From the IMG/VR virus record IMGVR_UViG_3300031227_000173, positions 1 through 37,246 of that record: 37,246 nt of DNA; one strand, given 5' to 3'. This DNA is from a virus. The notes beneath the pieces were generated by a model that was given only the letters and a program-made list of their open reading frames with translations, was not told where the DNA came from and did not search any database. Below, piece after piece: positions 1 through 37,246 of the stretch (positions are counted from its first letter, which is position 1; each line of letters starts with the position of its first letter). A program made the translations under genes and the position numbers.

Positions 1-394
1 TTTCCGTATTTGCAGAGTCAGTGAGTTGTAGTAATCTTCCTGTACCTGTTCCACCTCCTTTTACAGATAATTTGGCAATAGGAGTCGTCGTTCCTATGCC
101 GACGTTGCCACTATTATCTACCACAAGAGACTTAGCAGGAGCAGATGGATAGTTAGCAATGACTCGATGAGCCAAAGCATGATCAGGAGAATCTAATGGA
201 TCTGTTGATTGTGGTTGCTCTGGTGAAGGACTAGGACTAACACTAGGACTAATGCTTATACTTGGACTGACCGATGGAGATAAACTCGGACTTAAAGATA
301 CTGAAGGACTTACAGAAGATGACAAAGATGGACTCAACGATGAGCTTAAACTTGAACTTATACTTGGTGATAATGATGGTGATAAACTAGCCAT
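1..394 (-). CDS. Tail-fibre-like protein, N-terminal part (runs off the window)
   Basis: This gene starts at ATG 394-392 and runs off the left edge, leaving 131 codons. It opens with MASLSPSLSPSIS and a Ser/Pro array of about 58 residues. A linker follows, then VDNSGNVGIGTTTPIAKLSV. That motif is typical of phage tail-fibre and tail-spike shafts, which often end in an intramolecular chaperone. The start is well supported: an AAAGGAG Shine-Dalgarno lies upstream, and TTGACC-N17-TATAAT lies just beyond it. The array matches those in the next two genes upstream in transcription, so this looks like a third Ser/Pro-bearing fibre. Its receptor-binding end lies outside the window. The fibre role is inferred from the GNVGIG-type motif and the neighbours. 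Confidence 0.85.
   Translation of the reverse strand, partial: MASLSPSLSPSISSSLSSSLSPSLSSSVSPSVSLSPSLSPSVSPSISISPSVSPSPSPEQPQSTDPLDSPDHALAHRVIANYPSAPAKSLVVDNSGNVGIGTTTPIAKLSVKGGGTGTGRLLQLTDSANTE
221..391 (-). repeat. Ser/Pro array of the tail-fibre-like gene
   Basis: About 57 codons in which nearly every second residue is Ser and the alternate positions carry Pro or Leu/Ile/Val. Ser is written with both TCN and AGY codons. This is the shortest and least regular of the fibre-gene arrays, with several S-S substitutions for S-P. Confidence 0.85.
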
Positions 395-403
395 AATTTT
401 TTT

Positions 404-410
404 CTCCTTT
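404..410 (-). promoter_or_regulatory. Shine-Dalgarno site of the fibre gene
   Basis: The minus strand reads AAAGGAG nine bases before the ATG at 394. It is one of the few clear Shine-Dalgarno sites in the window, and it fixes the start of the truncated fibre gene. Confidence 0.8.
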
Positions 411-411
411 A

Positions 412-440
412 ATTATAATAATGTAATATAAATGGGTCAA
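412..440 (-). promoter_or_regulatory. Sigma70-type promoter, TTGACC-N17-TATAAT
   Basis: The minus strand has a -35 TTGACC at 440-435, a 17-base spacer and a perfect -10 TATAAT at 417-412. It lies 18 bases upstream of the fibre start codon. The -35 is preceded by ATTTATT, giving the same extended TTTGACC seen upstream of three other minus-strand genes. It implies that the fibre gene can be transcribed separately from the 825-residue gene. Confidence 0.75.
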
Positions 441-456
441 ATAAATATTTGAAATT

Positions 457-2934
457 CTATTTAGTTAATAATGTTGTTTTATCTTTTTGGGTTAATAATG
501 TTGTTTTATCTTTTTGGGTTAATAATGTTGTTTTATCTTTTTGGGTTAATAATGTTGTTGGTCTTCCAAAGTAAATAGCACTTGGTGAAACTGAAGGAGA
601 AATAGATGGGCTAATAGATGGGCTAACACTGGGAGATATTGATGGTGAAATACTAGGCGAGATTGATGGACTTAAGCTTGGGGATAAGCTTGGAGAGATA
701 GAAGGTGATAGAGAGATACTTGGAGATACTGATGGCGAGATTGATGGTGAAAGAGATGGGCTTAAACTAGGTGAAAGCGAAGGAGATAGAGATATACTTG
801 GACTTACACTAGGGCTAATGCTTGGACTTAATGATGGGCTTAATGATGGGCTTAATGAAGGTGAGATTGAAGGACTTAAGGATACACTTGGGCTAACAGA
901 AGGAGAAATGCTTGGTGAAAGACTAGGTGAAAGAGATGGTGAAAGTGATAAACTTATACTAGGGCTTATACTAGGAGATAATGATGGTGAAATACTAACA
1001 CTTGGGGATACAGATGGACTTATTGAAGGGCTTATTGAAGGACTCAAAGATACAGAAGGACTTACAGATGACGATAAAGAATGTGATAAACTCGGACTTA
1101 TACTATGTGAGATTGAAGGACTTACAGAAAGACTTATGCTTGGTGATAGCGATGGTGATATAGATTCACTTGGAGATACAGATGGGCTTATTGAAGGAGA
1201 TAATGATGGAGACAATGATGGGCTTAATGATGAAGATATAGAAGGCGAAATTGAAACACTCGGTGATACTGAAGGAGATATGCTTGGTGAAATAGAAGGA
1301 GATAAGCTTGGTGAAATAGATACACTCGGACTAATTGATGGTGATATAGAAGGTGAAAGCGATGGACTTAAGCTAGGACTTATACTTGGGCTTATTGAAG
1401 GTGATAACGAAATACTCGGACTAACTGAAGGACTTAAACTAGGACTCAAACTATGTGAGATTGAAGGACTTATTGATGGACTTATACTAGGGCTTAAACT
1501 TGGCGAAAGAGATGGGCTTAATGATACACTTGGTGATACTGAAGGACTTATACTTGGCGATAAGCTTGGTGATAGCGATGGACTTAATGAAGGTGATAAT
1601 GATGGACTTATTGAAATACTAGGACTTACAGATGGAGAAATACTTGGACTAATAGAAGGACTTAATGATGGGCTTAAACTTGGAGACAACGAAGGACTCA
1701 ATGAAACACTTGGGCTAACAGAAGGCGAAATACTAGGAGATATAGAAGGAGAAAGCGAAGAAGAAAGCGAAGGTGATAAACTTGGCGAAAGAGATATACT
1801 TGGACTTACGGATGGTGAAATGCTTGGTGAAATACTTGGAGATAATGAAAGAGACAAACTTGGAGATAATGAAGGGGATAATGACACAGAAGGACTTACT
1901 GATGGTGAAATACTTGGACTTAATGATGGTGATAACGATGGCGACAATGATGGACTTAATGATGGTGATATAGAAGGAGAAATGCTTGGAGAGATTGATG
2001 GACTAATTGAATGACTTAATGATGGAGAAAGACTTTCACTTGGACTAACTGAAGGAGAAATACTTGGTGAAAGTGAAGGCGATAATGATGGTGAAAGTGA
2101 TGGTGAGATTGAAGGAGATATACTTGGTGAGATTGAAGGACTTAATGACACACTAGGAGATATAGAAGGACTAATACTTGGTGAAATACTAGGAGATATA
2201 CTAGGTGATAACGAAGGACTCAATGATATACTTGGGCTAACAGATGGGCTTACGCTTGGTGAAAGCGAAGGAGAAAGTGAAACTGATGGACTTACTGAAG
2301 GACTTATGCTTGGTGACAAAGAAGGACTTATACTCGAAGAAATAGAAGGTGAAATTGAAATACTAGGACTTACGGATGGTGAGATACTTGGCGAAATTGA
2401 TGGTGAGACACTAGGGCTGATTGAAGGACTAATGGATGGACTTATAGATACGCTTGGACTTACCGATGGGCTAATTGATGGTGAAATTGAAGGCGAAATA
2501 CTAGGAGATATAGAAAGCGAGATTGATGGTGAAAGAGATGGGCTTAAACTAGGTGAAAGCGAAGGAGATAGAGATATACTTGGACTTACACTAGGGCTAA
2601 TGCTTGGACTTAATGATGGGCTTAATGATGGGCTTAAACTATATGAGAGTGATGGTGAAAGAGATATACTAGGTGAAACTGATGGTGAGATACTTGGACT
2701 TAACGATGGACTTAATGATGGACTTAAAGAAAGCGAAATACTTGGTGAAATACTTGGAGATAATGATGGAGAGATTGAAGGAGATAACGATGGACTAAGT
2801 GATATAGAAGGACTTATAGATGGAATAATAAAATCAATGGACCATAAATTTGCTTCTAAAATTAAACCACCACCATTATATGAAATACCATTATCTGAAT
2901 ACTTTATTCTATTATCATTATATGTAAATGCCAT
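457..2934 (-). CDS. 825-residue Ser/Pro-array protein, probable virion fibre component
   Basis: Residues 1-37 form a short unique head (MAFTYNDNRIKYSDNG...). Residues 38-785 are an uninterrupted S-P-S-[L/I/V] array. The last 40 residues are AIYFGRP followed by 3.6 copies of the nonapeptide TTLLTQKDK. I recognise no catalytic domain. The start codon lies 6 bases after the TAG stop of the giant upstream gene and in the same frame, with no clear Shine-Dalgarno sequence. Expression may therefore depend on coupled reinitiation or amber readthrough. Context between two fibre-like genes suggests a surface or shaft protein. A plus-strand frame is also open across much of the array, but only as a by-product of repeat codon usage. 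The function is inferred; the array itself is certain. Confidence 0.85.
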   Translation of the reverse strand: MAFTYNDNRIKYSDNGISYNGGGLILEANLWSIDFIIPSISPSISLSPSLSPSISPSLSPSISPSISLSLSPSLSPSLSPSISPSVSPSISLSPSLSYSLSPSLSPSLSPSISPSVSPSISLSPSLSPSLSPSLSPSISLSISPSISPSISPSISPSVSPSVSISPSISPSISPSVSPSISPSISPSVSPSISISPSISSSISPSLSPSISPSVSPSVSLSPSLSPSVSPSVSPSISLSPSLSPSISPSISPSISPSISPSVSLSPSISPSISPSISPSLSPSLSPSLSPSISPSVSPSESLSPSLSHSISPSISPSISPSISPSLSPSLSPSLSPSLSPSISPSVSPSVSLSPSLSPSLSLSLSPSISPSISPSVSPSISLSPSLSPSLSSSLSPSISPSISPSVSPSVSLSPSLSPSLSPSLSPSISPSISPSVSPSISISPSLSPSLSPSLSPSLSPSISPSVSPSVSLSPSLSPSLSPSISPSISPSISHSLSPSLSPSVSPSISLSPSISPSISPSLSPSLSPSISPSISPSVSISPSLSPSISPSISPSVSPSVSISPSISSSLSPSLSPSLSPSISPSVSPSESISPSLSPSISLSVSPSISHSISPSLSHSLSSSVSPSVSLSPSISPSISPSVSPSVSISPSLSPSISPSISLSLSPSLSPSLSPSISPSVSPSVSLSPSISPSLSPSLSPSLSPSISPSVSPSISLSPSLSPSLSPSLSPSISPSVSPSISLSPSISPSLSPSLSPSISPSISPSISPSVSPSISPSISPSVSPSAIYFGRPTTLLTQKDKTTLLTQKDKTTLLTQKDKTTLLTK
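464..560 (-). repeat. 27-bp tandem repeat, 3.6 copies
   Basis: Three perfect 27-bp copies (464-490, 491-517, 518-544) and a partial fourth up to 560 lie at the 3' end of the 825-residue gene. On the minus strand each encodes TTLLTQKDK. Unlike the degenerate Ser/Pro array, the copies are identical in DNA, so the expansion is recent. Confidence 0.95.
735..855 (-). repeat. 121-bp perfect direct repeat, copy A
   Basis: Base-for-base identical to 2517-2637 by eye, with an offset of 1782 bases. Elsewhere the array is highly degenerate in synonymous Ser and Pro codons, so this marks a recent intragenic duplication or gene conversion. Confidence 0.85.
2517..2637 (-). repeat. 121-bp perfect direct repeat, copy B
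   Basis: Partner of 735-855. The match begins at GCGAGATTGATGG on the plus strand. It ends where copy A reads CTTAAT and copy B reads CTTAAA. Confidence 0.85.
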
Positions 2935-2940
2935 TTTAGT

Positions 2941-5900
2941 CTATATGTCTAGTTGATAAATTCTGCAAGTTATTAAATCTTGTCCATCTTTATAATCGGT
3001 CAAATCGGTGATAGTCACTGTTAAAGTAAAGTCAGTATCAATATTTGAAGAATTGTCACTATCAACTGTTTCCCAAGAAGAAGTATCAATATTATAAATT
3101 TGTAGATACACCGTAGATGTTGATGGAGCTATATTTACTCGACCTATCCATTTTAATATACAATTTGTTTCACCTTCTACGTAATTTTTATACTGATGTA
3201 TTGTATATTCCAATAACCCCGTTTGTGATACCCTATCATTGTTTTCAGTTTCTACATCTATTATATCCTGAGTAGAATAATTTGTTTCTAAATCATTATT
3301 ATTAGTTGGCAATACTGCATAATTCCCCATAGTATAATCTTTATATCCAACACTAGGAGATACGGATGGTGATAGAGATACACTCGGTGAAACTGACAGT
3401 GAAATACTTGGAGATAATGATGGTGATAAACTCAGTGACAATGATGGACTTAAACTAATACTTGGCGATACCGATGGACTAATGCTTGGAGATAAAGATG
3501 GGCTTAATGAGAAAGAAATACTTGGAGACAATGAAGGACTTAAAGACGGACTCAAAGATGGGCTTAAAGATACTGATGGACTAACTGAAGAAGACAAACT
3601 TGGCGAAAGAGATTGACTGATTGATGGAGATATGCTTGGTGATAAACTAGGACTTAAGCTTGGGCTTATTGAAGGAGATATAGAAATACTAGGACTAACA
3701 CTTGGACTAATACTAGGTGATAAACTAGGTGATAATGATAGAGACAAGCTTGGTGAAATTGATATACTAGGTGATACAGATGGTGAGATAGAAGGTGAAA
3801 GTGATGGAGATAAACTTGGACTTAAACTAGTAGAGATACTAGGGCTTAAGCTTGGCGAAATACTAGGCGAAATACTAACACTTGGAGAAACAGATGGTGA
3901 AATACTAGGCGAGATTGATGGACTTAAAGATGGTGATAAACTTGGCGATAATGATATACTTGGTGAAACCGAAGGACTAATTGATGGTGAAATACTAATA
4001 GAAGGAGATACGCTAGGAGATGCAGATGCTCCATATGTTAATATTCCCCAACCTACTGCATCTGGGTCATCACCTATTCTACCTATCCAATTAACTAAAA
4101 CTGAAGTATTTACTGGAATACCATCTGCTGTTTGTAATTGAAATAAAGAAGTTGTTGGAACGACAGCATCTTCTGATACATCAAAAAGATAAGGGTCATT
4201 TGCTAATATTGGTGTCCAAGTTTCTGTTGAACAAATATGCGACCTCCACTCAATGTCATCATTATGTTTCCAACAAACAACTAGAGCACCATCTCCATGT
4301 TGTACTATTCCAACTCCTCCATGAGAAGCTGTTGTCCCCATACCTATTTCTTCTGCTGCAGACCATGCATCAGTATCACCTCCTTCTCTTTCTCTCCATT
4401 GTACAGAATTATCTGAATCAATATAAATAATATGTAAATGTTTTTCTCCAGCTACTAATCCATGTTCAAAATCAAACTCTGATTTACCAGAAGATGTATT
4501 TAAAGCAATTGTTTGAATTGTTTCCCAAGAGCCATTATCATTATATCTTGAATAAATATCATCATCTTGCTTCCAGCAAAAAATCATATCTTTAGATGTT
4601 GCTCCCCCAGGACCAATAGACCTAAGAGACTGACCATAAATCATATCAGTATTACCAGTATCACTAACATTTTCAGAAGCATCCCAACCAGTAATATCTA
4701 AAGCAGTAGATTGTTCTTTTGCTTTAACCCATATATTAGTAGTATCATCAAATTTTGCTGTTGCCCATAAATGAGGAGTTGAGGTCTTTCCATCTAAAGC
4801 AAGATTAACTCTTCTATATTTACCTCCATCGGCAACACCATCAAATACTTTTGTAGTATTTTCCCATGACCAAGTAGTTGCAGTAGCTTCATCACTCTCT
4901 GCTATATAAGTATCAACTCCATCTGAATAATGAATTGTTGTTGGAACACTACCAGAAGTTCCTCTTACTGTGAAATCTGCAAGGAATTCACCATCAAATC
5001 CAGAAGTATCAATTCTTGCATTTACATTTTCTGCCCAATTATCAGCAGCTAAGTTATTCTTAGCTATCCATTCAAATACATATCTATTATCATCTGGTTC
5101 ATATCTTGCTCTCCAATAATTATCATGATTAGGGTCATATCCATTCTTTCTTTGCCAATTACCACCCATTTCTCTTGGAGGTTGAGGACTTGGGCTTAAG
5201 GAAGGACTAATTGATGGACTTATACTAGGAGATAAGCTTGGTGATAATGAAGGACTAATGGATATTGAAGGTGATACTGAAGGCGATATAGATGGTGACA
5301 AGCTCGGTGAAAGTGATGGGCTTATGCTTGGAGACAATGAAGGTGATAATGAAGGACTCAATGAAACACTCGGGCTAACAGATGGACTCAAGCTTGGAGA
5401 TAATGATGGACTTAACGAAGGGCTTAAAGAAGGCGAAAGCGAAGGACTTAAAGATACTGAAGGACTAACAGAGGGACTGATTGATGGACTAATAGAAGGA
5501 CTTAATGAAGGTGACAATGATGGACTTAAACTTGGTGAAAGTGATATACTCGGTGAAATTGATGGACTAATTGATGGAGAGAGTGAAGGTGAAAGCGAAG
5601 GAGATAAACTTGGTGACAATGAAGGGCTAAGAGATACTGACGGGCTAATAGAGGGAGAAATACTTGGGCTTAAACTCGGACTTAATGAAGGCGATAGTGA
5701 AGGGCTTAAGCTAGGAGATAATGATACTGAAGGACTAATCGAAGGACTCAAACTAGGGCTCAAACTTGGTGACAAGGATTGGCTAATTGAAGGACTTAAA
5801 CTAGGACTCAAGGATATGCTTGGGCTAACAGAAGGAGAAATGCTAGGGCTTATTGAAGGTGAGATACTTGGACTGATAGAAGGACTAAGAGATGGACTTA

Positions 5901-8900
5901 AAGATTCACTTGGTGAAACAGATGGGCTAATACTTGGACTTAATGATGGCGATAGCGATGGTGAAACGCTTGGAGATAAACTAGGCGAAATACTTAGAGA
6001 AAGAGAAGGCGAAATACTTGGACTAACTGAAGGGCTTAAACTTGGTGAAATACTGACAGATGGACTAACACTATGAGAGATCGATGGACTTATGCTTGGC
6101 GATAATGATGGACTAATAGATGGCGAAATACTCGGTGATAAAGATACCGATGGGCTTACGCTTGGGCTTATAGATGGAGATAATGAAGGACTCAAACTTG
6201 GGCTTAATGATGGGCTAATAGATGGACTTATAGAAATACTTGGTGAAACACTCGGGCTAATAGATGGTGAGATTGATGGACTGAATGATGGGCTTAGTGA
6301 AGGTGATATACTTGGACTTAAACTAACACTAGGGGAAACAGATGGAGAAATACTAGGGCTTATACTTAGACTTAAGCTTGGGCTTATACTTGGGCTAATA
6401 CTGGGAGATAAGCTTGGTGATAAAGATGGAGATAGCGATGGAGATAAAGATGGACTTAAAGATACACTTGGTGAAATAGAAGGACTTAAACTTGGTGAAA
6501 AACTTGGTGATAAGCTTGGTGAAATTGATGGTGAAATTGATATACTTGGTGATACTGATGGACTCAAACTTGGCGATAATGAAGGACTAATTGAGGGAGA
6601 TATTGAAGGAGAAATACTTGGGGATAGTGATGGTGAAATACTAGGACTGATTGAAGAACTAATAGATGGACTTAAAGATATACTTGGGCTAACTGATGGA
6701 CTAATAGAAGGTGAAATTGAAGGTGATAATGATGGAGAAATACTTGGCGATAAAGATACACTTGGAGAAACAGATGGAGATATACTTGGACTAATGCTTG
6801 GAGATAAACTTGGTGAGATTGAAGGTGATATCGAAATACTAGGGCTAATGCTTGGTGAAATAGAAGGACTAATACTTGGAGATATACTCGGACTTAATGA
6901 AGGTGATAAGCTTGGAGAGATACTTGGACTTAAACTTGGGGAAATACTTGGAGAGATTGAAGGTGAAATTGAAACACTAGGACTAACACTAGGGCTGATA
7001 CTTGGAGATAAGCTTGGAGATAATGATGGAGATATGCTTGGTGACAAAGATATAGAAGGACTAACCGATGGTGAAAGTGATGGTGAAAGTGAAGGACTTA
7101 AACTAGGACTCAAACTAGGTGAAATTGAAGGGCTTAATGATGGTGATAAACTTGGTGATAAACTAACACTAGGAGATACTGATGGCGAAATACTAGGTGA
7201 GATTGAAGGACTCAATGATGGAGATATAGAAGGCGAAATACTAGGACTTAAGCTTGGAGAAATTGAAGGACTAATAGATACGCTTGGAGAAACTGAAGGA
7301 GAAATACTAGGGCTAATACTAGGAGATAGACTAGGAGATAATGATGGGCTTATAGATATGCTTGGACTGATTGATGGCGAGATTGATGGACTTATACTTG
7401 GAGATATACTTGGAGATAATGATGGTGATAAACTTGGTGATAAACTTGGACTCAAACTAGGGCTCAAACTAGGTGAGATTGATGGACTGATTGAAATAGA
7501 TGGACTGACTGAAGGACTTAAACTTGGACTAAGAGATGGTGATAAGCTTGGAGATAAGCTTGGAGATAAACTTATGCTAGGAGATACTGATGGTGAAATA
7601 CTTGGAGATAGGCTTGGTGAAATACTTGGACTAAATGATGGAGAAATACTAGGGCTAATACTCGGAGAAATAGACGGAGATAAAGATTCACTTGGACTTA
7701 CACTAGGACTAAGTGATGGGCTTAATGATGGTGAAAGTGATTCAGATGGAGAAACACTTGGTGAGATAGAAAGACTGATGGAAGGCGATAGAGATGGTGA
7801 AATACTTGGCGAGATAGATGGAGAAATGCTTGGTGAAATTGATGGTGAAATACTTACACTAGGAGATACTGATGGACTTATTGAAGGACTTAAAGATGAA
7901 GATATACTCGGACTAATGCTTGGTGATATACTAGGAGAAATAGAAAGAGAAATAGAAGGAGATAAGCTTGGACTTAAACTTTCGGAAGGTGATACAGAAG
8001 GACTGATAGATGAGCTTATACTAGGGCTAATTGATGGACTTAGGCTTGGACTTATAGAAGGACTTAGCGAAACAGATGGACTAATAGAAGGAGATAAGCT
8101 TGGTGAAATACTTGGACTAAGTGAAGGACTAATGCTTGGAGAAATAGATGGAGAAATTGATACCGATGGACTTACTGAAGGAGATATAGATGGAGAAATT
8201 GAAGGACTAAGAGATTCACTTGGTGAAACAGAAGGAGAGATAGATGGACTTAAACTTGGACTTAAACTTGGAGATAAACTTTCACTTGGACTAACTGATG
8301 GAGAAATAGATGGACTTATACTTGGACTAATAGAAGGAGAAATACTTTCACTTGGAGAAACGGACGGACTTATACTTGGAGAAATAGAGGGACTGAATGA
8401 GCTACATTCCAAATAGGTTGAATTTAAATCTAAAGAAGTTCCTGTTCGCCACTCACTAAGAGAATCATATGCCGTATCTTCTACCTCTCCAATATTTCCA
8501 CAGATATAATCATTATAATCGATAACAAAATCATCAACATCTTCTGCGATATCAATTCGAACCATCGTTCCCGTTACATTAGTAAAGTCGTTATATCTTA
8601 TGTATGAATTAGTAGTCGTTGCTGTATTTGACCATAGCATTACATGACGACCATTAACACTGTCCCATCTTTGACTATGTCCCCATCCACTACCAGCGTT
8701 TGTACAAGTATTATATTCAAAATATACTTCATCTATTGAAGAAGTACCATCCCTTAAAAACACCTCGTAAGTATATTCACACTTATCTATTGTGTTGTTA
8801 TTAAAGTACAAATTATATTGAGCTGAACCAGCTGCAATTCCCTGGTTTGTTATACCAGCATCATAACATTGAGAAATATTACAATATGTAACAGTAATAT

Positions 8901-10905
8901 CATGTGCATTATTCCAAAATTGAAATCCATTCCCATATCTAATAGTATAGTCTCCGTTTTGATCTCCTCCCCCAATGTATGAAGCATCCACATATGAGAA
9001 AGTTAAATGAACAGTATCTTCTCCTCCAGCAACATGCCTTCCCCAATATTTATAATCTAAATTTTGAAAAGTTACATAACTTAAATCCTCTGTTTCTATT
9101 GCATTCCAATTTAAAGCACATTCGATGCTACTGTAATAGGTTCCTGGATTTGAACTAGAATAAAGATATAATTTACCAGTATCAAAATCCCACCAAAAAT
9201 CTCCCTGAGAAGTTACTTCATTCTTTGCTCGCTTTTTGATACCAACTGAAGCTTCGCTATTAAAAATAAGATTTCCAACATCCATTGCAATTGCTTCTGT
9301 ATCTGTACATTCTTTAAGGCTAAAAGTATCTAAATAAAGAGTTTCTCCATCTGGTAAATTAAGACCTAAAGCAAAATTTAATCTAGCATCATCTACAGTA
9401 GTATTAGCTGTAAAAAAACTAGTATATGTTGCCCAAGCAGTAGTTATAGTTGGAGATTGATTTGTTGCTCCATAATAATATGAATCATGAGGTGAGTCAG
9501 GATTCATTAACTTAATCGATTCATCTGGTAAAGTAAATCCTGCTGTTGCTTTTGCTCTAAAAGTTAATTTATAAACTCTATCTTTTGTTATTGAAATTCC
9601 TCCAGCATACCAAAACTGAATATCGGTTGGAGAGGTTCCTCCATCTGTACAAACAATTTCATATCCAGCAGGAGATGTATCATATACTACCTCTGTTCTT
9701 GCTCCTGCTGCATCACCAGGAGACGATGCCCAAAATTCCCAATTTGGCCATGCAGCATCATTAAAACTAGGATTACTTAAAAGTTCTGAACCAACTCCTC
9801 CTCCATCTGGAGAAATATACCAAATATTCGAACTTTCTTCTGTCCAATCAGCATCTTCGTTTTTAGAATAAGATCCTAAAAATAAAGGATCATTTCCAGT
9901 TCCATAAGCATCATATGTTATATCATCACCCGAATCTCCAGATTGTGGGATAAGTTGTTCTTTCCACATCTCTCCCTTTTTGAAAAGAATAATATCTCCA
10001 GGGACATGAGAAGTAATGTTTACCTTATTTACGGTTTTCCATGCATTTCCTTCTGATAAACCATCATCATCATCACTACCAGTAGTTGCATCAACGTAAT
10101 ATGTATCTGGTATTTGTACCGAAGGCGATATCGAAGGAGATATCGATGGAGATAGTGAAGGAGATAGTGAAGGAGATAGTGAATGAGATAGTGAAGGAGA
10201 TGCAGAACCTAAACAAGTTATTCTTGAAGAATCATAAACAACATCATCACCATAAATAGTAAGATCACTTGTTGCATCTGTAGAACAAATTCCAAAACGA
10301 GTTTGAAAAACATCTCCTGAGCTAGTAACAGATTCATTTATTTTTTCTACTCCATTAACCCATAAACTCCAATTACCTGGTGAACCTGTTGCCTTTCTAA
10401 CTTCTATACAATACCAAGTATCTACTACTCCACTCCATGTAAAACTATGAGAAGTACCACCAGAAGTAATTCCCATAGCAAGAACACCACCAGCTGATTT
10501 ATTTACCCAAACAAACCAGTTATTACCCCAACTAGAATCCCATGTGTCAAAAATTGTTACATATTCACTGCTTCCAGGAAAACTAGCAAAATTCATATAA
10601 AATCTATTATAAAAATCAGATTCTCCACTTGCTAATTCTTTATGACAATATCCATCAGCTTGCGTCGGTCCAAACTGGGCAGCATAAGTTCCGCTATTCA
10701 CAACAGTATCTTGAACTGATTTAGTAGCTCCACCAGTATAACCCCATCCAGTAAAATCACCAGATTCAAATCCATCTGAAAAAATAGCAGCACCTATAAA
10801 ATACTTTGGAATTTTCCATCCATGTTTTTTAAATAACCAACATAAATGAATAGGTTTCCAAGTTTCTAGTCCTTTCTTCAATTTTGTGAATATTTTATTT
10901 TTCAT
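2941..10905 (-). CDS. Giant multidomain fibre/adhesin protein, 2654 residues, with three Ser/Pro arrays
   Basis: Domain order: a basic head (1-42); a concanavalin/LamG-like beta-sandwich starting SDGFESGDFTGW (43-232); a short Ser/Pro array (233-263); a right-handed beta-helix or pectate-lyase-like region starting YYVDATTGSDDDDG, with an inserted carbohydrate-binding-type sandwich near ELLSNPSFNDAAWPNWEF (264-836); a long array (about 837-1907); a BNR/propeller-like region starting REMGGNWQRKNGYDP (about 1908-2292); a third array (about 2293-2518); and a C-terminal beta-rich domain ending CRIYQLDI. This is the architecture of a phage tail spike or fibre with several glycan-binding or glycan-cleaving modules. 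I cannot identify catalytic residues. The gene ends in TAG with the next gene in frame 6 bases on. Its 5' end overlaps the tail of a glycosyltransferase remnant. Domain calls are fold-level judgements from motifs. Confidence 0.85.
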   Translation of the reverse strand: MKNKIFTKLKKGLETWKPIHLCWLFKKHGWKIPKYFIGAAIFSDGFESGDFTGWGYTGGATKSVQDTVVNSGTYAAQFGPTQADGYCHKELASGESDFYNRFYMNFASFPGSSEYVTIFDTWDSSWGNNWFVWVNKSAGGVLAMGITSGGTSHSFTWSGVVDTWYCIEVRKATGSPGNWSLWVNGVEKINESVTSSGDVFQTRFGICSTDATSDLTIYGDDVVYDSSRITCLGSASPSLSHSLSPSLSPSLSPSISPSISPSVQIPDTYYVDATTGSDDDDGLSEGNAWKTVNKVNITSHVPGDIILFKKGEMWKEQLIPQSGDSGDDITYDAYGTGNDPLFLGSYSKNEDADWTEESSNIWYISPDGGGVGSELLSNPSFNDAAWPNWEFWASSPGDAAGARTEVVYDTSPAGYEIVCTDGGTSPTDIQFWYAGGISITKDRVYKLTFRAKATAGFTLPDESIKLMNPDSPHDSYYYGATNQSPTITTAWATYTSFFTANTTVDDARLNFALGLNLPDGETLYLDTFSLKECTDTEAIAMDVGNLIFNSEASVGIKKRAKNEVTSQGDFWWDFDTGKLYLYSSSNPGTYYSSIECALNWNAIETEDLSYVTFQNLDYKYWGRHVAGGEDTVHLTFSYVDASYIGGGDQNGDYTIRYGNGFQFWNNAHDITVTYCNISQCYDAGITNQGIAAGSAQYNLYFNNNTIDKCEYTYEVFLRDGTSSIDEVYFEYNTCTNAGSGWGHSQRWDSVNGRHVMLWSNTATTTNSYIRYNDFTNVTGTMVRIDIAEDVDDFVIDYNDYICGNIGEVEDTAYDSLSEWRTGTSLDLNSTYLECSSFSPSISPSISPSVSPSESISPSISPSISPSISPSVSPSESLSPSLSPSLSPSISPSVSPSESLSPSISPSISPSVSPSVSISPSISPSISPSLSPSISPSLSPSISPSVSLSPSISPSLSPSISPSISSSISPSVSPSESLSPSLSPSISLSISPSISPSISPSISSSLSPSISPSVSPSVSISPSISPSISPSISPSISPSLSPSISLSISPSVSPSESLSPSLSPSLSPSVSPSESLSPSISPSISPSISPSFSPSISPSLSPSISPSVSPSISLSPSLSPSLSPSLSPSLSPSVSPSISISPSISPSLSPSLSPSLSPSLSPSLSPSISPSISPSISPSISPSISISPSLSPSLSPSISPSISPSVSPSVSISPSISPSLSPSISPSISPSLSPSISPSISPSVSPSVSLSPSLSPSLSPSISPSLSPSLSPSLSPSLSPSVSPSISLSPSISPSLSPSLSPSISPSVSPSVSISPSISPSISPSLSPSISPSLSPSLSPSISPSISPSISPSISPSISISPSISPSLSPSISPSISPSVSPSVSLSPSISPSLSPSISPSISPSVSPSISLSPSISSSISPSISPSLSPSISPSISPSISPSLSPSLSPSVSPSISISPSISPSLSPSFSPSLSPSISPSVSLSPSLSPSLSPSLSPSLSPSISPSISPSLSLSISPSISPSVSPSVSLSPSISPSLSPSFSPSISPSISPSVSPSISISPSISPSLSPSLSPSLSPSISPSVSPSVSLSPSISPSISPSLSPSISPSISHSVSPSVSISPSLSPSVSPSISPSLSLSISPSLSPSVSPSLSPSLSPSISPSVSPSESLSPSLSPSISPSISPSISPSISPSVSPSISLSPSLSPSISQSLSPSLSPSLSPSISPSVSLSPSLSPSLSPSLSPSLSPSISPSISPSVSLSPSLSPSLSPSLSPSLSPSISPSISPSISLSPSLSPSLSPSLSPSISPSISPSVSPSVSLSPSLSPSLSPSLSPSLSPSLSPSVSPSVSLSPSLSPSLSPSISPSLSPSLSPSISPSVSPSISISPSLSPSLSPSISPSISPSLSPSPQPPREMGGNWQRKNGYDPNHDNYWRARYEPDDNRYVFEWIAKNNLAADNWAENVNARIDTSGFDGEFLADFTVRGTSGSVPTTIHYSDGVDTYIAESDEATATTWSWENTTKVFDGVADGGKYRRVNLALDGKTSTPHLWATAKFDDTTNIWVKAKEQSTALDITGWDASENVSDTGNTDMIYGQSLRSIGPGGATSKDMIFCWKQDDDIYSRYNDNGSWETIQTIALNTSSGKSEFDFEHGLVAGEKHLHIIYIDSDNSVQWREREGGDTDAWSAAEEIGMGTTASHGGVGIVQHGDGALVVCWKHNDDIEWRSHICSTETWTPILANDPYLFDVSEDAVVPTTSLFQLQTADGIPVNTSVLVNWIGRIGDDPDAVGWGILTYGASASPSVSPSISISPSISPSVSPSISLSPSLSPSLSPSISPSISPSVSPSVSISPSISPSLSPSISTSLSPSLSPSLSPSISPSVSPSISISPSLSLSLSPSLSPSISPSVSPSISISPSISPSLSPSLSPSISPSISQSLSPSLSSSVSPSVSLSPSLSPSLSPSLSPSISFSLSPSLSPSISPSVSPSISLSPSLSLSLSPSLSPSISLSVSPSVSLSPSVSPSVGYKDYTMGNYAVLPTNNNDLETNYSTQDIIDVETENNDRVSQTGLLEYTIHQYKNYVEGETNCILKWIGRVNIAPSTSTVYLQIYNIDTSSWETVDSDNSSNIDTDFTLTVTITDLTDYKDGQDLITCRIYQLDI
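3349..4026 (-). repeat. Ser/Pro array 3 of the giant protein
   Basis: About 226 codons between the propeller-like domain and the C-terminal beta domain. It shows the same S-P-S-[L/I/V] rule and the same phase breaks as the other arrays, with occasional substitutions such as SQS, STS and SFS. Confidence 0.9.
5185..8394 (-). repeat. Ser/Pro array 2 of the giant protein (about 1070 residues)
   Basis: The longest array in the window, between the beta-helix and propeller-like regions. Blocks ending SVSPSESLSPS or SVSPSVSLSPS recur throughout. Glu appears almost only just before a block boundary. The antisense strand is open for hundreds of codons in places, encoding a Gly/Asp/Glu/Leu pattern that I treat as a shadow. 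Confidence 0.95.
10117..10206 (-). repeat. Ser/Pro array 1 of the giant protein
   Basis: A 30-residue linker (SASPSLSHSLSPS... to ISPSV) between the lectin-like and beta-helix domains. It shows that the array also serves as a short inter-domain spacer. Confidence 0.85.
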
Positions 10906-11065
10906 TCTTTTTCAAATTATCTATATCCTCTTGAGTCCAATTTTAAACTGGCATAAACTTCTTTATTAGCCAAGATAAAGGATACTTTTGTTTCGGCAAT
11001 TTATTATTCCAAATTTGTTTTCTTACATTTATTTTCATTTTTTGAATTTCTTTATTTAATATCAT
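10895..11065 (-). pseudogene. 3' remnant of a family-2 glycosyltransferase gene
   Basis: The minus-strand frame reads EIQKMKINVRKQIW, then LPKQKYPLSWLIKKF, then MPV, a stop, and NWTQEDIDNL before a final TAA. This aligns with the C-terminus of the intact glycosyltransferase at 11743-12735 (DVQRTKENVRKQIW, LPKQKKPLSFLIKRF, IPGWSEEDLNKL). An in-frame stop sits where the intact copy has Gly. Only about 50 codons survive and no catalytic part is visible. The final codons overlap the start of the giant fibre gene. The remnant and the intact gene flank the plus-strand HNH gene, which may have driven the loss. Confidence 0.8.
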
Positions 11066-11167
11066 CAAATAAAAAATTCACGCAAATTCTACACCATAAA
11101 GATGAACAATTAGAACGTGAATCGTTTCAAAAAGTGTCTATTTAATATATGACTTGGTTATTTTAAT

Positions 11168-11195
11168 AATATACAATCTTGACCTTTTGGGTCAA
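11168..11195 (-). promoter_or_regulatory. Probable promoter of the giant fibre gene, TTGACC-N16-TATATT
   Basis: On the minus strand the -35 TTGACC is at 11195-11190, the spacer is 16 bases and the -10 TATATT is at 11173-11168. It is preceded by GATATT, matching the extended -35 of other minus-strand promoters here. The leader to the giant gene would be about 255 bases and would contain the glycosyltransferase remnant. The -35 also forms an inverted repeat with GGTCAA five bases away, a possible operator. Confidence 0.55.
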
Positions 11196-11229
11196 ATATC
11201 AAAAACATACTAAAAATAGTGGGCTTTAT

Positions 11230-11245
11230 GTGTACCAGTGTGCAC
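11230..11245. promoter_or_regulatory. Imperfect inverted repeat GTGTAC-CAGT-GTGCAC
   Basis: A 6-base inverted repeat with one mismatch, directly before the TTGACT of the plus-strand HNH gene. It resembles ATGCAC-N4-GTGCAT at 35717-35732 and 27119-27134. It could be an operator, but sites this short can arise by chance. Confidence 0.35.
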
Positions 11246-11274
11246 TTGACTTGTTTCCTTGTATATGATAAACT
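11246..11274 (+). promoter_or_regulatory. Plus-strand promoter of the HNH gene
   Basis: TTGACT at 11246-11251, a 17-base spacer and TAAACT at 11269-11274. The 11-mer GTATATGATAA ends 9 bases before the ATG, exactly as it does before the gene at 35810. The expected transcription start falls on or within a few bases of the ATG, and no Shine-Dalgarno is present, so the transcript may be leaderless. Confidence 0.5.
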
Positions 11275-11280
11275 TGTGTT

Positions 11281-11787
11281 ATGAACATCAATAATCTTCT
11301 TGTTATCAACAATGTTCCTCCTGAATCTATTGACCGTCTTTTCCGAAAGATTAATATTGATAAAAAAACTGGTTGTTGGAATTGGACTGGTTCATTAAAT
11401 AATGGCTATGGAGAAGTTAGAATTAATAAAAAACCTTACCGTGTCCATAGATTCATGTATGCTTGGCTAATTTCTCCTATCCCCAAAGGAAAAGGGAAAA
11501 ATATTCCAGTACTTGACCATATCTGTAATAATAGACGATGCTGTAATCCTGCTCATCTTAGACTTATTTCTGATACCGAGAATATTCTTAAAGGAAACGG
11601 AGCAACGGCACAAAAAGCACGACAAACTCATTGTAAGAATGGACATCTTTTACCTCCCCCTATTAATGGACATCGGCGTTGTATGATTTGTCATCGTGCT
11701 TGGAATCGTAAGAATTATTCCAAAAATCCTATGAAATTTATATTAAAAACCAGGAAAAGACGCCTCCGACTCAAGCAACTTATTTAA
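11281..11787 (+). CDS. HNH endonuclease (HNH_3-type), probable homing endonuclease
   Basis: This 168-residue protein carries CWNWTGSLNNGYGEV, then RVHRFMYAW, then LDHICNNRRCCNPAHLRL. That is the signature of small phage HNH homing endonucleases that cut DNA with one metal ion. A CxxxH...CxxCH cluster (CKNGH, CMICH) near the C-terminus is probably a second zinc site. It is the only plus-strand gene in the left 35 kb. Its 3' end overlaps the convergent glycosyltransferase gene by 45 bases (11743-11787). A glycosyltransferase remnant lies on its other side, as if the gene had landed in a glycosyltransferase pair. Start chosen at the ATG next to the promoter. Confidence 0.88.
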   Translation: MNINNLLVINNVPPESIDRLFRKINIDKKTGCWNWTGSLNNGYGEVRINKKPYRVHRFMYAWLISPIPKGKGKNIPVLDHICNNRRCCNPAHLRLISDTENILKGNGATAQKARQTHCKNGHLLPPPINGHRRCMICHRAWNRKNYSKNPMKFILKTRKRRLRLKQLI

Positions 11788-12735
11788 ATCTTCCTCACTC
11801 CACCCAGGAATTGGTGAAAATCTTTTTATAAGAAATGAAAGTGGTTTTTTCTGTTTGGGCAACATACCTAACCATATTTGTTTTCTAACATTTTCTTTTG
11901 TTCTTTGAACATCTCTACCTCCTTGTGGATATGGAAAACTAAAATCACCACCGCTTGTGCGAAAAAGATGTGAGTACCATGTATTGTGATTTACTAGCAC
12001 CTTACCACCAGATAGCCATGTTTTACAAGCCAATTCAATTCCTTGATTTCCCCATGAACCAAATTCTTCGTCACATAATTTAAGTTCCCAGTATTTCTCA
12101 CGAGTTGCCATGAAACAACTTCCTTGTAAACTCATTGTTTCTGTAAAACCAGTTTCTGTTGCTTGTTTTCTAACTTCTGGTCGTTTACTATATTCCCTAA
12201 AATATTGAAAATGTGGTTCTGCATCAAAGCAATAAGATGTACTCTGTGGTCTTTCTTTCCCCTTCCAAATCATTTTTCGATGTATTCTATTGGTTCTTCC
12301 ACAATCAGGACATTTTTCTGGTGTTGGTCCTTGATATTTTTTCCATCCACATTTATAGCATTTCCAATCAAAAGCCCATAGATTTCTCATGATCGGAACC
12401 ATTGTAATATTATCACCAGTCTCTTTAAATGCCTCTAACATTTTTCTATCAAATCCTTTATCAAAACTACAATGAGCATCAACTTTCATTACATATTTAG
12501 CTTTTGAAAGTCTAGCTGCTAAATTTGTAGCGGCTCGTTGTCCAATGCTTTCTGGAACATAGATAATATTTACATCTGGGTGTTGAATAATTGGAGGATT
12601 GCTCCATTTTCCATCTAGACTAATAATTATCTCGGTATCGTCTTCTTTATTTTTAAGAATATCTTCTACGGTATTCTTCAAAAACATTTCTGATCTAGCT
12701 GGTATAAGAATACTAAGTTTGTAATTTTTATTCAT
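11743..12735 (-). CDS. Family-2 glycosyltransferase with a zinc-ribbon insert
   Basis: The GT-A fold start is LSILIPARSEMFLKNTVEDI, followed by the metal/nucleotide-sugar motif DAH at 86-88 (KVDAHCSFDKGFD). A four-cysteine zinc-ribbon (C126, C129, C142, C145) is inserted in mid-protein. The acceptor-side motif MSLQGSCFMATREKYW recurs in the proteins at 22200-23078 and 23275-24075, so the three are paralogues. It probably transfers a sugar onto a phage or host glycan; donor and acceptor are unknown. The C-terminal LPKQKKPLSFLIKRFSPIPGW is shared with the remnant at 10895-11065. Its 3' end overlaps the convergent HNH gene by 45 bases. The start lies just after the upstream HNH stop. Confidence 0.88.
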   Translation of the reverse strand: MNKNYKLSILIPARSEMFLKNTVEDILKNKEDDTEIIISLDGKWSNPPIIQHPDVNIIYVPESIGQRAATNLAARLSKAKYVMKVDAHCSFDKGFDRKMLEAFKETGDNITMVPIMRNLWAFDWKCYKCGWKKYQGPTPEKCPDCGRTNRIHRKMIWKGKERPQSTSYCFDAEPHFQYFREYSKRPEVRKQATETGFTETMSLQGSCFMATREKYWELKLCDEEFGSWGNQGIELACKTWLSGGKVLVNHNTWYSHLFRTSGGDFSFPYPQGGRDVQRTKENVRKQIWLGMLPKQKKPLSFLIKRFSPIPGWSEEDLNKLLESEASFPGF

Positions 12736-12736
12736 A

Positions 12737-13321
12737 TTATTGTTTATTAAAATATTTTATCCATTTTTTCCTATTAAAGTTTGTTTTTGTATGACATTTT
12801 CTACAAAGAGAAATTAAATTATTTGGATTATTGTTTCTCTTGTTATAGTCAATATGATGTATTGTTAATTTTTCTTTATTTTTTAATTCTGTTTTTTTAC
12901 ATATTTGACATTTTCTTCTATCTCTATTTCGTATTACTTCTTTTAAATCTCTATTAAATTCTAATCCATAAGGTTCAAAAGATTTTCCATTAATCCAATT
13001 TGGATGTTTTTCACTACATGGGAAAGTATATGCATTTGTAGGTTTAGGATGTCCTTTTTTAAACTCTGTTTTTGGAGAACAGCGTTTCCCCTTAAGAGAT
13101 TTTCTAAGTTTCTTTCTTGTTTTTTCAGTCACAACATGCTCTAATAAGGTTTGTCTTATTTTTTCCCTAACTTCTGGTCTTTTAGCTGAATTTTTATCTC
13201 CTATATTTGCATCACTAATCTTCTTTTTTGCTTCTAATGTGTGTTTATACCCTAGTGTTATTTTATTCCCCTTTTTAACCCATCCTTTATTTATTCCATT
13301 TTTTGGTATTCCTTTGGGCAT
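12737..13321 (-). CDS. NUMOD3/HNH homing endonuclease
   Basis: This 194-residue protein starts MPKGIPKNGINKGWVKKG. NUMOD3-type DNA-binding segments follow (YKHTLEAKKKISDANIGDKN and similar). The C-terminal HNH domain has CQICKKTE, LTIHHIDYNKRNNNPNNL and CRKCHTKTNF, with paired zinc CxxC motifs and the catalytic His-His. It sits between two glycosyltransferase genes with gaps of only 1-3 bases and the same orientation, so it is probably co-transcribed. It is a selfish endonuclease rather than part of the sugar pathway. Confidence 0.9.
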   Translation of the reverse strand: MPKGIPKNGINKGWVKKGNKITLGYKHTLEAKKKISDANIGDKNSAKRPEVREKIRQTLLEHVVTEKTRKKLRKSLKGKRCSPKTEFKKGHPKPTNAYTFPCSEKHPNWINGKSFEPYGLEFNRDLKEVIRNRDRRKCQICKKTELKNKEKLTIHHIDYNKRNNNPNNLISLCRKCHTKTNFNRKKWIKYFNKQ

Positions 13322-13324
13322 ATT

Positions 13325-14044
13325 TTATTTTATATTAAATAACTTCTTTAAATCCCAACCTTCTATTTTATCTAATGTTTCTTCTTTCCAATCAATTGGC
13401 TTATGCTTAAAACTTTCTAAAGTTATTTTTGGTGGAGAAAATGTTTTACTATGTCTGATGTCTATATTAGGATATTGAGATTCACGAATTTCATAATCAT
13501 TATCTAAAAATAAACTTTGTCTTTTACTTTTAACTCCAGGTTCATATCCCATTCTTCTAGCCCATTTAGGATCTTTACTTTTATCTTTATCCCATCCTTT
13601 TTTTTGTATTAACTCTAAACGTTTTTTATAATGTTTAATAGCAAATTCTCTATTAACACATAAACCAGATAACGAAATCAGTTTATCATAACTAATTGCT
13701 CTATTTTTAGGATAATCCCATCGATAATTGAAAATGTTATAATAATAAACATTATCTTTCGGTGGAATAAAATCAAAGTGACTTTTTGAATATAATACAT
13801 CATGCTCACAAAAAAATATATATTTTGCAGTACTATTTTCAAGTGCTGTTAATATTTGTAAAGCCATTGTAAGATAACTTCGTTCTCTATTTTTAAGTAC
13901 AATATTCTTCCCTAGATCTAATGGTTTATTCAGCGATACAGAAACCATCTCTCCATTGAAACTTTTCTTTAATTGCGATAAACAAACACTCTGAATAAGA
14001 GGGTCTATATGAAAATCAGTATAATAAATAAGTCCTTTTGTCAT
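13325..14044 (-). CDS. Glycosyltransferase-like protein (GT-A-like, EHD motif)
   Basis: The start MTKGLIYYTDFHIDPLIQSV is at 14044. It is preceded by GGAG and lies one base after the HNH stop; an upstream in-frame ATG at 14110 would overlap that gene. The protein has 239 residues. KYIFFCEHDVLYSKSHFDFIPP places the acidic EHD motif at 80-82, after a Rossmann-like half. The same layout (ILYYTSN..., then VEADCLYSPDYFTFVPP) is seen at 15730-16371, so the two are paralogues. This fits nucleotide-sugar transferases of phage and metagenome origin. Family membership is inferred from motif positions, and the donor is unknown. Confidence 0.7.
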   Translation of the reverse strand: MTKGLIYYTDFHIDPLIQSVCLSQLKKSFNGEMVSVSLNKPLDLGKNIVLKNRERSYLTMALQILTALENSTAKYIFFCEHDVLYSKSHFDFIPPKDNVYYYNIFNYRWDYPKNRAISYDKLISLSGLCVNREFAIKHYKKRLELIQKKGWDKDKSKDPKWARRMGYEPGVKSKRQSLFLDNDYEIRESQYPNIDIRHSKTFSPPKITLESFKHKPIDWKEETLDKIEGWDLKKLFNIK

Positions 14045-14045
14045 A

Positions 14046-14585
14046 TTATTTTCTCCATCTTCCAAAAGTGTTAGTAGTTTTATGACAGTTTTCGCATAAA
14101 GTCCTACCATTATCTACCACAAGCCTAAGTTTAGGAAAATCAGAAAATCTTTTTATATGGTCAGCATTTAATCTTCCACCTTTTTTCCCGCACCAAATAC
14201 AAGTGTAATTGTCCCGTTCAAAAACTGCTTTACGCCATATTCTGTAATCAGTAGACATTCTTATAGCTAAATGCATAGGAGTTGCTCCCCCCTTCCAAAA
14301 GTTACTCTCTTTACCTCTCCTTGCTGATGCAATCCTTCTTAATCTAGTTTCCTTAGTATCTTTTTTACCTTTATTGCCTTCACTAATTTTAATCTTACTT
14401 AATGGGGTATGATGATGTCCATTAAATGACGGTGGTTTCTTGTCGAGACGAATATTTGTTTCACTAATCTTCCTTCTAGTTTCTAAAGATACCGAATGAC
14501 CCATAAGGGTTTTACTTATGCTTTCTTTAGTTTCCTGTGACCATTTCCTACCTTTATTTATAGTGTGTCCTTTTTTAAATGGCAT
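14046..14585 (-). CDS. NUMOD3/HNH homing endonuclease
   Basis: This 179-residue protein has an N-terminal MPFKKGHTINKGRKWSQETK and repeated NUMOD3-like helix segments. The C-terminal HNH domain has CIWCGKKGGRLNADHIKRFSDFP and CENCHKTT. It is closely similar in layout to the endonuclease at 21698-22198. It lies between a methyltransferase and a glycosyltransferase with only a few bases on either side, and its last codons contain the ribosome-binding site of the next gene. Confidence 0.9.
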   Translation of the reverse strand: MPFKKGHTINKGRKWSQETKESISKTLMGHSVSLETRRKISETNIRLDKKPPSFNGHHHTPLSKIKISEGNKGKKDTKETRLRRIASARRGKESNFWKGGATPMHLAIRMSTDYRIWRKAVFERDNYTCIWCGKKGGRLNADHIKRFSDFPKLRLVVDNGRTLCENCHKTTNTFGRWRK

Positions 14586-14589
14586 AAAA

Positions 14590-15210
14590 TTATTTCTTTA
14601 CAAACATCCAACTATAATATTTATCTGGATCACCATGTATAGCACCTTCCGTTCCTCCATATAAATAAAAATTATTTATTTCAAACATATTAATATAAGC
14701 ATCTACAATAGCTTTTACATGACAAACTATATTACTAGAAGCAGGCGATGTATTAAAATAATCATGTCCAGAAACAATACCCCCTCTTCTTACTTTTTTT
14801 GACCATTCATAGATATCTTCGGCTGTATGCTTAAAATTATGGTCGCCATCTATATAAACGAAATCTAAACTACCATTTTTAAAATCTTCAAGTGCATCCA
14901 TTGATTTCTTTCTAACAATATGACAATTTTCAAAAGGAATTAATCTTTTCTTAGCATCTTCATAATAACCATCTTGGATATATTGAACTTGCTGTGTTCT
15001 ACCTTGACCAGGAAAACTAATCCAAGGGTCTATGGCATATATTTCTAATCCTTCTTTACAAAACTTTTCTGTAAATTCTCCTCTATGAGTACCTATTTCT
15101 GCTCCAATCTTATATCCCACTTCTTTAAAAAATAATGGTAAATCATTTCTTGATGATTCTGGGATTATAAATGGTTTCCCTTCTTTTTTTATTGCATCTA
15201 TTATTTTCAT
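14590..15210 (-). CDS. Class I SAM-dependent methyltransferase (Methyltransf_24-like)
   Basis: AEIGTHRGEFTEKF (glycine-rich SAM loop, 37-50) is followed by IYAIDPW. LDFVYIDGDHNFKHTAEDI and RRGGIVSGHDYF are typical of the family found in sugar-methylating clusters. The protein has 206 residues, a normal length for one domain. Its start overlaps the upstream methyltransferase stop in an ATGA arrangement, so the two are co-translated. It is a paralogue of 19292-19900. The likely role is O-methylation of a sugar made by the surrounding glycosyltransferases; the substrate is unknown. Confidence 0.82.
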   Translation of the reverse strand: MKIIDAIKKEGKPFIIPESSRNDLPLFFKEVGYKIGAEIGTHRGEFTEKFCKEGLEIYAIDPWISFPGQGRTQQVQYIQDGYYEDAKKRLIPFENCHIVRKKSMDALEDFKNGSLDFVYIDGDHNFKHTAEDIYEWSKKVRRGGIVSGHDYFNTSPASSNIVCHVKAIVDAYINMFEINNFYLYGGTEGAIHGDPDKYYSWMFVKK

Positions 15211-15713
15211 AAATTTGATAAATCTTTAAAATTACTAAATACTGATGTATGAGGATAAACCTTATTATAATTATATCTGTATTTATAAAGATTAGCAATC
15301 TCAGAATAATGATAATTTTTATCATTTTTTGGCTCAGAATCATGTGCTATAACATAATCAGCATTGTTCGTAACTCGTGCCATTTCAATCTTTCGTTGTT
15401 CTGATGGACCATGATCTACGAAAACTATACTCCAATGCTGTGAATCTATATCAATCTTACTCCAATCACTAACTTGATAAACTTCATGAAAATCAGAAAG
15501 ATAATTTTTTGCCATTTTTACATATTTATCATCTGATTCATAAGATACAATCTTTCGTTTCTTTTCAGCACACAACCAATGTATTATTGATGTTGAATGA
15601 AAACCCGTTCCTAATTCAAGCACTGGACCATCTGTCATAAGCAACAATTTAACTAACACAGGTAAATGAGAACCACAACTTGCTCTTAATTCTATATTAT
15701 TAAATAATATCAT
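15207..15713 (-). CDS. Class I methyltransferase-like protein
   Basis: This 168-residue protein has GPVLELGTGFHSTSIIHWLCAEK (SAM loop ELGTG at 33-37). VSYESDDKYVKMAKNYL and WSIVFVDHGPSEQRKIEMAR then follow the usual Rossmann order. It is a clear paralogue of the N-terminal half of the protein at 20608-21696 (VLELGPGVFSTPILHWLCERDK, VVLVDHSPSARR). It uses an A-rich leader (AATAAAAAACT) rather than a Shine-Dalgarno sequence. The acceptor is unknown and probably glycan-related given the neighbours. Confidence 0.75.
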   Translation of the reverse strand: MILFNNIELRASCGSHLPVLVKLLLMTDGPVLELGTGFHSTSIIHWLCAEKKRKIVSYESDDKYVKMAKNYLSDFHEVYQVSDWSKIDIDSQHWSIVFVDHGPSEQRKIEMARVTNNADYVIAHDSEPKNDKNYHYSEIANLYKYRYNYNKVYPHTSVFSNFKDLSNL

Positions 15714-15729
15714 AGTTTTTTATTTATTT

Positions 15730-16371
15730 TTATATATTTAATTTAGTCCTTAAGTTTTTAGCTGAACCCCAATAAGGCAATTTAGGGAACTCTGTGCTAC
15801 CCATAGAACTATGTATTCTCATTCCTGAACCAGTTTTCAATGAAATACAAGGATATTCTGTTTCAAAAGTTTCCCAAGAATCAAAGAACCTCTTGCCCCA
15901 CTCTTTCGGCCAATTTCTTAGTTCTTTGTTCCACTTTGGAGCATCTCCAAATAACTCATTGATATGGTTCAAATAAAATTCTCTACCAATAACTTGTGCA
16001 AAAATAGAACTACTCTTTCTACTAAAATAATTACGCTTGTATCCTAATATATAAATATTTGAGTTACGATAACAAGTATCTAATCTCGGTGGTACAAATG
16101 TAAAATAGTCTGGGGAATAAAGACAATCTGCTTCAACTGTTATCACATATTCTGTTTTTGCTGCTTCACAAGCAATCTGTATCTGCCTACATACATTATA
16201 TCCAGATGTACCGACATCGCCAACACAGATATTTGTTCCCAAGTCCATTGGTTTTTGAGAAACACTAATTATAGGAAGATCCCCTTTCTTTTTAAGCATA
16301 TCCTGAATTATCTTGTTCTCAAGTTCAGGATCTTCTCTGTTACTTGTATAGTAGAGTATTGTACCTTTCAT
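15730..16371 (-). CDS. Glycosyltransferase-like protein (GT-A-like, EAD motif)
   Basis: The N-terminus MKGTILYYTSNREDPELEN and the acidic motif EYVITVEADCLYSPDYF (EAD at 80-82) match the paralogue at 13325-14044. FVPPRLDTCYRNSNIYILG continues the similarity. The protein has 213 residues. The start overlaps the stop of the upstream methyltransferase/ParB gene (ATGA), indicating translational coupling. It is likely a sugar transferase of unknown specificity. The assignment rests on the shared motif and the island context. Confidence 0.68.
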   Translation of the reverse strand: MKGTILYYTSNREDPELENKIIQDMLKKKGDLPIISVSQKPMDLGTNICVGDVGTSGYNVCRQIQIACEAAKTEYVITVEADCLYSPDYFTFVPPRLDTCYRNSNIYILGYKRNYFSRKSSSIFAQVIGREFYLNHINELFGDAPKWNKELRNWPKEWGKRFFDSWETFETEYPCISLKTGSGMRIHSSMGSTEFPKLPYWGSAKNLRTKLNI

Positions 16372-17282
16372 GTTTTTTTTATTAAAATTGATTTATATCC
16401 CAAATGCCTTATAATTTCATGTCTATGATTTCCATCTTTAATTCTATTTTCATCACCAACTAGTATAGGATCTATTAAACCATTCTCTTTTACATTTTTA
16501 TATAATTCTACTCTTTCATTCATATATTCTGTTAATCTTTCTTTTGACCACATTTCTTGCTTAGAACCATTATGTCTTCGATAACTTTTAAGTCGTCTAT
16601 AATAGTTTGTTTTAAATGGATCAATTCCCTTATCTAATTCATCTAAAAAATTTCTTTGCTGATTATTTCCATTATCTAAACTATTTATATCAACTCTATC
16701 TAACAACGGATTCTGGAAACATAAAGTATGTAATTCTCTTGAATGAGGAGTATCGTCTTTTGGAATATGTGTTGCTGATATTTGATTCCAATCCTTAAAA
16801 TCTTTTTGGATTCCATCTACATCGGATGGAGCATATTTTTCATTCGGTTTTTTCTTAACAGTTACAATTATACAATACTTTGTTTTTTCTTTCAACCTAT
16901 CTAAATATATTAACCAATCTTCATTTTTAATATAATAATGAGCATTAGCTAATAATGTTACATCCGCAACTGGAAGTTCTTCTAAGCAATTTTCTATTTC
17001 TTTGTTAATTACCTTATGACCAAATTTAATTGCTTTATTATATGCTACTTTATTTGGTTCTACTCCTATCACTTCATTAAATCCATATTCTTTAGCTAGT
17101 TTCAAAAATAATCCTGCATTACATCCTATATCTATAAAAATATCTTTTTCAATATGTGATAAATGAGGTTTAATAAAATTATTCCATTTTCCTTCATTCC
17201 AAAACTTACTACCTACCTCTTGTTTATCTCTTTCTGTCATTAGTTCTCCTTCTAAATATTGATATGTTTCAAATTTTTTCAT
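16368..17282 (-). CDS. Methyltransferase fused to a ParB-like C-terminal domain
   Basis: Residues about 48-140 form a SAM-binding Rossmann domain: DIFIDIGCNAGLFLKLAKEYG (loop at 51-57) and NEVIGVEPNKVAYNKA. A middle region carries RELHTLCF. The last 45 residues, VELYKNVKENGLIDPILVGD then RIKDGNHRHEIIRHLGYKSI, match the ParB/Srx N-terminal-like motif (GL..PI.V ... DG.HR). The pairing of a methyltransferase with a ParB-like fold in one 304-residue chain is unusual; such ParB-like folds are found in nucleases and nucleotide-binding proteins. Start at ATG 17282 with an A-rich leader. Both domain calls come from visible motifs; the joint function is unknown. Confidence 0.72.
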   Translation of the reverse strand: MKKFETYQYLEGELMTERDKQEVGSKFWNEGKWNNFIKPHLSHIEKDIFIDIGCNAGLFLKLAKEYGFNEVIGVEPNKVAYNKAIKFGHKVINKEIENCLEELPVADVTLLANAHYYIKNEDWLIYLDRLKEKTKYCIIVTVKKKPNEKYAPSDVDGIQKDFKDWNQISATHIPKDDTPHSRELHTLCFQNPLLDRVDINSLDNGNNQQRNFLDELDKGIDPFKTNYYRRLKSYRRHNGSKQEMWSKERLTEYMNERVELYKNVKENGLIDPILVGDENRIKDGNHRHEIIRHLGYKSILIKKT

Positions 17283-17287
17283 ATTTT

Positions 17288-18028
17288 TTATTTAATTCCA
17301 TGTTTATTAAATATCTTAATAATTCTGTCTGTCAAGAAACAAGTCTCCATTTTATTATCACCTTTAAAAAATTCCAATGCATTTGATACGCCTATTTGTC
17401 TTACTCCTCTGAATGGATGAAAATGAACAACCTTTAGTGGCTTTATTGCTTCTTTATAGCGTGTACGGATATTAAGTGGTATAAAATTATAAGATATATT
17501 CATTTTTGTAATTCTTTTCTTGAACTGTTCATTTTCTTTTGATATCATATGCATTACAGGTTCACTTCGAGCTTTATGTTCATACATAACTTCTTTTATT
17601 TTTTCAAAGATATCTCTTGAACCTTTTCTAAAAAAGACACTTCCTCCAGCCCATTTATCCACACGATTATAGTCACATAATCCAATATTAGATTCATCAA
17701 TTTCTATTTCTGATTCTATTATTGGTTCTAATTGAAAAGCATCAAAATCATGAGACCAATATAATTCTCCTTCTTTTATAATTCCCATCTCAAAAAGACA
17801 GATAACCCCTGTAATTTTATTAGACATTGGAAATGGTTTATAAAAATATTTATCATCAATAATCAACGACTTAATTCCATTATATTCATAATTAAAGTTA
17901 GTAGCTAATATTATATCTTCTTTTTTCCAACCTAATTCTAAACTATTATCTATTTGGACTTTAACCAACATCTCACTTTCTTCATCAAATTTTTCTTCTG
18001 TATTTAAAAATATCAAAATATTTTTCAT
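17288..18028 (-). CDS. Putative glycosyltransferase (DxD type), paralogue of 19878-20591
   Basis: This 246-residue protein starts MKNILIFLNTEEKFDEESEM. VQIDNSLELGW and LATNFNYEYNGIKSLIIDD follow. The likely metal motif is HDFDAFQLEP (D94, D96), then GSVFFRKGSRDIFEKIKE. The same order occurs at 19878-20591, with DNDAFQLEP. This resembles GT-A enzymes of the GT8/GT32-like kind, which read DxD and then a GG/GS-x-F-F acceptor loop. The specificity is unknown. The leader is GTGAATAAAAAACT, A-rich without a Shine-Dalgarno sequence. Confidence 0.65.
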   Translation of the reverse strand: MKNILIFLNTEEKFDEESEMLVKVQIDNSLELGWKKEDIILATNFNYEYNGIKSLIIDDKYFYKPFPMSNKITGVICLFEMGIIKEGELYWSHDFDAFQLEPIIESEIEIDESNIGLCDYNRVDKWAGGSVFFRKGSRDIFEKIKEVMYEHKARSEPVMHMISKENEQFKKRITKMNISYNFIPLNIRTRYKEAIKPLKVVHFHPFRGVRQIGVSNALEFFKGDNKMETCFLTDRIIKIFNKHGIK

Positions 18029-18034
18029 AGTTTT

Positions 18035-18379
18035 TTATTCACTTGCATGATCTGATTTTATTTCTTTATATTGAGAAATACTATTCTTCAATGCAATACG
18101 TTGTTTATTAAGATTTCTAATAGCTAATGCTCGCTTACCTACTTCTTCTAATCCCAATTTTTTTTCTTTTCCTTGTCTAATGTCAGATTCCAAATCCCAA
18201 ATTTTATTATTTGTATTTAATAAGTTTAAAAAAACTTCTGCTTCTTTTAAATTTAATACTTTAAACTCTAAAAGCAATTCTGACAATTCATCCTTAATGG
18301 TTTCTATTTCTGTACTATGAATTGCTTTAAGAATTAATATTGAAAATCTATCAAAAACATCGCCTCTTTGTATCATCAT
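18035..18379 (-). CDS. DUF6165-like small protein
   Basis: This 114-residue helical protein has GDVFDRFSILILKA at the start, NTNNKIWDLESDIR in the middle and ALAIRNLNKQRIALKNSI towards the end. The pattern (G.[LV].D+.+IL.+K ... N..LWD+E.DIR ... N..R..+K..I) is that of DUF6165. The function is unknown to me, but the family is commonly met near glycosyltransferases in bacterial surface-glycan loci, which fits this island. Its ATGATG start overlaps the epimerase TGA stop, so the two are co-translated. Confidence 0.62.
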   Translation of the reverse strand: MMIQRGDVFDRFSILILKAIHSTEIETIKDELSELLLEFKVLNLKEAEVFLNLLNTNNKIWDLESDIRQGKEKKLGLEEVGKRALAIRNLNKQRIALKNSISQYKEIKSDHASE

Positions 18380-19284
18380 AATATTTTTTTTATTCCCTCT
18401 TCTAGTAGAATTTTTGCTTCAAAACCCAATACATTTTTAGCTTTCGTAGTATCAGCTAAGTGATATTGAGCATAATAAGCACGACCTTTAAGTGGATTTT
18501 CAATAAAATTTGCTGAAATATTTTTACCTAACAATTTATTCAATATTGAAATTAATTCATTTAAACTATATGACTTACCGTTTCCTACATTAAAGATATC
18601 ACATTCTATATTTGAATTCATAGATAATTTCATACTATTAATAACATCTCCTACATAAACAAAATCTCTTTCTTGAGTGCCTTGTTCCCATACTGTAGGT
18701 GATTCATCTCTTTGCATTGACCACAAAAACTGTGAAACTAAATTGGCTAGATTTCCCTTATTTTTTTCACTAGGACCATAAACACTAAAAAATCTTAATC
18801 CAATAGACTTTACATCATAAAGATTATAATATAATAAACACATTCTTTCAAAAAAGTATCTAACTTCACTATAAAAATCTTTTACATAAACATCTTGAGT
18901 TTCTTTATATGGTATTTTATTCCCATTATATATCGATGAAGTAGAAGCATAAACCAATTTACAATTTTCTCTTTTAGCTAATTCTAATAAACTTATAAAA
19001 TCAGATGTAGCTATCCCTGTTAATAATGGATTATCACGAAAGAAAATAGAACTAGCAGTTGTTCCTAAATGAAATATTCCATCTATTCCTTTAATTTCTG
19101 GTAAATCTGAGATATCACCAGACGATGATTCTATAAAAGTAATTTTATCAATAACATCTGACAAATTATTTAGACCACCACCAACAAGACTATCAATCAC
19201 AATAACTTCACTTGTTTTAACTAAATCTTTTACTAGGTTAGAGCCTATAAATCCTGCTCCACCAGTTACTATATATTTTTTCAT
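18376..19284 (-). CDS. NAD-dependent epimerase/dehydratase (extended SDR)
   Basis: This 302-residue protein has TGGAGFIGSNLVKDL (NAD loop, 7-14), IFHLGTTAS, VYASTSSIYNG and RFFSVYGPSEKNKGN, then the downstream TQERDFVYVGDV. This is the order of UDP-sugar 4-epimerases and related sugar-nucleotide enzymes (RfbB/GalE/HldD-like). It would supply a nucleotide sugar to the surrounding transferases. One feature is odd: the catalytic YxxxK appears as Y138-S-E-V-R142, with AGA in place of a Lys codon. The conservative Lys-to-Arg change may lower activity or mark a subfamily. It is translationally coupled to the DUF6165-like gene. Confidence 0.88.
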   Translation of the reverse strand: MKKYIVTGGAGFIGSNLVKDLVKTSEVIVIDSLVGGGLNNLSDVIDKITFIESSSGDISDLPEIKGIDGIFHLGTTASSIFFRDNPLLTGIATSDFISLLELAKRENCKLVYASTSSIYNGNKIPYKETQDVYVKDFYSEVRYFFERMCLLYYNLYDVKSIGLRFFSVYGPSEKNKGNLANLVSQFLWSMQRDESPTVWEQGTQERDFVYVGDVINSMKLSMNSNIECDIFNVGNGKSYSLNELISILNKLLGKNISANFIENPLKGRAYYAQYHLADTTKAKNVLGFEAKILLEEGIKKIL

Positions 19285-19291
19285 ATGTTTT

Positions 19292-19900
19292 TTATTTTTT
19301 TATAATTGCCCAAACAATTGGTTTTAATATAAAAAATTCTAAATTATTTTCTTTAGTAAATTTATCAACTGCTTCTATAACTCCATATTTTAATTTTAAT
19401 ATTTCTCCTTCTTTCGTTCTTATATTTCTTACAGCTTTATAATCATGACCACAAAGAATTCCTCCCTTTTTTACCTTAGGATACCAATCTATTATATCTT
19501 GATAACACCCTTTAAATGTATGATCAGCATCAATATAAATAAAATCAAAACATTCATCTGAAAATTGTTTTACAGCATTAAAAGAATAATCACGAATAAT
19601 CTTTACAAATGGTTTATCCTTAAATAATTCTTTAAGTTCATTATATTGATTATCTAATTTTTTTTGTGCATAGTGTTTGTCATTTCTTGCCAAAATCCCA
19701 TCATCTATCCAGGAATCAACTGCTACGGCTAATGTTGAATCATGTTTAATCATTTTTTTAAAATTTCGACCATCCCTTACACCTATTTCACAAATACTTT
19801 TGCAATCATATTTTTCTATAAAAGTTCTCCATTCCCAAGTCTTTTTACTATGATGGTAATAAATATTTTGAAAGTCTTTAATCTTCTGATTTAATTTCAT
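19292..19900 (-). CDS. Class I SAM-dependent methyltransferase (Methyltransf_24-like)
   Basis: This 202-residue protein has KSICEIGVRDGRNFKKM (SAM loop at 38-44) and AVAVDSWIDDG. FDFIYIDADHTFKGCYQDIIDWYP and KKGGILCGHDYKAVRN follow, the same order as the paralogue at 14590-15210. It overlaps the upstream glycosyltransferase by 23 bases, which suggests coupled translation. It probably methylates a sugar or sugar precursor in the island pathway; the substrate is unknown. Confidence 0.82.
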   Translation of the reverse strand: MKLNQKIKDFQNIYYHHSKKTWEWRTFIEKYDCKSICEIGVRDGRNFKKMIKHDSTLAVAVDSWIDDGILARNDKHYAQKKLDNQYNELKELFKDKPFVKIIRDYSFNAVKQFSDECFDFIYIDADHTFKGCYQDIIDWYPKVKKGGILCGHDYKAVRNIRTKEGEILKLKYGVIEAVDKFTKENNLEFFILKPIVWAIIKK

Positions 19901-20591
19901 ATTTTTTTAGTATATTAATTAATTTTTGTGTTATAAATGGGATATAAAGTTTAAGATGTCTTGGTTTGTGTGGATGAAAATGAGCAACTATCAATGGCAT
20001 TTCTAACAATTTTATAGTATAATCATGACGAGAAATACCAAAATTATAAGTTAAATTTAATTTTTTAATTCCTGTTACTAAATTATTATCAATAAGATAT
20101 TGTAATCCATCTTGTTCGTCTAAATTCCTTTCATCCATACATTCTTTAATCTTTAGAAATATATCAATAGATCTACTATCAAAAAAGAAACTTCCAGCAT
20201 TAAATTTCTTTGACCATCCATGATCTGTAATCCCCATACATTCTCCATCCATATCTAATTTTATTTTTTCTTCAGTAAGTGGTTCTAATTGAAAGGCATC
20301 ATTATCTCTAAACCAATATATTTCTCCTTCATTTATAACTCCATCTCTAAATAATTGATTTATAACAAGAATTTTACTTGATCTGTAAAAATTATTTTTG
20401 CTATAATAACAATCATCATTAACAATTAAAGCATTAACTCCCCTGTATTCGTAATCAAAGTTTGTTACTAATAAGATATCTTCTATTTTTAATCCCAAAT
20501 CCAAACTATTATCAATCTGAATCTTGGTTAATTCTTCGTGTTCTTTATTAAACTTTTTTAGTGGGTCTACAAATATTAGTATAGTTTTCAT
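19878..20591 (-). CDS. Putative glycosyltransferase (DxD type), paralogue of 17288-18028
   Basis: MKTILIFVDPLKKFNKEHEEL, KIQIDNSLDLGLKIEDILLVTNFDYEY and the acidic motif FRDNDAFQLEPL (D96, D98) align along the chain with the protein at 17288-18028, including GSFFFDSRSIDIFLKIKE and the closing VAHFHPH. The protein has 237 residues. The pair appears to be an internal duplication inside the island, now diverged, with possibly different donors or linkages. The fold assignment is inferred. Confidence 0.65.
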   Translation of the reverse strand: MKTILIFVDPLKKFNKEHEELTKIQIDNSLDLGLKIEDILLVTNFDYEYRGVNALIVNDDCYYSKNNFYRSSKILVINQLFRDGVINEGEIYWFRDNDAFQLEPLTEEKIKLDMDGECMGITDHGWSKKFNAGSFFFDSRSIDIFLKIKECMDERNLDEQDGLQYLIDNNLVTGIKKLNLTYNFGISRHDYTIKLLEMPLIVAHFHPHKPRHLKLYIPFITQKLINILKKYEIKSED

Positions 20592-20607
20592 TTTTTTAGT
20601 ATAGTTT

Positions 20608-21696
20608 TTATTTTTTATGAGTTACAATTAATAATCCATCACAATGTTTTATTCTAGTATTTGGAAGTAATTTTGCTCCTACACAATCATATTGTGGAAG
20701 CTGCTTAGCCAACATTCTATGACGTCTTGTATCTTCTATAATATAAATAACATCTTTCTTTAATAATGGCATAACAGTTTCACATAAAAATCTTTGATCA
20801 TGAACATGATGACTAGCATCATCAATAAAAATATCAATATCTTCTCCGACTTTCTTTATTAATTCTATTACTTGTTCTTTGTCTCTTTCATCACATAAAA
20901 AAGTTTCTAATCGTTCATCTTTAAATACTGATTCAGGAACAATATCTCCTCCATATATTTGAGCATTTGGAAAAAAATCTCGCCACATATGCAAACTAGC
21001 TCCTACTGTATAATTAGGTATAAACTTATATTGTCGCATATTTCCTACACCAAACTCAAAAACCTTTTTGATATCATTTCTTTTGTCTTTAAATAATTCA
21101 TAGTAAAATGGAGTATATTGATGACCTATTTGAGGACATTTATCTGCCCCATATTTTTCTGCTAATTCACAAAGTTCGGTTTTGGGCGTAGAGAAATTTT
21201 CCAAATCAACAAAGTTACTAAGTACTGCTACATGTGGTTCTGCTCCTTTAAAAATAAATTTATACTTAAATAATGGATAAATTGTTGAAAGATGATATTG
21301 ATTTTCGTGCCATTCATTAGCGTCATGAACAACTATATATTTAGCAAGATTAGCTAACTTTTTAATCTCCTCTACTCTACGAGCTGAAGGAGAATGATCA
21401 ACTAAAACTACATCCCATTTTTTATTAATAACAGAATCTGCTTCGTCCCATGTTTTTACATGATGAAATTTATGAAGATCGGTTTGATAATATTGCTTAC
21501 AAAATTTTAACCAACCTTTATCACTTTCAATTGTCACTAAATTCCTTTTATCTCTTTCACATAACCAATGTAATATAGGAGTACTAAATACTCCTGGTCC
21601 TAATTCTAATACATCTCCAGTTGTTCTTCTCATTGCTTCTAATAACATTGGAAGATGTGTACTATATCTAATTGATACATTCATATTTGTTGCCAT
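20608..21696 (-). CDS. Tandem-domain methyltransferase (two SAM domains)
   Basis: The N-terminal half has DVLELGPGVFSTPILHWLCE and WDVVLVDHSPSARRVEE, and matches the single-domain protein at 15207-15713. The C-terminal half (from about 170) has LAEKYGADKCPQIGHQYTPF, FEFGVGNMRQYK, SLHMWRDFFPNAQIYGGDI and IDIFIDDASHHVHDQRF. This is the signature of the macrocin O-methyltransferase-like (MycE/TylF-like) family, which methylates sugar hydroxyls. The 362 residues are therefore a natural fusion of two methyltransferase modules. An alternative start MNVSIRYS lies four codons in. It is probably glycan-directed. Confidence 0.78.
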   Translation of the reverse strand: MATNMNVSIRYSTHLPMLLEAMRRTTGDVLELGPGVFSTPILHWLCERDKRNLVTIESDKGWLKFCKQYYQTDLHKFHHVKTWDEADSVINKKWDVVLVDHSPSARRVEEIKKLANLAKYIVVHDANEWHENQYHLSTIYPLFKYKFIFKGAEPHVAVLSNFVDLENFSTPKTELCELAEKYGADKCPQIGHQYTPFYYELFKDKRNDIKKVFEFGVGNMRQYKFIPNYTVGASLHMWRDFFPNAQIYGGDIVPESVFKDERLETFLCDERDKEQVIELIKKVGEDIDIFIDDASHHVHDQRFLCETVMPLLKKDVIYIIEDTRRHRMLAKQLPQYDCVGAKLLPNTRIKHCDGLLIVTHKK

Positions 21697-21697
21697 T

Positions 21698-22198
21698 TTA
21701 GTTCTTTATAAATTGAAGCAATTGGTTTAAATTATTATTCTTAATCCCAAATATATGATGGAATCCTTTATGACATTCTTTACATAATGTAATACCATTT
21801 GATACTTCAAATCTTAATTTTAAATTATTTGAAAAATTTTCAATATGATGAGCATTTAAATCCTTTCCTACTTCATTACATTTCTGACAAGTATAATGAT
21901 CTTTAGCATAAACCATTAATCTCCAAAGTTTATATTCATCACTATCTCTAATCTTTTGTATATTAGAAGTAATTCCACCTTTCCAAAAAGGATTATTTTT
22001 ACCTCTCATTTTTTCACCATTGCCATAATTGGGATTATTTTTACCTTTATGAGATTCACTTATTTTTCTTTTTGCTTTCTCGGAGTGTTTAAAGCCAAGA
22101 GCATTTGTATTACCAATAGAAGATTTACTTATTTTTATATTCCTTTTTTGTGAATATTTTCTACCAATATTTATTTTATGTCCTTTGTGAAATGGCAT
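21698..22198 (-). CDS. NUMOD3/HNH homing endonuclease
   Basis: This 166-residue protein begins MPFHKGHKINIGRKYSQKR. It has NUMOD3 helices (ALGFKHSEKAKRKISESHKG) and a C-terminal HNH domain with CQKCNEVGKDLNAHHIENFS and LCKECHKGFH. It is a close relative of 14046-14585, so the two may be duplicates within this genome. It is inserted between a glycosyltransferase and the two-domain methyltransferase with almost no spacing. Confidence 0.9.
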   Translation of the reverse strand: MPFHKGHKINIGRKYSQKRNIKISKSSIGNTNALGFKHSEKAKRKISESHKGKNNPNYGNGEKMRGKNNPFWKGGITSNIQKIRDSDEYKLWRLMVYAKDHYTCQKCNEVGKDLNAHHIENFSNNLKLRFEVSNGITLCKECHKGFHHIFGIKNNNLNQLLQFIKN

Positions 22199-22199
22199 A

Positions 22200-23078
22200 T
22201 TATTTGTGTTTGTCCCAAATCTCCTGCCAATTATCAGGCCAGGTGGGAATAGGCCAAAATTTATTTATATACCATGAAAAAGAATGGACCATATTTGGCT
22301 CTTCATTATTCATCCAGTGCTTTGTTCCCCAAGTATTACCACTAATATGATATTTGTCTTTTTTATGTTTTCTTGAAAATTTTCTACTACTATAATGTCG
22401 ACCCTTCTTAAATAAATGAGCATACCAAGTTTTTTTATTAATTTTAATAGCTCCTCCACCTAACCAATATTTTAGTCCTATTTCTTGTTGTTCGTGAGCA
22501 AATGTGCCATAAGTTTCTAAACTATCATCTAAAAATCCAACATGTTCCATAAAATACTTTCTATTGGCCAACCAACAACTTCCCTGAAATGTCATTGTAT
22601 CATCTATTTCCAACTTATCTATTCTCTTACGTGGCCAACCTGCAACTTGGAAAGAATATCCATAACTAAGAGGAGCTACTTCAGGAAAAACTAAATAATG
22701 ATAATCATTTATTGGTCTAGTTCTTTCCCATTTTATATCATTTAAATTAAAACGCCTTGGAACTACTAACCAATTCTCGGCACAATCATCGATTAATTTC
22801 TTATCAAAACCCAAATCTACTATACAATGAGCATCTATTTTCATTACATATTCTCCAGTAGCCTTAGCAAGACCAGCGTTGATAGCACCACGCATACCTA
22901 CATTACCTCCTAGATTTATCGGTTTAACTCGTGGATCTATCATAACGGGTTCATAAGGAATGTCACAATCTAACACAGGCAAAATCTCTATCTCTTCAAC
23001 TGCATTTTTTAATAAAGAATCTATTGTTTTATTGAGAAATGGTTCTCTATATGCTGGTACAATTATTGAAAGTTTCAT
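22200..23078 (-). CDS. Family-2 glycosyltransferase
   Basis: The start is taken at MKLSIIVPAYREPFLNKTID (23078). An in-frame ATG at 23120 would run back through the previous gene. DCDIPYEP and NLGGNVGMRGAINAGLAKA lead to the metal motif KIDAHC (DAH at 82-84). MTFQGSCWLANRKYFMEH and KTWYAHLFKKGRHYSSRKFS complete a match to the two paralogues at 11743-12735 and 23275-24075. The C-terminus SWYINKFWPIPTWPDNW echoes the C-terminal motif of the 11743-12735 enzyme. It is a likely polyprenyl- or protein-linked sugar transferase; the specificity is unknown. The leader is A-rich. Confidence 0.88.
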   Translation of the reverse strand: MKLSIIVPAYREPFLNKTIDSLLKNAVEEIEILPVLDCDIPYEPVMIDPRVKPINLGGNVGMRGAINAGLAKATGEYVMKIDAHCIVDLGFDKKLIDDCAENWLVVPRRFNLNDIKWERTRPINDYHYLVFPEVAPLSYGYSFQVAGWPRKRIDKLEIDDTMTFQGSCWLANRKYFMEHVGFLDDSLETYGTFAHEQQEIGLKYWLGGGAIKINKKTWYAHLFKKGRHYSSRKFSRKHKKDKYHISGNTWGTKHWMNNEEPNMVHSFSWYINKFWPIPTWPDNWQEIWDKHK

Positions 23079-23083
23079 ATTTT

Positions 23084-23287
23084 TTATTTTTGCTTTATTT
23101 TTTTTATAATAGGTTTCCAAATTATTTTTTTAGGATAATCTGGGTCATCTGTATATTGATTTCTTATTAAATCAAAAGTTCTATCACCTCGTCTTTCATA
23201 AGGACTTTTCCCTCCAGCTAATGAAACGTTCCAAGAATAAATAGGAGATGTTTCTAAATTTTTTGATTCTTTTTTTATATTTTCCAT
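23084..23287 (-). CDS. Small protein of unknown function between two glycosyltransferases
   Basis: This 67-residue frame starts at ATG 23287, overlapping the upstream glycosyltransferase by 13 bases. It contains WNVSLAGGKSPYERRGDRTF and a lysine-rich end. I recognise no family. It may be a genuine small gene or a relic of a longer one. The tight packing, with 5 bases to the next start, argues that it is translated. Confidence 0.5.
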   Translation of the reverse strand: MENIKKESKNLETSPIYSWNVSLAGGKSPYERRGDRTFDLIRNQYTDDPDYPKKIIWKPIIKKIKQK

Positions 23288-24075
23288 TTTGGTACTATTT
23301 CATTAATGTAATAATCTTCCCAAACCTTTAATGAATATGCAAAACATTGTTCATTATTAGATGGATTTTCTTTTGTTCCATTATTATGTGTTCTTGAAAA
23401 ACTTCTATGTTTATGTGCGTGCCAAGTGTTTTTATTAACCATTAACTTACCTCCTGCCTTCCAAGTCTTAAATACCATTTCGTGTGAGTCCTGATAAAGA
23501 GGTCCATATCCTTCTGTTTGAAGTTCTCCTATTACCTTGTCCCACCAAGTTCGTTTCATAAACCAACAACTACCTTGCATAGCCATAGATTCTTGTATTG
23601 GTTGAGAATCATCTCCTGGTTTTTCTATTCCAGAAAACTTACGACCATTATCAGCTCTACCTATTCTTAATACCATATAATCTACTGGTGGTAATTCTTT
23701 CATTATTTCCCATTTTTTTGCATCTAAAAAATATCTTCTTGGAGTTACTATCCAGTTATCTTCTATTGTTTCTAAAATCTTACGATCATATCCTTTATCA
23801 AATATTTGATGTTCATCTACTCTCATAAGATATTCTCCTTTTGAAACTAATACTCCAGCGTTAATAGCACCTCTCATTCCTCTGTTTCCTCCTAAATGAA
23901 CTATCTTGATTCTTGGATCATCTTTTATTGGAGTAGTCGGCCAGTAGCCATCTAAGGAAACAACTATTTCGAGCTTGTCCCCAAGTTCTGAGTTTTCAAG
24001 CAAAGAATCTATAGTTTTGTGCAACAAAGGGTCCTTGTATGAGGGAATTATTACTGATAAAATAATATTATTCAT
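23275..24075 (-). CDS. Family-2 glycosyltransferase
   Basis: LSVIIPSYKDPLLHKTIDSL, NRGMRGAINAGVLVSKG and the acidic RVDEHQIFDKGYD (DEH at 87-89) match a GT-A family-2 enzyme. AMQGSCWFMKRTWWDK and KNTWHAHKHRSFSRTHN match its two paralogues in the island. The protein has 266 residues. The leader is a run of AATAATAAATAAACAAAAAAACT before ATG, with no Shine-Dalgarno sequence. The gene follows a 74-base AT-rich gap after the coiled-coil protein. Confidence 0.88.
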   Translation of the reverse strand: MNNIILSVIIPSYKDPLLHKTIDSLLENSELGDKLEIVVSLDGYWPTTPIKDDPRIKIVHLGGNRGMRGAINAGVLVSKGEYLMRVDEHQIFDKGYDRKILETIEDNWIVTPRRYFLDAKKWEIMKELPPVDYMVLRIGRADNGRKFSGIEKPGDDSQPIQESMAMQGSCWFMKRTWWDKVIGELQTEGYGPLYQDSHEMVFKTWKAGGKLMVNKNTWHAHKHRSFSRTHNNGTKENPSNNEQCFAYSLKVWEDYYINEIVPKWKI

Positions 24076-24149
24076 AGTTTTTTTGTTTATTTATTATTTA
24101 TTATTTTTTAAAGGTTAGCAGAAATAAAAAGATTATTTATTATTTATAT

Positions 24150-24701
24150 TTATTGACCTAGATGATATACCTTTCCAGATAAACATTGATAACTTCCACT
24201 TGTAAAGTCTTTAAATTCTTTTCCAGAAAATGCACAACATGTGTTATTGTTCATTGTATTCATTGTATTAATCGTACTAGATCCATTACAATTAAGACTT
24301 AAACTGTCTGACATTATTTCACTATTGCTGCTACTATATATCTTATTCCATGTTATTTCCCATTTATTCCAAGGATATGGATCATATGGGAATGGCGCTG
24401 GAAATTCTTTCTCTCTGATAATTTCTTTTTCTTTAATGATAATAACAGCAATCTTTTTAGCAAATTCATCTGTTTCCAACATTTCTTTGATTTTCTCTAA
24501 ATCACCTTTTTTAAGATAATCTAACATTTTTTTATGAATCTGAATTTCTTTAACTGCTTCTTGTCTTTTTTCTTGAGCTTTTTCCGTTTTTTCTAAAATA
24601 GCTTTTATAATATCTTTTACTTCTTCTTTTATTTTATTTTGTTTTTCTTGTTCGAGTTCTTTTTCGGCAGACTCGATTGCCTTTTTAATATTTGGTTTCA
24701 T
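24150..24701 (-). CDS. Coiled-coil protein of unknown function
   Basis: This 183-residue protein is lysine- and glutamate-rich for about 105 residues with helical heptads (AIESAEKELEQEKQNKIKEE). A hinge of aromatic and proline residues (FPAPFPYDPYPWNKW) follows. The end is Ser/Asn/Thr-rich with a CC pair and a fourth Cys (NTCCAFSGKEF ... YQCLSG). I do not recognise a family. The layout suits an oligomeric stalk or a surface protein with a small C-terminal tip. It sits apart from the glycosyltransferases by a structured 165-base gap. Confidence 0.7.
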   Translation of the reverse strand: MKPNIKKAIESAEKELEQEKQNKIKEEVKDIIKAILEKTEKAQEKRQEAVKEIQIHKKMLDYLKKGDLEKIKEMLETDEFAKKIAVIIIKEKEIIREKEFPAPFPYDPYPWNKWEITWNKIYSSSNSEIMSDSLSLNCNGSSTINTMNTMNNNTCCAFSGKEFKDFTSGSYQCLSGKVYHLGQ

Positions 24702-24759
24702 AGATTAACGAATCTTAATATCTCGCTAACCCTTAAAAAATCTTAAAACGGTCTTAATC

Positions 24760-24829
24760 CTGATTCAAGTTATTTGGGAGAGATTTTATAACTTGAATCA
24801 GAAATGACTTAATCCTATAAATCATTTCT
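24760..24829. other. Two adjacent stem-loops before the coiled-coil gene
   Basis: A 14-base perfect inverted repeat (CTGATTCAAGTTAT at 24760-24773 and its complement at 24788-24801, loop 14) is followed at once by an 8-base one (AGAAATGA at 24800-24807 with TCATTTCT at 24822-24829, loop 14). They share bases 24800-24801. No run of T follows directly on the minus strand, so this is not a textbook terminator. It may end or modulate the upstream transcript, or control the next gene. The rest of this 165-base gap (24702-24866) is AT-rich with repeated TCTTAA words and no gene. Confidence 0.6.
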
Positions 24830-24866
24830 TATCTTTATTCTTTTATCAATTGAATATTTCATAATT

Positions 24867-25652
24867 TTATTTACAATACAGTCCTATCCCTTCTTCATAT
24901 TTTTTAAAATTATCTATAATTAAATGATGAGATTTATCTTTCATTTCCATAACATTCTGATATAAATATTTACCACTATTATTAATTAATTTCTTATAAT
25001 CCTCTGGACAACTTGGAAATGTTTCACAATGATACATTTTAACACCACAATCAGAATGTCGGCAAATATATTTAAATTTAAAACCAGATATTCTAGCTCT
25101 TTCTTTGTAATCAAGGTCTTCCCATAAAAAAGGACCATATCCTTCATTCCAGTATCCTATTTTATCAATAACTATTCTACTAATCATCATTACGCTACCA
25201 GTGAATATTTCACATAAACCTATTCCATTCACACTATCAATAATCTTTCTTCTATTTGCCATAGCAACAAACCCTAAGTTTAAAGATGTTAAAACATTTT
25301 CATATTTTATAAGCCATTCTTTGTCTTCAAAAACAACATCATCATCTACTTTTATAACATAATCACCTGAACATTGTCTAAATATGTGATTTAAATTTTT
25401 TGGATAATGATTTTCTTTAAAATAATGTATTTTTAATCCATTAATTTCTTTTAAGAAATTTAAATCCATTTTTGTTGGATAATTCAAAACATCTTTAAAT
25501 TGTTCATCATCTACTATTCCAATGTGTACATTAACAACTCTATCGCCAAAATTACATTTTGAAAGTGATTTTAAACATTCTCTAAAGAATGGGTATCTTT
25601 GAATTGGTGCTACTATTACAATATCATGGGTTGGTAATGTTTTTAATGACAT
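24867..25652 (-). CDS. Glycosyltransferase (GT-A, DDD motif)
   Basis: This 261-residue protein has HDIVIVAPIQRYPFFRECLK at the start, then GDYVIKVDDDVVFEDKEWL with the metal motif DDD at 103-105. GSVMMISRIVIDKIGYWNEGYGPFLWEDLDYKERAR is the family-2 acceptor and catalytic ED region. It looks complete. It probably extends a glycan chain; the donor is unknown. Confidence 0.85.
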   Translation of the reverse strand: MSLKTLPTHDIVIVAPIQRYPFFRECLKSLSKCNFGDRVVNVHIGIVDDEQFKDVLNYPTKMDLNFLKEINGLKIHYFKENHYPKNLNHIFRQCSGDYVIKVDDDVVFEDKEWLIKYENVLTSLNLGFVAMANRRKIIDSVNGIGLCEIFTGSVMMISRIVIDKIGYWNEGYGPFLWEDLDYKERARISGFKFKYICRHSDCGVKMYHCETFPSCPEDYKKLINNSGKYLYQNVMEMKDKSHHLIIDNFKKYEEGIGLYCK

Positions 25653-25666
25653 TTAATTTATTCTTT

Positions 25667-26323
25667 TTATAAAAATTCTTTTTTCATAGCAGATCCTTTA
25701 AGATGTCTAATCTTAGTTTTATCAATATCAAAATTTGGATAATAATTATTATAAATAGTTGTTCTAAATAATTTTACTTTTAATTCATCTTTTCTAACAG
25801 TTTGATCATATTTTAAAACATCTACACAATCTCCCAAAAGACTATTAAGAGAAATTTGGTCAGAATTTTCTTCTAATGCTTTGTCAATCCATTCATCAAT
25901 AAATTCCATAGCAATTTTCGTGTTTCTTAAGAATATTACACCAGAATTAATACTTCCTTTGGGTCTATAATCCTTATATTTTTTTATTTCATGTTCAGTT
26001 CTAACGGTTATGCCAATGTCATAATTATCATATTCAATCTCGTCTATATTTTTCATTAAAAATGCATCACCATCTAAATAAACAAGCGTTCTATCTTTTT
26101 CCATATTTTCTAAACAATCTTTAATAATTTTAGGTTTAAAAGTAGCAGGAACAGGCTGTATTCTAGGTCTATCAAAATCTTTTTTGTCTACTTTAAATTC
26201 TTTTCCAAAACCAAGTCCTCCTAAATCATAAACTACTGGTTTATAATTAAATTCTTTAATTTTCTCTAATGATTTAAGAATTAATGGTTTAAAATTTTTA
26301 TTTCCTGCTGTTAAAATTTTCAT
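25667..26323 (-). CDS. Glycosyltransferase, GT8-like (DGD motif)
   Basis: This 218-residue protein has RTLVYLDGDAFLMKNIDEI (DGD at 84-86), GSINSGVIFLRNTKIAMEFID and, near the end, KIRHLKGSA. This DxD, N-S-G, then H-x-K-G order is that of retaining GT8-like or related nucleotide-diphospho-sugar transferases. The start is the ATGA overlap with the upstream methyltransferase. It is distinct from the family-2 enzymes of the island, so at least two transferase families are present. Confidence 0.75.
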   Translation of the reverse strand: MKILTAGNKNFKPLILKSLEKIKEFNYKPVVYDLGGLGFGKEFKVDKKDFDRPRIQPVPATFKPKIIKDCLENMEKDRTLVYLDGDAFLMKNIDEIEYDNYDIGITVRTEHEIKKYKDYRPKGSINSGVIFLRNTKIAMEFIDEWIDKALEENSDQISLNSLLGDCVDVLKYDQTVRKDELKVKLFRTTIYNNYYPNFDIDKTKIRHLKGSAMKKEFL

Positions 26324-26997
26324 ATATTAAATATAACTCCTAATGTTGGAGCATAACTTTGCATTTCTCTATTCCCTCGATGATATGGTTTTGTCCAAAA
26401 TGATTTTTTATCCAAATTCTTTGATTCCCAACAAATATTATCTAAATCACGAAATTCTTTTACAAAATCCATATCATCTGAGAAAAAAATATGTTGAAAT
26501 TTTTCTTCAAATAATTTTCTGTGAGGAGAATCTTTATGACAATCATGAATAAAAAAAGCCTTAATATTTTTATTTTCTATAAGATTTAAAATAAGATTAA
26601 AAGGAATATTTCCTTTTGGTCCATCAATGAGAATAATTGATGGATTTTCAATCTTTTGTTGAAAAATCACAGTAGAATCCCCATATATTAAATGTAAATT
26701 CTTATAATCTTTTAATCTGTTTTTTGCAACGACATCATTCTCCGTGTTTTTGTTAATTTCTATACTATAAATATGAATATCATTATCCTTAAAATTTTCA
26801 GCAAGAATTTTAGTGCTTTGACCTCTTGCTCTGCCACTTTCCCATATTTCCTTTATTTTTAATTTCTTTAAAATAGCTACACATAGTAACATCTCACTAT
26901 TAAAAATTCCTTTTGATTCATATTTAATATCCTTTATTTTGTTATAAAATTCATCTTTATATTCCCGACATATTTTTATTATTAAATCTTTTTGCAT
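26320..26997 (-). CDS. Class I methyltransferase-like protein
   Basis: This 225-residue protein has IKEIWESGRARGQSTKILAE (loop ESGRARG at 53-59), IHIYSIEINKN, LIYGDSTVIF and IILIDGPKGNIPFNLIL, and a tail with YAPTLGVIF. The order fits a SAM-binding Rossmann fold, although the loop is less glycine-rich than usual. It is translationally coupled (ATGA) to the GT8-like gene. A sugar- or lipid-directed role is plausible; the substrate is unknown. Confidence 0.68.
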   Translation of the reverse strand: MQKDLIIKICREYKDEFYNKIKDIKYESKGIFNSEMLLCVAILKKLKIKEIWESGRARGQSTKILAENFKDNDIHIYSIEINKNTENDVVAKNRLKDYKNLHLIYGDSTVIFQQKIENPSIILIDGPKGNIPFNLILNLIENKNIKAFFIHDCHKDSPHRKLFEEKFQHIFFSDDMDFVKEFRDLDNICWESKNLDKKSFWTKPYHRGNREMQSYAPTLGVIFNI

Positions 26998-27018
26998 AAA
27001 ATATTAATTTATAATGAG

Positions 27019-27276
27019 TTAAATAAAAAGCCCTGCACGCCACATAATTCCCAAGGCGATCAGAGCTATACTTTGATCTATTATAACTATACTTCTATTT
27101 CTTACTAAATGAAGATATATGCACCAATGTGCATCCGACTTCATGAAGTAAGAACAACTAGTAGTTTTATATTTATTTGCATCTAATCCCTTAATAAAAA
27201 CATTATCGCCACAATAGGGACTGGCTTGATGAATGTGTCTTGGGTTGTAAACCCTGACTGTTATAACTTTTTCCAT
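27019..27276 (-). CDS. Doubtful small protein with C-terminal hydrophobic segment
   Basis: The frame reads MEKVITVRVYNPRHIHQASP from 27276, contains three Cys and ends with a hydrophobic stretch (SIVIIDQSIALIALGIMW). I know no family. The nested stem-loop at 27099-27154 lies inside it, which argues that part of the region may act as structured RNA instead. Call it a possible gene only. Confidence 0.4.
   Translation of the reverse strand: MEKVITVRVYNPRHIHQASPYCGDNVFIKGLDANKYKTTSCSYFMKSDAHWCIYLHLVRNRSIVIIDQSIALIALGIMWRAGLFI
27099..27154. other. Nested three-tier stem-loop
   Basis: An outer stem TTCTTACT/AGTAAGAA (27099-27106 with 27147-27154), a middle stem TGAAG/CTTCA (27110-27114 with 27139-27143) and an inner stem ATGCAC-CAAT-GTGCAT (27119-27134) are all in register. 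The inner palindrome is the same type as at 35717-35732. All pairings were read by eye. Confidence 0.55.
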
Positions 27277-27318
27277 ATTTAATAGCATTTAATGCTTTTA
27301 ATGTTAAATATTTATATT

Positions 27319-27585
27319 TTAACGATATACTACATAAGCTTTTGGGCTTGTTCCTGTAAGTTTTGCATATAATCCAGTTTGTGCTTTTATGCCAGGCAAA
27401 CAGATTGAAAAAACTTTAGTGGTATTAGCGGCAACAACTATTGTAAGTAAAACAGATCCAGTATCTGTAATTGCATCTTTTATTTCAAGTGTTGCTTGAT
27501 CTGAACCACCAACTAATGTAGTAGCAGTCATTCTAGTATTACCAGCAACTACAAGTCCTGATGATGTTTTCTCTTTACTAATCAT
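27319..27585 (-). CDS. Small phage virion-type protein
   Basis: This 88-residue beta-rich protein has SGLVVAGNTRMTATTLVGGS, then DATTLEIK-like and TGSVLLTIVVAAN strands, ending in GLYAKLTGTSPKAYVVYR. Small proteins with this VGGSD...AAN...GLYA.LTG pattern are common beside phage head genes, but I know no experimentally assigned role. It has a true Shine-Dalgarno (AAAGGAG) 8-9 bases before ATG and overlaps the stop of the upstream glycosyltransferase. Confidence 0.7.
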   Translation of the reverse strand: MISKEKTSSGLVVAGNTRMTATTLVGGSDQATLEIKDAITDTGSVLLTIVVAANTTKVFSICLPGIKAQTGLYAKLTGTSPKAYVVYR

Positions 27586-28223
27586 TTTTTTTCTCCTTTT
27601 ATTTTTTTAATTTGTTCAAAAAAATCTTGTTGAGTAATAACTTGAGGGTCTCCAATATGTCCTATTCCAATAGTTGGATCACAATATATTTTAAAACCAT
27701 CTTTCTGTGCTTTTATTGAAAAATCCATATCAACTGACCAATGTTTACCATTTTTATCAAAATATGTTTCAAACCATGGATATTTTATCTTTTTAAAAAC
27801 TTTTGTCTTAACTAATAAAACAGAAGAACCTATTGCATCAACTTCACAAAATTTATTTGGAATAATTGGGAAATAGCCACCATCTCTTTTAGTATATACA
27901 CATGGAGAATAATCTCCTCTACGTTTATATGCTAATACTCCAATAATGTCTTTATTATGTTCTTTTAAGCGAAAATAAGTATCAGGAGGAAATGTCATAT
28001 CATCATCAAGCATTAAAACATATTCGCATTCATTATCTTCTATTGCTTTTTTAACAATTTGATTTCTGGCAAAATCTATCATTACACGAGGTAGCCATAT
28101 TACTTTTGTATTTTCTGGAATTCCCAATGTCATCAAAGAACTAACAACTCTATAATCAATAGTACCTAACGTAGGAATTCCTATTGCTAATTCACTCTTT
28201 TGTTTTTCGTTTTCTTGTCTCAT
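27582..28223 (-). CDS. Family-2-like glycosyltransferase
   Basis: This 213-residue protein has AIGIPTLGTIDYRVVSSLMT and CEYVLMLDDDMTFPPDTYFR (DDD at 73-75). VDAIGSSVLLVKTKVFKKI and HWSVDMDFSIKAQKDGFKI carry the acceptor and the catalytic Asp. GIGHIGDP supplies the terminal His. Phage-borne enzymes of this type glycosylate virion proteins or host surface sugars. It is the first gene of the island after the capsid protein, separated by a long hairpin. Confidence 0.85.
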   Translation of the reverse strand: MRQENEKQKSELAIGIPTLGTIDYRVVSSLMTLGIPENTKVIWLPRVMIDFARNQIVKKAIEDNECEYVLMLDDDMTFPPDTYFRLKEHNKDIIGVLAYKRRGDYSPCVYTKRDGGYFPIIPNKFCEVDAIGSSVLLVKTKVFKKIKYPWFETYFDKNGKHWSVDMDFSIKAQKDGFKIYCDPTIGIGHIGDPQVITQQDFFEQIKKIKGEKK

Positions 28224-28235
28224 GGACTTATTTTA

Positions 28236-28311
28236 CCTTGAAATCTCTCCACCTTTATTATACAACTTCACTTTTAGAATTGAAGTTAACGTATAATAAA
28301 GGAACTCAAGG
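28236..28311. other. Long stem-loop after the capsid gene
   Basis: CCTTTATTATAC (28252-28263) pairs perfectly with GTATAATAAAGG (28291-28302). The inner AACTTCA (28264-28270) pairs with TGAAGTT (28281-28287), leaving a 3-base bulge. An outer CCTTGA/TCAAGG pair extends the structure. The 117-base gap between the capsid gene and the glycan island holds nothing else. A transcript-processing or attenuating hairpin between highly expressed capsid and poorly expressed enzymes is plausible. Confidence 0.6.
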
Positions 28312-28340
28312 ATTATTTATTAATTATTAACTAAGAAACT

Positions 28341-29279
28341 CTATGGAGTAGATGCGTAACCCATTCTCCAGTTACCCCAAGCAACAAAACCTCTCCAGTC
28401 AACACCGTAATACCATTTCTTTCGTAGAAATGCTGATTCTGTTCCAGATGTTAAATCACGGAACTCAGGAGTTCTTCTCATTTGAAGAATAATAGGTTTC
28501 ATAACATGAGTAGTGTCGAAAAGATACCATGCATCTGCATCTGTCAAGTAAGGACTGATAACTAAGTCAAGCGAACCTCTTAAGACGTTTGTAGCTAGTT
28601 TAGCAGTAGTTGTTCCTTCTTCTGGATAATAGGTAGAATTAAGCAATTCTTTTGCTTCCCATTCTAGTCCTGGAGCAACAACCAAAACATTTGGTCTAAT
28701 GCCCATAGGCTTTCCCTTATCATCTTTGAAGTTAACCATTGCTGTAATAGCAGTTTGAAGATCTGTTGCGCTTAAAGTAGCTGTTCCAAGGTTTGACTGT
28801 GTTCCTGAATCGCCTTCACTATGGTTTGTTGCGAAGAATGCTTTGGAATCATAACAGGCAACTGTTTTATTTTCAAAGATAGTTCCTTCTGTTCCAGTCG
28901 TATTTTCGCCTTGAAGAATTAAACCAAAAACCATTTCGTCATAGAATCTTTTTGCTTCTGTAGCAAGTTCTCTAACTCGTAGTTTGATTTGTCCATATTG
29001 TTCGTCTTCAATGGCGTCTCTATCAACCGAAACTGTTCCTTCCCAACTATAGTTAGTTACTGTGAAGTAGTATTCATTCAAGCTTTCTTCTGTTCTTTCA
29101 TCTTTCCACTCTTTCATTTTAGGAACGGCTCCTAACCATGGATATGTTTCCTCACTCTTTGAAGATTGGACAGTAGTAACAAGTTTTTCGTAATCAGCAG
29201 TAGCTTTTTCGTATGCACCCATAAATTCGGTTTTCATTCCAGCGGTTAATAATTTAGGTATGTCTCCTCTTGTAATCAT
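28341..29279 (-). CDS. Major capsid protein, Mu gpT-like
   Basis: This 312-residue protein has FMGAYEKATADYEKLVTTVQ, EETYPWLGAVPKMKEWKDER, YYFTVTNYSWEGTVSVDRDA and IEDEQYGQIKLRV. These are the consensus stretches of the Mu-like major head subunit family (gpT). The later RPNVLVVAPGLEWEAKELLN and the acidic loop DADAWYLFDTTHVMKP fit the HK97 fold. The capsid is made after the protease and decoration genes, as in Mu. Its stop is TAG, one of only three in the window. The start has an A-rich leader (AAATAATAAATA). Confidence 0.92.
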   Translation of the reverse strand: MITRGDIPKLLTAGMKTEFMGAYEKATADYEKLVTTVQSSKSEETYPWLGAVPKMKEWKDERTEESLNEYYFTVTNYSWEGTVSVDRDAIEDEQYGQIKLRVRELATEAKRFYDEMVFGLILQGENTTGTEGTIFENKTVACYDSKAFFATNHSEGDSGTQSNLGTATLSATDLQTAITAMVNFKDDKGKPMGIRPNVLVVAPGLEWEAKELLNSTYYPEEGTTTAKLATNVLRGSLDLVISPYLTDADAWYLFDTTHVMKPIILQMRRTPEFRDLTSGTESAFLRKKWYYGVDWRGFVAWGNWRMGYASTP

Positions 29280-29286
29280 TTATTTA

Positions 29287-29697
29287 TTATTTAACTGCCG
29301 CATCAATTCTAACTCTTACATGGGTTGAATCTGGGACATCTACGCAGTATCCAGCAAGGATAGAATAACTACTACTAGTTGCAACTGTTTGGTCATCTGA
29401 AATATACATCGCTACGCCAATATCTGTTTGAACTGCTGAAGCCTTAGAAAATACATAAGTACCTTTCTTATTGACTCTAACAGCTTTGTCTGCATCACTG
29501 CCACTTGAATTATCTTTTTTCTCAACGGCTACGCCAAGAAAAGTAGCACCAGAAGCGTCATCGCCTGCTGAAGCATATCCAGTATCCAAGTCAACGACCA
29601 ATGCTCCTTTGTAAATAGTTGCACTAGCTAAAACTGGATATCTAATTATCTCCCCATCTTTTCTCTCAGTGTCTAAATTTGCACTAAGTGCGGTCAT
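29287..29697 (-). CDS. Capsid decoration protein, copy B (no Ser/Pro tail)
   Basis: This 136-residue beta-rich protein has TALSANLDTERKDGEIIRYP, ATIYKGALVVDLDTGYASAG and GTYVFSKASAVQTDIGVAMY, the pattern of head decoration or stabilising proteins found beside gpT. It lies 7 bases before the capsid gene. It is a tandem paralogue of the protein at 30067-30669 over its full length and ends VRVRIDAAVK, where the other copy continues into an array. The leader sequence (AATAATATAAAATAATATG) also resembles that of copy A. Confidence 0.82.
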   Translation of the reverse strand: MTALSANLDTERKDGEIIRYPVLASATIYKGALVVDLDTGYASAGDDASGATFLGVAVEKKDNSSGSDADKAVRVNKKGTYVFSKASAVQTDIGVAMYISDDQTVATSSSYSILAGYCVDVPDSTHVRVRIDAAVK

Positions 29698-30066
29698 ATT
29701 ATTTTATATTATTTTTAATTGAACTTTAACATAGTTGATTTATTTCTCTCAGCCTTTGCTGATTTTCTAAGAATAAAATTAAAATCCTTTTGATATCGAC
29801 CTGATCATCTCCAAATTTTATTTCAAACTTAGAAGTAAAGAATAATATTAAGACATCTTATAGATACTCTTAATAAACCCTTTCGGCTTTAGCAAGCTCA
29901 ACTTCTTTCTTGCTAACTACCGCTTTAAAACGAGTTTCAAATTAAACTTTAGACTTAATTTCTAAAGAATCATCTGAATTCTCTTCTAAAGATTCGACTT
30001 TTTGTCTTTTTTATAAATAGATTCAATGATCTTTATTTCTTTTTAGATATATTACCTCTTGTTATC
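29698..30066 (-). pseudogene. Decayed duplicate of the protease-gene 3' end
   Basis: The minus strand reads KDKKVESLEENSDDSLE, then KAVVSKKEVELAKAERVY, a stop and EYL, then GDDQVDIKRI, and finally AKAERNKSTMLKFN and a stop. Each part aligns in order with the C-terminal region of the protease at 30701-32620 (KDKKVKSLEDNDS, KAVVSKKKVDLAEAESVYQKYL, GDDQVGIKKM, AAKDKSTLF). Several stops and frame changes are present. With copies A and B of the decoration gene on either side, it shows a tandem duplication of [protease 3' end + decoration gene]. The 369-base gap holds nothing else that I can support. Confidence 0.88.
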
Positions 30067-30669
30067 TTATGTAGATGGACTTACTGATGGACTGATTGAA
30101 GGCGAGATTGATACTGAAGGACTTACTGATGGACTGATTGAAGGTGAGATTGATGGACTAAGTGATGGACTGATTGAAGGTGAGATTGATGGACTGATTG
30201 AAGGTGAGATTGATGGACTGATTGAAGGACTAATTGAAAGACTAACTGCCCCAAGTGAATCTGCAATCATATCAATGTCAATTCTTACATGGGATGAGTC
30301 TGGAACTTCCACGACATATCCAGCTGGAATAGAACAACTGCTAGCACTACCAACAGTTTGATCGTCTAGAATGTACATAAGTTGTCCAATGTCAGTTTGT
30401 GCTGCTGATGCTTTTGAAAATACAAAAGTCCCAGTCTTATATAAACGAACATTTTTAGCTCCATCGACTAGACTACCAGAGTTATCTGATTTCTCGACAG
30501 CTATGCCAAGGAATCTATATCTACCAGCATCAGCACCTGCTGAAGCATATCCAGTACCTATATCAACAACTAATGCTCCTTTATAAATAGTCGTACTAGC
30601 CAAAACTGGGTAATTGATGATTTCTCCATCTTTTCTTTTGGTGTCTAAATTTGCGCTAAGTGTAGTCAT
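30067..30669 (-). CDS. Capsid decoration protein, copy A, with a Ser/Pro tail
   Basis: Residues 1-138 repeat copy B (TTLSANLDTKRKDGEIINYP, TIYKGALVVDIGTGYASAG, GTFVFSKASAAQTDIGQLMY). After HVRIDIDMIADSLGAV it gains a roughly 58-residue S-P-S-x tail (SLSISPSISPS... to SVSPST) that copy B lacks. The array type is the same as in the fibre genes about 20 kb away. A capsid carrying this protein would display Ser/Pro arms. The decayed protease fragment immediately downstream shows that the tail lies at a duplication junction. The decoration function is inferred from place and pattern. Confidence 0.85.
   Translation of the reverse strand: MTTLSANLDTKRKDGEIINYPVLASTTIYKGALVVDIGTGYASAGADAGRYRFLGIAVEKSDNSGSLVDGAKNVRLYKTGTFVFSKASAAQTDIGQLMYILDDQTVGSASSCSIPAGYVVEVPDSSHVRIDIDMIADSLGAVSLSISPSISPSISPSISPSISPSISPSLSPSISPSISPSVSPSVSISPSISPSVSPST
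30070..30243 (-). repeat. Ser/Pro array on the capsid decoration protein
   Basis: 58 codons, mostly SPSI steps with a late SVSPSVSISPS break: the same grammar as in the fibre arrays, here fused to a head protein. It is absent from the paralogue at 29287-29697. Confidence 0.9.
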
Positions 30670-30700
30670 ATTTTTTATATTATTTTATCTTTAATAGAAC

Positions 30701-32620
30701 TTAAAACAGAGTTGATTTATCCTTGGCAGCCTTTTCAGATGAGTTCTTCGCAAACTTCCAAGCATCAGTAGATTGTTTTTTATCCAATCCCATATTGCCA
30801 TAGAATTCACTTACATCTTTTGGCATCTCATCTTTATTAACTTTTTTAACCTTTTTTGTAGCTTTTTGCGTTCCCTTTTCACTAAAATCAACTACTTTAG
30901 GCTGATTCTTTAATAATGAAAATAACATCTTTTTGATTCCGACCTGATCATCACCAAGATTTATTTTATTATTAGAGGTTAAGAGTGAAATCAAAACATC
31001 TTTTTGAGCAGGAACTACTTTCCCTAATCTTAAGTACTTTTGATATACACTTTCGGCTTCAGCAAGATCAACTTTTTTCTTACTGACTACCGCTTTAGAA
31101 TCATTGTCTTCTAAAGATTTAACTTTCTTGTCTTTTTTTATGATTTTTACTTTTTTCATAATTTTTCCCTTTTTAATTTCCTTTTTATTAACTTCTTTTT
31201 TGACTTCTTTCTTAACTTCTTTCTTAACTTTCTTTATTTTCTTTTTCTTCTTTATCCCTTTCTTGAGTTTAGATACTTCTTCTTTGAATTTATCTAGTAA
31301 ACTGTTTTTAAACAATCTAACTAAATCATTCATTGTTGGTTCTGTGTCTGATAATGAAATAATTTTTTTATCCTTAAATTCATCTGACAATTCTGTAAAT
31401 CCACTCATTCCTTTAATGTATGGTTCAGCAACCAATGCGGTATGTAATAGAGTAGGACCAACATATTCACCAGTATCTTTTTTCATATAATTTTCATCAA
31501 TACTAACAGAAACACATTTAATTAAACCATCTCTAATCTTTTTAGATACTTTGTCATCTTTAATTTCACAAATTGCATCTAATCCATTCTTTGTTGGAAT
31601 TAAATCAATAACTTCTCCTGCATTTCTTATAGGATCGCTCGTATGTGTCAATGGAACATATACATGTTCAATAGTTTTTTCTTTGAAATTCTTAACAAGG
31701 CTATCAACTGAATTTTTATCAATCGTTAATATTCCACCATTTGCATCCCAATGATACCATTCGCCAGTTTTAAGGACTTGTTTTCTGAACTTATTTCCAT
31801 CTAATTCAATGGCATCTGTGCTATTAAATTCATAAACATTTTCAGATTTATCCGATAAACCAAGAACTTTTTTTGTATGCTTATAATTGTATTTATTAGC
31901 TTTCTTCAATGCATCAATGGCTTTATTTACAACGCCTTTGCTTTCCTCTTTTTTAAGCTTACCTGCTAATTCTTCAAGCTCTGTAATCATTCCTTTCTTC
32001 TTCAGAACCTTTTTAATCACTTTTTGTTTTATCATTGTATTTTTAATTTTATTATTAGATTTTTCTACTTTTATAGGACCAAGAGCTTTCGCTATATACC
32101 AATTAATAGTTTTAGCTTCCACATTTGCTGGGACTGAAACTAGTGATGCTTCATAAAGCTCTATCCTTGTTATTTTTCTAATATGTTCTTTTCCTGAAGG
32201 AATCTTTTCTTCAGAATCTGATTCTTCTCCTGACTTTTCGTCTTCAGCAGCTTCCTTCAATACTCGACCTTTAATAGAGAACTTAGAGATAATACCTTCT
32301 TGTACTTTTTTTTGTATCTCTGTCTCAGATTCCGATAATTTCATTTTAATCCAAAGTCCTTTCTTGTCAAAATCAGTTTCCAATACTTTCCCAATTGGAC
32401 GATCCATATCATGATTAAATAAAACAGTTGAATATTTTAGAAGATCGTTTTTTGATTTCTTGATTGCTTCATTCGTTATTATTGTATATTGAGAATCAAT
32501 GTCAGATGTCATAACATATCCTTCAATAATAAAATCGCCTTCTTTTATTTTTCTATCTTTTTTTATTTTGTGATAAGTTTTGACAACATCAGCATCAAAA
32601 CTGAATTCGATTATTTTCAT
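30701..32620 (-). CDS. Double prohead protease: HK97/S78-type plus Mu gpI-type domain
   Basis: Residues about 1-180 carry the S78 signature: STVLFNHDMDRPIGKVLETD (catalytic His in FNHD), GIISKFSIKGRV and RIELYEASLVSVPANVEAK (Ser in SLVSVP). Residues about 270-420 carry the Mu gpI-like pattern: TGEWYHWDANGGILTIDKNS, VYVPLTHTSDP, NAGEVIDLI, IKCVSVSIDENYMK and LHTALVAEPYIKGMSGF. A Lys-rich segment and an alpha-helical end (SVYQKYLRLGKVVPAQKDVL) resemble the scaffold part of gpI. At 639 residues it is longer than either family alone. The joined maturation-protease, second-protease and scaffold organisation is unusual. The start at 32620 follows a matching promoter. The C-terminal part is duplicated as a pseudogene at 29698-30066. 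Confidence 0.85.
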   Translation of the reverse strand: MKIIEFSFDADVVKTYHKIKKDRKIKEGDFIIEGYVMTSDIDSQYTIITNEAIKKSKNDLLKYSTVLFNHDMDRPIGKVLETDFDKKGLWIKMKLSESETEIQKKVQEGIISKFSIKGRVLKEAAEDEKSGEESDSEEKIPSGKEHIRKITRIELYEASLVSVPANVEAKTINWYIAKALGPIKVEKSNNKIKNTMIKQKVIKKVLKKKGMITELEELAGKLKKEESKGVVNKAIDALKKANKYNYKHTKKVLGLSDKSENVYEFNSTDAIELDGNKFRKQVLKTGEWYHWDANGGILTIDKNSVDSLVKNFKEKTIEHVYVPLTHTSDPIRNAGEVIDLIPTKNGLDAICEIKDDKVSKKIRDGLIKCVSVSIDENYMKKDTGEYVGPTLLHTALVAEPYIKGMSGFTELSDEFKDKKIISLSDTEPTMNDLVRLFKNSLLDKFKEEVSKLKKGIKKKKKIKKVKKEVKKEVKKEVNKKEIKKGKIMKKVKIIKKDKKVKSLEDNDSKAVVSKKKVDLAEAESVYQKYLRLGKVVPAQKDVLISLLTSNNKINLGDDQVGIKKMLFSLLKNQPKVVDFSEKGTQKATKKVKKVNKDEMPKDVSEFYGNMGLDKKQSTDAWKFAKNSSEKAAKDKSTLF

Positions 32621-32650
32621 AATTTTTAGAAGCGTCTCCCTCGCTATGCA

Positions 32651-32679
32651 ATTAAATATATGTTTTTAGATAAGGTCAA
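32651..32679 (-). promoter_or_regulatory. Promoter of the protease-to-capsid operon, TTGACC-N17-TTTAAT
   Basis: The minus-strand -35 TTGACC at 32679-32674 is preceded by AAATATT. A 17-base spacer and -10 TTTAAT (32656-32651) follow. The ATG is about 30 bases downstream. It shares the extended TTTGACC element with three other promoters in the window. Confidence 0.6.
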
Positions 32680-32688
32680 ATATTTGTT

Positions 32689-33192
32689 TTAATCCAAATC
32701 TAATACATCTATTTTATTATGTCTTATTTTCCTATTTTTTAATTCATTAATTGTCCGTATGTGTGAAATAACAATGCTTTTAATGGTCATTTTGTCCATT
32801 TTTTTATTCTTCCATAATCTATGTAAATAATGATGTGTAATAATCAAGGATCTGTCATCTATCTTTTTTAATGACTTAAATGTAATATATTCCAGTTCTA
32901 ATGATTCATTATTTAAAATATTCTTTTTAACTGATTTCTTTTTTTTAGGTTTCTTTTTCATTGGATCAATTACTTTCATACCAGGTTTAAGTAGCTTGGG
33001 AATATCAGATGGTGTTATAAGTTTTTCTGTTTTTTTCTTCTTTTTATGAGTTTCACCACGATAAGGAATATTATCTTTATCCCAACAAATATTCACATAT
33101 TCACCTTTTTTTAATTTCCATCTTTTACTAGGACCAGATATTCTTCTAACTCGTCCTTTCTCACGAACACATTTTTCGAATGCTTTAGGAAT
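32689..33192 (-). CDS. Phage head-module protein interrupted at its start by the HNH gene
   Basis: The frame extends upstream of the first GTG at 33096: IPKAFEKCVREKGRVRRISG, then KLKKGEYVNICWDKDN, then a Lys-rich part and a helical end. The opening resembles small phage proteins that start MPK-x-F and carry VR..SGP...LKKGEY. No ATG remains at the start; the equivalent codon is ATT (33192-33190). The true ATG-CCT-AAA-GCA-TT lies at 33770 on the other side of the HNH gene, next to a ribosome-binding site. Translation may begin at ATT, at GTG 33096 or not at all, so the gene may be crippled. The function is unknown. Confidence 0.6.
   Translation of the reverse strand: MPKAFEKCVREKGRVRRISGPSKRWKLKKGEYVNICWDKDNIPYRGETHKKKKKTEKLITPSDIPKLLKPGMKVIDPMKKKPKKKKSVKKNILNNESLELEYITFKSLKKIDDRSLIITHHYLHRLWKNKKMDKMTIKSIVISHIRTINELKNRKIRHNKIDVLDLD
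33179..33189 (-). repeat. 11-bp repeat flanking the HNH insertion, 3' copy
   Basis: AATGCTTTAGG (minus strand CCTAAAGCATT) matches 33757-33767. The two copies sit on either side of the HNH gene, at codons 2-5 of the interrupted gene. Confidence 0.8.
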
Positions 33193-33196
33193 GTTT

Positions 33197-33739
33197 TTAG
33201 TTCTTTTTAAAGAAATGCAATTCAGGATGTCTTCTTGAATGACACTCCTCGCAAAGAGTGATTAGATTTTTATTATTAAACATATCTCCATTTTTATTTA
33301 TTGGAACAATATGATGACAATTAAGTTTATGTTTATTTTTCCTCAATTCATTAGCTGTTATTTTACATTCTTGACAAATATAATCGTCTCGTTTATAAAT
33401 TTCTTTTGCCTTATCTCTCCAATCTTGACTCTGATGAAACTTTATTGTCTTTTTGTTTTCTACATACCACATCCATGACTTTCGCCTTTTAAATCCTCTT
33501 GTTTCTTGTGCCTTAAGAAGTTTATCTGTAATTCTATGTGGTTTCTTCATGTTCTTTTTCATCTTTCTTGCTATTTCTGGATTTTTCCATGGATTAACTA
33601 TTATCTTGTTTTTAATATAATATTTAGTTGAACAACTTCTACAACAAAATTTCTTTCTCCATAAATCCCGTTTAATTTTTAATTGAATTGTTTCGCCACA
33701 CTGAAAACATTTTTTTGTGCCTAGATTTAACTTTTTCAT
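33197..33739 (-). CDS. HNH endonuclease with zinc ribbons, inserted in a phage gene
   Basis: This 180-residue protein has paired cysteine motifs at the N-terminus (CFQCGETIQ, FCCRSCSTKYY) and DWRDKAKEIYKRDDYICQEC. The HNH core has LNCHHIVPINKNGDMFNNKN, then LITLCEECHSRRHPEL. It differs from the NUMOD3 endonucleases of the glycan island. It is bounded by an 11-bp repeat of the interrupted gene, whose own start lies upstream. It is almost certainly a mobile homing-type gene. Only about 30 bases of extra sequence lie between the repeats and the ORF, so there is no room for an intron. Confidence 0.9.
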   Translation of the reverse strand: MKKLNLGTKKCFQCGETIQLKIKRDLWRKKFCCRSCSTKYYIKNKIIVNPWKNPEIARKMKKNMKKPHRITDKLLKAQETRGFKRRKSWMWYVENKKTIKFHQSQDWRDKAKEIYKRDDYICQECKITANELRKNKHKLNCHHIVPINKNGDMFNNKNLITLCEECHSRRHPELHFFKKN

Positions 33740-33756
33740 AAAAGAATTTTAATATA

Positions 33757-33770
33757 AATGCTTTAGGCAT
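33757..33770 (-). pseudogene. Orphaned start (MPKAF) of the interrupted gene
   Basis: The minus strand reads ATG-CCT-AAA-GCA-TT behind AAAAAGGAAAG (a Shine-Dalgarno-like site about 9 bases away). The same CCTAAAGCATT is found beyond the HNH gene at 33179-33189 and continues into the body of the gene. Read onward from here it would give 32 codons and stop at 33672. It appears to be the native start, cut off by insertion. Confidence 0.7.
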
Positions 33771-33785
33771 AATTGACTTTCCTTT

Positions 33786-34037
33786 TTATTTGATAAAATT
33801 TGTTGTTAAGATAAATGTTATACAAATAGATAAAATTGAAACTAAAATGGTTAAAAACCATCCAGGTCTTTGATACATCTTTTTTTCAATAGATTCTAAT
33901 TTCTTATATATACTATGTAGATGATTCTCTTTAATGTCTTTTATGTTTTCTTCAATATTTTCAATTGAAAGCTCCATTTTGCCTTTATGAACTTCTAAAT
34001 CTCTAATTCTTTTTTGTATACCATTGTCTTTTGTCAT
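33786..34037 (-). CDS. Coiled-coil membrane protein, XhlA/holin-accessory-like
   Basis: This 83-residue protein has a helical, heptad-rich N-terminal 55 residues (KMELSIENIEENIKDIKEN). QRPGW and one hydrophobic membrane segment (FLTILVSILSICITFILTTN) follow. That is the layout of XhlA-type haemolysin/lysis accessory proteins, which anchor by the C-terminus. It could equally be a virion- or membrane-associated phage protein, since it lies inside the head module. The start is 5 bases after the stop of the zinc-ribbon gene. Confidence 0.65.
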   Translation of the reverse strand: MTKDNGIQKRIRDLEVHKGKMELSIENIEENIKDIKENHLHSIYKKLESIEKKMYQRPGWFLTILVSILSICITFILTTNFIK

Positions 34038-34041
34038 ATTT

Positions 34042-34164
34042 TTAATTGTCTTGATATACTATTGGAATTAATGGTTTTCCACATTTCCAACAATAAGCTC
34101 TTCCTTTTTTGTTTTTAGTTCCACAATATTTACATTCAATACTTCCTTCTTTATTTTTTGCCAT
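34042..34164 (-). CDS. Small zinc-ribbon protein (40 residues)
   Basis: The minus-strand frame from ATG 34164 reads MAKNKEGSIECKYCGTKNKK and ends CWKCGKPLIPIVYQDN. Two CxxC pairs (CKYC, CWKC) make a zinc ribbon. It overlaps the end of the portal gene by 14 bases and ends 5 bases before the next start, so it looks genuinely translated. The function is unknown. Confidence 0.75.
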   Translation of the reverse strand: MAKNKEGSIECKYCGTKNKKGRAYCWKCGKPLIPIVYQDN

Positions 34165-35707
34165 AAATATATTGATAACCCATGTCAAAGCATTTCTTTT
34201 TAACATTTGGAACATCATTTAATTTTAATATTTTATTTCTTATTTTTTTTGGCGTTGAAGGTGCAGAAATTCCTAAACTATTAGCTGCTTGAATCTTTCC
34301 TTCTTCGAATGCTTTCAATGCTTTATTAACTTCTTTGTCTTTATTCTTTTCCTTACTGTCTTTTTTATCTTCTTTGTTATCCACTTTTGGCTCTTTCGGT
34401 TCTTTAATCTCCTTAGGTTCTTTTTGTTCTTTAGATTTAGTATTAGTTATTTCTAATCCCATTTTTTGAGAAATCTTTTGTGTTACTTCTTCAACAAATT
34501 CTTCTGATATAGGAGTTTCTTTTCTCTTGATGATTTGATCGAAAATATGAGACAGAAGTATTTGAACTTCATCTGTTAAATCTTGTAGTTTTATTTGTGG
34601 ATATGCTCCACTTCCAAAGTTCCAATCAATCAAAGGAGCAACAGCATAAGTATTTAAGGTATTTTCCATTTGTCTCATAATGGCATGTATTGATAAACTT
34701 AAATATTTAGACTGTTCTGTTCCTTTTCCATACGGATATGCATATTTTATCTGAGAAACGATTTGGGTCAAGGCCGAGAGTGCCATTTGATTGTCATGAT
34801 GATTAATTAATGGCATAATATCTAAACCACCAGTAGAACGATCAATTTCCAATTCAATGCCAGGTGGCAATGTAATTCTAGAATTAATTCCAATACTATC
34901 TACAACACTTTCTGCAGATTCTCTTTCTGCTGATGTTAAACTTTGATTGATTTTTAATACCTTTAATCCTAATGCTTCTACTTCTGCTTTTTTATGTGCA
35001 ATATAATAAAGTTTATGTTTCTTATCGTAATGATAATAAGCTGCTTTTAATATAGATTCACCATAAAGCCAATGTTTTTCTTTTTGGAATGTATATAAAA
35101 TACATTTTTCTGCAGGAATATCTACATTAACTGTCGTATCTCCAAAAACACATCTTTGATGAGCTCCCATAAAACCACCTCTATCATCTGCCCTTAATGC
35201 AACTGTTATAGCATCACGAGGAGCTAGTTTTCTCCAACCTATCTTTCCTTTATAATCTCCTTCTTCTATAACATGAGCAACTTTCTCATATAATCTAAAT
35301 CCTTCAAATATTGCTCTTGTCATGTCAGAAAGAATAAATGGTAATGGAGTACTCATCCCACCCATAAATTCAGGTTTCATAAAAACAGTTTCAATAAAGT
35401 CTTTTTCGCCTTTGTCATTCTTAGCTGGAATAATAGAAATTGGTGTCGATTGGATAGGCAAAGAAAGCAATCTAACGATTGCTTGAACTTGTCCATCATT
35501 GTTCTGCATTGAAATATATGTTTCTGGTCCTAAGTCATCTGGATTCTCTTCTTCATTATACGATCCGATAACCCCAGGTCGAGCTAATCCAAGCTCGTTA
35601 ACAAATTCATTGATTGTCAAAACACGTCTTTCTTTACCAGACTCATTCTGCTCTTTCTTTATTTTATTTGGTTTATTCTTATTTGTAAGAAAATTATACC
35701 AAGGCAT
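34151..35707 (-). CDS. Portal protein, DUF935/Mu gp29-like
   Basis: This 518-residue protein has DDLGPETYISMQNNDGQVQA (the ring and wing start), IQSTPISIIPAKNDKGEKDF, YEKVAHVIEEGDYKGKIGWR, LLYTF-like KCILYTFQKEKHWLYGES and ALTQIVSQIKYAYPYG. It is the DUF935-type portal used by Mu-like heads, forming the 12-subunit DNA gate. A long Lys/Glu/Pro-rich spacer (KEQKEPKEIKEPKEPK) precedes the C-terminal end, unusual for the family. It is the most upstream gene of the minus-strand head module here and has its own promoter. Confidence 0.85.
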   Translation of the reverse strand: MPWYNFLTNKNKPNKIKKEQNESGKERRVLTINEFVNELGLARPGVIGSYNEEENPDDLGPETYISMQNNDGQVQAIVRLLSLPIQSTPISIIPAKNDKGEKDFIETVFMKPEFMGGMSTPLPFILSDMTRAIFEGFRLYEKVAHVIEEGDYKGKIGWRKLAPRDAITVALRADDRGGFMGAHQRCVFGDTTVNVDIPAEKCILYTFQKEKHWLYGESILKAAYYHYDKKHKLYYIAHKKAEVEALGLKVLKINQSLTSAERESAESVVDSIGINSRITLPPGIELEIDRSTGGLDIMPLINHHDNQMALSALTQIVSQIKYAYPYGKGTEQSKYLSLSIHAIMRQMENTLNTYAVAPLIDWNFGSGAYPQIKLQDLTDEVQILLSHIFDQIIKRKETPISEEFVEEVTQKISQKMGLEITNTKSKEQKEPKEIKEPKEPKVDNKEDKKDSKEKNKDKEVNKALKAFEEGKIQAANSLGISAPSTPKKIRNKILKLNDVPNVKKKCFDMGYQYIYGKK

Positions 35708-35732
35708 AGTTTAGCTATGCACCAGAGTGCAT
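35704..35732. promoter_or_regulatory. Overlapping hairpins at the portal start codon
   Basis: GCATAG-TTTAG-CTATGC (35704-35720) covers the portal ATG. ATGCAC-CAGA-GTGCAT (35717-35732) lies upstream. They share bases 35717-35720, so only one can form. The predicted transcription start is near 35730, so the pair makes up nearly all of the portal leader. It may be an operator pair or a leader switch; neither role is proven. Confidence 0.45.
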
Positions 35733-35736
35733 TTAC

Positions 35737-35766
35737 ATAATAATGGTTATCCACAAAAAGGGTCAA
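35737..35766 (-). promoter_or_regulatory. Promoter of the portal operon, TTGACC-N18-TATTAT
   Basis: The -35 TTGACC (35766-35761) is preceded by AATGTT. An 18-base spacer and TATTAT (35742-35737) follow. It is oriented toward the portal gene and back to back with the plus-strand promoter. A TTATCCACA DnaA-box-like 9-mer at 35747-35755 sits in the spacer but is probably coincidental. Confidence 0.55.
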
Positions 35767-35775
35767 ACATTTCTA

Positions 35776-35803
35776 TTGACAAAAAATGTGTATATGATAA
35801 TGT
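35776..35803 (+). promoter_or_regulatory. Promoter of the rightward small-gene cluster
   Basis: TTGACA at 35776-35781, a 16-base spacer, then TAATGT at 35798-35803. The 11-mer GTATATGATAA (35790-35800) ends 9 bases before ATG, as in the HNH gene at 11281. The transcription start is expected on or near the ATG, with no room for a Shine-Dalgarno sequence, so leaderless initiation is likely. The exact -10 choice is uncertain. Confidence 0.5.
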
Positions 35804-35809
35804 ACGTAT

Positions 35810-36199
35810 ATGACTGACAAACAAATCTTACAAAAAGCGATAGAAAAAGCACAAAGTAATAGTTTTAAAACAGAATGGTATTATGAAAAAGAATCTAATT
35901 GTTTTTTTGACGATACTGGTATCTGTTTAGATGTAGAAGATACTTATAAATTTATTATTTTCTCTCACTACTTTGCTAAAGCATTTTGGAAGAAAGAAAT
36001 GGCACATTATAAACTTACTTGTAATGTATGTGGTAATAGTTTTAATTTTATTGACGAATTTTATAACCCAAAATATTGTAGTGATTGTGGAAATAAATTA
36101 AAAAAGATTATAGAATATAAAACAGATGCTTGGCAATATCATCTTCAACAAATGGTATTAGAAAAAGAACCATTAAAATATATAGAAAAGTTTTTATAA
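35810..36199 (+). CDS. Phage protein of unknown function with a zinc-ribbon insert
   Basis: This 129-residue protein has KAIEKAQSNSF, YKFIIFSHYFAKAFWKKE and a C-terminal HLQQMVLEKEPLKYIEKFL. The last motif recurs in many small phage proteins of unknown function. A four-Cys zinc ribbon (CNVCGNSFNFI, CSDCGNKL) is set into the middle. It starts the rightward cluster behind a promoter shared with the HNH gene at 11281, and its stop overlaps the next ATG (TAATG). Confidence 0.75.
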   Translation: MTDKQILQKAIEKAQSNSFKTEWYYEKESNCFFDDTGICLDVEDTYKFIIFSHYFAKAFWKKEMAHYKLTCNVCGNSFNFIDEFYNPKYCSDCGNKLKKIIEYKTDAWQYHLQQMVLEKEPLKYIEKFL

Positions 36200-36675
36200 T
36201 GAAATACTTTAAATATCTAAGATATCTTATTAAACATAAGTGGTTTGTAATGATTGAATGCTTTAAAGTTGGTTTATACTGGAGAGGAATTGTTCATGAT
36301 TTAAGTAAGTTTTATCCAAGTGAATTTTTTCCTTATGCTAATTTCTTTTATAATAGGAATATTAATGATCCACATAAACCGATTTATCTTGATGACGAAA
36401 CAAAATTTGAATTTGCTTGGTTATCTCATCAAAAAAGGAACAAACATCATTGGCAATGGTGGATATTATTAGGAGACAATGGCGTAACGCATATATTTGA
36501 AATGTCGAATAAATATAGATTAGAAATGTTATGTGACTGGAGAGGAGCTAATAGAGCTCAAGGAGGAAAAGGGAAAAATAAAGAAATTAGAAAATGGTAT
36601 AAAGAAAATAAAGATAATATAAAACTTCATCCTAATACAAAGAAATGGATTAACAATATATTATCTATAAAATAA
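36199..36675 (+). CDS. DUF5662-like phage protein
   Basis: This 158-residue protein starts MKYFKYLRYLIKHKWFVMIE; the TAATG overlap with the previous gene selects this start over the ATG at 36130. YWRGIVHDLSKFYPSEFFPY, WLSHQKRNKHHWQWW and CDWRGANRAQGGKG are the conserved parts of DUF5662, a family found often in phages and with an HD-like His/Asp arrangement. The function is unknown to me. Confidence 0.85.
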   Translation: MKYFKYLRYLIKHKWFVMIECFKVGLYWRGIVHDLSKFYPSEFFPYANFFYNRNINDPHKPIYLDDETKFEFAWLSHQKRNKHHWQWWILLGDNGVTHIFEMSNKYRLEMLCDWRGANRAQGGKGKNKEIRKWYKENKDNIKLHPNTKKWINNILSIK

Positions 36676-36676
36676 G

Positions 36677-37039
36677 ATGAACTATAAATTAGCAAAAAAA
36701 TTAAAAGATGCTGGGTTTCCAAAGAGTGGAGAATTATTTACTGGAGCAACATTTTATCCTTATCCCGAATCAAATGAAAGAGTTTGGACAGAAGATAATG
36801 AGCCAAGCAAAATAAATATACAAGAGATTGTTCGGACCCCCACCCTATCAGAACTCATAGAAGCGTGTGGGGATGGATTTAAGGAGCTGTGTAGAGATTC
36901 TAAGGGTTGGTGTACTGGTGGGCATAATCAAGAAGACGGTAGATTTATTGTTACATCAGAAGGCAAAACACCAAAAATAGTAGTAGCTAAATTGTGGCTT
37001 AAATTAAATGAAAAAAGAACTAAAAAAGTGGACAATTGA
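36677..37039 (+). CDS. Small phage protein of unknown function
   Basis: This 120-residue protein has MNYKLAKKLKDAGFPKSG, TLSELIEACGDGFKELCRD and a C-terminal VVAKLWLKLNEK. This layout is frequent among phage hypothetical proteins in early or accessory clusters. No catalytic motif is visible. The start comes one base after the preceding stop, and the 3' end overlaps the following gene by 32 bases. Confidence 0.75.
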   Translation: MNYKLAKKLKDAGFPKSGELFTGATFYPYPESNERVWTEDNEPSKINIQEIVRTPTLSELIEACGDGFKELCRDSKGWCTGGHNQEDGRFIVTSEGKTPKIVVAKLWLKLNEKRTKKVDN

Positions 37040-37232
37040 TTATCATAAAGATACAGATACTTTATTTGTTAGTAGGAATCCGATTCCAATGGGTGCCAGA
37101 TTACTTCAAGTAAATGATGGTTATGCTTGTTATGTCACAAAAAAGGGAGAAATTGTTGGAATAATGATTGAATATTTTACAATGGAATCAAAAACTAAAA
37201 TAAAAGAATTTAAAGATTTTTTACATAAATGA
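37008..37232 (+). CDS. DUF2283-like small protein
   Basis: This 74-residue protein has WTIDYHKDTDTLFVSRNPIP, GYACYVTKKGEIVGIMIEYF and a helical end. It resembles DUF2283, short proteins with a Y..ETDTLY... and G.IVG.EI pattern found in phages and bacteria. The function is unknown. It overlaps the previous gene and, through ATGA, the start of the next. Confidence 0.65.
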   Translation: MKKELKKWTIDYHKDTDTLFVSRNPIPMGARLLQVNDGYACYVTKKGEIVGIMIEYFTMESKTKIKEFKDFLHK

Positions 37233-37246
37233 ATATAATGAACATA
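37229..37246 (+). CDS. Start of a further gene at the window edge
   Basis: ATG at 37229 overlaps the TGA stop of the preceding gene (ATGA) and reads MNIMNI before the sequence ends. The overlap suggests a real, coupled start, but only six codons are visible. Confidence 0.3.

Follow-up and report, generated by a model that had tools for sequence, protein, structure and literature searches.

Alternating-serine arrays of phage virion proteins are linked to a putative glycosylation cassette with a GT27-like enzyme that is also found in Patescibacteria

Long alternating-serine (SPSx) arrays on exposed phage virion proteins are probably mucin-like acceptor domains that are glycosylated by a neighbouring gene cassette. 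The most likely reading is that a Patescibacterial cassette for mucin-type O-glycosylation, carried by the phages, would coat the phages' own virions. The arrays, their conservation, their linkage to the cassette, the GT27-like sequence and predicted fold of a cassette enzyme, and its taxonomic range are observed here. A sequence-only reading of the same DNA had proposed self-glycosylation of the virion by analogy with bacterial serine-rich repeat adhesins. Self-glycosylation is now partly supported, well beyond analogy, by the linkage and the GT27 resemblance. The analogy itself should change, however, because among solved enzymes the island transferases T1 and T3 come closest to the polypeptide GalNAc-transferases of eukaryotic mucin-type glycosylation.

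The window, which is the whole stretch of 37,246 nucleotides analysed, is a fragment of a phage with a Mu-like head. The virion context is given by a gpT-like major capsid protein, two cement proteins, a protease and a Mu-type portal. The array ORFs flank a glycosyltransferase/methyltransferase island that sits between the head and fibre genes, and the island genes are all on one strand, as the earlier reading had it, namely the minus strand (Table 1). That reading also described four virion-type genes with Ser at every second residue and more than 1000 potential acceptor sites, and counting bears this out with 1,095 alternating Ser in six runs and four ORFs. The interleaved residues (n=1,089) include 477 Pro and 575 Ile/Leu/Val, which agrees with the earlier description of Pro or branched residues. 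Arrays as a chance or low-complexity artefact were rejected by Markov resampling of the window, since no run of at least 8 alternating Ser occurred in 100 first-order resamples (six frames each) and the longest was 6.

Table 1. Features of the window discussed in the text, with the basis of each assignment.
Feature	Position	Strand	Basis
Array protein, N-terminal SPSx array of 28 alternating Ser, cut by window end	2..394	-	ORF and run count
825-aa protein, 374 alternating Ser without a break, TTLLTQKDK repeats at the C-terminus	457..2934	-	ORF and run count
2654-aa fibre-like protein, three SPSx arrays (15, 536, 113 Ser) and CBM_4_9 domain	2941..10905	-	Run count and domain match
T1, GT27-like glycosyltransferase (DxH; WGxQGxE; TWYxHxFR), Zn-ribbon-like CxxC...CxxC insert	11743..12735	-	Exceeds Glycos_transf_2 cut-off
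NUMOD3/HNH homing-endonuclease-like gene within island	12737..13321	-	Pfam
Cassette gene, 15730 family, GT-A fold by homology	13325..14110	-	Family comparison, no Pfam match
NUMOD3/HNH homing-endonuclease-like gene within island	14046..14585	-	Pfam
Methyltransferase	14590..15210	-	Methyltransf_24 over cut-off
Methyltransferase-like by eye only	15207..15713	-	No Pfam match
Cassette family, predicted GT-A fold	15730..16371	-	Structure prediction, no Pfam match
Methyltransferase-like protein	16368..17282	-	Methyltransf_9 narrowly over cut-off, Methyltransf_23 just under
Cassette family gene with DxD motif	17288..18028	-	No Pfam match
NAD-dependent sugar epimerase/dehydratase	18376..19284	-	Pfam
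Methyltransferase	19292..19900	-	Methyltransf_24 over cut-off
Second 17288-family member	19878..20591	-	No Pfam match
Methyltransferase-like protein	20608..21696	-	C-terminal part barely reaches Methyltransf_24 cut-off
NUMOD3/HNH homing-endonuclease-like gene within island	21698..22198	-	Pfam
T3, GT27-like glycosyltransferase	22200..23120	-	Exceeds Glycos_transf_2 cut-off
T2, GT27-like glycosyltransferase	23275..24075	-	Exceeds Glycos_transf_2 cut-off
GT2 glycosyltransferase without GT27-like tail motif	24867..25652	-	Exceeds Glycos_transf_2 cut-off
Nucleotide-diphospho-sugar transferase-like protein	25667..26323	-	Exceeds Nucleotid_trans cut-off
Weak methyltransferase-like protein	26320..26997	-	20.0 bits vs cut-off 26.3
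Anp1/GT2-like glycosyltransferase	27582..28223	-	Exceeds Anp1 cut-off
Major capsid protein, Mu gpT-like	28341..29279	-	Match
Head cement protein without array	29287..29697	-	Match
Head cement protein, C-terminal SPSx array of 57 residues with 29 alternating Ser	30067..30669	-	Match and run count

Polypeptide GalNAc-transferases (GT27) initiate mucin-type O-glycosylation, with UDP-GalNAc as the donor, and act on Ser/Thr in Pro-rich repeats. Their hallmarks are a DxH metal motif, a second His (H-x-F-R) and a WGGEN motif, and a C-terminal ricin-type lectin domain is typical. T1, with the related T2 and T3, resembles these enzymes in sequence matches, and T1 also does so in its modelled fold. The first 15 of the 24 matches of T1 to solved structures by sequence were GT27. 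GT27 enzymes also lead with the T1 profile, the best of them covering mainly the C-terminal half of T1, and a GT27 enzyme (6s22) is first with the T3 profile, aligned across profile positions 5-257. The T2 profile placed the bacterial glycosyltransferase 6p61 first and GT27 second, so that GT27 did not rank above other GT-A enzymes for T2. With both the T2 and T3 profiles GT27 enzymes align across the catalytic domain, while other GT2 enzymes align mostly over about the first 80-135 residues.

The best 50 Foldseek rows for the predicted fold of T1 were all GT27. In the VIA comparison of the T1 model, GT27 reached Z 22.1 (rmsd 3.3, 265 aligned) against Z 19.6 (rmsd 2.6, 183 aligned) for the best non-GT27 structure, with which some GT27 rows (Z 19.4-20.2) tie. 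The model is of moderate confidence (mean pLDDT 72.9) and falls below 50 at 253-272, the loop carrying the second His. Asp86, His88 and His256 are invariant in the T1 alignment A1 (8 sequences) and align to the GT27 DxH and C-terminal H-x-F-R residues, and here too the partner is a Pro/Ser-rich repeat. T1 differs from GT27 in being phage/Patescibacterial, in its Zn-ribbon-like insert, and in reading WGNQG for WGGEN, where GEN becomes NQG and the E and N are replaced. Because of this altered motif T1 is described as GT27-like and not as a GT27 member. T1 has only 330 residues and no C-terminal lectin family was found in it by Pfam scan.

The earlier reading had raised co-occurrence of arrays and islands in other genomes as a check. 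In IMG/VR, set against controls, the arrays go with the enzymes and the enzymes with the arrays; the link is not a coincidence of this window. Arrays were present within 10 kb at 63 of 80 T1 viral loci (best 80 of 325 T1 relatives) and at 62 of 80 T2 viral loci (best 80 of 98 T2 relatives), T1 and T2 loci sharing contigs. Arrays were found at none of 30 random loci, which are shorter (226 kb in all, 3/30 of at least 12 kb, vs 1,194 kb for the T1 loci), and at none of 17 loci of another phage transferase, which are one group of relatives, 60-100% identical. Many of the array-less loci in the same best-80 sets (17 for T1, 18 for T2) are short or truncated, and among loci of at least 12 kb arrays were lacking from 7/58 and 10/57, respectively. 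T1 with its motif was present in 103 of 117 loci examined. An array gene is its same-strand follower in 70 of these 103, at an observed median gap of 240 bp; of the 58 loci that leave room of at least 5 kb, 51 have such a follower. When near-identical T1 proteins were collapsed, arrays remained in 54/63 viral clusters and 23/35 genome clusters. Phage relatedness as the sole cause of the linkage was rejected, since relatives of the capsid gene of this phage occur at only 1/80 T1 and 4/80 T2 loci of these best-80 sets and 15730-family and Methyltransf_24 genes occur at most of them. In a quick T1 tree 19 of 67 viral T1 proteins fell outside the main viral group, and L324 formed a long branch.

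In the other direction, a GT2 gene (E <= 0.001) was present in 31 of 41 array-bearing viral records vs 10 of 50 controls, which are longer on average. The counts over the Pfam cut-off were 30/41 and 7/50, and the GT2 densities were 0.59 and 0.063 per 10 kb. None of 20,000 label shuffles within length strata reached the observed excess. Taken alone, the closeness of GT2 genes to arrays is a modest signal, with p 0.01 for the median distance and p 0.08 in the nearest-GT test. The array-side set of 50 loci consisted of the 41 records whose Pro-type run counts 20 Ser or more, the short-array L010 and L014, L002 and six capsid relatives. The 50 controls combined 31 pattern loci without SPSx arrays with 19 random loci on records of at least 10 kb, drawn from the 30 (4 from a first 16-mer control and 26 from a second). 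Near-copies were kept in both sets (G002/G006, G003/G008, G020/G025; G070/G077). In the family comparison 11 transferase ORFs represent 16 control GT2 matches, with near-copy G070 omitted and the G077 matches merged.

Before counting, runs of at least 8 alternating Ser with Ser as the main interleaved residue were dropped, as were, in some counts, runs with mainly Arg, Asn or Trp and in one scan Thr. Runs in open frames below 60 aa were excluded from the T1/T2 locus count and one further scan, and one scan used 20-kb slices, at whose edges crossing arrays are cut.

The pattern that would speak against the proposal, arrays without glycosyltransferases and islands without arrays in related phages, is seen only in part. 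T1, T2 and T3 are absent from 15 of 42 array records and from 6 of the 22 of at least 20 kb (G002, G006, G016, G027, G030 and G033), of which G002, G006, G016 and G033 carry other GT2 matches. Array-less relatives also have GT2 genes, of other families. Relatives of the capsid protein provide a natural experiment. Arrays and T1/T2/T3/15730 are both missing from six of them (G043-G048; 0/6), while G042 and G018 have both arrays and cassette. Of the six, two are below 6 kb and one, G048, shares just 35% identity. The cement protein of G018 has no array, and G001, a 98% relative, has arrays and no cassette in its 12.9 kb.

As far as genomes are named, T1 in bacterial genomes was found only in Patescibacteria, where a chromosomal version of the cassette lies near tatC. 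The cassette is thus not purely a phage invention. T1 is rare among Patescibacteria: 4 of 286 genomes had it at E <= 1e-30, and all four were already known as carriers. These findings point to a cassette proper to Patescibacteria and the phages that infect them. A relative of the capsid protein occurs in only 1 of 38 Patescibacterial genomes with T1, and a Patescibacterial host for this phage is therefore proposed from the cassette. A terminase phrog_2 match occurs in 9 of these 38 genomes and in 18 of 42 array records, and neither in the window nor in 4 array-less relatives.

How the cassette might act can be outlined; the transfer of sugar to the serines, the identity of the sugar, the order of the steps and the effect on the virion are what we infer. 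The arrays are placed at the C-terminus of a head cement protein and in long fibre stretches, and in other phages also on tail-tube or major tail proteins. Matched carriers are a cement protein of phrog_1731, a protein of the Phage_tube_2 family and a major tail protein; 7 of 10 array proteins scanned had no PHROG match, and a place in the virion is presumed for these. The cassette would glycosylate them inside the infected cell. Initiation of O-linked chains at the array serines would fall to T1, with T2 and T3, in the way that polypeptide GalNAc-transferases initiate on Ser/Thr repeats rich in Pro. Chain extension would be the work of the 15730/13325 GT-A family together with further transferases, and decoration of the chains that of the methyltransferases and the epimerase. 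Head, tail and fibres would end up covered by a dense hydrophilic brush. A wider and more tentative suggestion is that mucin-type O-glycosylation exists beyond eukaryotes. Patescibacteria would own a mobile cassette, made up of a GT27-like initiator, methyltransferases and GT-A extenders, alongside Pro/Ser proteins that resemble mucins, and their phages would have captured it as a mucin-like coat on head, tail and fibres. Such a coat might mimic the surface of the ultra-small hosts.

The main competing view is that the arrays are unmodified extended Pro/Ser linkers and that the cassette builds a host-surface glycan, for example to block superinfection or alter attachment. It is rather unlikely in our judgement, but it has several points in its favour. 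The chromosomal cassette near tatC in Patescibacteria indicates a cellular role, arrays in several fibres lie between other domains, some array records have no T1/T2/T3, and phage transferases that alter host serotype are described in passages of PMC12619734. It leaves unexplained why array genes closely follow T1 on one strand and why capsid relatives lack arrays and cassette together. Nor does it account for the arrays at the C-termini of cement and tail proteins, which link nothing there.

It could also be supposed that the cassette glycosylates other virion sites, such as capsid or tail surface residues, and that the arrays are binding tracts which recruit the enzymes or a lectin. The known action of GT27 enzymes on Pro-rich Ser/Thr repeats makes this improbable, and docking would presumably call for tracts much shorter than these arrays. 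In its support, passages of PMC12619734 and PMC11256854 describe glycosylated C-termini of mycobacteriophage capsid and tail-tube subunits. Least probable is that the arrays are DNA-level tracts for recombination or slippage in fibre domain exchange, with the linkage to the cassette a side effect of their sharing a virion module. Period-12 DNA repeats are present in the arrays of the window, and a relative with a 98% identical capsid protein has arrays of a different length and a different number of cement copies that bear one. Yet more than half of the synonymous sites differ between adjacent units while Ser is unbroken over 374 positions, and all six Ser codons are in use with the two codon classes freely mixed, so it is the protein that is kept and not the DNA. 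Comparing codons by position involves some circularity, the units having been chosen by the SPS pattern, and weight is placed on how far Ser runs unbroken, on the codon mix and on the divergence at synonymous sites.

Serine-rich repeat adhesins of Gram-positive bacteria have long Ser-alternating repeats and adjoining transferase genes, with a GtfA/GtfB priming pair and an accessory Sec system. The phage system shares the alternation over long repeats and the adjoining genes. It differs in that its arrays are on virion proteins that are not wall-anchored and T1 and T3 best match GT27 among solved enzymes; GtfA/GtfB or accessory Sec families were not among the matches in Pfam scans of the island. 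Phage-encoded transferases and glycans on capsid and tail-tube C-termini are described for mycobacteriophages (Che8 and others, Freeman 2023) in passages of PMC12619734 and PMC11256854. Arrays at the C-termini of head cement and tail-tube proteins, and transferases linked to virion genes, here known from metagenomic sequence alone, are similar. Compared with what those passages describe, the present phages stand apart in Ser arrays that are dedicated and up to hundreds of residues long, in a GT27-like enzyme, in the conserved pairing of a transferase gene with an array gene, and in having Patescibacteria as proposed hosts in place of mycobacteria. Concanavalin A-like lectins and O-antigen nucleotide-sugar genes are reported for Patescibacteriota phages in passages of PMC12911398, where Ser arrays, GT27-like enzymes and glycosylation of virions go unmentioned. 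Among the literature matches listed, as titles and abstract starts, GT27-like enzymes in phages or Patescibacteria and SPSx arrays in virions are not named. If mucin-like glycosylation of the arrays is correct, a single phage fragment would hold more than 1,000 candidate acceptor sites for a bacterial form of mucin-type O-glycosylation borne by a virus. Enzyme and substrate would then make a defined pair with which to study the cloaking of virions by phages, and the surface chemistry of the mostly uncultured Patescibacteria would become more accessible. The conserved T1-array pair is a marker for finding such phages.

The gene content of the island largely follows the earlier reading. About ten glycosyltransferase-like genes had been counted; eight are supported and two (17288 and 19878) are unproven because they have no Pfam match and the profile of their family has no PDB match. 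The genes at 13325 and 15730 are one family, neither with a Pfam match. Genes of the 15730 family are at 75 of 80 T1 viral loci and those of the 17288 family at 29 of 80 (best 80 of 325 T1 relatives). Four of six proposed methyltransferase-like genes exceed a cut-off, two of them narrowly, while 26320 is weak and 15207 has no match; the epimerase at 18376 was confirmed by Pfam. The island also contains three HNH/NUMOD3 homing-endonuclease-like genes (12737, 14046 and 21698) that the earlier reader had overlooked.

The window, a 37-kb virus record of IMG/VR, is a phage fragment that encodes a Mu-like head with a major capsid protein, two cement proteins, a protease and a portal. Arrays with serine at every second residue are found in four minus-strand ORFs, and the 1,095 serines counted in their six runs bear out the sequence-only reading, which had counted four such genes and more than 1000 candidate acceptor serines. 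The interleaved residues are 97% Pro, Ile, Leu or Val, and no run of 8 alternating serines occurs in 600 frames of resampled window sequence. There is also a second-level pattern, a two-residue slip (SPSxSxSPS) with a commonest spacing of 30 residues (mostly 18-50), that is present 23 times in the 825-aa protein and 41 times in the 2654-aa protein and has a Val unit before it at 20 and 34 of these sites, respectively. All six serine codons are in mixed use and more than half of the synonymous sites differ between neighbouring units, yet one run holds 374 serines without a break, which indicates that the arrays are conserved at the protein level and not as DNA. The 825-aa protein ends in TTLLTQKDK units encoded by exact 27-bp repeats; related TTLLTRDGH repeats end the fibre of another record (G018, 24161-29923), and in some other array proteins the array is followed by short terminal repeats of different sequence. 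Long antisense ORFs with GxxxGxxx repeats lie opposite the arrays and probably arise as a side effect of the 12-bp repeat.

The sequence-only reading tied the arrays to the island of transferase and methyltransferase genes between the head and fibre genes, and at most loci this tie holds in both directions. Starting from the enzymes, arrays are present at 63 of 80 viral loci of the transferase T1 (the best 80 of 325 relatives; 51/58 of those of at least 12 kb), leaving 17 without, and at 62 of 80 for T2 (the best 80 of 98; 47/57 of at least 12 kb). None were found at 30 random loci, a shorter set of 226 kb altogether, or at 17 loci (337 kb) of a control phage transferase. The array gene lies downstream of T1 on the same strand at 70 of 103 viral and genomic loci, with a median gap of 240 bp, and at 51 of 58 where 5 kb or more is available. 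The related island genes 15730 and 13325 matched 75 and 73 of the 80 T1 loci and none of 95 control loci, and the Methyltransf_24 gene (14590) matched 64/80 versus 1/95. The window capsid gene matched only 1/80; therefore it is the cassette that is shared and not the phage lineage.

Starting from the arrays, two SPSx-unit DNA patterns matched 10 and at least 118 stretches in IMG/VR, and these matches, together with the close capsid relative L001, yielded 41 records in which a Pro-type run reaches 20 serines or more. GT2 domains (PF00535, E <= 0.001) are present in 31/41 array records versus 10/50 controls, which are longer on average, at densities of 0.59 and 0.063 per 10 kb. The same strand as the nearest array is used by 83 of 89 GT2 matches, and in seven records 51-88 bp separate the end of an array from a GT2 match; a nearest-distance test was not significant (p 0.08). 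In a profile search, T1, T2 or T3 was found in 27 of 42 array records besides the window (16/22 of at least 20 kb) and was missing from 15. Neither these nor the 15730 family were found in six array-less capsid relatives, three of them at least 27 kb. Many array-phage transferases share a DxH and a C-terminal motif, QG.E...KTW.SGG...TWYAHMFR (with two variants); the motif is absent from 11 control transferase ORFs and eight from array-less capsid relatives.

T1, T2 and T3 resemble GT27, the polypeptide GalNAc-transferases. The first 15 of 24 PDB matches to T1 are all of this type, led by 8uhv (3e-7), Toxoplasma GalNAc-T3 according to the entry title. The top match of T3 is 6s22, and T2 ranks the bacterial glycosyltransferase 6p61 first and GalNAc-T4 second. 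For T3 and T2, GT27 aligns over most of the catalytic domain and other GT2 mostly over the N-terminal ~80-135 residues; in T1 it is mainly the C-terminal half that GT27 matches. All of the 50 Foldseek matches listed for the T1 model, which is weak around the second His, are GT27 (best Z 22.1 versus 19.6 for non-GT27). Unlike GT27, T1 has an altered WGGEN motif and a Zn-ribbon-like insert, and a lectin domain was not found in it. The insert (residues ~126-145) lies inside the transferase and resembles the zinc sites of rubrerythrin and eL37.

Among the other island genes, the single epimerase was confirmed. Of about ten proposed glycosyltransferase-like genes, T1-T3 among them, eight have support and two are unproven. 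Four of six methyltransferase-like genes have a match over the cut-off, and two are weak or assigned by eye. No Pfam entry matches the 13325/15730 family; the predicted structure of 15730 (pLDDT 93.5) has a GT-A fold, with SpsA as top match (Z 13.1, rmsd 3.2, 169 aligned).

Selected features of the window
Feature	Position	Remark
27-bp repeats	464-559
Antisense ORF, 398 aa	818-2014 (+)	opposite array
Antisense ORF, 774 aa	6092-8416 (+)	opposite array
HNH-like ORFs	11281-11787 (+), 33197-33739 (-)	by eye
T1	11743-12735	GT27-like
NUMOD3/HNH homing-endonuclease-like genes	12737-13321, 14046-14585, 21698-22198	interrupt island, between transferase genes
T3	22200-23120	GT27-like
T2	23275-24075	GT27-like
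183-aa ORF in island	24150-24701	no Pfam match; no relatives at T1/T2 loci examined

The linkage, the likeness to GT27 and the taxonomic range are observed results; that the cassette modifies the arrays with sugars is the reading that we infer as best. The GT27-like initiators would place sugars onto array serines, other GT-A enzymes would extend the chains, and the methyltransferases and epimerase would decorate them, giving a mucin-like brush. The 15 array records without T1, T2 or T3, the 17 T1 loci without arrays, the non-significant distance test and the weak region of the T1 model speak against this reading. Virion glycosylation is already known in mycobacteriophages, as cited in PMC12619734 and PMC11256854. 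Cement-family arrays are present in the window, L002 (17 Ser) and L001, which has two array copies (33 and 44 Ser), one bare copy and a 98% identical capsid protein, and are absent in the loci L003-L008. Other phages have arrays at or near the C-terminus on a Phage_tube_2 protein (5.5e-40), on a major tail protein (phrog_9522) and on small proteins of unassigned family; 7 of 10 array proteins scanned had no PHROG match. This placement of arrays, on the head, the tail tube and the fibres and in several cases at free C-termini, favours a surface coat over a linker.

A pattern-based scan covered 84,980 bacterial and archaeal species genomes. T1 relatives are present at 43 genome loci, four of them distant (<36% identity); 38 have titles of groups that we take to be Patescibacteria/CPR, and 5 have no phylum in the title. 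Arrays lie within 22 of the 43, and the array runs off the end of several contigs. In a quick T1 tree, a single group (support 99) among Patescibacterial branches holds 48 of the 67 viral T1 together with two T1 from genome bins, and the remaining viral T1 are scattered. From this tree and the range of T1 and the cassette, we infer that the host is a Patescibacterium. TatC-like genes, not always adjacent, are found at 11/43 genome loci versus 0/155 viral loci, and in the Patescibacterial loci L427 and L434 tatC starts ~0.6 kb past the array ORF. On a 917-kb Woesebacteria chromosome the cassette occurs with TatC (PF00902, 1.3e-41), Methyltransf_24 and FnlA-, WecB- and WbcJ-like enzymes, the FnlA- and WbcJ-like matches being below NCBI cut-offs; together these three suggest a UDP-N-acetylfucosamine-type donor route. 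A YifB-like gene is also present at this locus (L423), where, as in L427 and L434, the T1-array cassette is close to tatC. Stop codons, possibly marking introns or insertions, interrupt several terminase matches in G013, G020, G008 and other records.
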